Below, in pieces: positions 1-64,000 of a DNA stretch of 64,000 nucleotides. A program made the position numbers and the translations under genes. The DNA comes from Thuidium tamariscinum (Eukaryota; Streptophyta; Bryopsida; Hypnales; Thuidiaceae), in the NCBI GenBank assembly GCA_947034885.2, contig OX344750.2, forward strand, positions 34,830,821 to 34,894,820, written 5' to 3'. The notes below the pieces were generated by a model that worked only from the letters and a program-made list of their open reading frames with translations, was not told where the DNA came from and did not search any database. Each line of letters starts with the position of its first letter. Within the stretch, counting starts at the first letter, position 1.

Positions 1-219
1 AAGCTTGACAAGTATTGTTTCAAGAGGATAAATAAACAACCATTGGATCAAGAAAGAAGAAATTAATCCCTTCATTGGATGAACAAGAAGATAATGAGTC
101 AACTAATCAATAATCTTGTATAACGAAGTTCATTCTTTACAAAAGTAATCCCTATCAATCAAATATTTTTTTTAAATCTTAACAAGTTCCATTATTGATA
201 CATTAAGACAAAACTGTAG
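1..219. other. AT-rich intergenic DNA
   Basis: No gene or clear repeat is visible here. Confidence 0.5.
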
Positions 220-605
220 GTGCCTACATTGGCCTTTGAGAAGACCTACGCTACTATAAGATACTCATGAACAAAATGAAATTTGGTGCAACTAAGATCT
301 TTCCATATATAATGAAACCACACAAACAAAAAGAATTCTAAAATTTAAACAAGTCAATTGACTTAAAAATGAAGAGGGAATAGTTGATGCCCTCCTATTG
401 GCCTTGAAAAGACTTATAATGCTACAAGACATGATCAACCAAAATAAAATTTAGTGTAGCAAAGATTTTTATCAACAAATTTTCTTTCTAAAATCTAAAC
501 AATTGTAATAATAATACATCTATAAAAATCATTAGTACCTTTCCCTAGGCCTCAAAAAGATCTACATTATTATAGGATAATGATCAACCAATACTTTATA
601 TTAAC
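220..605. repeat. Degenerate tandem repeat, three units of about 150-167 bp
   Basis: Three diverged direct units begin near 221, 387 and 535. Each starts with a CC..GGCCTT-like segment, continues through AAAGAYYTA and ends with ATGATCAACCAA-like and AAAATTTAGTG-like blocks. The spacing (167, then 148 bp) suggests an old satellite-like array or a segmental triplication. No coding potential is seen. Confidence 0.6.
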
Positions 606-853
606 TTAATTCCATCTTTATTCATCTTTCATATCAATTGAGTTCTTCATTTTTGTAATGTATATTTTTAAGTAAGATTGAAAATTAGAATCTTTATCCA
701 ATTTGAACATAACCACGGTAATAGATCCACGGTAATAGGTCTACAAAAATAGGTACTAAAATTGATTAGAAATAAAAAATTTTGATTCAAATTTTAAGAT
801 GGAATCAATTTTAATGAATGAAATTAAGTTTTATAATGCTTCTTCAAATTTTT

Positions 854-911
854 AAGCTCTGTGCTTACAGAATCCCTTCTCTACACTCACAAGCTCACAG
901 AATAGCACCGC
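854..911. repeat. Solitary Family 5 terminal repeat
   Basis: The segment holds CTCACAAGCTCACAGAATAGCA and matches the right end of the Family 5 element that ends at 37269 (CACGCTCACAAAATAGCATC). No left partner is found upstream, so this is probably a remnant. It directly abuts a Family 1 copy, as it nearly does at 37.3 kb. Confidence 0.45.
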
Positions 912-912
912 T

Positions 913-1637
913 AATTTTTTTGGTAACTAGGTATTGTGGGTAGTTTAGCCAAATATATATAAATAAATAAATTCAAAAACAAAAATTTGAAATTAATTTC
1001 CTAGATTTATATATACATGAAAAGCTTTGAATCATTTCATTTTGATCAATGAGTCAAAAGTTATGAGTTTTTTTTGTTTGCAAGTAGTTATCAATTCCAT
1101 GCTCTAAAATAAAATTTGAAGTTCTTTATTTTATTCAATTTTCAATATTTTTGAAAAAAAAATCATAAGATGTCAATTGTTAATTAAAACATTGCAACCA
1201 TCGGAATTGTCAATTCTAAGTTCTGTAACTAAATTCTTAACAGTTTAGTGTTTTGTATCATTCTCTACTTCTTTCTACTTAATATTTTTTTCCAATATGT
1301 TGTCTAGTTTCAAATGATGTGAAAATTTTCAAGCATGTAGCAAACTTTCCTTGAAGAACAAATCCAAAGAAGCACCACCATTTTGGACGTTTTTAAATAC
1401 AAATGTGAGCTTGTGAAGTGCAGTTGCCCATTTTTTCATAGGGCCAAAAGAAAGATTTTTTAAATTCAAAATCTCATATCTTGCAATTTGCATGGTGTAA
1501 ATTTATGAAATTTTCAAGTCAACATACTACAAGATCCAATAGTTACATTTTTTTTCCCTAAAATTTGATACTTGTATTAAAAATGGCAGTTTTAGAACAT
1601 TTTTCGTAACAATATAATCAAGGAACTTAAGAGGTAA
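913..1637 (+). mobile_element. Family 1 TTAA-type MITE, decayed copy 1
   Basis: The body matches the other Family 1 copies over long blocks: GAGTCAAAAGTTATGAG, CTACTTCTTTCTACTTA, a TGTTGTCTAG variant of TGTTGTACAATTC, and AAGTGCAGTTGCCC. The right end is decayed (ACTTAAGAGG then TAAC). The left end has been lost or replaced by the Family 5 remnant, and the copy is internally shortened. It is non-autonomous and no transposase is visible. Confidence 0.7.
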
Positions 1638-2522
1638 CTAATGTGACTAGTGTTTTGATACTATGATTATGAATATTATTCTTTTGTATGTAGTAGAATA
1701 ATTTTTTCAAATTCTACCGTAGGAAACATATATAATTAGTTTGATTTATTGTTGACATACCTTTATTTTCAGCCTTAATAGATATTATGAAGTTGTATAT
1801 TGATAATGGGTGATAAGAAATTCCGTAAGTTTAAACAATATAAATGACCATCTTCTTGATTTTTTCCACCTCTAAATACTTCATTATACTACAAGAAATC
1901 AACACAAGATGTACTAATTTGTATTGATTGTGAAAAAAATTACAATTAAAAATTTATTCTTTGAAATTTGTTCATAACTTTTGATTGAAGACTCAAAGTG
2001 TCAAATAAATTTTTGGAGATGAAACTTGGTTTGATTTCCTACATTTTCATAGTTCAAAGTTTAAGAAGAAAAAACGATTTATGCCTACAATTCCTAATGA
2101 TGACTTACTATGAATGGTTGAGCTTCTATTCATCTTAATTTGTGTATTCTATGTGGTTTGTTTTACCCTCTATCACCTCACTTGTATAAAGAGGTTGTCT
2201 TTTCCTTTCTCCTCTCATCATGATATATAACACTCAAAGTTCTAATGTCAATTATATATTGTACTACATTGAATATAGTGTTGAATTTTGTAAAATTCAA
2301 TTTTAATTAAATGTTTATAAATTTTTTTATAGCCTTGTCCACATGGTGGGTCTATTGATGTGGTAGCTTTTTTTGGGTGGTGTTTTTTGCTTGTGTGGTA
2401 GTCTATATATTTGGATTTTTTAATAATAAAAATTGACTAAATTTTGAGATAAAATCAATACACTTGTGTTGATTATTTGTCTAAATTGAGATGTCCTAAC
2501 CAATAGAAATAATCAACATATG
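1638..2522. other. AT-rich intergenic DNA
   Basis: No gene, RNA or recognisable repeat is visible. Confidence 0.5.
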
Positions 2523-3050
2523 TTAGTTCATTTTCATATTGTTTTGGACACTATTTTTTCTTTTAGTATTAAAATGATAGGTGAATTGGCCATTTAAGAA
2601 AAGTAATGGATTGTATTGAGATTCATCTAGATGTGTGACTTTGTTGTGACAATTGTACAATGCATGCAACATCCGCTTCAAGAAGGCTAAACAAAGATCA
2701 ACAACAAATGGAATTGCAGAACCATTGGTATCACCATTAGCAACAACATAAGTTGCTAAGTAAAGAATCTCATAACTTGGTGTTCCTAACCAATGGAAAG
2801 CCAATGATGAGAAGCCTAGAAAATATCCTTCATTAGATGTCAAAGAGATCCTTGTTTAGAAGTTGTATATTTTGGCAGCCATGGTCATTGATGAAGAGCC
2901 TTTTTATGGAACTTCATCTATCTTCTTCACTGACAATAAGAAGGTGCCGGCCCTAGCTGTCAAATCATTCTCATTCAACGTCAAAGAAGGGGTGATGATA
3001 TTGATGGCTTTGTATAGTGGCATGGTATATGCATGAGTGACTAGTGAAAG
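2523..3050 (-). pseudogene. Possible decayed coding remnant, unrecognised
   Basis: The minus strand keeps a 106-codon open stretch at 2843-2523, with hydrophobic segments such as LGFSSLAFHWLG and PFVVDLCLAFL. Further protein-like sequence lies upstream in the same frame (for example SLTLNENDL and VKKIDEVP) but is interrupted by stops. Base composition is slightly less AT-rich than the flanks. I do not recognise the family. It could be an old host gene fragment or part of an unclassified transposable element, and it may also be chance. Confidence 0.25.
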
Positions 3051-3320
3051 AAATGCACTCAATCAAATTGGTTGCATGAAGCTTCATATATACAATTTCA
3101 ATTGGTATTCTAAATAGGCGATTGAAATTAGTTGTGATAGGGGTGAATTATGCTTGCTTGAGGCTATAATGCTACTAAAGAGGACATTTTTGCACCAATT
3201 AGCTGGTGAATGTTATATCACATTCTAACTATAGGAGAAGTTTTGTTTATGTTGGTTATGGCTAGGAGTGGACAATGCAAATTGAAGCTTGTAGTAGTAA
3301 ATGTCTTTGTTGTGGGGAGC

Positions 3321-3655
3321 ATTAGAGGAGATTTGAGGGCATTGAAATCCCGCAAGTTATTTTGAGTTCTCAAATTGTGGAAACATGCCACATCAACAAT
3401 CTGACGTGGTCAAGAGAGTGCCACATTAGAATTTTTAAATTTTTTAAAAACATTATTTTTGAATTTTAAAAAAAATCGGTTTTAGGGTTTTAAACATTTT
3501 TTAGGATTTTTGGAAAAAAATAATTTTTAATTTATTTTTTCAGAAATCCAAAGAATTCAACCAATAGGACTGATCTGCAGTTTCTGGACAACACAAGGAA
3601 CGGGTTGGGAAACAACCTTGAAATAGTCTTTTGTTGTCCTCAATTCCCCTCTAAT
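3321..3655. mobile_element. Family 2 MITE, copy 1 (335 bp)
   Basis: The ends are inverted repeats: ATTAGAGGAGATTTGAGG on the left, and CCTCAATTCCCCTCTAAT on the right. The core carries CTGACGTGGTCAAGAGAG, shared with the copies at 11.1, 31.1, 44.1 and 45.3 kb. No coding capacity. Confidence 0.75.
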
Positions 3656-4443
3656 GGAATTGATGTTTGATATGTTGGGAATTTTTCTTGGGAAAGGATT
3701 TTTCTAATAATTGTGTTGTTTGAATCTATATATATACCTCAAGAATTGTTGGCTATAGGATTATGAACTCAAATTTACATGATTATAGTGGTTAAAACAC
3801 TCCAAGAAAATGGAGGTAATTGTGACTACAAAAAACGATTGTTTTATGACTGCTAGAACTCATTTTTTTTAAATGTGATTGCGAGGTGACTTTGACCTTT
3901 GTACTCATCTATAAATCACTTTCATTGACCTAAAATCTACATGTTCTTGAAATCTAAGAATGACTATTATCACCATCTTTTTCTTTCTAGTAGGGCAATG
4001 GATGAGAAAGTTTGATGTGAAAAGTGCTTTTACATCTACATTGGAAGTCATTTGGAAGTCATGAGAGACCTATAATATATCTAATGTGGACAGCCACGTG
4101 TTCAATCGTTCTTGACTTACAACTTAGTTGCAATAAATCCTTATTACATCTGACATAGACAATCATGCATGTAGGATGTCATTTTGTAATCATTTGTAAG
4201 TTGCAGTGAAGTCACATTGTAGTCACATTGTAACACATGGCAAGTTATTCTAAAGTTATTTTGAAGTCAGGTACATTTAAGATTTAGGTCATTTTCCTAT
4301 TATTTTTAAGGTTGTGGTAATATGTACACAAAGGAATGTAATGACAATTGGATAGAAAGTAGTCATTTTGCAATCACATATAAATACATTTCAATACAAC
4401 ATACACCAAATGCCATTCACCATACACAATATGCCATATACAA
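3656..4443. other. AT-rich intergenic DNA
   Basis: Short imperfect repeats of GTCATTTTGNAATCA and CATTGTAGTCACATTGTA occur between 4060 and 4380, but no definable element or gene is seen. Confidence 0.45.
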
Positions 4444-4706
4444 TTGAGTTATTTGTAAAGTACCCTAAACTGGGGTTTAAACCTATGAGTTTTGTGAAAA
4501 AGCTGGTTGAGTTAAAAAAGTTGAAATAAAAGTGGATATGAAACTTATTTTTCTATCAAAATGGTGCCTAAAAAAGTTTGGTCCCCACTTTTGAAGTTGT
4601 GTGACATAAGTATCTTGCAAAAAAGTTTGATGCTTCAACTATAGTTGCCTTCTCAACTTCAAAAAAAGTCATGCCTAAAGTGAGGGGAACTTTACAAATA
4701 ACTCAA
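4444..4706. mobile_element. MITE-like element with 18-bp perfect inverted ends
   Basis: TTGAGTTATTTGTAAAGT at the left end is the exact reverse complement of ACTTTACAAATAACTCAA at the right end. The inner bases (ACCCTAAAC on the left; TAAAGTGAGGGGA on the right) diverge after a few positions. The span of 263 bp, the AT-rich interior and the absence of an ORF fit a MITE. No second copy is seen in the window and the target duplication is unclear. Confidence 0.65.
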
Positions 4707-5178
4707 ATATAGTATATAATATACCATACACCATATTTGACAAATGTGTTATTTGACTTCTAGAGTCACTTAGTGTGAGCGCTTTATTCCCACCCTTGGA
4801 ATTAAGCGATCACAACCAGGTTCTTTTGCAAACTAACTCCTATGGGTATCTAAGCGTCAAATCCATTGTGCCTTCCAAGCAATGAATCTTTTGCTATCCT
4901 ACCTACTCTAATTCATGAGTTGTTCCTACCTAGAACATTCTTCTTACCCTACCTTAGGTGTTTGGCTTGCCTTGTTCTCTGTTAAATGATCATTCCTTCC
5001 TATTTTATCCTACATGTTTTATCCCTTTGACTTTATTTCGTTGTATTTGCCTCCCTACTCTAATTCTAGGTAATTCCTCTTACTTTACTTGTATGTATTT
5101 TCCTTCCTACTTTATCTCTAGGTATTGGATCCTCCTATTCTACCTCTACGTGTGATGTTCCTCTATTCTACGCTCACA

Positions 5179-5405
5179 TATTTATTCCTTTCATTCTATC
5201 CCTCCGTATTACGCTTGGACTCTACTTCTACTTTATATATTTTTGGGTTCTACTGTACGGTTGGATATTTATCCCTCTACTCTATGGATACGTATTTGTT
5301 CCTTTTATTCTACTTTTACGTATTACGTTCTTCTACTTCTACTCTATGTATTTTAGGGCTCTACTCTATTGTTGGGTATTTATCCCTCTACTCTACGGTT
5401 ATGTA
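5179..5405. repeat. Tandem duplication, two units of about 114 bp
   Basis: Unit 1 begins TATTTATTCCTTTCATTC at 5179 and unit 2 begins TATTTGTTCCTTTTATTC at 5293. Both continue through GTATTACG, CTTCTACT and TATTTATCCCTCTACTCTA. The spacing is 114 bp and the units are mildly diverged. The open frames at 4958-5430 are by-products of this stop-poor pyrimidine repeat. Confidence 0.75.
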
Positions 5406-5720
5406 TTCAAGGCTCTACTCTATTCTATAGTTGTCTTTCTATTTGTGCTTGCTAATCGCCGGCCCTTAATCTTAATTAGGACACTACCTCCTTCCTACTA
5501 ATTGATTCCTAATTGTATAAGCTACTTAAAGTCAAAAAAGTGAGGTTAGAAGCCCACCTCCGTTCCGTGTGTGGCCCACGCCGGGCCCTCTCTATTCCAT
5601 ACCACCTCCATAGCTCCCCATTGGTCAAAGTAGTTGGGCCTTAATCCTCAATTCGTTTTCCCCCTTTCGAGTTATCCCTTTAGACTACCTTCTATAATTG
5701 TATTCTATTTAAAATTCACT

Positions 5721-5825
5721 CCCTAAACTACTTTCTATACTAGCTCCCTAAGTTACTTTCTATAATTTGTATTTTATCTAGAACTAACTTCCTAAACTAC
5801 TTTCTATACTAGCTCCCTAAACTAT
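5721..5825. repeat. Short tandem repeat, period about 68 bp
   Basis: CCTAAACTACTTTCTATACT followed by AGCTCCCTAA occurs twice with a spacing near 68 bp, with ACTTTCTATAATT between the copies. Confidence 0.65.
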
Positions 5826-8100
5826 TTTTGTAATTTTAGTCTTTGGATCCCAAGGCGGATCCCGAACCCTACGGCCTCTAAGCTCCAGCGGATCCCCAAA
5901 CCTAGCGGATTCCAACCGTAGCGGACTCCGGCCCTCTGGGGGTGCGGCGTTTGCACTGGGGCTTCGCTTTTGGGTGGAGCTCTAGTTCTTGAACTGGACA
6001 CTCTAAACTCAGTTCCTAATGAGTTGCAAGGGTGTTTCAAACAAAGGCTTGGTCTTAGTCTTGGTTGTCCTAATCTAAAAGACAACTAGCATTAGGTTGT
6101 TGGAAGTTAAACGTTGGATTAGTTTTCAATGTGTTGGAAATTAAACGTTGTTACTAACTCAAAGAAAATTGCTTTTGACACCCCACTAAGACTTAGGGGG
6201 TTCAAAGCTTCGCCGTGAGGGTGAGAATTTTAACACGTGACTAAGACTTTTGGGTCCCTAACAAGCTAATGAAGCCAAGGCTTTGCCGTCCCTCATAGGA
6301 CTAATATAACTCCGTTAACAAGAGAGGAAAAGGGGGGGGGGAAAGGAGGAAGTTGCACAAAGAGTAGCATACATTCTAAATCACCTCACTAATTAACCCC
6401 TTGATTCCTCTCACATCTCTCCTACAACAACACTCAATGATTCCACAACCTACAAATTGCTCAATATCAAGTTGTATAAGTACCACAGTAGCTTCAGGAG
6501 GTCTCAAGTTTCCAAGGTGCAAATTACAAGTACCAAGGGTGTAAAAAACCTTCAAAAACTATCAAAGGCTTCTTTAGCATAACAAGCCAAAGAAAATCTG
6601 GCATAATCCAGGCCCAATAGTACTCCCCCCCAAATCGTGGGGAGTGAGAGAGAGAGAATGAGTGGAGAATGCCGCTCCTTTTATACCCAAAAGGGAGCAA
6701 CCCCCCCTCCGTAATCTACTAAGAAAAATTAGATAAAAGAAATAAGATAGTATGTACATGTGACATTTTCCCAAATCTAACTATCCACTTAAGATCTATG
6801 TAATTTGAATTTAGAATTCAAACCTCACCTAATCCTTACAAGAACTTGCAATCTACCTACTTTTACCTTCCCAAAATCTACAAGTTTCTACATGGGAGTG
6901 GTTCCCATGTGTTCCCACTTACTTTCTACTTCTACTTCAAATTTACTTACACTAAGCACTTAGAGCTTCCTTCACTCAGTTTTTTTTGAGGTTGTACTTG
7001 CTCCCACATATGTCTGAAGTGCCCCACACGTTTCCCACGGCCATTGGGGCCCAAATCCCTTAAATTCTCATTAGGGGGCTTGAAACCCCATTTCTTCCAC
7101 CATGTGCTGTTCCAAAACTTTAACTTTTGGAGTTTGACTCCGATTTGCAAATGGATTGTGCTGTTGGGTCCGGAAAGTCATAATTAGTCTGACATAGGCT
7201 GGGGTCAAAGTTGGGATAAATTCCCAACTTTTGGAGTTTGACTTTTTTGAACCTTATTCCTTCACCAAGCTCTTAAGTAGATAGAGGGGGTAATAATAAA
7301 CCTAAATTGGGCCTCGATAGGATGCCGTATGCTCCCAATACGCCGGTCAACTTTCAATACCGTCATTTAAATTGCCAATTGTTGAGGGAGGTTGCCAATT
7401 CGGGGTCTTCTGCCTATCAATATGTCTTGAAACTTGAGGGAGTGCTCCATTGGTGTGAGACCGCCTCGCCGGATTTTTAGTGGGATTTACAGCACCTTGA
7501 GATATTCTTGTGAATTTCCACCCAAAGACTGCTGCAATTGACTGCCTAGGAAAATATCCATAATGCTTTGGAAAATTTCCAAACTTTAGAGGGGACCTCC
7601 CATGGGATCCTCCCAAGTGGGTGTAGACTCACATCTTCACTGCGTACGTTGGAAATTAGGGAAACGCTAGGTACCTGCAATTCAAGGTTAGTATTCTACC
7701 CCGTATTCTCTTCAATGCTATGGGGAGTGGGAATCTCAGCCTAAACTCTCCTATGGAATCTTCCTAACCCAGCAAGGCCTTTTTTAGGCTTCTTACCCTA
7801 AACCCCCATTTTTATTCAGAGTGTCGTCTGTTTGACCAAAGCAAGATCCATTTGGGATACAACTATCCTAAACCCCTTCTATTGACCAAATGGCGTATTT
7901 GCATGTAGGATGCCAATACTGGTTTTATCCTCTTTTATGGGTTCTATGGGCCTAATTATACCTTAGATTGTGTAGGAATCTAAAAAAAGAATCCATAACT
8001 CCGTGAGTCTCTGGTGACGAATCGGGGGCTCACACTTAGTATGTGAGTATAAAGAGGTGAAATGGAAATTCCTTTATATAAGTGGGGGTGGGAGGCATGA

Positions 8101-9250
8101 CAAACTATGTGGGATATCTAAAATGCAGGAATTATATAAGAAATTATATTTTAAATCTAGTTTAGACATAGTAGATTAACTTTCTTCAAGAAACTTTGAA
8201 CTAATAAAAGTTGAAAAATCAATCACACTCTCATCTCCAAAAATTTGTTTTAGATTGTAGCCTTCAAATTAAAATTTGTGGACATTTTTGCTTACATTTC
8301 TAACCTTGTTTTTCAATCTAGTAGCACAATAGACATGATGGAGTTATTTTTGTGTTGTTACCCCAATGCAATACTGTAACGTGACTTCCAATTGATTAAA
8401 CATAGTCAAGTAGAAGTCATAGCCAACTCCTCTTGAACAAGTGTCATAGAAAATTAGTGTTAAGAATGTTGATTTGGTTACATCTTGCAGCTGGGTTCTA
8501 GGAGAGAGGCTTCACAATGAAGTTCTAGGCGTGTACAAAAAATAAAAGTATATGATTTCTTGGCCAAAATTATACATTAAAGAATATGGCCAACAAAATA
8601 AATAATTTTCAACAAAACAAAAAATTGCCCATTTCAAAAGACTTCTTGGTAATGAGAATTGACCAAAAAAATGAGGTTAAAACCATCTCTAATGTTTAGA
8701 AGTGTGAATACAAAGGACACCTACTTGCATGAACGTAGAGGGTATAAAATTATGTGTTTTTGAATTTATTTTTCTAGGATCATGTGTACCTATTAGGAAA
8801 TTATTCTGCAAAAATTTCAGCTCAAAACATTAATTTAAACCACTCAATAGTAAGAAAAATTTGTAAATGTTAAACAATGACAAATTAACAAAATTGACTT
8901 TTAAATATAAAATGATTTTTTTAAATTCTGAAAAATAAGGGATTTATAATTACAATCAAGATATCTAGAATTAGATTTTTATTTTGGGCATTTAGTTCAT
9001 AGTTCATAAATTATAGCATTTCAAAATTAAAACACAACAAAACTGGCAGGTGTTTCTTGTAGGGGCAAATAAATCTCAATATTTTGTAAACTAGGATCTT
9101 GTAGGGTAACAAGTTTACACACTTGCTTCATTTTTTCATTTTCAAAATTTGAATGTGAGTCATTGTAAGAAATACTTCACATTTTCGGCTCAAATTAGCA
9201 AAAGTATTGCAATACCATGACTTTTGGAATAAAATTTTCTTGAATGAAAT
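8101..9250. other. AT-rich intergenic DNA
   Basis: No gene or clear element is visible. Confidence 0.45.
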
Positions 9251-9254
9251 AAAA

Positions 9255-9740
9255 TATGGATAATTTATAAAGCACTCTAAATAATACATAAGTGAAAATT
9301 TAACCAAAAAAAATGTTTCCCTAAAAGTTATGCTCTCTCAAAGAATGATGGAAAATGCAAGAAAATAGATATTTTGGAATTTATTTTTAGAAAATAAAAA
9401 ATATATTAAAAAATTCTAACTTAAAGATGCTTCTATTCAAAGATTTTCATCTTCAAGGGAAAAAAATTCTACTCTCTCCATGTGCACTAAGATAGTGCAC
9501 TTTGAACACATGTAGAAGGTGGACACTTCATTATTTTTAGAAACTCTCTTCACAATATTGTGTAACAATGGTGGAAATCTTGAAAGCCCAATTTTCACCT
9601 TCAAATTTACATTTTGGGTTGGAAATAGTACTAAGATCCTTCAAAATGACCAAAGTAGACATCCAATTGGGGGCAATTTAAAAATAATAAAATAATATAA
9701 AAATTTGGAGAAAATAATTTATTATGTGAAACTACTACAT
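9255..9740. repeat. Dispersed repeat G, copy 1
   Basis: The segment matches 35085-35560 in the same orientation and block order: CTAAAAGTTAT, CTAACTTAAAG, a TAGTGCACTTT block, TTGTGTAACNNTGGT-like, CACCTTCAAATTTA, and GACATCCAATTGG against GTCATCCAATTGG. The copies are clearly diverged. No terminal repeats were found, so the element type is unknown. A weaker third resemblance lies near 21.7 kb. Confidence 0.6.
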
Positions 9741-10066
9741 CTACCTTCATTCTAAATTTTATAGCAAATGTATATATAAGGTCACTTATTTCTGTTCATT
9801 TTATACTTGGCAAACTAGTGTTGACATTGAATAGTTTGAGATACTGGTGTGATATATGACATACAAAGAAGTAATGTTTGCATTGTTTATGGTGTATATT
9901 TCTAGCTGTTGTTGTATTCATCATATGCTATCTAAAGTTAACTCATTCTTTGTATCTTCGTAGGTTGTTGCTAATAAGCGATAAATGATTGTGTTCGAAG
10001 AATGCAACCACATATTATTGAAGTGTCCTCTATATGGCACTCATTTTATATTGATTAGGAGTGATG
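9741..10066. other. AT-rich intergenic DNA
   Basis: Nothing is recognised in this stretch. Confidence 0.4.
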
Positions 10067-10998
10067 TTAACCCCTAAAGGACCAAAGTGCTTTTTTGGCA
10101 ACATAGCGATTTTGGGCAGGTACGTGTGACTAGAGATTTCTATATTTTGGAACCAAAATTTAATAGAAGGTGTGGACGAGGAGTATCTTTCAAGCACAAC
10201 AATTTTTATGACTTTTGACTACATGGTTGAAAAGTTATTGCATAATATGTTGTTTGTTTCTCAACTCGGGCAGTTCGGGCAGATCAGAAAAAATCACTTT
10301 TTTTGGAAAACAAAATTTGAAATTGATTTTATAGATTTATATATATGTATAAATCTTTGAATCATTCCATTTGGATTAATGAGTCAAAAGTTATGCAGAA
10401 TTTTAGTTTGCGGGTAGTTATGGATTCTCTACTCTAAAATAAACTTTGAAGTCCTTTATTTTACTCAATTTTCAATATTTTTGAAAAAAACAAAAAACAT
10501 TGGATGTAGAATGTTTATTACAGCATTTGAACCATTGAGATTGGCATTTTTCAATTCAATAAATAAATTGTTAAACATTTAGTGTTTTGAATAATTCTCT
10601 ACTTCTCTCTACTTACTATTTTTTTTGTACATGTTGTACAATTCGAAATGATTTGAAATTTTTTGAGCATTTAGCCAACTTGAATTGAAGAATGAATCCA
10701 AAGAGTAACAACCATTTTGAATATTTTTTCATACAAATGTGGCCTTCTGAAGTGCAGCTGCCCGGATTTCCGCAGTGATAAAAAAGGGATTTTTGTAACT
10801 TCAAACACTATTATCTTACAATCTACATGGCGGAATTTTCTGAAATTTTTTATACATGCTCTCAAACTAGCTTACTCTAAGATCCTACGGTTACATTATT
10901 CTAAAAATGTTCTTTTTAAAAAATTTGATAGTTATCCTAAAAATGACAGTTTTGGAGCAATTTTGGTGAAAACATAGTCAAAAACCTTTAGGGGTTAA
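10067..10998 (+). mobile_element. Family 1 TTAA-type MITE, copy 2, intact ends
   Basis: The element is 924 bp (10071-10994) and is bounded by TTAA at 10067 and 10995. The ends are CCCCTAAAGGACC on the left and CCTTTAGGGG on the right. A TTAA target with CCC..GGG ends is what piggyBac-type transposons show; Kolobok elements also use TTAA. The interior carries the family landmarks GAGTCAAAAGTTATG, CTACTTACTATTTT, TGTTGTACAATTC, AAGTGCAGCTGCCCGGATTT and GTGAAAACATAGTCAAAAACC. It has only short open frames, so it is non-autonomous. Confidence 0.9.
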
Positions 10999-11800
10999 CT
11001 GCTAAAGGTTGTTGACTATGTTTTCACTGAAAATGCTCCCAAACTCATTAGATGTTTTTTGGGAGATTGGAAGACTGTTTTAGGCATGTTCCCAATGTTG
11101 TGAACAGTCAGAATAAAATATAATAAAAAAATAAAAAAATACTTTTTTTCGGAAAAAAAAAATTAATTTTTTAATTTTTTAATATTATTATCTGACGTGG
11201 CAGTCTCTCGACCACATCAGATCGCAGATGTGGCAGTTCCCGACAGCGTTCCCACAGTTGGGAACTCGTAGTCTTCTAAATTGCTGAAAAAACATAAGAT
11301 TTTTTAGTAATATGGTTTGAAAAGATGTGGAAAAAATTTCAGAAATTTCCACCATGTAGATTGCAAGATATTAACATTTGAATTGGCAAAAATCATTTTT
11401 CAATCCTTGTGAAAATCCGGGCAGCTGCACTTTACAACGTCACATATATATGAATTCTTTTTCGAAATGGTGGTTACTCTTTGAATTCCATTTTCAAAGC
11501 AAGTTGGCTATATGCTCAAAAAAATTCAAATCGTTTGGAATTGTACAACATAAAGGAAAAAAATAGTAAGTAGAAAATGCTTCAAAATACTAAATTGTGA
11601 ACAATTTATTTATGGAAGTGAAAACTTTCAATTCCGAAGGTTGTAATATTGTAATAAAAAATCTTCACCCAATTTTTTTAATTTTTTTTCAAAAATATTG
11701 AAAATTGAATTAAGTAAAGAATCTCAAGTTCTACCACTACCCCCAAACTACCCCAAACTAAACCTCCTTATAACTTTTGACTCATTGATCAAAATAGAAC
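10995..11800 (-). mobile_element. Family 1 TTAA-type MITE, copy 3, inverted and truncated
   Basis: This reverse-orientation copy begins at the TTAA shared with copy 2 (CTGCTAAAGG then GTTGACTATGTTTTCAC). It is split by a Family 2 MITE at 11047-11300 and resumes with GAAAAGATGTGG, GCAAGATATTAACATTTGAA, CCGGGCAGCTGCACTTTACA and ATAACTTTTGACTCATTGAT. It stops at about 11800, where L21-like exon sequence starts, so its outer end is missing. Copies 2 and 3 form a large inverted pair. Confidence 0.85.
11047..11300. mobile_element. Family 2 MITE, copy 2, nested in Family 1
   Basis: The left end is ATTAGATGTTTTTTGGGAGA and the right end is GTCTTCTAAATTGC with AAAACATAAGAT. The core is CTGACGTGGCAGTCTCTCGA with GTTGGGAACTCGTAGTCTTC. 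It interrupts Family 1 copy 3, so it is the younger of the two. Confidence 0.8.
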
Positions 11801-12330
11801 TCTGTTGTTGAAGAACATGTAAGGAAGAGAGCTCCTATTTCTCTAGTACCAGATTTTAGTATGCATTTCTAAGAGATCTCCTATGCGCTCAATTACGCAG
11901 ATGGCAGACAATTTTATAAGTGAAAGATACACGTTGGTTTTATGCAGGCACTGGATGAGAAGGTGATCATATTCAAGAAGAAGAGATGAAAGAATTATCG
12001 TAGGACTACAGTACTGGTCATTGCCAAGTAAGAAGAATTGACTTATAATGACGACCAAAAATTGTGATCGTTGATGCCAGCCAGTAATTGAATTGTTTGG
12101 ATTTTACAGGCTACAAGACAAAGGTGTCTCTCATGGCTTGGGTTTAGATAACGTACGTGAACACAGGAATTGAGTCGACTAAGACTTTTGGAGGTCAAGG
12201 GTATCAATGTGGAAACAGCTCCCCTCAAAGCATTGTGAGAAGCGGAAGCTATCCCTTCTTCTTCGTCAAAAGCGCAAGAAACGTCAAGGGCAGATCCTAA
12301 TACTGAAGGTGGGCTTTCGTCTGTTTCGGC
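11801..12330 (+). pseudogene. Broken mitochondrial-type ribosomal protein L21 gene (bL21m)
   Basis: The end of one exon, VVEEH at 11804-11818, is followed by a proper GTAAGG..TATGCAG intron (11819-11947). A second exon (11948-12027) reads ALDEKVIIFKKKR, stop, KNYRRT, then a region like GHRQ, and ends at a GTAAG donor. This is the conserved core of bL21, in which family members read KVIIFKKKRRKNYRRT-GHRQ. The Arg codon after KKKR has become TGA, and about 5 extra bases shift the frame before GHCQ. Later fragments after a TTTTACAG acceptor at 12109 are degenerate. The 5' part is missing because a Family 1 copy abuts at 11800. Retained introns show a genomic rather than retrocopied origin. Confidence 0.7.
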
Positions 12331-12475
12331 TTGAGAATAATTAGAATGTGGAGTCGTTCAATTTTTCATTGAGCCTAGTTATTGCAGCAACGACGATTTG
12401 GCAATCTCTTGTGTCGCAAGGTAACTGTAGAGCACCTGTTAACGTAGTTGTACAACGGTAACTAGGGTGATGCGC
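12331..12475. other. Non-coding tail of the L21 pseudogene region
   Basis: Moderate GC sequence with no clear coding signal. Confidence 0.4.
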
Positions 12476-12550
12476 AAATGGTATTGAGGCTCTTCAAGTC
12501 TGTACAGTACATCATATCATCTACAGACTTGAAGAGCCTCAATACCATTT
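12476..12550. repeat. Perfect 29-bp inverted repeat with a 17-nt loop
   Basis: The left arm at 12476-12504 contains GGTATTGAGGCTCTTCAAG. The right arm at 12522-12550 is its exact reverse complement. A transcript would form a 29-bp hairpin with no mismatch. The flanks give no transposon ends. A small-RNA precursor or a recent template-switch snap-back are both possible. Confidence 0.9.
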
Positions 12551-13050
12551 GTATTCTCAGTCTCTAATATCCACTGTAGGATCAAGCTAATTCTTACAAT
12601 GACTTGTGTTTATCGTTATGGACTAGAGAACTGGGAAGCTTGAGATGGATATCGGATATAAATGGTCTCCATTGTAGACATTGAGATCTCGCTTTGGGGC
12701 GAATGGAGAGTCTACAGTAAGCAGATTCACCAAGAACCCTCTCGTTCTTGGTGAACCAGGAAAAGACACCTCTTTTGAGGATCCAGACGGTACCCGATTA
12801 TGTGCTCACCCTGCACACCTTTTTTCCTTCCTAACTGTTGCCCTTCCGACTCATTGTTTTCATTCTCTTCTGATGCACCGTAAGTATGTCTCTTTCCACC
12901 ACTTCCATAAGAATCTTTTTTCCATACTTTTGACCGATGAATCTTGTTTGACTATTATCAAACCCATAGTGGTTAACCCCTCAGTGTCTAGACTCATCTC
13001 TAGAAATGATGATTTCCGAAAAATCACCATACTATTTGGAAGAATATTTT
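12551..13050. other. Moderate-GC segment of unknown origin
   Basis: A second small stem-loop is present: TTCACCAAGAAC (12726-12737) pairs perfectly with GTTCTTGGTGAA (12744-12755) across a 6-nt loop. An open frame at 12681-13058 (125 codons) has no recognisable domain and is rich in repeat-like flanks; I do not call it a gene. Confidence 0.35.
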
Positions 13051-16000
13051 GGAGTTGAGATGCAAAACAAAGTTGGAGAGTTGGAGTTTTCAGATTTTAT
13101 CTTTAACAGTTAGATTCACAAATGGTACCACCAATATTTTTCTATAAATTTTGAAAGGGAAAATTCAAAATTTCTTTTAAATTCAATTACAGGCAATTGA
13201 CATGGTTTATTCATAAAGTATCTCTAAAATTAGGATGAATTTCATCCAAGCTATAATGAAAAAAATTTATGGATTTCAAATTGTACAACTTCTAAAAATT
13301 GGACATCAAAGTGATTAGGGTTAACCCAATAGTGCCACTAGTGCCAATTTTTGGCATTTAGCTGACTTTGAAGGGTATGAAGAAGACCTTAACATTAGTT
13401 TTTTCATTCACTTTTTCTTTAATGACCTTTCATGTTGAGTTGTAAAGAGTCTCCAATTGAGTTTTTAGTCTAACTACGTAGTTTCAGTCTAACTATGTAG
13501 TTGAGAAGTAATTAGAAAAAACACATGGCAAAATTTTCCACCTTAGTGTATTTTGAGCCTAACTAATGAAATGAAGGTCCTCTACTCTAGTTTCTATTCC
13601 AATTGGAATTTTGGAGAAATTTGTAGAATTGAAAATTTTATTGCATTTTGAACTTTGGTTGCATTTTTAATGTCCACTCCATCCTAATTATAGAAGTACA
13701 TGGAAATTGATCTTCCACCATGATGTTTTTCACTATAATGTACATACATGGTGAAATTTTCAGATTTTTTGAGGTAATTTTCTATTTGATATGATTTTTC
13801 TTCACTTTTTCTTCAAAAATTTACATAAAAATCAATTTTCCTCAAAAAAATATAATTTTTTTGTGAAGTATAGAAGACATGTACTTTCATACCTGAAAAA
13901 TAAAAATAAAAATTTTCATACATATCTGCTTTGAAAATGGTAACAAACTGAGTGCCGGACAAGGAGGCTTCAAACTAGTGGCTATAGGTCCATCCTTTAA
14001 GGATTAAAAGTGCTCTTGTGCATAGGATATAAGAATAGGATGAAGTAATGATATACACTTTGTCCATGTAAAGGATATATAATTAATTTAAATAAATAAA
14101 ATTTTATTTTTCATCAAATAGTAGTATAACAATGAAACTAATTTTACTATTAATACTAATTTTATGTTGATACTTATATGATATTTCGATATTAGCATTC
14201 CTATAGTACTTTGTAGGTGAAAAAGCTTGAGTATAGGACATAATAGTTATAGTTTAGGTAAATATACATTTGATTACACTATTTAAATTAGTAATGTTTT
14301 GATTTTAAATTTAATAATGTTTTATTCAAATTTCTACATGAACGTTGGTAATGACTATTTTGGAGACCTCAGAAATAGAAATAATTATTGTTCTAAAAAA
14401 AGTGATTTAGAGTTCAATAAGGTTACTAAAGTTACAAATTATTGTCTTAAAGAAAGTGAAATATAGTACAATAAGTGTACTTGGCTTATAGGAAAGTTAT
14501 TTAAGTGTTCTTATCTTGCATAATGCTATTGAAAATATGGTATTATATTGTGTGATATTATTGAAAAAATAATGGTGTATTTATTTGAAATTATGTCCCA
14601 TTCAGCCAACCAACTTGCATCACATCAAGCCTTAGTTCTGGGACACAAGCCAAAGGCAAATTTGCTCCAATTCAAGTTGATTTTGAGTTGTTTTACAAAA
14701 TAGAATGTATGGGGTCCAGAACCTTGGGAATACTTCCATTGCCAAATTATAAATGAAAGCGATGAATCCGCTTGTATGAATCTTGAGTACGTTGAAGTCT
14801 TTGGTCAATTTTACTAGGAATTGAAGGATTCTCTAAGTTCTAAAAGAGTTTGGGTAGGAGATTGTAGGTGGAATTGTTTTAGAATTGTTTAATCCATCGC
14901 CCTATCTATGTCCATAACTCTATCTAATGTTTGACTAATGAATCAACCTTCAATTTTTAAGATTTAAAATAAATAAATCCCTCAATTTTTAAAGATTTAA
15001 TTGTATAGAATTTGAATATTTATAATGAAATTTTGTCATGGTTCAATTTTTGAAGGAATAATATATTTTTCATTAAAAAATGACTTTATAGATTCTCAAA
15101 ATTCTCATGGAAGATGAAGTAATCCTTTTTCAACCAAATGTAATTACAAATAGTTGAAAACATGCCTACTAATTTTATAAGGATAAGAAGATTGAAAGAT
15201 TATTTTGAAAGTCTTACAATCAATTGAAGTACTTCAAAAAATAATAATAAATCTACATGATTATGATTGACTATTAGTTGTTAATGATTAGTTCATAGTT
15301 TTCAAAAAAAGATAAAATTTGGATCCAAGATGCTCTCAAGTATAGTCATTGACCAAATTTCACTTCCTAAACATAAAAGTGCAATCTATAATTACTTTGC
15401 ATACATAGTCTAGAAAACAAAAATTGTAAGTATAAATAACTGAAAAAAAAATGATCTTAACATGGATTAATGCAAAATTCAATACAAAAGTGGTAAAATT
15501 ATATGTCACTATATGTTCATACAATTTTTTCACTTTAGATTATAGAATTTGATATACAAATAATTTAATATATTCAAAATTATGCATGGATAAAAAATTT
15601 TAAAAACATGTCACCTTGACAATAATTTTGAATGAGTAACTTTGTATTGAAAGTCTAATGACATAGTTTTTTTTTCCTAAAGGACCAGCGGTGTTTTTCA
15701 CAAAAATATCCCAAATTACCACTTTCTAGTGTATTGAGGATAATTGAGATAAAAAACATTTTAAAAACATTTCAATCTTACAAATTTGTACGAAACTACT
15801 ATAGGATTTTGTAGAAAAATTATAGACCATTTGATTTTATAGATTAGAAGATTATAACATTTAAAGTTTAAAAGGAAAATTAATTTTAGACTTTGCATAA
15901 AGGATTGGTATATTTTGACTTAACTTTGTAGAGAAGGATGCAATATCTAACTTTGGGAATTTAAAACATTGAATAGATGGCAATTTTCAAAGACAATGGA

Positions 16001-16207
16001 GTTTTCTTGCATACCCCATCACCTTGTACTAAAAGAATGTTCAAGAAACAACTACATGAATAAGATTTCAACTATTTTTTGACAATTAATTTTTTTGAAA
16101 AAATCAAAATTGCAATGGTCAAGACAAAACTTGAAATCTATTAATTAGAATGCACAATAGAGTATCAATCAAAATGGCATTTCTAAATTCACAAGAAAAG
16201 AAATTCT
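13051..16207. other. AT-rich intergenic DNA
   Basis: No gene is seen. Possible decayed Family 1-type ends occur at 12975 (TTAACCCCTCAGTG) with 13989-14008 (GGTCC..TTTAAGGATTAA), and at about 15680 (CCTAAAGGACCAGCGGTG), but interior similarity to Family 1 is lacking. Confidence 0.4.
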
Positions 16208-16560
16208 AGTGCTACCAACTTTTGATACCCTCCAAAGGGCTGAAAAATTAGTTTTTACCATGAAATTTTATATATAAAATCACCTTTATGTTGATAACAT
16301 ATATGCCAAATTTCAAGACCAAAAAATTTCAAGATACAAAAACAGATATTCAAAATCTACCAAAATTTGTAGATGTGAGAAAATTTGTAGTGTTGCCAAC
16401 TTTGACACCCTTCCAAGGATTGAAAATTTTTTTCCATGAAAATTTTGCCATGAGATCACCTCTATGTTGGTAATACATGTGCCAAATTTCAAGGTCAATA
16501 TACAAACACTTAAGGGTAGAATCATTGAAATATTTCTCAAGAACAACAAATAAAATCTTG
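16208..16560. repeat. Tandem duplication, two units of 181 bp
   Basis: AGTGCTACCAACTTTTGATA at 16208 is repeated as AGTGTTGCCAACTTTGACA at 16389. Both are followed by CCAA-GG-TGAAAA, CCATGA, ATCACCT-TATGTTG-TAA and GCCAAATTTCAAG. The 181-bp spacing is in the range of plant satellite monomers, but only two units are present. Confidence 0.75.
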
Positions 16561-16985
16561 CACTATTTTTTTTCTATTTGTGCATGTGATACCAATTTAT
16601 AAAAGTTGCATTATTTTTAAAATGGGATTGTTTGAAATATTATTGTGCTATCTTTTTTGTTGGAAAAGACCTATCTTTCCTTTGTATTTTACAAAAGAAT
16701 AAATAGGTCTTTTTCATAAACAAAGGGAGTCAAATTTTTGCACCCTCACAAATTAATACGATAAATCGTGAACAACCTTTTTTTTAGTTTTGAGAAAATG
16801 CCAAAATGGTGATCACTTAAAATTTGGTGAAGCATTGTATATCTCCATTCATCCATATTTTTGACTAAATTTTTTTTTCAGTCATATCCATAGAATTTTT
16901 CATCCAAATTTGACAATTTCATCTATATTTTGAATAGAAATGGAAAAAATTACGTGAATAAGTTCTGAAAGTCTGTCAAGTCGAG
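16561..16985. other. AT-rich DNA upstream of the RING gene
   Basis: No element or gene is seen. TTGGAAAAGACCTATC near 16660 and its complement-like GATAGGTC..TTT near 16700 make a weak imperfect inverted repeat. Confidence 0.35.
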
Positions 16986-17883
16986 GGTCCAAGCTTTGCT
17001 TAAGCTTACTGGCCGGTGGGCCTGCTCCGCCGGTAACATAAACCTCCCTCTTTGTATGTCCCGTCAGCACTCAGCAGAGAGGAACCTTCCTTTTCTTTCT
17101 TTCTCTCCCGCTTTCTTCCTTTCTTTCTCTCCCGCTTTCTTTCTTTCTTCCTCTTCCGCTTTCTTTCTTTCTTTCTTTCTCTCCCGCTTTCTTTCTTTCT
17201 TTCATTCCCCAGCCAAGTCCAGATGAACGCCATCCACCGTCAGTTCCATGACGGGACGCGTTCCGGGCGAAGCGCCCCGGCCCCTCTCTTTCCAAATCGG
17301 AAAATTCATCGGAAATGGACGAAATCCATCCACTCTTCAGTTTACCTCCAGCGCCTTCCCGGCCACCTTCTCTCTCTACCGGCAATCCTCCGTTCCGTGG
17401 ATGTTCCGTCCTGCAGACAAGGACGACGAGTCGACGACCCCTCATCTATGAATGTCCCAATCAGCCAGCCAGCCAGCCAGCCAGCCATTTTTTTTAAATG
17501 CGCCATCGCTCACTCCTGCTGGGGTGCAATCGCAGGTTCGTGCCGTTGATGGCTTGCGAAGTGCCGATTGCTAGCGGAGTTTCAAGTATCAGAGTTCGTC
17601 TGTCTGTCTGTGCAGACAAGCCGAGACTTTGTAATTGACGGACAGTTATCTCATCGTTGGCGTCCCGGTTTATCTGAAGTAGTCGGAGTTGCTTCTCTCG
17701 GTTGTGGTTGGCGTGCCAAGAAGCTCTGTTGGTAGCGGACTCTCAGAGAATTGTTTGCGGTCGTTTTCGTTGCGAGGTTTAGGGCGGACGGGAATTGTTT
17801 GAGAAACCGGTCTGTTGGGGGTTGAAAGTGGTGCTCTAGGGTTTGTGGCCGTTTGGCCTTGGGGGGGAGTATAAGGGTGCATT
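16986..17883 (+). promoter_or_regulatory. GC-rich promoter and 5' leader of the RING gene
   Basis: Composition switches sharply from AT-rich to GC-rich at about 16990. A CT-rich microsatellite (TTTC/TTCC/CTCCCGC units) runs from about 17090 to 17205 and a (CAGC)n run occupies about 17462-17487. CT-rich stretches near transcription starts are common in plant promoters. Several upstream ATGs open short frames in this leader. The transcription start cannot be placed from sequence alone, and a leader intron is not excluded. The lysine/arginine and serine/phenylalanine-rich frames on both strands here are products of the microsatellite. Confidence 0.55.
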
Positions 17884-20099
17884 ATGATTCAGTGGAGCGG
17901 ACAGTCGAAGATGGGGCAGACGCCAAGTCGGGCGCGAAGCCGACGACGTGTAGGCGAAGCCGACCACCACGCGCGTCCTCGTGTGGAAGCGATGGTGGTG
18001 CCGAGTCCTGTGAGCGTGAGGGGTGTGACGTCCGCGCCCATTATTGTGGAAGACGAGGAGGAGGATGTGGTGGTGTCGTCCCCGAGGTCTTTTGCTCAGG
18101 TGCGATATCGTTTCGTTTGTTTGTTTTGGGGTTGAGATCCAATTTGTATGGGATTTTTGTTCAATTGTGCAGTTGAAGTGGCCATTTCTTCAATTTTTCA
18201 GTTTAAGGCCTCATTTGAAGGGTCTTGATTCTTAATTTGAAAAATAGGGCTGTTGGTTTGATTCCCTCGGATTGCGGTGGATGGTAGGGTTGCCTTGTCC
18301 AGTCGATTAGGTTCATCAGTGCTGGTGTCCCCTTATCGTAGAAACTAGAGTTTTATAGCTATGACAACCGAGGACTCGACTCGGTTTTCAGCTGAAAGAG
18401 CTCTATTGTTAGTGAAGGAGGGTCTATGTTCATTGCTCTTGTAGCTGGTGTGCATGCTGATTGCACGCGGTGTTTAGGAAACGGATATCTGCAGTCCAAG
18501 TTTTGCTTTTTTGGTGTACAGAAGTGTGGACGTGTGTGCATGCTGATTGCACGCGGTGTTTAGGAAACGGATATTTGCAGTCCAGGTCTTGCTTTTTTGG
18601 TGTGCATTACTGTGGACATGATGTCTGGACTCACTTTAGGGTTGAATTACTTATTGTTTATTAAATTTTTGAAGGCTTTTACAGCGCTACTTCAAAGTAA
18701 GATGAACTTAACATACCTTGCTAATGTGAGCAGGTCACTTGTCTTGCATCGTTTAAAGCTCGTGTAGCATTCTCAGCAGTTGTTCGCACTGGCTATGCGT
18801 AGGAATAACATCGATGTTCTTACTTGTGCAGGCCATTTTTAAGGCGAGAGTGGAAGCTCACCGTTCCGCTCGACCGTCAAGAGTGACTTTAGATGACGAT
18901 CCTCTAGAATTGCGTCTAGGCCCGGGAGGTATGTATTACATTTTTCATTTTGCCTAGCTGTCTTATATTTGCATGCTGAGGATTCCTATTTAATCTGATG
19001 TTTTTGGATTGCAAAAACAGTTGTTAAATAATTGACTTTTTGGTTTAGGGATATCGAATTACAGCGTCCAGCCACAGGCTAGTCTCACTCACACAGGTTA
19101 CCGGGGTCGACCGTCAACAATAGACCTCACAACTCCAACTAGATCAGATCCAGTAAATGAGGACTGTGTGCTTCTTCACGAATATACTAAGGTGCACGAC
19201 CTCTTTGATTTTTCGTCTATTAGTCAAATGCAAGTCTTTTGAATGGTTTTATCCCTCACAAATAGAGAGACCTATACTGCAAGACGGTGCAACAATCCCA
19301 GGTCTGTCTAACCTGAGCGGGTCAGAAGAAAATCAGTTATTGGATTAGAGAACTAATGCTAACACAAAGAAAACTCCTTTACTAGAGGATCCTGTGATGG
19401 CCGGCAGCCCATCTCAGAATGCTACTTATACGAGAGCTATCATACGAACACGAACCCATCTATTGGGCCAACTAGCTTTGAACGGGGCTTATCCCTTTGA
19501 CTCTTCATTTGTCAAGGATCAGTCTGTTGTAGTGGGAGTACAGATAGCAGGTTTCTGATTGTGACAGCATTTATTCTATTAGTGCCGCGACCTAAAGCTA
19601 TTGTTTATTCTTAGAAACTTATCTTTCACCTAGTACTAGTCATGTAGGACTTCTAAACACCTGGCCAGATAGAATATGGCTCTAGCGAAAAGCTAGAGCC
19701 TAAAGGAACTGGTTTTAGACTGTGACTCTAAGTCGTATGGACGTTGTAAACCTACCATTTTTGCAACACTCCTCTCTGGTACTTCCCAGAGGTCTGGGAT
19801 GGTTCAGATCTGACCCTAACTCTTCTTCTTTTTAGCAGAATACCAAGAAACGGAAACCTGCACCGGTTGAACCATTTTTCGTCAAGGAGCGCTCTTTAAC
19901 TCCGCCAGTCCGTGAGGCAGAGGATGAGTACAAATTTAAGTGTGCAATATGCATGGACACGATGAAAGATGCGACATCCACCATTTGTGGTCACATCTTT
20001 TGCCAAACTTGTATTCAAGGGGCAATCAACTCTCAAAAGAAGTGTCCAACCTGTCGGAAGAAGTTGACATTGAAAAACATTCATCGGATATTTCTTTAG
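17884..20099 (+). CDS. RING-type E3 ubiquitin ligase, RNF4/Slx8 (STUbL)-like
   Basis: Four coding exons (17884-18099, 18832-18928, 19049-19191, 19836-20099) join in phase to give 239 residues; all introns are GT..AG. A C-terminal C3HC4 RING finger uses C188, C191, C203, H205, C208, C211, C222 and C225 (CAIC, TICGHIFCQTC, KCPTCRK). Upstream, SAPIIVEDEEED (50-61) and VVVSSPRSF (62-70) place hydrophobic triplets beside acidic residues, and STIDLTTP (127-134) resembles the IDLT motif; these look like SUMO-interaction motifs. KKRK at 156-159 may be a nuclear signal. In RNF4/Slx8 proteins this layout directs ubiquitin to SUMO-modified nuclear proteins. Exon 4 may start at 19836 or 19839 (tandem CAG acceptor), adding or removing one Gln. 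The start is the first ATG giving this frame. That it binds SUMO is inference. Confidence 0.85.
18451..18622 (+). repeat. 86-bp tandem duplication inside intron 1 of the RING gene
   Basis: TGCATGCTGATTGCACGCGG begins at 18451 and again at 18537. The two units continue nearly identically through TGTTTAGGAAACGGATAT and TTGCTTTTTTGGTGT. The high identity suggests a recent duplication. Confidence 0.9.
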
Positions 20100-20800
20100 A
20101 GGAAAGCGTTCAGAAGCAGGGGGGCATTTCTACAATTATGCGTTGTACAGGTTCAGGACCGATGCTTTTCAAGTAAACAGGCAGGATATGCTAAGCGGTC
20201 TGCTCAAATGGAAGGGATTTGAACTTAGTTCGGAGGTGCAAGTTCCAAATACAAGTGCAGAGGATTTCAGGATTCCCACCAGAGGTGTTGCAGGAAGGTT
20301 CATGGCGCTATGATGACTTTCCTTGAAGCAAATCTCAACTTCTGGACTCACTTTGGGAACCTTTTAGTGGAATTTCTTCGTTGGCAATTAACCATTCCAA
20401 GTTCCATGTTATCCCGATGATTGAATGGTCTTCCCTTATGGAGAAAGATATGCGTGATGCCTGTAATATTAATTTATTGGTGCGCAAGTTCTACAAAGTC
20501 TTGGCACCGTGCGGGAAGCAAAATTGAGAATGCTATGTGTTTTCACTTGCATCTGAAAGGAGGTGTCCAGTTGACATATTGGGTATTAATTTTGCCAAAC
20601 TTTTACTGCTGTCAAAGCGGTTGTTTCCAGATTGCAGGAGTTGAATAGAATTATTTTTGAAGCTTGGAGACCGTAGCAGAATGTTCAAATACGCAATTTA
20701 ACGAAGTCCTAAGTTTTGGAATCCATAGTAATATGTAAGTTTAACAATTGACTACCGTGCCGACTATCAGGGTCGGCATCAATTAATTGAATAAAAAAAC
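20100..20800 (+). other. Probable 3' UTR of the RING gene
   Basis: The sequence after the TAG stop keeps near-genic base composition to about 20750. An AATAAA motif lies at 20790-20795, after which AT-rich intergenic DNA resumes. The open frames here carry no recognisable domains. Confidence 0.5.
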
Positions 20801-23800
20801 ATGAGTTGAATTTCGTTGAGTTTACTCTTGGGGGGAGGACGATAACAAATACAGTAAATCAACTGCCCCAACTCCCAAATATAAGAAAATGGGTGAAATT
20901 GTGATATTCAAGCTATCTAATGTCAAAAATTTGTTATTTCAGTCTTTAATCAAATATCACATGCACCATCAAATATCAAGATAATTTCACTTGGTAACAA
21001 GCTTAGGAAGGGTTAATTTCATGGATATGTTGTGAGGGTGGAAAGGGACATTTTATAGTGAAGTTTGTTGTCCTTCATCAATCTTCAAAGGTTATGCAAA
21101 GTGGGAGCATGAAAAACAAAGCAATTGTATTGATGCTAGAACTCTTGACCTCATGTATGCAATGTAAATCAGATTTTTTGAATAGGTCATCTAAGGAAAT
21201 GTGGGAAATCAAGTTAGGTTTCACTACCAAAAATCTATTTGTAATTTGGAGATCTGAAAGTTCAATTTTGTCGAATTGACTATGAAGAATTGAGTTCTTT
21301 CATGTCATAATTTGCATATCTTATATGTATTGTTCTCCTTCCTACCTACCTATTTAATTTTTTCTCCACAAATCAAACAATAAATGTCTTGTAAAGATAT
21401 GGAAGTTAGATATATGAGTTCATCTAGAAATTACCTTGCCAATAGGGACATCTCCAGAAAACACTCCCCAATGCAATTGAAATTGGTTTCTTCTATATTA
21501 TCAAGATTGTCATTCACCTTGCGAAATGAAACAAGTTTTTTCCTTTCCTTTTTGAAAAGTGGGGAAATTTATATTTGAAGTTTGGATAGTAGGATTTTGC
21601 ATTGGGTTTTTTTTAAAAAAAAAGTCATTGGAATAGAATGAGGTTTGTAATCCTGTACTTGAAAATTTCGACATTGTCCTTGTTTCCATTTATCAATTGG
21701 GGATGCTCTTACTAATGGACAAAGTGGACATCTAGAAGGGGTTGGAATTTAGAAAAATTCAAATTTTTTATTAATTCTAAAAGTACTTGCTAAAATATTT
21801 TTTCCAACTTTAATTAATTATTCAATAAAAAATGCTAACCTTGATAGCCCAATATAATATATAGATTAATATTTGTAGAGGCATTAGTTGCGAAGCATTT
21901 GTTAGTATCAATATTTATATTTTGTAATTGATATAATCAATTTATTGGAATTGAATAATAGCATTGATTTATTTTGAAATAGAAGTTTAGTCCCTTTAGA
22001 GTCAAGGAATATTTTGAATTTTGAAATTGTAAAGATGTATTATAGACTGAATTTTAGAAAGATAATTTAGTAGTTACAATTAAATGAAAAGTTATAAATA
22101 AAATTGATAGGTTACATTTATATGGTTAGATTTAGTACTACATGAATCAATTTTTTTTGATAAAATTTGACACCAAAATTTAAAATCCCCTCTAAAATTG
22201 ATTGGAGATAAAATATTTGTAATTTTTCAAAAAAAAAATTCTTTAAACTCAACATTATAAGTTCTAATGACAAGATTTTTTAAAATTATTTATCTATTCA
22301 ATTCATTTTATGATCGGTGACTTTTTGATTTAGAAATAGTAACTTGTTGAGGTGAAACTTGTAAGTAGAATGTGTATTGATTTTTTCTTTGATTTCTATA
22401 TCCTTCAATGTTAGATAACTAATTGAAAATAAGGACATTCAAAATATTTAAATGGATGAAAAAAAAATCTTTCTATTTGTAGAACATGTTAACATCCCTT
22501 TGTTGTTCAAAATTTGAATGCATAGTCCGTAAGGGGACAACATTGTTGTTCAACAACCTAGTCTTGATAGATTGAAATTGTATAAATTTTTAAAACTAGC
22601 AAATAATAGAATAATTATCACTTATGTCATCAATTGATACCTTTTATACATGAAGTGGGTTTTTGAAACAATTCTCTTTACATTTTGTTTAAAAATAAAC
22701 CATTTATCTTCGGTTTGAAAGTTAGAACATGCATTCAAATTTCATGACTGAGAACAAATTATTTATCTAGTGATACCATCTTTTAGAGAAATTGTAGCTT
22801 CTATTCTATTTGGCATATTTTAATATGAGCTTTTGTTGATTCTCTTGAGTGTACTTTGGTGTCGCAACAAATCTTACAAAAGTTCTCTATGGGACTTAGT
22901 CTAATGAATTAGAAGGTCAAACTAACTTCTTTGTAGTTACCATGAGCTTGGGTCTACTTCTTAGGAAATTTATCTCATTAGACTAAAGTACCATCTTTCA
23001 TAAGCTTGAACTCATTAGGTTATTCATATATAAAATAGAAACCATTCAATGTAAACTTCTTTTATCTTAAGGCATGATGACTAAAGGACTCTTGTCAAAA
23101 CCTTTGAAGGCATCCCAAACCACCACAAACATTTAGCTAAATTTAGAAGTAGATACTAGAAAATTTTAGGTCTATCTTTCTTGAATGCAATAGAAAGTAT
23201 TTGAAAAGTTCTTTCCAATCTCAATAGTTGATTCATTAGTCTTTCAATACAAGTGTTTGAAAATAAATGCTAATCTCTTTGCTTCATGTTCCATAACAAG
23301 ATAGGATTTTTTTAGGAGCCATGTGATTTCCAAAGTCAAATATGAAGTGTATTGAAAATTCTCACAATCACTCCAAGTATTTGAATTTGATCTCAATTGA
23401 CAAGACAAAATAAGATAAGTATCTCATTATACAACTTGACAACTTCTGAGATCTATGGCCTAATTCCTAAACAATCATGTTACTAAGGACCTTCTACTTT
23501 CTAACAAATATGTTACAAACAACAATTGAACATGACATACTCATTTTCTCTTCAATATAATTGAATTGATTTGTAATGGACCAACAATGACTACAATTAT
23601 TGGTAGAGATTCAATGATAATGAGGAACAAATGACTTTTGCTAGAAATATGGCACAAATGTTGAATCAATTTGAAGAAGATACAAGTCTATTTAATCCTA
23701 TAAAGATCAAAACAGACAACCCATCAGAACAGGCAATGAAAAGATTATTGACCACACCCAGAATGAAAAGAAATGTAAGTAAAACATCTTACCTATGAAG

Positions 23801-24200
23801 GAAAATGAACATGAAAATGAAAATCTCAATGAACGTGGGAAACAAGGAGTAACCTAGCAAGCAACAATCACCAAACAAGAAGTGAGAACTTGCGCGGGAA
23901 GTGCAATTGGAAGGGCATTGGCAACAACTGGGACATAATTTTTAATCTAGTATGACATAGTGTCCAATTAACATGTGCAGAGCCAATCTAATTTGGTCGC
24001 TGAAAGTCACACAGTGTGTGGAGCAAACATACAACACGAAGGAAAAAATTCATAAGATTATTGTACCCTGCAATACAATACATAAATGCTTTGTTTGGTG
24101 AAAGCATTCGCAACTACATTGCGAGGGGACAACGGATGCAAAGATATATCGTCAAGCGAAGTGCTAGCAATCCTCAACACCAGACTATCCAGAACTCACA
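20801..24200. other. AT-rich intergenic DNA
   Basis: No gene or terminal-repeat element is recognised in about 3.4 kb. The segment near 21460-21760 faintly resembles dispersed repeat G (GACAAAGTGGACATCTAGAA against GACCAAAGTAGACATCCAAT). Open frames at 21058 and 21384 have no family signature. Confidence 0.45.
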
Positions 24201-24682
24201 GTTCCTAACCTGGTATGGAACCCTGGCTGTTACGTAAAGAAGACGGCATTCATTTCAGCCATGCAATGTGAGATGAAAGTGGAACGATGAAATATGAGAT
24301 GGACATCCTCAACTGTTCGTCAAGATTAACCGGTTACACGTCTGTTAAAAGCTTGTTAATTTACAAAGTGATTTCATACATATGCACAGACAACATGGAG
24401 TCAACAAGTGAACTTAAATACCAGCCATATAGGCTTAGCTCGTGGAGGTATAGAATCTCCTACTTTTGTGACACCAAAGAATCTATAACGCCGCTCCAGA
24501 TCGAGATGGTGAGCGACTTGACTGGAGAACCGACGCCACCTCCTCAGCAGCAAGTTTAAGAGCAGGAGCAGGCATATCCTTGCCATCCATGTGCGATGCA
24601 CAAAGCGACACACACCAGATAACAAAGAATGATACCATCGTCCCCAAGCTTGTGGTACCCTGTCACCAAAAAAACAGTCTCT
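24201..24682 (-). other. Probable 3' UTR and downstream flank of gene 2
   Basis: Genic composition continues below the stop at 24683 to about 24200 and then falls to AT-rich. The exact end of the transcript is not visible. Open frames on both strands here lack recognisable domains. Confidence 0.4.
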
Positions 24683-25763
24683 TTAGGACTCGTCCCTCAC
24701 AATTGTAACAGAAACCCCAACATAACCTCCACGGAGCCCATCTCTGTGAAAATGGCAATTGGATATGATATACGGTCCTTCTTGAACATGATTTGCTAAA
24801 CAACCGGACGAGGATTGATAGGCTTGAGTTGGGTTTCAGACATAACCTCTCCGAGAAACTAGATAAATAAAGACCGTCAAATCTTGGAGTTCTACATTTC
24901 TCTCGAAAGAGTGGGGAGGATGCGGAGATGAATCTAAACCATCCTCCCTCTTCCCAACTACACTGCGCCATGTGCCAATGAAGGTGACTTAGGAGAGCTT
25001 TTTGGTATCCTTTTAAAACCCTTGATTGAGCCAGCCATTGATGTTATGTCTGATATGTGGAAGTAGACTTCAGGAGCTTCACTGTGGAAATAACATCCCT
25101 TTGCCACCTCCCTGGCTCAGTATGTTACTTTTCACAACAAGTCTGCACCGGCACCTTGAATTGCCCCAATCCATATACACAAAGCTGCTTGTCCGACATG
25201 CTCGTAAGGAACACACTGCCACAATCTACTTCCTTGCAAAGGCACAGCAAAATCAGGTTCCCAAGGCTCACCTCTGGTTGTGGTATGACCTGGTTAGCAA
25301 CGGCGCTACTCGAATCCTCATCGTGACCTGCGTCCTGTGCAAATCGAGCCACTTTGCGAACCACTCCCGTGATGTACTCTTTCGAAGATTCCACCACATT
25401 GTTACTTTCTTCAAGCACGATTCGGGCTACTCCCCGACAAATTGAGTTCTGCCTGGACGCACAGGTGCTTGCTGACTCTTCTAATGCTCTCTCAGCAGTA
25501 TTTTGGAGATTGATGGCTACCTCATTGAAATTGTAGGAGCTTCTCCTTCTTCTTCTAGGTGATTCCCATTTTATGATTGCAGAAGACTGCGAACCTCCTG
25601 TCGACTTGTCAGGTGAAGGTGAAGTTCTGTGGACACTACTTTGCTTGTCTGGGAGGAGCACAGTCATTTCCTCTTCTTCAGGATAATAATGACCTCGAGG
25701 AAGGGACTTAACGTCGCTCCAGAAGGTGACATCCTCATTGCTATCCGGATATGTTCCAGTCAT
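24683..25763 (-). CDS. Spliced gene for an unrecognised protein of about 230 residues
   Basis: Best model: exons 25763-25272, 25107-25020 and 24795-24683, with donors GAG|GTGAGC and AAGG|GTTTTA and acceptors GGGAG| and TTTAG|, giving 230 residues. It starts MTGTYPDSNEDVTFWSDVKS. Features are an acidic patch (EEEE near 29), a serine-rich stretch (42-63), an RRRRR cluster at 70-74 that could be a nuclear signal, a probable helical region at 78-145, and an ordered-looking C-terminus (EVYFHISDITSMAGS, then YIISNCHFHRDGLRGGYVGV) ending VTIVRDES. I do not recognise the family. The middle junction is uncertain: the first exon stays open to 25128, and an alternative GAAAA|GTAACA..CCACAG|TGAAGC junction also keeps frame but implies a 47-bp intron. 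An upstream exon may add an N-terminal extension. Confidence 0.55.
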
Positions 25764-27450
25764 TGCGCTTTGGGCCACCTCCAAAGATGGGTATCTTCAC
25801 CAGCAGGGTTTCTGAAAAAAAGTTTGCGAAACAAAATATCCTAACCTGATGCAAGGTCACAAGGTGGCTGATTGATTTTTCTCAAATCCCTACAGTAGGT
25901 GACACTGGCCAGCTCGCACGAAGATCGTCATTCTGCACACACGCATAAGTGTTGGTTGCGTCAATTTAACGGGTGATAAAACTACCTTCACCTCGGCAAG
26001 ATTTCAAAATCACCAAATCACCAAATCACTAAACTAAATAGTCCTTGATACATAAATGAACACGAAATAGCCGAACTTACAAAATTGGTGTAAAACCTGT
26101 GACTTCAAAACAGAGATGGAAATAAACATCAACTTGCTACCGAATGTCCACACAAACAAGTCCAATTTCTATTTCATAAATGTTCATGTTGTTCTCAGCG
26201 AGCCTCGCAGATTGAATGGGGTACGTGTATATATGTCATCGGGGCTGGTTTGTACTATAAAGAGTTCGGAGGAAAAAACCCAGCATACTGGAGAGTTTCT
26301 TCATCCAAGCCCAATGCTTTGAAGACTCTGCAAATGAAACCCTCCATCCCGACTTCAAGGTTTCAAGGCGCTCTTCAAAATCAACGCTTCAAGGCGCTCT
26401 TCGAAGACTCTTGTAAATCACAAACACTTCGAGCAAAGCAGGTAGGGTTTGTGATACGGAATGCAAGGCCGTCCCACTTAGAATCTAATAAAAAATTTGC
26501 AGAAAACGGATCCCTAGGAACTGATCTCAGGTCTACATGGCGGGTCTTCTATCCTACTCTTGCCCATGCCATCAGTTTGGCACAACCCACATGAACACTA
26601 AAACGGAATGAGTCATGAATTTAATCACAAATCTGCGGACAAAAGGATGTCACTCTATTACTGCTAGAAACCAATGCATTTCACAAAGTATGCAATCAAA
26701 CCTCCGTCGCGCTCAGCAATAAATTCAAGCTAAACATTCACCGCCCTTGTTACAGTTTCAGTTCGAAATTAGTAATTTGGTTTCCGGACCCAAACCCTGC
26801 AGCCTACACTGCAGATTCTTGGGCGATTGATGCCATCCCCATGTGAAAACTTGTTCCAAACACTCAAAAATCAAAACTAAATGTGTAGCAGAAAGCATTC
26901 CATAAATGTGCACCAAGAGTTACCATCCAAATTTGATTTTTCCACGCAAACGACCAACACCAGAAGATGGTTCCCAATAAATCCCTACCCAGCATTCTAC
27001 GGTAGTGCCCCCCTCATCCTTATCCCACCGAAACGAACCCCAAATCGAGGCCCTCACCAGCACCTAAATACTCACCCAAATTCTGAAAGAGAGAAATCAT
27101 CGCAAGGAGACTCACTTCTGGTTCATGCCCAAATTCGGACTCCAGCTTCAGGAGGAAATGCGCATCATAGGAACGCCGTGAAGCTCCATAGTCACACTCA
27201 AGAATTCGTTGCAAACGAAGGGCGCTACTGCGTGTCAGTTCTCGATTGGTGATGAGGGCGAACATCCGATTCCAGCTTTCTTGCTTCAGTGCGCCTCGTG
27301 TAGGCCGGCAGCAGGGACGATGGTGAGGTGGCATTACAGTACTGAGGTGGCCCACAAAGGTCGGTCTCCTGCGTCAATGTGAGTTTGACAAGTGGCACGA
27401 CATCTGAAAACCACATTTTCCTCCGGCTTAAGGTAGGGTGCTCTTGCGGC
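25764..27450 (-). promoter_or_regulatory. Leader, leader intron and promoter region of gene 2
   Basis: Reading the minus strand, an upstream exon ends at 27116 with CCAGAA|GTGAGTC, and a strong CTTTTTTTCAG acceptor opens the next exon at 25811, implying a 1.3-kb leader intron. The upstream exon contains a protein-like frame from ATG 27334 (for example ALRLQRILECDYGASRRSY and HFLLKLESEFG), 73 codons to the donor. With the 25811 acceptor it ends after KPCW, as an upstream ORF. With a weaker acceptor at 25778 it would run in frame into the main protein (308 residues in all). Genic composition ends at about 27450. Confidence 0.5.
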
Positions 27451-27572
27451 CTTCTCTAAAAAGCGACCTCTACCACAGAGGTACATTCTGCTTTCTTCAC
27501 TGTATCAATAGTGTACATTTCAGGAGTGCTTGTTGTAATAATCATTGATATTGTTTCAACTTCAAAAATCTG

Positions 27573-27849
27573 TAAGGTAGGTACACCCAAAATGGCACCT
27601 GACCTTAAAGCGCCCTGTACAATGTGCATACATTTTCAAAATCAGTCATGTACCCAGATTGTAGATGCCGCTTTCAGAAACACGCTTTGACTGTTAATAA
27701 CTTTTGCATACGGTATCCAAATCCACTGTTCTTTGGTGCGTTGGAACATGCTTTCACTCACCAACAAGACTGTACAAAAATCTGAACAATATAAAAACAG
27801 GAACTAGGCACAGTATAAAAAACTGGCGCTTTTGGGTGTACCTACCTTA
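27573..27849. mobile_element. Family 3 MITE, copy 1 (277 bp)
   Basis: The ends are TAAGGTAGGTACACCCAAAA and its inverted counterpart TTTTGGGTGTACCTACCTTA. The interior carries CTTTTGCATACGGTATCCAA and CTTTGGTGCGTTGGAACAT. It matches 59127-59401 in inverted orientation at high identity. If the outermost TA is the target duplication it would be Tc1/mariner-type; a TAA/TTA target is also possible. It lies close upstream of gene 2. Confidence 0.85.
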
Positions 27850-29474
27850 ATTGATTCCTCAAAGGTCCAAAAAAATGAAACAACTTCAGTTTGATGCCTA
27901 TATGATTTTTCTCATACCATAATTTACTAATAATCATCTCAAGCAATTTAGCATCCCCTAAAATACAATCAACTTTTTAAAAGTCTCTTTAAGAATAGAC
28001 CTCTTTAATTGTTACTAAAGTTATTACAATACAATATACTGATATTGATTTGTCCTCTTAAAGAAGCCATGCTATTTTAAATTGCTATAAGTTGAAATAT
28101 CCATGTAGTCTATAAATTATTAATAATTTTCATAGAACTGTAAATTTGTAGTAATATAAATCTTGTAGGTGACAATAACTTTTCACTCTTATAAATATGA
28201 CAAATCAATGTAGTTAATTTAGTAAGCACGTAAAGACTTCCTTGATCATAATATTTTGAATGAATGTAGTCTAATTCCTACAAATGTGAAAAAAATTGAG
28301 ATGACAATTTGTTATTAGAAAATTAGTCATGTAGCACTAATGAGAGCACTAAAGCTTGGTATCAAAGGCTTATATGAGCACTAAGCTTTGGTGCTCCATC
28401 ATCCATTTAAACTATACTAGTAATTAGACAAATGTAGATGAAAGGTGTATGCAAATTGATGAAAATTGGATGGCAATTGTACAATTTGAGCTAGTATGAA
28501 AACAATGTAGGCCGCATTTATTCATATTATCCAATTTTCATAAGTGCAAATTAGTGATATTAGTGTAGTGCATCCTAATTGAATTAGCTTATTTATTAAC
28601 ATTTTGTGGAAGAGGCATTTGAGCATGGTTTTGACAATGAAATTATCTTGATTTCATTGACTCATGTTAGCAATTGAAAGATAATAATAGACTTTCTTAC
28701 CTTGTATTTTTTGAATACTAACCTTCATATTTATCTCCAACTGACTATTATCAAGCAAGAATTTTCATAGGGCAATTAGTATTAGGATTGAAACTAAGTG
28801 TACCTATCTTAATTTTGAATATTTGTAGCTGTTGTTAAGGTTCATAGGGCATATTCTAAACTACACAAAAATTCTAAGTTTTGCTAAGTTTTAAGGTAGT
28901 TTGCTCTAAAAGCTACCATGTTCTAAATGCAAATCCTATTTAAGAATGGGTAACATTTTTCTTGAAATATTTATTACTGCCAATGATGAGTCAAGTAGGC
29001 TTAAATGATTGTTGTAAGAGCAAACTACCTTAGTAAAATAAATCAAATTGTAACTACATGAACTTTAAAATAGATGTACCATAGATCACATAATAAAGCA
29101 AAAGAATGTTATAGGTGGAATATAGTGCAAAGTGCAAAGTAAAAATATTAATTTCTACACCTATTTACATGGGTGCAAAAAAAACTCCCTTCCATCCAAA
29201 TTTTTTAAACATTTTCCTTCAATTTTGGGTTGAGTAATATCTCCAAGAAGTCCTCAAGAATCATCATTTTCAAAATTTTATTTAATAATTTTACTATTTT
29301 TTAATTCATTTAAGCATTAAAATGTCTTATATCTTGAAAAATCCATTAATCTATTTCATAAAGTAATTTCGGAATAAATTTGATTTCAATCTAATTTTTT
29401 AGAAATAAATTATATATATATAGTATTATATTTGTAATCGATATTCTATTTTGTTTTTGAATTTTGAATTTCAT
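27850..29474. other. AT-rich intergenic DNA
   Basis: No gene or clear element is seen. Confidence 0.45.
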
Positions 29475-29790
29475 AAGCTCATAATCAACGTTCCCAAAAC
29501 TGGCTAAATTTCGCTTGGTTTCTACCAAAAAAATCCTTGTGCTACTATTACATTGTAAAAAAGGGCCTTTAATGGAGCCATTTTAGTCAAAATTACAACA
29601 AACAATAAAATTTGATAACCAATTTGCAACTTCTTCTATAATAGAGTTAGCACATATTTAGTTAGTTTTGTCTTATAGTACTCCCAATAATCCTTCACAA
29701 GTTGATGCCTATCTCTCTTGAAAGGTAGCATATTGCACTAAATTTCAAAAATAGTTTTGGGATCATTGCTCATAATGATGCTTATATGGA
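29475..29790 (+). repeat. Dispersed repeat D, copy 1
   Basis: Matches 58855-59126 plus 59402-59505 in order: TCCTTGTGCTAC, AAAAAAGGGCCTT-AATGGAG, TTTAGTTAGTTTTGT, CCTTCACA, GTTGATGCC, and GGTAGCATATTGCACTAAA. The second copy is interrupted by a Family 3 MITE. No terminal repeats were found here, so the nature of D is unknown. Confidence 0.7.
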
Positions 29791-30265
29791 GGCAAAAGAC
29801 CCTAAATTACAACATTTACGCATGTTACATACTCTAACTTAATGTCTTCTATGATTTTCTATGACTCTTTTTTGACCATTTTATGATTAATTCATATAGA
29901 ATTGGAAACCCTATTTTTTCTACTACCAAATTAATATAGAGCCCAATGGTAAAAATGTAGAAATTTACACAACAATTCTTTTTGAAAATACTACATTTTG
30001 TTTTAATCATTCCTAAAATCATTTGTTTGTACCTACTAATCAATAACACTGTTGAATCCAAAGTAGTGTTTTATGTCTATACCAATCAATGTTATCTTTA
30101 ACAAATGATAAGGTGTTGGTTTAATTAGCCTTTGATTTGTCTCTTTTCATTTTGCAATCATTTTTTTGATTGTCACAACAACAATATTGCAAATAGCAAA
30201 GATTGTGCCTATATCTTTATCCATATTCAAGCATGTGTAATTCTAAGCACTCATTCAATCATTGT
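29791..30265. other. AT-rich intergenic DNA
   Basis: Nothing recognised; the short open frame at 29849-30061 has no domain signature. Confidence 0.4.
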
Positions 30266-31007
30266 TTCAGGGTGAGTTCAAGAAAGACTGGTCCTATTTC
30301 ACGTCACGATCAAAGTGACAATGTTGTTCTTGGCAATAACTTTTGATGCATAAATCCTATAATTTTGAAATTTTTACTGGAGATGCCTAACTTGATGTTA
30401 ATCAGATCCCTTATTTTTTGAAAATTTGAAAATTTAATTTTATAATTAATATTTAATTTAGCTAATTTATCACAATTAGGAGTTTTAGGGTTTTTACTAC
30501 GTTAGGAGTATCCAAATTTAATGATTTAGAGCTCAAAATTTCAAGGTCTATTTGCATAGTAGGGAATCATGTATCTACCAAAATAAATTTGAAAATATAT
30601 TATTTTATGCCCTCTACATGAGTACAAACAACACTTCCATTGCACGCAATTTTTTAACATTGAATATGGTTTTTAGATAATTTTTTTGGTGAAATCTAAT
30701 CAACATCAATTATTCCATAATGAAAAAATTTTAATTTCTCAAAAAGTTTCTTTTCCTATTTTTTACAAATAAAAATGTAAAAGTGCCTATTTTCATGAGA
30801 TTTTGCACTTTTCTAGTTCACCTACTTAGAAAAATTTTCTACACTTTTCCTTTTCAGGATATCTTCTTCTTCAAGAAATATACATTAATCATATTTTTTA
30901 TATTTTAAAAAAATTGTTTTTCTATTTTTAAAGTACTCCCAAAAAATCAAGAACACTATGGCCAAAGTGTACAAAAACCTTTCGGACTTTCTTGAACTCA
31001 CCCTTCA
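30266..31007. mobile_element. Family 4 non-autonomous element, copy 1 (734 bp)
   Basis: The ends are GGGTGAGTTCAAGAAAG and its exact inverse CTTTCTTGAACTCACCC, at 30270-31003. They are flanked by TTCA on both sides (30266-30269 and 31004-31007), a 4-bp target duplication. The interior shares TTTTTACTACGTT, AAATTTAATGAT and TTTGCATAGTAGG with copy 2. No ORF of note. Confidence 0.85.
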
Positions 31008-31025
31008 ATGGTACCAACAAACACC

Positions 31026-31256
31026 ATTAGATGTTTTTTGAAGGATTAGAAGATTGTTTCAGGCCTATTCTCAATATTGTGAATATTCAAAATTAAAAAT
31101 AATTTTAAAATAATTTAATTTTAATTTTAAAATTTTAAAATAAATAAATATTATTAATTGATGTGGCAATCTCTTGGCCATGTCAAATCACATATGTAGC
31201 GGTTCCCAACAGTCGGAAACTCACAATCTTCTAATCAACATAAAAAAAAATCTAAT
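31026..31256. mobile_element. Family 2 MITE, copy 3 (231 bp)
   Basis: The ends are ATTAGATGTTTTTTGAAGGA and AAAAAATCTAAT, with inner pair AGAAGATTG and CAATCTTCT. The core is TGATGTGGCAATCTCTTGG with GGTTCCCAACAG. It lies just 22 bp beyond the Family 4 element. Confidence 0.8.
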
Positions 31257-32780
31257 GTAGTTTATTTTGGTAGGTGTCTATACATTTCCACAATTATGGT
31301 GGATTTAAGACCATGAATTAGTAAAGAGTTACTAAATTTTTGTTTCTAGTGCTAAATGGTCAAGTTGGTTGCATATAGTAAGGACCTTATATTTTAAGTT
31401 TACAATGACTAAATTTTGTTCCTCTTTGGTCATTGGTTACTAAATGGATACCTCATGTCATAATAATTTCAAAAAGATCTTTGATTTCACATGTAAATTA
31501 ATATTCAACAAGGTACTAAGATTCCTCACCACCAATCATTCAATGAGCTATTCAAACCCCATAGCTTGTAATTTTAGTTTTTTAGTAGGGTTTGAATACT
31601 AGGTTGTCTTTTGAGAATGGTAGAAGGACATGCAAAATTGATTGAATACAAAGATGTCTTAAGGTAAGTCCTAGACACATGTTTTTTAATTAAATTTTTT
31701 TATAATATTCAACCTTTGATAATATAATTTTAGACTAAATATGCAATTAATACCATCTTTTCTCTTGTAATGCCAAGTAATGCTTCTTTCTAAGTCAAGA
31801 TCCAAATCTCATAAGGAGTGCACACCTTCAAAGCCTTCTATTATTTTTTTATGAAGATAAATATAATATAAGTTTGACTTTCAAACAAAGCACTTGTATT
31901 CACACTTTTAAATCTTGAAGTATGAGTTATGAACTTTGAAGTTGGAAGTGGGTAGAACTCAAAACATCTCTACATTAAATTTTTACCATCAAATATTGAA
32001 AACTCTAGTATTTATAGCTCTAGGAAAGAAATCACTTACCCAACTCTAAGCTTTGAATCTTGATTATAAATTCTAATACACAAATAATTGTACAAATTTT
32101 TCATATTATTGTATACAAAATATACTTCATAAACTTCTTAGTTTGATTTAAAAAATAAACAACTTAATCATTTTTTAATTTTTTTTGGAATTGAAAATTT
32201 CAAGCCATTTTTTATTAAATGATTGCAGCATTTTTACCTACAAACTACACACTAAGAATATACTAGGAAGAATGAAAATCCTATTTAGAATCATCTATTG
32301 AAAAAAATTGTAATTCAATAGTTTTATTAATAGAAATATTAAATCTTGAAGTTTTACCTTCAAAATGAAAAAAAATGAAACACATAATAAAATTTTCAAA
32401 AAAACACTCAAAATACTCAAAAAATTATCTAAGACTACAAATACCAAAGGAATTGGACCTCCAAGATTTTAACAACATATGAAATTATATGAGACAACAA
32501 TGAATGATAATCACCTACTAGTTGTGTGGCATAATGTGTCAAGATGCCCCCTTTGACTTCTTAGGGGGCTCTTTGCAATCTTCCATAACTATATTGCTGT
32601 CATGAGAGAATTTGCTTTAGGAAAACACTAGGTTTGGAGCACCAATTAGATTTAGCATAAGATATAAAGGGATACAATAGAGTAAGAGGTAAGATTTTCC
32701 ATCCTAAAAAAATGCATCATTCCTTTGCACATAGAGTCTTAAAATACAAAGTGTATATAATTTCATATTGATAGGTATAT
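31257..32780. other. AT-rich intergenic DNA
   Basis: No gene or clear element is recognised. Confidence 0.45.
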
Positions 32781-32786
32781 GATAAG

Positions 32787-33260
32787 TGTAACTCCCATGT
32801 ATTAGTACATGTATAATATATATAGGCTACAAATATCCATATTTGTAGATATCAAGTCCCATATCAAGTATAAATACCATATATACAATATTGTATAGGC
32901 CGTCTATAAAATTGTACAAATGTCATGGACATTGTAGAACCTTCTAGATATTTCAAATTTTCAATAGTTATCTAGCATCTTTTAGAAGCCTCCATAGTAT
33001 TCGAGAAGTTTTTACAATATTTAAGAAGTTTGTGAAGTATTTAGGAAGCTTTTATAGAGGTTCAAAGGAACCTATTAGATAATATTATATATAGAGGTCA
33101 AGGCTAAGGTAACCCTTGGTCTCAACAATACATCTTTTTTATCCTAGCTCTTGAATCAAGTTCCAATCTTATACCTTTTGACTCTAATATCAACTTTGTT
33201 ATGAAAAACTTGTTTTGTTTTGCTTTGTATCTTTCACATCCATTACAATAAATGCTATGA
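32787..33260 (+). other. Possible solo LTR fossil, Copia-like, unproven
   Basis: The segment opens with TGTAACTCCCATG and shows a promoter-like TATATATAGAGG near 33090, followed about 40 bases on by GGTCTCAACAATACATC, an arrangement common in Copia LTRs. No paired LTR, target duplication or internal region is seen, so this is only a suggestion. If real it is a remnant. Confidence 0.25.
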
Positions 33261-34049
33261 AATCCTTGTAAGTATAGTTATAGCTTGAATGATTGCCATA
33301 ATTGCTTTAAAATTTCAAATCAAGCATATCATAGCTTGTTGAAAAACTGATAAATGTTGTACAATTCATTTAATAAAAGAGGTCAATCTAGCAATTGTGA
33401 TTAAAGAATTTGAATTTAGTCTCCAATTATAATTCTTCATCTTGAGATTTTAAGAAAGTCCTCCAATTTGACATATTGAAATCCAAAATCCAAAACAAAG
33501 AAAACTACACCAATTTGATGAAGTTTTTGAATAGTTGCCTTCTCTTTATAGTTTGTTCATAATATCAATGAGAAGGTGTTACCTTGAAGCTACTTCAATT
33601 TATATTATCATCTTCATTATTTTATTATAAATAAAATTCAATCAAACTATATATAAATAAACATTTTTACATAATGCCTACATTTGTGATGCGACAACTT
33701 CCATCTAAGGGTATTTTAAAGGGGGTTATTGATAACACTTTTGAAATAAAAATATACTCAAATATTATATGAATATTATATGAATATTATATGATTATTA
33801 TCTAATGTGGAATTTAAAGCCCTATTCTTTTTTTTATGTATCATATTTTTTATTTTTACTTTTAAAGCACTTAAATTTTTATATGTCAAATTTAACATGG
33901 TACTCTATCTTTGGATTCATGACATTTTCTAAGATTTGAGCTTAATCCTTCTCCATTCTTCCTTTTATCCATTTTTTTAAAGGCACCAATGCATATAATT
34001 TTGGCCTCATACTAAAGTCATAAAAACTTTAATAAAACACTTGAGAGAA
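33261..34049. other. AT-rich intergenic DNA
   Basis: Nothing recognised. Confidence 0.4.
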
Positions 34050-34845
34050 CATAGGGAAGAGGAATATCTTTCATGTGAACTAAAAATCAAGACATTTGGA
34101 AATATGAATCAAAAGTTATGGCCTAATAAGGGTTTTTTTCCATAAATGAACAATTTAGGTAGATTGAATTTTTTTTAAAACAAAAATGTGAAATTAGTTT
34201 TCTACATTTATGTATGTGTAGAAAGCTTTGATTCATTCCATTTTGATCAATGAGTCAAAAGTTATGACAAGTTATAGATTTTCTACTCTAAAATAAATTT
34301 TGAAGTCCTTTATTTTATTCACTTTTCAATTTTTTTGGAAAAAAATGAAATCATAGGATGTATATTGTTTATTACAACATTCCAACCATTGGGATTGGAA
34401 TTTTTCAATTCCATAAATAAATTCTTAACAATTTTGTATTTTGAATCATGTGCTACTTCTTTTTACTTACTATTTTTATCCTATATATGTTGTACAATTC
34501 CAAATAATTTAAAATCTTTTAGGCAAGTATCCTATTTGGTCTAAACAATGAATCCAAAGAAGCACAACCATTTTGTACCATTTTTATATGATTTTAGGCT
34601 TATGAAGTGTAGCTGCCCTATTTTCTGTAAGGTAAAAAAATATATTTTTGAGCATTCAAATACTAATAACTTGCAATCTATATAGTAAAAAATTTTGAAT
34701 ATTTTTTTATGTTCTCAAATCAATTTTCTTTAAAGATCCTACAATTACAAATCTCAAAAAATGTTTAAGAAAAAATTGGTATTGGTATTAGAAATGATAG
34801 TCTTTGACTTTTTTTGGAGTAAAAATTGTCAAGGAATTTAAGGGG
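34050..34845 (+). mobile_element. Family 1 TTAA-type MITE, copy 4, left end decayed
   Basis: Family landmarks appear in order: GAGGAATATCTTTCA, GATCAATGAGTCAAAAGTTA, TGTTGTACAATTCCAAAT, AAGTGTAGCTGCCC and ACTTGCAATCTATA. The right end is AATTTAAGGGG followed by TTTAA. The left terminal repeat is not recognisable. Confidence 0.75.
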
Positions 34846-35084
34846 TTTAAAAAAAAAGTCTTCAAAATATATATTCATACTACCCTTTAAATTTTTTTAA
34901 ATTATTGCATAAAGGCATACATCAATGACTTATAAATTTCTAGAACTAGAAGTCAAATAATTTGATTTTAAATTTTTTTTAAATATACTTTTCTAAAAGT
35001 AGATGCTTATTGGAAGAAAATCCTAACATTTCTGTCTCAAAAAGTCTTATTTCAATTTGGACTTTGACTTCTCAAGTAAATTTT

Positions 35085-35560
35085 TAAAAATTGAACTAAA
35101 ATGTGTAATTGTAAAGCATTTTATATAGTATATGTGAAAAAATCAAGTCTAGAAAAACTTATTTCTAAAAGTTATACACAAAAAAGAGGCAATAAAATGC
35201 CAAGAAAATGGACGCTTTGATGTTTGATTTTTAGAAAATACTAATTTTTAAAATATGTTTTTCCTAACTTAAAGGTGATTCTTTTTTACCATTTGCCTCT
35301 TTTAGGAAAGAAAATGTGTTCTTTGCACTCTCACAAAGGTAGTGCACTTTTGGCACATGAGGAATGTGGATATTTTATTATTTGTGGAAATCTCTTTGTG
35401 GTCTTGTGTAACTTTAGTAAGAGTCCTTGTCTCCCAAATTTTGACCTTCAAGTTTAGATTTTAGGGTCAGTATTACCCCTCCAATGACAAAGGTGGTCAT
35501 CCAATTGGAAGCTATTTTAAAATAATTTTCAAAAATTGGAAAAAATTACTCAATGTCTAC
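35085..35560. repeat. Dispersed repeat G, copy 2
   Basis: Diverged match to 9255-9740 with the same block order (CTAAAAGTTAT, CCTAACTTAAAGG, GTAGTGCACTTTTGG, TTGTGTAACTTTAGT, TCATCCAATTGGAAGC). The 60-codon frame at 35275 lies inside it and is not conserved in copy 1. Confidence 0.6.
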
Positions 35561-35568
35561 TATCATGG

Positions 35569-35790
35569 TTGCTAGTATGTGAGCATAGAAAGTATGAGCT
35601 TGTTAGCCTAAAAATCTATACACCTATAGTGTAGGTGTCTATATTATAAACACCTCAATGGTCATAGTATATCTATGTTCTAAATACCAATATTATAAGT
35701 GTTTATGTTATAAACACTTTCAATGAGTGTAGGATACTTACATTTAGGCTCAAGGCTCATAGGCTCACACTTCTATGCTCACATACTAAC
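35569..35790. mobile_element. Family 5 small MITE (222 bp)
   Basis: The left end GCTAGTATGTGAGCATAGAA is mirrored by TTCTATGCTCACATACTAAC on the right. The inner pair GTATGAGC..GGCTCATAGGCTCACAC extends the inverted repeat. The interior holds a second palindromic section (GTGTTTATGTTATAAACAC near 35699-35717). The GTGAGC-rich ends relate it to the larger element at 36408-37269. Confidence 0.75.
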
Positions 35791-35968
35791 GTCGTGTCTA
35801 CTACTACTATATGTCCCTTCATTTCCAATTTCATACAAAACTAACATGTCATGTAAAATTAATGAGAAAAAAAAATCTATTTGAGGTCAAGGAGACAAAA
35901 AAAGGACAAGTGTTTCTTACAATCACCTATAAATAAATTACTATACATGAATGAATCATACAATTTAC

Positions 35969-37289
35969 TTAACCCCTAAAAAACGAGTACATCTTGGATT
36001 TTCTAAAAACTTAGGAAGGCTATGTTGACATCATAATTTGAAATGTTTGCATGAATTGCTTTGGATGGATGACAATCATCCTAATCCACACGTAAAGCTT
36101 TGCTTCACTTTGTTTCAATAAATATTACAAAAACTAGGAGCTTTAAATAAAAATTCAATGCCAAAATAGAAAGCTATAAATACATTCAAAAACACAATTG
36201 ATCAATATTATTGGATTATACTGATAATATTTACTCAAAACATTTGAATCATGAAATTCTGAATATTGAAACAAAAGCTATGAAGAGTTTTCTTAGGGCA
36301 ATGGAAGAGAATAAAACACATAATCATTTCTTAAACTCAATTTTTAAAATTTCCGAATCAAAGATTAAGAAAATAGGATATCAATTGTTTACTAGAGAAA
36401 CCTCACTGATGCTAGTTTGTAAGCCTAAAAGCATGAGCTTGCGAGTTGTGAGCATAGGTTTTGTGAGCCCAAAGAATTAACCAAAAAAAAATATAAATTT
36501 TTCAAGCCAAGAGAAAAAAAAAGTGAAGTCATTTAAAAAAAATCTATTTATAGTAAAATTTCAGCTTCATGACCATGGACCTATGACTGTGGACCTATGA
36601 CCGTGGAAATGTGGTTAATGTATTTTAAAATTTCAAACCCTACTATCTCCAAAGGGCATCTCAATACCTTCCAAAAAAGATTTTGAATTTTTGAAATTTT
36701 TTTTTGAGGTTCAAAATCCAAAATCCAATAAGAGGTTTTGTAGGGTGATGGAGTCGTGGAAAAAAAAATAAAAAAATAAAAAACTTTTTTTTTCTTTCTT
36801 CCCGACTTTATCACCCTGAAATTGATCTCTCAATACCAAGAGAAGGTTTTCAAGGGTGAAAAGTCACCAAAAAAATGAACTAGTAGCATAGTCGGAAAAA
36901 AAAAAGTTGAAAAAAAATGAAAAGAAAAGTTTTGAGAGCTCCCAAGTCCCAAGTCCTCTACCTCCAAACCCCTTTCAATATCAAGAAGGATTTTGGAGGG
37001 TGATGGAGTTGCAAAAAAAATTTGAAAAATAAAAAAAGGACTTAAAAAAAAAATTGAAAGAAATTGAAATTTTTTTTTTGAAAAAAAGAGTTTTGAAATT
37101 CACAAATTTCAAATCCCATGAGGGGGATATTAGATATAAAAATCCAAAATTCTTAAAGCACTGTAATAGGTCCATGCCTTAAAAATCACTAAAAATTTCA
37201 CCAAAAATTTCTAGGCTCACAAGCTCGCAAGCTCATAGGCTCACACTCGCACGCTCACAAAATAGCATCCCCGGTCCCTTAGGGGTTAA
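35969..37289. mobile_element. TTAA-type element with other interior, split by Family 5
   Basis: TTAACCCCTAAA at 35969 and TTAGGGGTTAA ending at 37289 are matching ends of the Family 1 type, with GGTCC just inside the right end. The interior left of 36408 does not match Family 1, so this is a relative with a different interior. Most of its present length is the Family 5 insertion at 36408-37269. The 89-codon frame at 36211-36480 crosses the insertion boundary and is not a gene. Confidence 0.6.
36408..37269. mobile_element. Family 5 element (862 bp) with long GTGAGC-rich inverted ends
   Basis: The left end GATGCTAGTTTGTAAGCC leads into GAGCTTGCGAGTTGTGAGC. The right end carries CACAAGCTCGCAAGCTCATA and finishes GCTCACAAAATAGCATC, its imperfect inverse over about 60 bp. 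The interior is very A/T homopolymer-rich, with repeated AAAATCCAAAATCC-like stretches near 36700 and 37140. No protein is encoded. Confidence 0.75.
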
Positions 37290-37307
37290 GAAAATTATAG
37301 AATAATG

Positions 37308-38229
37308 GGGACCAAGCTACATTTTTTGGCAATATAGAAATTTTTTGGGCAACTATGTGTAATTAGAGATTTTATTATTTTTTCTTAAAATTTTTACACA
37401 ACACATGGATGAAGAATATATTTAAGGACCAACAATTTTCATAACTTTTGGCTATGTAGCTAAAATGTTATTGCATGATATGTTGTTTCTTTCTCAACTC
37501 GGGTTGTTTAAGCAAATTTGACATATAATTTCTTTTCTAAGAAACAAAAAATTTAAATTGATTTTCTAAATTTACATATACATGGAAAGCTTTAAATCAT
37601 TTTATTTTGATCAATGAATCAAAAGTTATGAGGAGTTTTTGTTTGAAGGTAGTTATATGAATTCTATACTCTAAAATAAACTTCAGATGAAGTCCTTTAT
37701 TTCACTCAATATTATATTTTTTGGAAAAAAACAACATAGGGTGCAGATTGTTTATTGCAACATTAAAACCATTGAGATTGAGATTTTTCAATTCCAAAAA
37801 TGAATTCCTTACAATTTAGTATTTTGAATCATTCTCTATTTTCTACTTACTATTTTTTTTCCTATATGTTGTACAATTCAAAATGATTTCAAAATTTTCA
37901 AGCATGAGGCCAACTTGCCTTGAAGAATGAATTCAAAGAAGTACCAACAGTATGAACATTTCTTCATACAAATGTGAGCTTGTAAAGTGCACCCACTTTA
38001 TTTTTGTAGGGCTTAAAATAGGATATTGACCAATTCAAACACTTATATTTTGCAATCCACATTGTACGAATTTCTAAAAAACAATTCACATCTTTTAAAA
38101 CCTATATACTACAAGAACCTACAATTATATCCATCAAAAAATGTTATTTTTCTAAAGTTTGGTATTTCTACTAAAAATAGTAGATTTGGGGCATTTTGAG
38201 TTTAAACATAGTCAAAGAACTTTAGAGGT
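37308..38229 (+). mobile_element. Family 1 TTAA-type MITE, copy 5
   Basis: The copy starts near GGACCAAGC..TTTTTTGGCAATATAG and carries CAACTCGGG, GATCAATGAATCAAAAGTTATG, TGTTGTACAATTC and GTGAGCTTGTAAAGTGCA. The right end is decayed (ACTTTAGAGG then TTGA). The left TTAA end is not intact; the CTTAGGGGTTAA at 37279-37289 just upstream belongs to the neighbouring element. Confidence 0.7.
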
Positions 38230-39129
38230 TGAAGATGAATTAAAAAAATTTGTGTGAATATTTTTACACACATTTTCACCCCATCTTCTAATATTATTAT
38301 TTGATAAAATGAGAAAATTGTCAGATATATGTGTTTGTTTTTTAAATGTTGAAAGATAAAACTTCACCTTTTGAAAGGTCTAAAAAAGCCCACAATTTGA
38401 AGTTTAAGCACATTGAACTTTACAATTGAATTTGCTAAAATATAAATATAGATTTAAATTTTAGTCTTGCTTTGGCAATCAATATTTTGAAGTAGTTCTT
38501 GGTCTCTAAACATGAGACTTTTAGGGGTTAGCAACTCAATCATGACATCAATGATATAACAAAAAGTGATTAGATTTCCACCTTCATTCAAATCATTGCA
38601 TATATTGTGACAAATAATTACCTCAATGATTGCAATGAATACTACTACAATATAAGATCAACATCCCTACTCCACTCTTTTCAATTTATTAATGAATGAT
38701 CACATGCATTTTATCGTCAAAAGTTCTTATTAATGAAATTATATGAAATATAATTTATTTATATTTTATTCAAAAATATTCCAAAATCTAATTGAGTTTT
38801 TTGAAATGAATCTTAAAATTTTGAATTTTTGTTAAATAATTGTTTTCCTATGTGCAAAATTATATCATTCTAACTCCTCAATGTCCAAACAATAATTGTT
38901 ACTTCTTTTCTATAGGTGTCTAAATACCAAAAAAATGATTTCTTTTATTTATGTAATTGTAAAGTTGTCTTTCCATATGTAGATTTAGACCAAAACTTCA
39001 CCTTGAATGATTTTCAAACTCAAACACATCAAGGGATGTTCATTGTCATTGTGCAAACTATCTTGGGAGAAAGTCCTAGACAATTAGAAGTAATGCAAAA
39101 AATTTGAACTTTTGAATTCTTTTTACCAT
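38230..39129. other. AT-rich intergenic DNA
   Basis: A solitary Family 1-like end (CTTTTAGGGGTTAG) sits near 38519. The 63-codon frame at 38916 lacks any domain. Nothing else is recognised. Confidence 0.4.
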
Positions 39130-40267
39130 TTAATCCCTACAGGACCAAGTGTTCATTCAACAAACACTTGAAAATTCAAGTAGGGTCTTGCAAAATCAAT
39201 TTTGTTTATAAAATTTTCACTTAAAGTATGAATGTGTCCCCCCCCCTCTAAGTGAATTTTTTTCTGATTGAGTGCCCAAATAAAAATTTATCTTGCCCAA
39301 AATAATTTGGATAATTCATGCAATTTTGAAATGTTTGGGGCATCTTTTGTTGAAACCTTCATCAACTTACAAAAACTGATATGTTTGTAACTAATTAAAT
39401 ATTTTATACAATCATCCAAAAAAACAAATTTTAATTCTCAAATCTTATTTTAAAATGAGTGAATCTTTATTAGCTATGCTAAGGCAAAAAAAATTTAAAA
39501 CATCTTTTTCTAACTTTAAGCCCTATTATCTTGCAATTTGTAGAGTCAAAGTTCTTGAAAATTTTCTCACCTATTCCAAATGTTTGTTTTAAACTTTTTT
39601 TCCATTTAAATTTCAAATAAAAAATTCCTTCATTGCCCGAGAAATCATCAAAAATTGACTAGTGTATTGCCTATTCATTGAACCTCTATACATTGCAAGG
39701 TGATTTAGTATAAGCTAGTTTCTATAATTGCTCCTAATTTTTTTTGTAGAGAGTGAATGTAACATCATGTGCTTATGAATGGTCAAAATCCTAATTTTTG
39801 TGTAGGGGACAAAATTTTACTCTAAGAGAGATCAAAGTTTGCAACCCCTATTTTGGAAGAACAAAAAAAATTCTCGCTTTAAACATGATAATCTTTGAAT
39901 CCACCTGGTCATGTGGGTTGAAATTTTTTTCCACTCATTAGAGTTAATCATAAAAGAAATCCTAGTTTGAAACATGTGTGTTAGAGAGGGGTTTAACTAT
40001 AAAGTGTAAAAAAAAACACAACACCAAACTCCTTAGTTTTGGTACTCCACACAGTCCAAAGAGTGTCATCTTGTGTTTTCCCAAATCCTGGCTCTTTGTC
40101 CCCTATTATACACACTTGAGAATTAACTCTATCATAGTAGTCAACTATACTTTTGTACAATTGATGTCTAAAAAAAGCTTCTTTTTTCAATTTTGGACAA
40201 TGCACTAAAAAAATTGGAGTTCTTGATAATTTTTCTTGAAAAACACCCTTGGTCCTTTGGGGGTTAA
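39130..40267. mobile_element. TTAA-type element with other interior (1130 bp)
   Basis: The element is bounded by TTAA at 39130 and 40264. The ends are TCCCTACAGGACCAAGTG and CACCCTTGGTCCTTTGGGGG, inverted over about 18 bp and of the Family 1 type, but the interior does not match Family 1. A minus-strand frame at 40283-39993 (96 codons, with KKEAFFRHQLYKSIVDYYDR) overlaps the right end. I cannot tie it to a transposase, and it may be chance. Confidence 0.7.
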
Positions 40268-41914
40268 TTGCACTCCATTGCACTAAATTATTCTATGTAA
40301 GTATTTTATAATTAAACTTTTCTTCTTTGAGAGTTTGTTCCCAACTCCAATGCCTTGGCTGTTTTGAGGCCTTGGGGTACCCACCTTACCTTATCCAGGA
40401 TCTTGACCATGGAGCGCAATTTTGTGCATGAAAAAAGTCAGGAAAACAGTCAAATAAGTCTACGAGGCATTTAGTATGCATAAATCCAATCAGATCACTT
40501 ACATAAATTGTGAATCAATAAAATCAGTCTTCATGAAATAAGTTAGCAGTAAGTTACTAGTCTTACGAGGAACTACCTAGCCTGATCATAGGTTTAACTT
40601 AGATGAAGTTTTATCTCTGCAATGAAATTCCGTTTCATTTGTGTTAAAAAACAATTATTTGATGAAATAATCAATTGGATGAAGACCAATATTTTAAAAT
40701 TTTGGTGGTCTCTAAGTACATAGATTTGTCCTATATTTGTGAGGGTACCAAACAAGTGTCACTGCAAGTTTTTGTTTTCTGGAAATGACTATAAAATAGT
40801 GAATAATATTTCAACTTGTACTAATTTAAAATAGTATCAATTTGGTAAATTGTTTAGTGTTGCACATAATCAGAGGATAAATCAACGTAGTTGGTTGTTG
40901 GCAATTTTTTAGGTCATTCCAAGTTTCTTGGAGGGAAAAATTCCACCTTGTTTCATTCATGAAGGTAGCAAATAAACAACCCTTATTTCATCCTTCTTAG
41001 CAATGCACTAATTTAATATACAAATATACATTCAAACACCAATTAATCTATTTTCTAAAATATTTTGTTCTTGTCAAGATTTTGTACATTGGTATTTGAT
41101 AAACGCATCCAATTTTTTTTTAATAAGCATTTGAGCATGTTTTCAATCATTAAATTTCCTTAGTTATCATTGGATTTTATTGTGTAAAAGATAATTGAAG
41201 ATTTTTCTTCCTAGCACTTTTTAGACATTATACCAATACTCTATCTAAATGTCTATTTTGGTTGAAAACACTTGTAGAAATAGATGATTGATTTTTGAAA
41301 AATTCTTCTTTGAAAAAAAGAACTTTTATAAGAAAAAAATTACGGAATATTTATTATTTTAACTAGAGCTGCCATGCAATGTCAGACCAATAGTCCAACT
41401 GTATAATTTTTGTATTTACTACATTAGACATTTTGGGTCGAACTTTGGCTTCCATGTAGAAGCCCATATATTTTTTTAATGAATGTTTGGCAAAGAAGTG
41501 CTAAAGTTGTTACATGGGTGCAATCAACATATGAGTTTTCAAAATATTACTTCATGCTCTCATATTCAAGAGATTTATATTTTAGGCACAAAATTAGATA
41601 GGATAATTTTGCAAAAACAATTTGATTAGGTGCAATTAATTTAGTACAAAAAATATTTTCACAAGGAAACATGCAATTCTTATCTTGTTGTAATTGTCCT
41701 AGCAGCCATTTGTAGCCTATCTTTTTGAGTGGATAGTGAGGCATGATGCCTCACTGCCCATCCAAAAGAAATTATTAACTCCCTCTCCTCACCCCCTTCC
41801 CAAACAAACAAACAAAATTTAAATTTAAAAAATTTAAAATTTAAAATTTGCATCTCCCCACCTCTCATAATTCTCAAAAGCCAATGTGATTGACAATCCA
41901 TATGGGATTTTACT
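40268..41914. other. AT-rich intergenic DNA
   Basis: No gene or clear element is recognised. The lysine/glycine-rich frames at 41547-41901 come from homopolymer and short-repeat tracts such as AAATTTAAAATTTAAAATTT. Confidence 0.4.
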
Positions 41915-42260
41915 TGTATCCTTATTTAGTATACATATTTAGTATTGTATACATATTTAGTATTGTATACATATTTAGTATTGTATACATATTTAGTATT
42001 GTATAGGTGTTCCATACGATATATGTATTTTGTACTATATATGTATTCAATATTGTATACATATTTAGTATCATATATGTATCCATATCTAACATTTCAA
42101 TATTGTATATATATTCAATACTATATACATATTTGAATCTAATATTTTAGTAATTATACATATTCAGTACTATATAAGCATCCATATCTAATGTTTCAAT
42201 ATTGTATATGTATTCAATATTTATATCCGTATTTTGTATCTATATCCGTATCCATATTCG
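41915..42260. repeat. AT-rich 18-bp minisatellite
   Basis: ATTTAGTATTGTATACAT is repeated almost exactly four times from 41937 to about 42008, then decays into TATTCAATATTGTATAT-like variants to about 42250. The Tyr/Leu-repeat frame at 41945-42136 is a product of the repeat. Confidence 0.9.
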
Positions 42261-43915
42261 GATGGCTAAGATTAAATCTCACAAGATCAATGGCTTGTGA
42301 TTTTTTGAGAAATTGACGATGATTTTGAAGGTCACCATTTTTTTTAAACTATCAATGGCCTATAAATTTTTGAAGAGGGGGAGGGGGGGGCAAATGCAAA
42401 CCAGGGTGGGTCACATCTTTTTAGAGGATAGTATTGAACCTTGAACATATAAGGTTCACTATAAGAAACCCAAGCTTTTGTGAATATCATTAAAAATGTG
42501 AAGTGGCATTCTATTTGACAAGGAATTTGTAAGCTGGGATGTCACCTAAAATTCATTGTTACTAATAGATGGAAAAAAAATGTGGTGAAACCAAAAAAAG
42601 CATATTTGATTTGAGGTTGATTTTTTTTAACATTACTAGAGAACATGACCTTCTAAGTTCAACAAAATGCAATGTCAGGATGCTATGTAAGTACTATGTC
42701 AAAAAAATTTCATCTAGCCCGTTTATGATGTGGTACCTAATGTGGTGGCATGAAAAGTGACACGATAATTGACAATGATGACATGGCATGCCTTGTTAGC
42801 ACACTTTTGTGTTGTTTAAAGATTTTGATGTTGTTTTTTGGTATGTCAAATAGGACATTTTTTAAAACAACAAATAATACATATCCTATCTATAAGACAA
42901 GATCAATAAAAAATAATTAGTTAAAATAAGTTAAAAAATAAAATAAAATAAACAAGCAAAATTGTTGAATTCAACAAAAATTGAAAAAAACCCACCTTAC
43001 CATCTACTATCAAGATGATTTTTTATGGCAAAATGAAGAAATTACTTCATTGGAAGTTAGTGAGGATGAAAGGTATAGAGGTCATATTTATATCCATTTT
43101 TTGTTTATGGTTAGACAAAAGGTATGGAATCACTAGAATATGACAACATCATTATTGTTTATGTTGACATTGTTTCAGACATGTGGATGTTGTTTTAGAC
43201 ATTTGGATCATGTTGTTTGAAACATTCTATCTTGAGCACAATTCTTGATTTATATATCCCATATAGATTGTTTCTCTTCCAACCACCCCACTTGTATAAA
43301 GACCATATCTTTTCATCCATGGTGCACATCCATCTATTGTCCTTTTTTTGCTAAGCATACCATGTGGTTGCCTTTTCCTTAAATTTTTCACATAAGGTCA
43401 ATGTTTTACCATAGATTGTATTCATTTTTAGCAATTTATCCATAGTCAAAATAGACTTTTTGTTGACGTGACAATCTATGTTTTATCGGATGTCACAAAA
43501 AAACAATTAAAGTGACATCTACTCATTCTCTAGCTTAGCCACAAACATTTTCCACAACATCACATTGAATTCACATTCCTGTGGCCATTTATTGTCCAAT
43601 GCAATGACATTTCTAAAAAGAGGATATTGATTTTTGGGAAACAACATGAAAAAGGCGAGTTTCTTATAATATTTTAATTTATCATTTTTTGGGGAAATTG
43701 TAAAGTAGTGTTTGGGATGTTGTGATATACAATATTAGTGCCCAAATGGGCATTTAGAATCATACCTTTGCATTGAAACTAAATGCCTCAAGCTCTTTTT
43801 TCTATTAGTTTAAGACCAAGCATTTATGACTAGTATACTTTGCCTTCCTCATTATCATCATTGGAACCAAACAAATTGTATACCCACATCAAGTGTCATT
43901 TACATGTATCCAAAA
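42261..43915. other. AT-rich intergenic DNA
   Basis: A G-run (GAGGGGGAGGGGGGGG) sits near 42376-42391. No gene or defined element is seen. Confidence 0.4.
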
Positions 43916-43948
43916 TTAACTCGTAAAGGTTTTTGACTATGTTTCTAC

Positions 43949-44294
43949 ATAAGAGGATTTATGAGCCCCTAGAAGACCGTTTCAAGGTTGTTCCCTGAAA
44001 TTGTTCCCACTACTGCAAACCAACTTGTGCTAGTCTGAATTTTGAATTTTTTTTCCAAAAAACTTCATAATGTATTTTTTGAATGTAACTTCATATGTAA
44101 TAAGAAAGAAAATGATTTTTTTATTTCAATTTTTATTTCAAAAATATTTAATAATTAATTTAATTAATTAATTAGTTAGTATTTTCTGACGTGGTAGTTG
44201 CTTGACAACATTAGCATAGCATTCTCAACATTCCCAATGTGTTCCCAGTGTTTGGGAATTCGCAATCTTCTAAAAAGGCCAAAAATCCTCTTAT
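43949..44294. mobile_element. Family 2 MITE, copy 4, nested in Family 1
   Basis: The ends are ATAAGAGGATTTATGAGC with CTAGAAGACCG, and CGCAATCTTCTA with AAAAATCCTCTTAT. The core has CTGACGTGGTAGTTGCTTGA and TGTTTGGGAATTCGC. It is slightly longer than other copies. Confidence 0.75.
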
Positions 44295-45201
44295 GCAAAA
44301 ATCACTACAAAACTACGACTTCTAGTACAAGTGCAATTCTTTTGAAGAAAAACTTTTTTTGACATATTTTACCGTAGGATCTTGTAGTTAGGTGGTTTGA
44401 AAAGATGTGGAAAAAATCTCAAAAACTTTCACCATGTAGATTGCAAGATATTAACATTTGAACTAGCAAAAGTCCTTTTTATAACCCTACAAAAATTTGG
44501 GAAGCTGCACTTTACAAGGTCACATTTGTATGAAAAAATACTCAAAATGATGGTTACTCTTTGAATTCATTTTACAATTCAAGTTGGCTATATGGTCAAA
44601 AATTTCAAATCATTTGGAATTGTACAACATATAGGAAAAAAATAGTAAGTAGAAAGAATTAGAAAAGGCTTAAAAATACTAAATTGTAAACAATTTATTC
44701 ATAAAAATGAAAAATGACAATCCCAAGGATTAAAATATTTTAATAAACAATCTTCACCCAATGTTTTAGTTTTTTTTCAAAAATATTAAAAATTGAATTA
44801 AATAAAGAATTTCAAACTTTTTTGTAGAGTAGAAATTCTGTAACTACCCACAAACTACTACAAATTGAGATTCCTTATAACTTTTGACTCATTTGTCAAA
44901 ATGGAATGATTCAAATCTTTCCACATAGATAAAAATCTAATAAATCTATTTCAAATTTTTATTTTAAAAAAAACAATTTTTAAAGAAGTTTTTTTTGCTG
45001 CCCAGCTTGCCCGCAATTCAAAGGAAACAACATGTCATGCCATAAATTTTAAATTGTACAGTCAAAAGTTATGAAAATTATTGGGCCTTAAAGCTACTCC
45101 TTGAACACATGTTCTATAAAAATTTCAAAGAAAAAAAATAAAAATTCCATTCGTAGTGAGCTGCCCAAAATTTCTATGCTGCCAAAAAATGCAGTTCATG
45201 C

Positions 45202-45470
45202 ATTAGAAGAAATTTGAGGGCATTACAAGGTCGTTTTGAGTCTGTTCCTGAAACGGCTCCCAATGCCACTAGCTGCTATCAGGCCGACTTTAATCAAATC
45301 AAATCAAATTGGGTCCTGAAATATGAAAATAAGTCCAAATTATTATTTTTTAAATTAATTAATTATATAGCAAGGTCGCGACTACATAGGATTTGAGTTC
45401 ACAAGGCAGAAACTGTGTTCCCGCAGTCCGGGAACCTGTAGTCTCCTAATGCCCTCAAATTTCATCTAAT
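45202..45470. mobile_element. Family 2 MITE, copy 5, nested in Family 1 (269 bp)
   Basis: The ends are ATTAGAAGAAATTTGAGGGC and GCCCTCAAATTTCATCTAAT, with GTCCGGGAACCTGTAGTCTC near the right end. The GC content is higher than in the host element, suggesting a younger insertion. Confidence 0.8.
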
Positions 45471-45485
45471 GGCTTTAGGGGCTAA

Positions 45486-46250
45486 TCAAATGCAATGCAA
45501 TATCATCCAAATTTTGCAATCAGATATTTAGCCACTATGTAAGGGAGACCAACTTCATAGTTTGGAATTTGGACAAAGAAAAAGTAAGGCTACTATAGCG
45601 AGCCTACAACAATGCTTCTTCAAGAAATATTATCTTCTTCAAGAATATTTGGTATAAAATATTTCTATACTAGAAGACTATACTAAACAACATGGAGTCT
45701 AAAGAAACTTCTATAGAGTAGCTTAATTCATGAATATGAGAAATTGAACAATAAGTGGATGAATACAATGACCAATTTACTTGACTTGATTGTAAATATG
45801 TGTAAATGAGCCTTCAATTGTCTTATGAAAACAAAAACAATCTTCAATTGAGTGAATCAATTGAGCCTTTTGTATATACTCAAATTCAGTTAGAAGATCA
45901 TGAAGTGGATGAGTTTATCAAATCCTTAAAAGGGGGCAAATTGAGAAGAACACCCAATAACAATTTCTTAGAAAAGCACACAACGAGCAATTCAAAATGA
46001 TTATTAAACTATAAAATTTTCAAGGATCAAGCTAGAGTTTATTATTATTTTTATTATAATGAATCAAAAGATTCTAGATCCTTTCACATGCACTTCCTTA
46101 AATGTAAAAATAATTGTACTTTCTTGTAAAACCAAGATTGTTTTCCCATCATTTTATTGAAGATCAATCTCCAGTTGATTGCTCCAAAATGACCATGAAT
46201 CAAAAGTCTATAAAAAGAGTAACTATGAGTTTTTCTATAAATAAAAAAAT
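45486..46250. other. AT-rich DNA upstream of the TAR gene
   Basis: No defined element or gene. Short frames at 45806 and 46114 lack domains. Confidence 0.4.
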
Positions 46251-46254
46251 GAAG

Positions 46255-47665
46255 GTCCTTTTCACATCGCTCACCCAGGCCAACTGGCCGAGAGCCGATC
46301 CCCACCCCATCGCTGGGCAGCCCACCCATCAGGAAGGAGTTGCGCCGCAGCACGCTTCCCCGTCCCAATCCTCAGGCTGCTTATCAGCCCCGTGCCAATT
46401 TTGTTTTTTTTTGTTTTTTTTCCGCTTGTGCAGGTCCAGCCCCGCGAGTCGCTCGCTGGGCGGCTGTTTCTGCTTGCCAAGCTGTAACTTAATGGACGAA
46501 GACGGCGACGACGACGAACTGAAGATGAAGACGAAGACGACTCGCCGTAGAGACATGACTCATCTCCATGTAATTCCCCGTTGCACTCCAGGCATTCACT
46601 ATTTAACTTAGCTTGAGCCTTTCCTGTGGCAGTAGGCATAGCGGCGGGCAAGCTGTTGCACAGCTTTCGAGGTAGATTGGGAGGGGAAGGGAATGTCGGC
46701 GCAGTGAAGACGACCATTTGGCTTTGGCTGAGGGTGGTAGTTCGTACACACCAAAGTTTCGTACGGTAATAAGTGATGTTATGGGAGTGCTGTGGTTGAA
46801 TTGGAGCTTTGGAAGCAGCTGATTAAATTCAGATGTACGATCAGGGTGGTCATTGGTTTGCAGCTCGGCCAGAGGTGGGTAGTTAGCTGCTACCCTGTAT
46901 TATAGACTCTTTCGGATTGCGTGCGCTTTCGGTGATGGCGTTCCCGTTTCAAAACGCATTCAATCCGGATTTGCCTGCGCTTTCCGTGAGGCTGTAAGTT
47001 TCGGAGGAAGCTGTTGGTTTGGGAGTTGCAGGAAGCTGGTTGGAAGAGTTCATGATCGCATTGTTTGAGGGTACGGGATTTGGGAAGCGTTGGCTATGTT
47101 GTTTCTATATCGTTGTGGGGGCGTTGTTGCTTGGTGCCGCTGGCTTCGTGCGTCTTGTTGGTTGTCCCGTTTTTGCGCCTGGCTTCTGGGATGACTTGCG
47201 TGTGGAAGTTGCTGTGACGAGTAGGTGGTGATGAACTGGGTTTGGGTGATCTGATTGGGTTCTTGATTTCGATTAAGTTTAGAAATCTTGAGTCTCAAGA
47301 ATTTAGACGGTAGCTCTTCGTTGATTGATTGAGCTGCGGTTCGGGGGAATTTGAGGCTGGAGGAAAATGATATGTATGCTGACTCCCGTTCATTTGTCCA
47401 CTGTTGGGGCTCAGTGGTAATTGCTATTAGAAGGACGACTATTCGCTGGATTCCTGAACGGTGGTGTCGCAGTTGCCAGATGGATGTTGCTTCTTTAATT
47501 TGAGAGTAACGAGTTTGTTGTATTTGAAGCTCTTCTCTGTGATGTTTTGCTGGTTTGGACAGAGTGTGGAGCTTCGATCAAGCGGGGCTTGGAAGAGAAG
47601 GAATCAAACTAATATTCTCTTCAATGGTTTGAAGACGCGGGAGCTGGGGCGCTATTGACTCCAGT
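46255..47665 (+). promoter_or_regulatory. GC-rich promoter and long 5' leader of the TAR gene
   Basis: Composition changes abruptly to GC-rich at about 46265. A purine-rich GAC/GAAGAC repeat lies at about 46495-46540. The main start codon is at 47666, with an in-frame TGA upstream at about 47624. Several upstream ATGs open frames of up to about 70 codons (for example 47019-47231), so the leader may impose upstream-ORF control or hold an intron; no convincing splice pair was chosen. The 148-codon minus-strand frame at 46271-46717 is not supported by any domain. Confidence 0.5.
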
Positions 47666-49671
<2,006 letters not shown>

Positions 49672-50938
49672 ACAGTGTTGCATCACTCCTACCCCTCTTC
49701 TGGTCCCATTGCTTTGGTGTTGCATCGGGTGAATTACGTACACTGGTTGGCTTTCCATGCCTCCAGGTCACCTAGGCTTCACATGCCGATTGAGGTAGCT
49801 TCATTTTTGGAGGGAACTTGACCTCTTATTAAAGCTTCAGACTTGGTTCCCTCGAATCCTGACTCAGGCATATAATCAATGGACTTTTGTGTCCCTCTAT
49901 GCCCGCTTGAGGATTGTGTGAACCCGTTTTGCAAAGACAAGGGGGGAGGCACGGAATTAGTTTTTTGTGAGTGAGTTGCTGTGAGCCATCTTGTTGGCCA
50001 GGCCTAGTGTGAGCCTCGACCCTCACGAACAGAACCAGTTCCTGCTGTAGAGACACCGGAGGCATAATAACCTTTGGATCCAAGCAAGCAAGCGCCACAA
50101 ATGTGACTTTATTTCCTTTATCTCGTCCGTGCCGTGTCTTTTTCATGCCGGCGTTTTGTCTTTACAGTGTTTTCTTTTCTCTTACACCCGCGAAGCCTGT
50201 CACTGCAAATGCAACCATTTCAGGGCAGCATTTAACTTCGACGTGGCTGTTGAATTCTCTGGTAAGCACGGGCACCATGTGCGATTGGCGGGGGCGGTCT
50301 GTTATGCTTGGGATGTAGCGTACTTAATGCTTTCAATCTCTTTCCTTCCGTCCGCATATGAACCAAACTACCAAACCCAACCTCGGTGGGCATGCTCTTA
50401 ACTTAGGAGCAGGGCCGAGGGGTTTAAGTCGATGGGCCTGCGAGCCTGCGCGTTCTTCTGCGACCTGAGAGAAAGTTGGTTATGGCCTCGTTGACACCGC
50501 ACTGACGCCATTGATGGAGGGCGGGAGTGGCCCTGCCCACCCCAGAAAATGATTGCCACTTTATGTGGCCCATGCCAAAGTACACTTCTCATGGCGTTTC
50601 AATCATGAGCGCATCATGATGAGGGATTGTGCCCTTCCCCTACGACCTCCACTGGAGGCCTCTACGCTACACTGGCTATAGGGGGCCTCTGCTGGAAGGC
50701 AGCGCCCCCTCCCCCACTCTCCACGGCTCTCGAGGAGAACTTTTGAAAGTTCGCAGCCTGTGCCAGGGCATGTCAGAATACAACCGGGTGTTGACTTTTC
50801 AACGCTTACGTCATCCAGTGGCAACATGTCACCATTGCCATGGCAAGTTGGACTTCATAACCTTCTTTTCTTTCAACTTGCTTCCTACACCCTTGGATCA
50901 TGAAGATCAAAGGTTGTGATTGAAAAATGGACAACCAA
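49672..50938 (+). other. 3' UTR of the TAR gene and a GC-rich downstream tract
   Basis: GC-rich sequence continues for 1.2 kb after the TAA stop. The first part is presumably 3' UTR, but no clear polyadenylation site fixes its end. Open frames on both strands (for example 50129-50401 and 50629-50919) have no recognisable domain. A decayed second gene in 49.9-50.9 kb cannot be excluded. Confidence 0.4.
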
Positions 50939-51891
50939 TTAACCCCTAAAGCCCTTAACAACCTTTTTTGAGATTATAAATTTTTTGGGCAGCTCACTAC
51001 AGATGGAGTTTTTATTTTTTTTTATTTTAAATTTTGATACAATGTGTGCCCGAGGAGCATCTTTAAGGCCCGACAGTTTTCATAACTTTTGACTTCACGA
51101 TTAAAAAGTTATGGCAGGATATGTTGTTTTCTTTACTTGGCGGGCAGCCCGGGTAGCTGAAAAAATTTCTTCAAAAAAACTTTTTTTTTAAAGTGAAATT
51201 TCAAATTGGTTCTTTAGGTTTATAAAAACATGGGAAGCTTTGAATCAATCCATTCGGATCAATGAGTCAAAAGTTATGAAGATTTTGAGTTTGGGATAGT
51301 TTGCGGCCAGTTACAGAATCTCTACAGTACAAAAAAAGTTTGAAATTCTTCATTTAATTCAATTTTTCATATTTTTGAAAAAAAATAAAAACAAAAGGTG
51401 TAGATTATTTATTACAACATTTTAACCATTGGGATTGAAAATTTTCAATTCCATGAATAAAATGTTCACAATTTAGTATTTTGGCTCATTTTTTACTTCT
51501 TTCTACTTACTTATTTTTTCCTATATGTTGTACAATTCCAAATGGTTTGAATTTTTTTGAGAATGTAGCCAACTTGCATTGAAGTATGAATTCAAAGAGT
51601 AACCACCATTTTGAGGTTTTTTTCACACAAATGTGACCTTGTGAAGTGCAGCTGCCCGGATTTTCGCAGGGATAAAAAAACAATTTTTGTCAATCCAAAT
51701 GCTTATATCTTGAAATCTACATGGTGGAAATTTCTAAAAAAATTTCCACATGTTTACAAACCACCTTACTACAAGATCCTACGGTTATATGAGTCAAAAA
51801 TGTGTTTTAAGAAAAAAATTGCACTTGTATTAGAAATGGTAGTTTTGGAGCATTTTTGGTGAAAACATAGTCAAAAATCTTTAGGGGTTAA
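50939..51891 (+). mobile_element. Family 1 TTAA-type MITE, copy 7, intact ends (945 bp)
   Basis: The element is bounded by TTAA at 50939 and 51888. The ends are CCCCTAAAG and CTTTAGGGG. The full set of family landmarks is present (GGGCAGCTCACTAC, GATCAATGAGTCAAAAGTTA, TGTTGTACAATTCC, AAGTGCAGCTGCCCGGATTT, CAAGATCCTACGGTTA, GTGAAAACATAGTC). It lies directly at the end of the GC-rich tract behind the TAR gene. Its 83-codon frame at 51611 has a counterpart in copy 2. Confidence 0.9.
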
Positions 51892-53039
51892 TATGTCCAA
51901 TAACCTATTTTCCAATTCATTGCAATGTTTTGTTTTTTTCCAATTTGGAGTAAAATTGCTACCAAATTTTTTTGGTTGGCATCATGCCTATAGAAAATAA
52001 TCAACAAAATTTTAGATGAACCAATAAATTTCAAATTTTCTTAAACTATTGGATGAAATCATCATATAATAGATGAAAATAGGATGATGTATTCTATCCA
52101 ATATATGGATGAATGTTGAAATTTGAAGCACCACAATAAAATAAAGTATCACCACTTTGGCACTTTACAAGAAGTGAAAACAACAACAATGGTTCATCGG
52201 TTATTTACTACACAATCCAACTAAATTCTTGGTGCCTTTCTATTGTTGTATTGAATGTAGTCCTAGCCAAGATTATCCAAGAAAAAATAACATAAGTTAA
52301 GGTAAGTTTGCCTATGATAGGCAAAATGCCATCCAATCCATTACAGGCAAAAATATTTTTATGGTGCACATTTCAAATTTGAATGTATAGACTATTAGTA
52401 CAATTTTGCATGTAATGGGTTCAATGGCATTTTTCATGTTATAGGCATATTTACACTTCTATCCCACTAAACTCCTTTAAGAAAATTCCATGAGGCTTTA
52501 CTTTTATTTTTAGTCATAGCGCCAACAATACATGCATTCAAGAAGCAATAACCTGTCCTTCAAAACTATGCAAAAGCTCTAGCTCAAACATTGTCATTTA
52601 GGCTCTTAAAATCCATATGGAAAATATGATTTTTAAGCATAGTTTGTGAATATTGCCAACTCTATCATTTTAGATTATTCAAAGGATGTTGGCAACAAAG
52701 GGATTCCAAAAATATGTTCATTGACCAAAATATCTACAAAAAAGAATCCCCACCCACTTCATGAACAATTTTTATAGTGTCTAAGTGGTCATTAAATGCA
52801 TTGTGAGCACTATTGTTTGAAAGATGTCACAAGTACAAGGTGGGTCATATGGACAAGGCAAAACTTGCTAGGTCAAATTGAGAAACAACCCCAAATTATT
52901 TCACTTGTCCCCGCGAATCCTTAATAACATTGTACTTGTTTATGTAGAAGTGCAAAGTCAATCAATTTGTCTTCTACCTTAGTAGAATTTTAATGTATAC
53001 AAGATGAAAGCTATAGTCATTGATTTGTGGATAAAGAGG
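51892..53039. other. AT-rich intergenic DNA
   Basis: No gene or clear element is recognised. Confidence 0.4.
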
Positions 53040-53454
53040 TAGGTGTTGTCAGAAAAGACAATTCTATAAATCAAAAGGTAAATATTGTAGAAGATTTAAT
53101 ACATTGTGACTAATGTGCCTATTGCCCAACAAGGGCAATAGTTGCATTAGTTATAGTTTACTAAATCTTCGTCAACTTTTGAGTGTGGAGGATAATCTTT
53201 TTTATAATTTGTATAAACATTTTGCATTATGTAAGGTCCCTAGGTGCAAGTTTGTGTCATCATGGAACACTTTTAGATTATTTTTTTAATAATTTTTGGG
53301 TTGTTTTAACACACAATCCAAAAATAAATAAAAATTAGAAATTGTATCCACTTCCATATGTGAAGATATCTATTTAGGGTTTTTTTAAATTTTGGAGATG
53401 TCTTGAAATATTTTGTAAATCAAGAAGTAGGTGTTATAGAAGATTTAACCCCTA
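53040..53454 (+). repeat. Upstream unit of a tandem duplication, with an empty Family 1 site
   Basis: GTAGAAGATTTAATACATTG followed by TGACTAATG..TGCCCAACAAG here matches ATAGAAGATTTAA (53447-53458) plus TTAATATGTTGTGACAAATG (54371 on). Further shared blocks are ACACTTTTAGATT near 53267 and ACACTTTTAGATT near 54617. The TTAA at 53096-53099 is the unoccupied equivalent of the site holding Family 1 copy 8. Confidence 0.8.
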
Positions 53455-54374
53455 AAGGTTTTTGACTATGTTTTCACCAAAAATGCTCTAAAACTGCAAT
53501 TTCTAATACAAGTCCAAAATTTTAGAAAAAAAAACATTTTTTGACATATATAAGCATAGGATCTTGTAGTAAGTTAGATTGAAAAGGTGTGGATTTTTTT
53601 AAAAAAATTCCACTTTGTAGATTGCAAGATATTAACATTTGAATTGACAAGAATTCCTTTTTTATCCTTACAAAAATTGAGACAGCTACACTTCACAAGG
53701 TCACATTTGTGTGAAAAATGTTCAAAATCATGGTTACTCTTTGGATTCATTCTTCAATACAAGTTGGTTACATGCTCAAAAAATTTACAAATCATTTGGA
53801 ATTGTACAACATATAGGAAAAAAATAGTAAGTAGAAAGAAGTAGAAAATGCTTCAAAATACTAAATTATAAACAATTTATTTTTGGAAATGAAAAATGCC
53901 AATCCCAATGGTTGTAATATTTCAATAAACTATTTTCACCTAATGTTTCAATATTTTTTTTCAAAAACATTAAAAATTAAATTAAATAAAAAATTGCAAA
54001 CTTCTTTTTAAAATAGAGATTCTATGACTACACTCAAATTCCCCCAATTGACTAAAATTCCTCATAACTTTTGATTCATTGATCAGAATGGAATGAATCA
54101 AAGCTTTCTACTTAGTAAAAAACCTAAAGGACCAATTTCAAATTCTAATTTCTCAAAAAATTGTTTTTAAAGAAGTTTTTGAGTTGCCTAGATTGCCCAA
54201 AGATTAAAGAAAATCACATATCATGCAATAACTTTTTAACCATGTAGTCAAAAGTTATGAAAATTGTTGGGCCTTAAAGGTATTTCTTGGACACATTTTG
54301 AGTGAATATTTCAAATGAGCTGCCCAAAATTGCTATGTTGCCAAAAAAACACAATTTGGTCATTCAAGGGTTAA
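53455..54374 (-). mobile_element. Family 1 TTAA-type MITE, copy 8 (912 bp)
   Basis: Reverse-orientation copy from TTAACCCCTAAAGGTTTTTG (53455) to TTCAAGGGTTAA (54374), with TTAA on both sides. Landmarks are GACTATGTTTTCACC, GCAAGATATTAACATTTGAA, AAGGTCACATTTGTGTG, GAATTGTACAACATATAGGA and ATAACTTTTGATTCATTGAT. The frame at 53587-53844 crosses the conserved region and is not a gene. Confidence 0.9.
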
Positions 54375-54700
54375 TATGTTGTGACAAATGTGACTAATGC
54401 CCAACAAGTTAGGGTGTTAATTATATTAGTTATTATGTACTTTTTATGCCTTGAATATAAATTCTTCAATAAATAGCATATGAAAAATTTTGATTTGAAA
54501 ATATTGGTTACTTTATCTTTTACAACTCTCTCTTGAAGGCTAAATTTTTCTAGAATTTGTACACATCTTTTAAACTATACAAGACATTTAAGTATAAATT
54601 TTTATGATCATCAGACACTTTTAGATTTTTTCCAAAATTTAAACCAATAATTAGATTATTAGAAGTTTCCTCTTATGATATAAGGCTTTGCAAGAAGCTT
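54375..54700 (+). repeat. Downstream unit of the 53.1 kb tandem duplication
   Basis: Continues the match to 53100-53330 after the Family 1 insertion, with GTGACTAATGCCCAACAAG and ATCAGACACTTTTAGATT. Confidence 0.7.
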
Positions 54701-55251
54701 CTTATCCTTGTAGAAACTTATAAAGGATGTGGTTTTCTATGCCTATCTCTTCTTGCCGTGGTAGCTTTCAGTTCTCTACCAATTGTTGCTAAAGAAATTC
54801 TTTGCACATCCAAAATTGTTACACCATAAGACATATTCTAGCTCCACCTTGCCACTAGATCTAGAACTCTACTACTTTTTCGAGGGAAAAAACATTTGGC
54901 AAACTAAAACCAAGAAGGTGACAATAGATGCTCTAAGCATCTTCACTACAAAACTTATTTTATTGGATGCAATGACTGTCTTTGTGAAGAACAAGCCAAC
55001 TATTTCATCAATACTCATGTGATGTTAAGATGATACTTGGAGAGTGTGAATCAATCTAAGGTAATCACTAGGTCAAATATAGGTATTGGTTTAATAATGT
55101 AATACTCTTGCAAATACAAAGAGGGTCCATTTAAATGCCTCTATCTAAGATTGTAGAATGAAAAAAAAGAAGCTTTTTCATCCAATTTTTCTTTTTGAAG
55201 TTGCTTGAGTATATTTTCTCTAAGTAGAATAGTAGAATGTGTAATAGGTCA
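54701..55251. other. AT-rich intergenic DNA
   Basis: A 79-codon frame at 54783-55022 has no recognised domain. Nothing else is seen. Confidence 0.4.
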
Positions 55252-55982
55252 TTGCAAGAAACGTCGGTCCTATTCTCCGTCACAATGGGAGTGACGTCAT
55301 TCTTTTCTGCTATAACTTCTGAATCTAAAGATCTAACAATATGAAATAATTATTGGACCTCTCTAACTTGATGGTTTTCACATCCCTTATTTTTCAGAAA
55401 TTAAAAATAATAATTTTATATTTTAAAATCATTTTTCTTAATTTGTCACAAACAGAGGTTTAGGGGTTTTTACTACGTTCAGAGTCCCCAAATTTAATGA
55501 TCTAAAGCTGAAATTTTCATGGTGTATTTGCATAGTAGGAAAGCATATTCCTACCAAAGGGAATCTAAAAATACATTATTTTATGTCCTCCACATGCATG
55601 CAAACAGCACTCCTATTGCATGCAATTTCTGAACATTGATAATGTTACTAAGATAATTTTTTTGGTAAAATCTCATTACCATCAACTCTACCCAAATGGC
55701 CAATTTTTAGATTTGAGAAAAATAACTTTTCCTATTTTTTACAAATTAAAATCTAAATATGCCCATTTTCATGAGTTTTGGCACTTTTCTAATTCTCCTA
55801 CTTAAAGAATTTTCCAAAGCTTTTCCTTCATAGGGAACCTTTTTCTTTAAGGTATATGCATTTTGTATATTTTTCATGTTTTTTTAAAATTGTTTTTCTA
55901 ATTAAATAGTACTCCCGAAAAAAAAAGCATCCAAATCCAGAACGCTACAAAAACGGACGCCCTTTCTTGCAATGACCCTAAT
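55252..55982. mobile_element. Family 4 non-autonomous element, copy 2 (723 bp)
   Basis: The ends are GGTCATTGCAAGAAA and TTTCTTGCAATGACCC, at 55256-55978. They are flanked by TAAT on both sides (55252-55255 and 55979-55982), again a 4-bp duplication. Interior blocks shared with copy 1 are GTTTTTACTACGTT, CAAATTTAATGAT, TTTGCATAGTAGG and ACATTATTTTATG. The terminal bases differ from copy 1 (GTCATTGC against GTGAGTTC), so the two are separate subfamilies. Confidence 0.85.
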
Positions 55983-58572
55983 AAGCAAAGTTTCAAGACT
56001 AGTTTGACATATTGCATTAAAAAGGGTATTACGTTAGACAAGGTCATTTGCATTCATAACATTTGTATGTGTTGTTGTTTGGAATCAGTTTAATATATTA
56101 CTTTAGAGAGGTTTATTACATTAGAGCTTACATTAGAGAATGTTGCTTATTATTTAGAGGTTATATTGTACTATAAAGTCCCTCATTTGGGTATTATTGA
56201 CTTTTCTAAAAAAGATGTTCAATCCATAAATCACCCTTTGTGGTATATTTTGGCCATTTTTTGAAATATACTCTTGATGTGAATCATAGCCATAAAAATG
56301 ATTTTATGAGAATTTGAGTCAAACTAATGAATTAATCTTATCAAGTGTATTTTCTACTTTAATTTGAAAATTTCAACATTTTATAGCCATATCAACTTTG
56401 TGCCTACAATCATAGTTTGTTGATTTTCTAATTTTTAGTAATAGTGTAACTTTGTTTTATACCATGATGTGATATACAACAATGTTTATATACAATGAAA
56501 ATTTGAAATTTTTATTATTAAACTATGTACTTAATATGAATTTTCAATACTTTGAAAAAACATTGAAATAATTTGAAATTATCCCAAAAAAATTTGTAAA
56601 TTTTATGATGTGTAGTAGATATATGACTTCATATTTGAAAAATAAATAGAATTTCTTTCATTTGTATGTAGTTGCAAAATAGCAAAAAATAAAGTCAAGT
56701 ATAGTAACATTTGAAGTTAATGGCCATTTGCTTGTCCTTCTATAGTTAATTCTTAAAATCTTTTATGTTTAGAGTTTCATGGTTACTTCAAAATACTTGT
56801 CCCTAAAGTAAGGTTGAATTATTTATCTATATTTATTTTTTAGTAAATTCATCTATAAGATCCTTTAGTCAACTAATTGAAGCATATCCTTTCGTAAATT
56901 TAGAATGAAAATCACCACCGATTAGAAGTTTATGTGCCTACATTTCAAAATTTAGGCTTTTTTGGCCTTTCCAAAAGGCAAAGTCTTTCAACATTTTTAG
57001 AAAAAATGATAAATGTCCTATATCTTTTCTATTTTAGTCAAAATGTTGGAAGATGGGGTGAGAATATATGTAGAAAGATTTAGATAGAAAATTTTCAAAT
57101 TCATTTGAAAAATTAACAGAATATAAAGTAGTACAAAATGAAAGAGAAAACCAAACCATTAGTAACTTTTATAGGAAATTGAAGATTGTTGATTCCAATG
57201 GTGAGAAAATTATAGTGTACTATACAATTCATATCCTTTAGTTTTGTTTTTATTTGGAGATTTTGAAGATTGAACTTAAAAAATGCCTTTATAAAATTTC
57301 TTTCTACCTTCATTTCCTTCAAAATAAAACTTGTAACTTTCATCTCATTAATTAAAATTGAATAGTTCAAATGTTTTGAGTAGGTATCAATCTATATAAT
57401 TTAATAATATTAATAAAAATAAATTAGAATAGATTTTTTAAATGACTGATTTGACATTGAAACTATATTAAAAAACTTCTAACTTTTGCAATTGTATTTT
57501 CTTGGAATGATGTGAAACAAACCTTTTTGTGTAGATTAAGATGATTGGCATCAATTTTTAAAAAATTATGAAAAAATTCCAAATTATGAAGTCAATTGAG
57601 CTTACCAAAGTTCTTAGAAAAAAATTTGAGCCAAGGTTTGAGCTTGGTGCCAAAGTCTTGCCCCATTAGAGTTGGACCTAGGTACCAAATTTTGAGACTA
57701 GATTGGTTCTCCAAGACCACATTTTTCAAAATGATATGACAAAACTATCATATTGACACAAACAAATGTGATCTTTGCAATTGTTTCTTGTCGTGACACA
57801 TGGAAATACATGTTTGCTAATTGCTTGAATGGGAACTTATAGACAATTTAGAAATCTAATTTGGAAAATGTATTATCTAATGGAACAATTGTAGAACCTA
57901 TTATTAAATTGTAGAGTTAATTGAAAAGTATATACAATGAGGGACTAGTAGTTAGAGTTTGTGAACACAAGATAAAAAATCTTTGAAGCACCAAAATGAG
58001 AAAGTGATGGAGTTTGGTTCTATGCTTCTTTTATACTATTTTACTTAAGCCTTCCTTTCACATTATTATTCCAAACTAGGGTTCACTTTATGATTGACTC
58101 TTATATTACATTGAATTGTAATTAATTAATCCTCAGTTTCTTGATTTTAATACTACCCTTATCATTTTTCTTGACTTTTTTAGATATTAATTGTGTCAAT
58201 TGTGTAAAAGAAACTAAGGTGGCATTAGAGAAAATCTAGACCCTCCAAAGGGCTGCTAAGAAGAGCCGAAAGGACCATTGCATGACATTTATTTTGGCTT
58301 GATAGAGTTTTTTCCCCTATTGTCACTTACTATCAATTTTGCAATGGTTAGAACTTTGATTCACAAAAAAACATTAGTTAAATGGGAGAAGGGGCTACAA
58401 GTACCCTCCTCTGAGAGATCCAGAATTAGAAAAAGGATAAATGCTTAAGATATTCTTACAAGTTGAAATGCATTTGTGTTAGTGATTTTGTCCTTCTTGT
58501 AGCTCCATAGGGCTCTCCATATAGAGTGGCTTGTCAGAGCTTGACAACCCTCTAGAGAATCCAGATTTTTTC
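55983..58572. other. AT-rich intergenic DNA
   Basis: No gene or clear element is recognised in about 2.6 kb. The 85-codon frame at 57113-57370 has no domain signature. Confidence 0.45.
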
Positions 58573-58854
58573 TAATAGTACACCCAAAATCACATGTTGC
58601 CTAAACCATCATCATTCCTCTCTATCCTTTTCCAAGAATCAATATGTTCCTAAGTCGAAGAAACAAACTTCAAGAGCCTCTACCTCCAAATTGAAACTAA
58701 AACTTTGCCCCTTCCTAACTTTTGCATGTGGTATCCAAAAGTTACATTTTTTGGTGTATTGGAACCTCCTTTCACTAGCACTTACCAACAAGACCATATG
58801 AAAATTTGACCTACACTTTGACAAGTCACACATTGTGATAGTAAATTAGTAAAT

Positions 58855-59505
58855 AAGCACAACATCCACCAACAATCCCTAAATTGGCTAAAATTAGTTG
58901 AATTTCTACCAAAACAATCCTTGTGCTACAAGTACCTTATCAAAAAAAGGGCCTTCAATGGAGACATTTTAGCCAAAAACTATAACAAACAGTAGAATTT
59001 GCTAGCCAACTTGCAACTTCCTCCACTAAATGAAATTTGCATCCATTTAGTTAGTTTTGTACTGTAGAACTCCCAACAATCCTTCACATCTTGCAAAATC
59101 CTCACTTTTCCAAAAAAAATTGATACTAAGGTAGGTACACCCAAAAGTGCCAGTTTCTCTATTGTGCCTAGTTCCTGTTATTATGTTGTTCAAATTTTTT
59201 TACAGTCTTGTTGGTGAGTGAAAGCATGTTCCAACGCACCAAAGAACAGTGGATTTGGATACCGTATGCAAAAGTTATTAACAATCAAAGTGTGTTTCTG
59301 AAAGCGCCTCTACAGTCTGGGTACATGACTGATTTTGAAAATCTATGCACGTTGTACAGAGCGCTTTAAGGTCAGGTGCCATTTTGGGTGTACCTACCTT
59401 ATTCGCTATCAAGGTAGTCAAAGTTGATGCCCTTGTTTGTCTTGAAGGTAGCATATTGCACTAAAATCCATAAACTAATAAGTGAGTTCTGGGATCACTG
59501 GTACC
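58855..59505 (+). repeat. Dispersed repeat D, copy 2, interrupted
   Basis: Matches 29475-29790 and is split by the Family 3 MITE at 59127-59401. The match stops at GGGATCAC near 59500, where GC-rich sequence begins. Confidence 0.7.
59127..59401. mobile_element. Family 3 MITE, copy 2 (275 bp)
   Basis: The ends are TAAGGTAGGTACACCCAAAA and TTTTGGGTGTACCTACCTTA. It is the inverted counterpart of 27573-27849 (for example GCACGTTGTACAGAGCGC against GCGCCCTGTACAATGTGC) with few differences, so it is young. It is inserted in repeat D. Confidence 0.85.
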
Positions 59506-60180
59506 ACCTGATTCCTGTGATGTGCTGCTGGCCAGGCGGGCGGGCCTCATCTGCAATAGATTGCCGCATCATGCTGCAGTTGATAACTTAATATAGTATA
59601 CTTCTTCCGCCTGTTGGCCCTGTTCTGTTGCGTGCCTGAGTTCTCCGCGTTCGTTCGTTCCTTCCCTCCCTTCCCTTCCTCTGTCCGTCTGTCTGTGGCT
59701 GCCTGCCTGCCTGCTAACTTATCCTACTCTGCTCGATCCATTTGGGAGAACCATGAGATAGATTTCCGATCCCTCCTCCATCTAAGATAGCTCTCCAGTA
59801 AGTTAATGAGCTAGCTAGCCCCTCCAACGCAGCGATCTGGGATTGATTGATTTCAGGTGATACACATTGAGTTCTGTGGATCCTCTCCCTGTACTCCACA
59901 CCACGCAGTCACGCACAAATCCATGCCAGGACAGAGGGGGGTGGCGGGGGAGATTTGGTTGGTGCCAAAGTCATACGAGGCCTTAACTTACTGCTGGACG
60001 GGAGCGGCTTCAAGCATGTGAGGAAAGCCAGCCCGCCAGGCGAACGAACTGAGCTGGGAAAGCCGCCGCGGCAGAAAGCCAGGCAGCAGCAGCAGCCTTT
60101 CTTGGGCCAGCCGGATGGCTTCGGATGCTTCAGCAAGGGGGCATCAGGGGAGGTGGGGACCCCCCAAACACCACCTAGTT
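59506..60180 (+). pseudogene. GC-rich gene-like fragment in AT-rich surroundings
   Basis: GC content jumps at about 59506 and drops at about 60180. The fragment has CT-rich and CTGT/CTGC repeats like a plant leader (59640-59715). A plausible 59-bp intron follows (donor CCA|GTAAGTTAATG at 59798, acceptor GATTTCAG| ending 59856), then ATG at 59922, which opens only about 32 codons. A second frame from 59955 stays open for 104 codons (for example RQKARQQQQPFLGQPDGF) without a recognisable family. It looks like the 5' part of a host gene that was moved here or is decaying in place; no function is assigned. Confidence 0.4.
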
Positions 60181-60413
60181 ACCATTATTATTATATTGGT
60201 CAGATCTTCATATTTCTTTTGTTGGCACTTGAAAGAAGGTTCCAATGCACCAAAGAATGTGACATTTGAATACCGGATGCAAAAGTTATGAAGGAACAAA
60301 GTTTGATTCTAAATTGGGTTTTTTCATGTAGGTACACAATTGATTATGGAGATGTTTATGGAGTGAAGATGGTGGTTTAGGATTAGTGGTGCATTTGGAA
60401 GTGCCCACCTTTA

Positions 60414-62918
60414 TTGGCATCATAATATTTTGGTCATTTGGGTGACTACAATATTACACTTTCTAGCCATTTAGAGCAAACCTTTTTAGATGTTTGTTGC
60501 TAGCAACTATATTTCTTCTCATTAATTTTTTCTTTAGGCTTGTAGCTAGATCCAAAAAAAATGTCAAAAATTGTCAATACATAACTAGGAAAACGAAGGT
60601 TGGTCTTGAAAAAAGGTGTAGATAAAGGTATACCATGGAACAAGGTTAAGTTTGATAGAAAAAAATTGATTTACTAAAGAACAATGGTTTTCATTGATCT
60701 TGCTAATGTTGGAGTTTTCTTTAAAGTCTTTGGTAAGATTCTAATTCATGGAAATGAATGCATTTAATTCCTCAAATGGCTAAGTAATTGTCAAAGAGAA
60801 ATGTCTCCTCTTCAATTTTTTATTGCACATTACTTTGAAGAAATTGGAAAGAATCTAGTTATTTTGAATTTAAAAATTATTGAGAGTCTTATGTTGACAT
60901 ACTTTCAACATTTTTTGATTTGGAGAATTTGAAAAATAATGTGTAATGTTGCAAAATGGAATTAAAAAAAGAAGTCTTATGTAAAATAGTGAGGGATAAA
61001 ATTTGAAGACAAATTCTTGTGACATGAGTGGATTGGGTTGAACAACCCACTTTTATCATAATACTTGAAGTAGATAGTAAACTATATTTTGGTTGATGAA
61101 GGAGTTGCTCAATACATCCTTTACCAAAGTCTTGAAATTGCAGCACCTTATTTCTAGAATTCAAATTATGAACAAACTATGATGATCTCCAAAACATATT
61201 AGATTTGCAAAAAATACACTAATAACATTCATTGTAAGATATTTAAATGATTCCTACATATTTTTGAATATCACTTAAAGTGTGGTTGGTTTAAGTCTTA
61301 TTTTACACCATCATATTTGAAGATGTGTAATATTATTAAGAGTTTTTTTTTAGTTCATTTTTTAAATCCATGAAGAAAACATTAGTTCTAGATTCTAATC
61401 TAAGTTTTTGATTTGGAAATGATAGATTCTTTGTTTCATTATAAATCTTCTCTTAGAGAAGATTTATCATTTTGTATTTTAAGAAGAGAAGATTATACAA
61501 GGCTTAAATATTTTCAAGCTAAGTGAACTCCAAAGATGTAGTTACAAATTAGTAATTTTACAATTTTACAATTTGATACATTGATATAGTATTATTAATT
61601 ATGTATTGCATAAAATTCTCATTCTCTTAGGATGTTTTTCTTATTTATGAATTGATTTCTATTTGTAACTAAAAATTGGTAATTAATGGAATTAAAGGAT
61701 CTACCAATAGGAGTCCTTTTATTGCTTATCACACTTACCAAAACATATGAATGCAATAAGAATCCTTACTTGTTCCATAACTTTGCTCTAAAAATTCACT
61801 TACATATCTGAAGGAAAATAAGCTAATTTTTTCAATTCAAAATTCAAAGTTTTATTTTAGTTTTTTGTATATAATTATAATGTGAAAAAATCAAAATGCT
61901 ATTTTTATATTTTGTTAGATTTTTCATCCAATTGGATGTAAAAACAATCTAATAGTGTAATGATCATGTACAAAGAAATTCATCTTATATACATTTTCCT
62001 ATTTATTTATGATTTAATTCACATTCCACTTCTTGGCAAAAGTTATTTTGAAATACTTTAGAAGAATTTTTGTCCTTAATTCTTTGCAATGCAAATTTCT
62101 TTTAGATTTATAAAAAGTGTAGCTTATACATATGTAAAGTTTTTGTAAATGAATTTATATGTTTTTAGATTTACACAAATTATATTTCAAGGTTATCACA
62201 TAAATAATAATTTCTCTACATCCATAACGTACACTAAAAATGCAATCCTAGTACTACAACCATTGAAATATACATGAATACAAATAGTGTCAAAATGTGT
62301 GTCATTATAATCTACGAAGTCAATCATCAATATTTTTCACCATAAATATTATGTAAACTAGGAGGATTAGTCTTCACTTTTAGATGGTTGTAGCAAAAAA
62401 AATTCAAGCACATCCACATGCAAAAAAATTCAAAGTGGATTGACTTGCTTACAACCAATTCTCAAGAATTATATTGGCCTTGAGGGTTTAATAATTCAAT
62501 GTAGTAATTGAACTTGTGCAAAATCAACTTTATAATAAAAATCAAGTATTTTTAGTGCCCAATATAATAGACACAAGGAGTTAGAAGACGAGACTTCTTG
62601 AACATAAATTTGTTGAGTTCAATACATGATTTTTTTTTGCCCCCTTTCTTAATTCTGCCAAGTAGGCTTCTATCAAAATATCAACAATATGTCAATTATT
62701 GTCTAGATTATTGTCTAACTTCTATAACTTTATATATAGTGCAATATTCCTATATAGTAATAGAGTGTTTTTTTAGTGAATTTTTTTTTATCAAAGGCAC
62801 TTCAAACATGCATCTATAAATAATTCAATTCATGACCTCAAAAATTCACATAAATATCCTATACAAATAACACCCATCATGAAGTAAGATATAAAAATCA
62901 ATGCAAAAATTGTATTAA
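60414..62918. other. AT-rich intergenic DNA
   Basis: No gene is recognised. A perfect 13-bp palindromic pair (ATAAATCTTCTCT, then AGAGAAGATTTAT) lies at 61441-61467. Short frames at 60889 and 62598 have no domain signature. Confidence 0.45.
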
Positions 62919-63858
62919 TTAACCCCTAAAGTCCTAAATTGTATTTTTTAGGCAACACAACAATTTTGGGTAACTCACTACAAATGGAGTTTTTTTTTTT
63001 TTTCTTTGAAATTTTTAACAATATATGCCTGAGTAGTAGCTCTAAGGCCCTACAATTTTCATAACTTTTGACTTTATGGATAAAAGTTATTATATGATAA
63101 GTAGTTTTGCTTGGCGGGCAATTAGGGCAAAAACAAATATTCTTTCAAAATCATTTTCTTAAAAAATAAAAAATAAAAAATATTTTAATATTTATATATA
63201 GAGAGAGAAATATTTGAATCATTTCATCTTGATTTACAAAATGAAAGTTACGTGGGGTTTCAATTTGTGGGTAGTAAATAGGTATTATGGAATCTCTATT
63301 TTAAGATAAACTTTTAAAGTCCTTTGTTTTATTCAAATTTTTATATATTGAAAAAAAAATTAGGTATAGGTTGTTTATTAAAACATTGCAAACATTGGGA
63401 TTGGCATTTTTCAATTCTATAAACAAATGGTTAATATTTTAGTATTTTGAATCAATCTCTACTTCTTTCTACTTACTATTTTTTCTTGTATGATGTACAA
63501 ATCCAAATGATTTGAAAAATTTTCAAGCATGTAGCCAACTTTTTTTGATAGACAAATCCAAATAATGACCATTGTTTGAACATTTTTCATTCAAATGTGA
63601 CCGTTTTAAGTGTAGCTACCTAGGTTTTTTTAAAGTTTGTCAATTCACATGCTAATATCTTGCAATCTATACGGTAGAAATTTCTGAATCTTTTTTCATA
63701 TCTTTTCAAATTATCTTACTACAAGATCCTACAATAGCATGTGTTGAAAAATGTTTCTTTTAATTTTTATTTATTATTTTAAAAATTGGTACTTGTACTA
63801 GAAATGGAAGTTGTGGAGCATTTCCGTAAAAATATAGTCAAAAACCTTTAGGGGTCAA
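62919..63858 (+). mobile_element. Family 1 TTAA-type MITE, copy 9 (932 bp)
   Basis: TTAACCCCTAAAG at 62919 and CCTTTAGGGG with TCAA (a changed TTAA) at 63845-63858. Landmarks are GGGTAACTCACTAC, CATAACTTTTGACTTTATGG, CTACTTCTTTCTACTTACTA and ATAGTCAAAAACC. The interior is more decayed than copies 2 and 7. Confidence 0.85.
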
Positions 63859-64000
63859 TAAATATAATTGCTTTAGGAATTTTTTTAAAAATCAATTGAA
63901 CTTTAGGTATCTTTTTTTCCTTGCCCACTTTGGTGGTTGTACATTTTTTTTAAAAGCAATTGAACTTTTCCATTTGTTTCATATATTCTTCAACCATAGA
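63859..64000. other. AT-rich intergenic DNA
   Basis: Nothing recognised up to the window edge. Confidence 0.4.

Follow-up and report, generated by a model that had tools for sequence, protein, structure and literature searches.

Short non-autonomous piggyBac-type elements and their putative transposase-coding relatives in a probable moss genome

Analysis of the 64,000-base stretch of DNA studied here (hereafter, the window) and of the genome around it revealed an abundant family of elements of about 930 bp, which we interpret, with a probability of about 0.94, as non-autonomous, MITE-like piggyBac elements that would be mobilised by the piggyBac transposase of longer relatives. The piggyBac-type assignment made in the original prediction is supported by common ends, by empty sites showing duplication of TTAA, and by termini of the CC..GG type together with a PF13843 transposase of the DDD type encoded in a longer element with the same ends. 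The 5'-CC..GG-3' rule for piggyBac termini is given in the available text of PMC10045372, and that of PMC9587614 also bears on termini.

BLAST of four named copies against the window identified nine family members longer than 500 bp, in agreement with the predicted number of about nine, and both ends were present in four of them. These copies, together with one unfilled site discussed below, are the following:

972 to 1635, + strand: diverged copy, 5'-truncated (BLAST 75% over 690 bp)
10067 to 10998, + strand: full-length non-autonomous piggyBac-type element (sequence read; genome copies), arranged as TTAA, 924 bp (10071-10994) and TTAA
10995 to 11799, - strand: older, diverged inverted copy (BLAST 86% over a terminal 51 bp, plus 76% over 524 bp; ends read)
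29486 to 29704, + strand: empty paralogue of the site into which L029, a 932 bp copy at C2:31864303, is inserted (94% over 219 bp)
34167 to 34847, + strand: diverged copy, 5'-truncated (BLAST 75% over 703 bp)
37309 to 38230, + strand: diverged, nearly full-length copy with decayed TTAA (BLAST 74% over 931 bp; ends read)
43916 to 45485, - strand: diverged copy retaining remnants at either end (BLAST core 44296-45196)
50939 to 51891, + strand: diverged full-length copy, TTAA at both ends (BLAST 78% over 868 bp; ends read)
53445 to 54374, - strand: diverged full-length copy, TTAA at both ends (BLAST 75% over 960 bp; ends read)
62919 to 63858, + strand: diverged full-length copy, TTAA on the left and TCAA on the right (BLAST 70% over 977 bp; ends read)

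Among the four copies singled out as the best, the predicted starts at 10067, 50939 and 62919 stood, and that at 53455 had to be moved by 10 bases to 53445. The shared ends were indeed found next to TTAA, on both sides in three of these copies and as TTAA/TCAA in the one at 62919-63858. Altogether, 7,554 of the 64,000 bases of the window correspond to family sequence, a figure that includes a fragment of 74 bases from a distant subfamily. The outer inverted repeat of the 10067-10998 element is 10 bp long, CCCCTAAAGG, and this sequence, allowing at most one mismatch, appeared 11 times in the window, where 2.5 occurrences would be expected (none of 100 shuffles reached 11). Stop-to-stop frames of at least 120 aa are absent from this element, whose right end has its TTAA in common with the inverted copy at 10995-11799. 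The copy at 43916-45485, with ends read as TTAACTCGTAAAGG.. and ..GCTTTAGGGGCTAA, carries two insertions, one of about 350 bp close to the left end, the other a repeat of about 280 bp at around 45190-45470.

Across the genome, the 14-base end TTAACCCCTAAAGG occurs 8,526 times (4,286 + 4,240), compared with 0 + 2 for the reversed-pattern control. Of 8,858 first-look candidates, the best 40 were scored against 10067-10998, and all of these, the window's own place included, matched at 97-100% over 924-932 of its 932 bases, three of them (again including the window's own) at 100% identity. All the 30 copies fetched, chosen because they matched the full query best, start and stop at TTAA, with unrelated flanks beyond. 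The genome-wide copies have the ends predicted from the window. Termini of the form CCCC..GGGG were present in the fetched copies and in the longer partner described below, with the exception of copy L030, whose right end carries a single base change (..GAGG). Elements L002 and L004, of 932 and 1,043 bp and with ends identical or nearly so to those of the short family, proved to be distant subfamilies. As expected for MITEs, the elements are short, non-coding and present in many copies with common ends, although 932 bp exceeds the usual MITE size. By a rough estimate, the short elements may make up a few per cent of the genome; the predicted role as an unusual driver of intergenic DNA is plausible, within the limits of that share.

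A longer, TTAA-flanked relative with a DDD piggyBac transposase, as the original prediction had proposed to look for, was found at C9:16263599-16271393 (the C9 partner, 7,795 bp), with the same 14-base ends as the short element. Positions 1-215 of the short element match the left end of this partner (70%, E 2e-22) and positions 553-719 its right subterminal part (72.5%, E 3e-14), in the same orientation at both ends, and the last 18 bases are identical. As a control, 200 block-shuffled versions of the short element gave a best score of 36.5 bits (the real matches being expressed as E values). Positions 216-552 and 720-914 showed no alignment to the C9 partner beyond short pieces at chance level. 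Because this best full partner is only about 70% alike at the left end and these positions do not align to it, we consider that the direct parent of the short element was not found. A copy of the C9 partner on C7 shows 99.5% similarity along 1,959 bp that run exactly to the TTAA, beyond which the flank differs. The transposase of the C9 partner matches PF13843 (DDE_Tnp_1_7) with E 2.4e-78, piggyBat (9c0f) with E 1.4e-26 and piggyBac (6x67) with E 9.6e-25, and an aspartate is aligned at all four of the 6x67 residues D268, D346, D447 and D450. PiggyBac transposases have a cysteine-rich C-terminal domain; the 521-aa frame shows cysteine pairs at its C-terminus, where the alignment to piggyBat is not significant.

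A profile search detected at least 116 PF13843 piggyBac transposase matches genome-wide (those scored among 658 first-look candidates), with a best E of 5.7e-80 and intact frames in several of them. Gene-flanking sequence was read for 42 transposases, 40 of the 116 and two more. In 19 of 20 transposase flanks examined, a TTAACCC end was located within 2.4 kb, the remaining one (L068) showing no end within that distance. The exact TTAACCCCTAAAGG was present in three of the 20, which belong to transposases with 79%, 99% and 100% similarity to the C9 frame; among the ends read, it appeared in this single transposase clade, one member of which (L084) showed no end in the 851 bp of flank read. Three transposase elements read end to end measured 5.6-7.8 kb. 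A second family of the same clade, with a 951-aa frame, has a similar right end (13 of 14 bases, TTAACCCCTAAAGT), which on C3 aligns with the copy at 50939-51891 as far as the final base (74%, 188 bp, E 1.5e-28). Another family, with a 1,023-aa frame, had been the first guess for the partner and was set aside because its ends (right, TTAACCCCTAAACG; left, TTAACCCCTAAGCG or TTAACCCTGAAACG) differ after the first bases. Finally, a viral go-between was sought by scanning viral contigs; the 521-aa transposase, a single-protein query that reaches close relatives only, found no relative in them.

Because TTAA is palindromic and is found at either end, the copies alone cannot discriminate between a target duplication and a longer inverted repeat of which TTAA would be a part, the target duplication being something else or absent. 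The unfilled sites make the latter very improbable, and it was rejected. When the flanks of two insertions were joined with one TTAA, 40 of 40 scored genome matches crossed the junction in each case, and the genome span equalled the query span in 37/40 and 36/40 of them (73/80 together). Among 55 junction alignments in the sequence examined, 9 showed TTAA and 46 another string, none lacking all four bases; in 30 of those 46, two or three of the four bases were gapped, all of them from insertion L016, which is nested in a copy of the short family itself and whose junction aligned to diverged copies. In the window, the paralogue at 29486-29704 carries a single TTAA and is identical across the junction over the 64 bases shown, and the copy at 53445-54374 has a related unfilled TTAA site at 53061-53133. 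For transposase-coding elements, no match spanning the junction was obtained in the sequence examined with the joined flanks of the C9 partner or of L060, and those of L059 gave one, with CTAA instead of TTAA. Paralogous empty sites thus show TTAA to be a true target duplication.

This target is shared by other superfamilies, such as Sola3, which encodes a Sola transposase in contrast to the PF13843 one of the C9 partner, and Kolobok, the alternative raised in the original prediction. According to the text available of PMC6004289, Kolobok produces TTAA duplications and large MITE families in Xenopus, as seen here; however, its termini are 5'-RR..YY-3' in the consulted part of PMC9587614, and T2-MITEs start with AGGRR (PMC6004289, same portion), in contrast to the CCCC start of our elements, and its transposase is different from the PF13843 one carried by the same-ended C9 partner. 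Kolobok was ruled out because its termini are RR..YY and not CC..GG, leaving it a negligible probability. A less remote, still unlikely alternative is that the elements are of piggyBac type and that their mover belongs to an unsampled transposase clade, the elements found sharing ends only by common descent. The likeness of only about 70-75% to the sampled partners, the non-aligning middle and the restriction of gene-side reading to 42 transposases speak in its favour. Against it, the likeness runs about 190-215 bases inward in the right orientation (at the left for the C9 partner and at the right for the 951-aa family). In addition, among the ends read, the exact 14-base sequence was seen in one transposase clade only. 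Under the preferred reading, a transposase from longer relatives in the same genome would bind the shared ends (CCCCTAAAGG plus subterminal sequence), excise the short elements at TTAA and join them to a new TTAA, generating the 4-bp duplication, probably by cut-and-paste through hairpin ends as in piggyBac. The mover would be the transposase clade of the C9 partner, and the short family may have arisen by internal deletion of a longer element. Movement was likely recent or is ongoing, because identical copies are found at unrelated sites.

Compared with piggyBac of T. ni (6x67) and piggyBat (9c0f), the elements show the same TTAA duplication, CCC..GGG ends and PF13843 DDD transposase; in contrast, the host is a land plant, probably a moss, the three elements read end to end have the 5.6-7.8 kb given above, and the outer repeat of the short family extends only 10 bp beyond TTAA. 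Descriptions of piggyBac usually come from animals, fungi and protists, and animal piggyBac-derived MITEs are short, non-coding and of high copy number, with TTAA and piggyBac ends, traits also seen here, although at about 930 bp our elements are longer than typical and reside in a plant. Under the same superfamily name, the portions available of plant reports offer only small table counts or a list: 1,230 copies amounting to 0.00% of the assembly in Ceratopteris, one copy of 75 bp in Stipa, and a mention among angiosperm MITE superfamilies in a review. Here, unlike in those entries, there are transposase genes, ends, empty sites and end sequences in the thousands. The term in the accessible text of a moss paper (PMC10619864) proved to be "piggybacking" and not the element, and the part of the literature searched yielded no account of elements of this kind in any land plant.

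The predicted plant host could be narrowed to a probable moss. A moss is indicated by an rpoA-type match in the nuclear genome, by an alliinase-type gene and by dynein heavy chains. A search for BPD_transp_1 (cysT-type) gave no match, which makes a liverwort or hornwort less likely as the host; the plastomes of these plants carry cysT, although some have lost it.

In conclusion, this is a known kind of element in an unusual host. We lean towards the view that the moss harbours a large, recently active piggyBac radiation, in which several transposase lineages have intact frames and occur in identical copies, next to a swarm of piggyBac-derived short elements amounting to several per cent of the genome. 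If true, land plants would gain their first well-supported case, possibly with elements still moving, and whether piggyBac is an old plant lineage or was acquired sideways becomes a testable question. The system would account for a visible part of the intergenic DNA of a moss genome, and a native, apparently recently active moss piggyBac would widen the natural host range. Animal genome engineering relies heavily on piggyBac, and a moss system would offer plant-adapted transposases.

Nine members of the short, non-coding repeat family, each longer than 500 bp, were found in the 64,000 bases of the window, in agreement with the roughly nine copies of the original prediction. Together, they cover 7554 of the 64,000 bases, a total that counts in a 74-base fragment from a distant subfamily. 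The best copy is the following:

10067-10998: TTAA + CCCCTAAAGG..CCTTTAGGGG + TTAA, 932 bp

In their longer aligned parts, the four copies named in that prediction were 68-80% alike to other members. The 10067 copy, in turn, was matched over 924-932 bases at 97-100% in the 40 best-scored places of the genome (the window's own included), two of them beyond the window's own being 100% identical. In all 30 fetched copies, similarity ended at TTAA on both sides and the flanks were unrelated; as these copies were chosen as the best matches to the query, they are an uneven sample of the family. The first eight occurrences of the exact end on contig C1, picked independently of similarity within the element, were also examined. 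Five of these loci matched the window copy (E 1e-10, 73-86%), and the remaining three (L002, L003, and L004, the first two being a single element) belonged to distant subfamilies whose ends are identical or almost so. The family is thus a swarm of subfamilies, some of them old and at least one young.

The exact 14-base end occurred 8526 times in 363 Mb, versus 2 for the reversed control, and 49,089 versus 3695 times when up to two mismatches were allowed. Were every excess end to belong to an element of roughly 930 bp with two ends, the extrapolated total would be about 22,700 elements and 21 Mb, near 6% of the genome, a figure that takes in other elements with similar ends and leaves out truncated copies. 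On C1, the first 100 exact ends included 18 neighbouring pairs in the expected orientation, 704-939 bp apart (15 of them at 915-932 bp), and the other 64 ends lay outside such pairs. With three exact ends in 64 kb, against 23.5 per Mb genome-wide, the window is probably richer in the family than average.

As TTAA is palindromic, the copies alone cannot tell target from end. Therefore, the flanks on both sides of 37 entries, which represent 36 insertions since L011 coincides with the window copy at 10067, were fused with a single TTAA and searched in the fetched sequence, including the window. For the L029 insertion on contig C2, an unfilled relative was found inside the window at 29486-29704, 94% alike and identical across the junction over the 64 bases shown. 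The relative detected for L026 was 86% alike along 393 bp. The junction alignments numbered 55, of which 9 showed TTAA and 46 another string (30 of those partly gapped), and in none were all four bases absent; 40 of the 55 stem from L016, a single insertion nested in another member of the family, and are non-independent. Genome-wide, two joined junctions were crossed by 40 of 40 scored matches each, with equal query and genome spans in 37 and 36 of them. TTAA is the target of the short family, as had been proposed. For three joined transposase-coding elements, a junction-crossing match was detected in the fetched sequence for L059 only, with CTAA.

The longer TTAA-flanked relative with a DDD transposase, which had been suggested as a check, was found on contig C9 (16263599-16271393, 7795 bp), both of its ends carrying the family's 14 bases. 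Its left end aligned from the first base with bases 1-215 of the short element (70%, E 2e-22), its right subterminal part with bases 553-719 (72.5%), and the last 18 bases were identical. Among 200 block-shuffled versions of the short element, the top match scored 36.5 bits. A copy on C7 is 99.5% like this element over 1959 bp up to the exact end, where the flank then differs, which shows the element boundary. The 521-aa frame matched PF13843 (DDE_Tnp_1_7) at 2.4e-78 and the solved structures of piggyBat (1.4e-26) and T. ni piggyBac (9.6e-25), and an Asp stands opposite each of D268, D346, D447, and D450 of the latter (6x67), its active-site residues. A 99% copy on C3 retains a 630-aa open frame without stops, and a related family (71%) has a 951-aa open frame in three copies without stops, its right end on C3 being 74% alike to the window copy 50939-51891 along 188 bp, the final base included. 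In another clade member, no end was detected within the 851 bp read.

At least 116 PF13843 matches, many with open frames, were present in the genome among 658 first-look candidates. Nine fetched loci (L050-L058) on contigs C1, C2, C5, C8, and C9 form one piggyBac family, listed with a 1023-aa open frame; their 100% protein identity over the 991 aa read is a sign of very recent spread. Two further loci are paired-end elements:

L060: 5.6 kb, perfect 20-base inverted repeat starting TTAACCC
L059: 6.1 kb, 18/20 match starting TTAACCCCTAA; an alternative left end gives 5.1 kb

Another 20 transposases were examined over 2.4 kb of downstream sequence, and a TTAACCC end was found in 19. The exact TTAACCCCTAAAGG end appeared in three of the 20 (L063, L075, and L079), whose transposases show 79%, 99%, and 100% similarity to the C9 frame, and a fourth transposase, 81% like it, showed the end TTAACCCCTAAATG.

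Other repeats were also observed in the window. A repeat of about 280 bp (45190-45470, inverted ends ATGCATTAGAAGAAATTTGAGGGCATTA / TAATGCCCTCAAATTTCATCTAATG) within the copy at 43916-45485 is probably a second MITE family, as relatives are present in L024, L025, L036, and L059. The 1138 bp stretch at 39130-40267 (ends TTAATCCCTACAGGACCAAG / TTAACCCCCAAAGGACCAAG), a short part of which resembles L004, is probably a further TTAA element, and that of 1321 bp at 35969-37289, starting with TTAACCCCTAAAAAACG and ending with the complement of TTAACCCCTAAGGGACC, is possibly another TTAA-flanked one. The window also contains a host gene:

47633-49671: tryptophan-aminotransferase-related/alliinase-type gene split into three or more pieces, with EGF_alliinase and Alliinase_C domains

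Elsewhere in the genome, dynein heavy chain gave nine matches at six sites; angiosperms, to our knowledge, lack this protein. Nuclear rpoA is a moss trait, and the genome's sole rpoA-type match (RNA_pol_A_CTD, 360-aa open frame) lies on nuclear contig C2 (15618529-15618702). Contig C19, presumably plastid and possibly incomplete, carries an intact rbcL and no RNA_pol_A_CTD match. From these features, the host is most likely a moss.

Full-text searches covering part of the literature showed, among the matches listed, no description of such piggyBac elements in land plants. A review includes PiggyBac among angiosperm MITE superfamilies (PMC10004981), and the repeat tables of two genome papers give small PiggyBac counts (PMC6890710, PMC8319324).

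No direct parent of the short element was found among the transposase-coding elements examined in the genome. Most likely, the short elements are deletion derivatives of a longer element, and their ends would most likely still be recognised by a piggyBac transposase encoded elsewhere in the genome.
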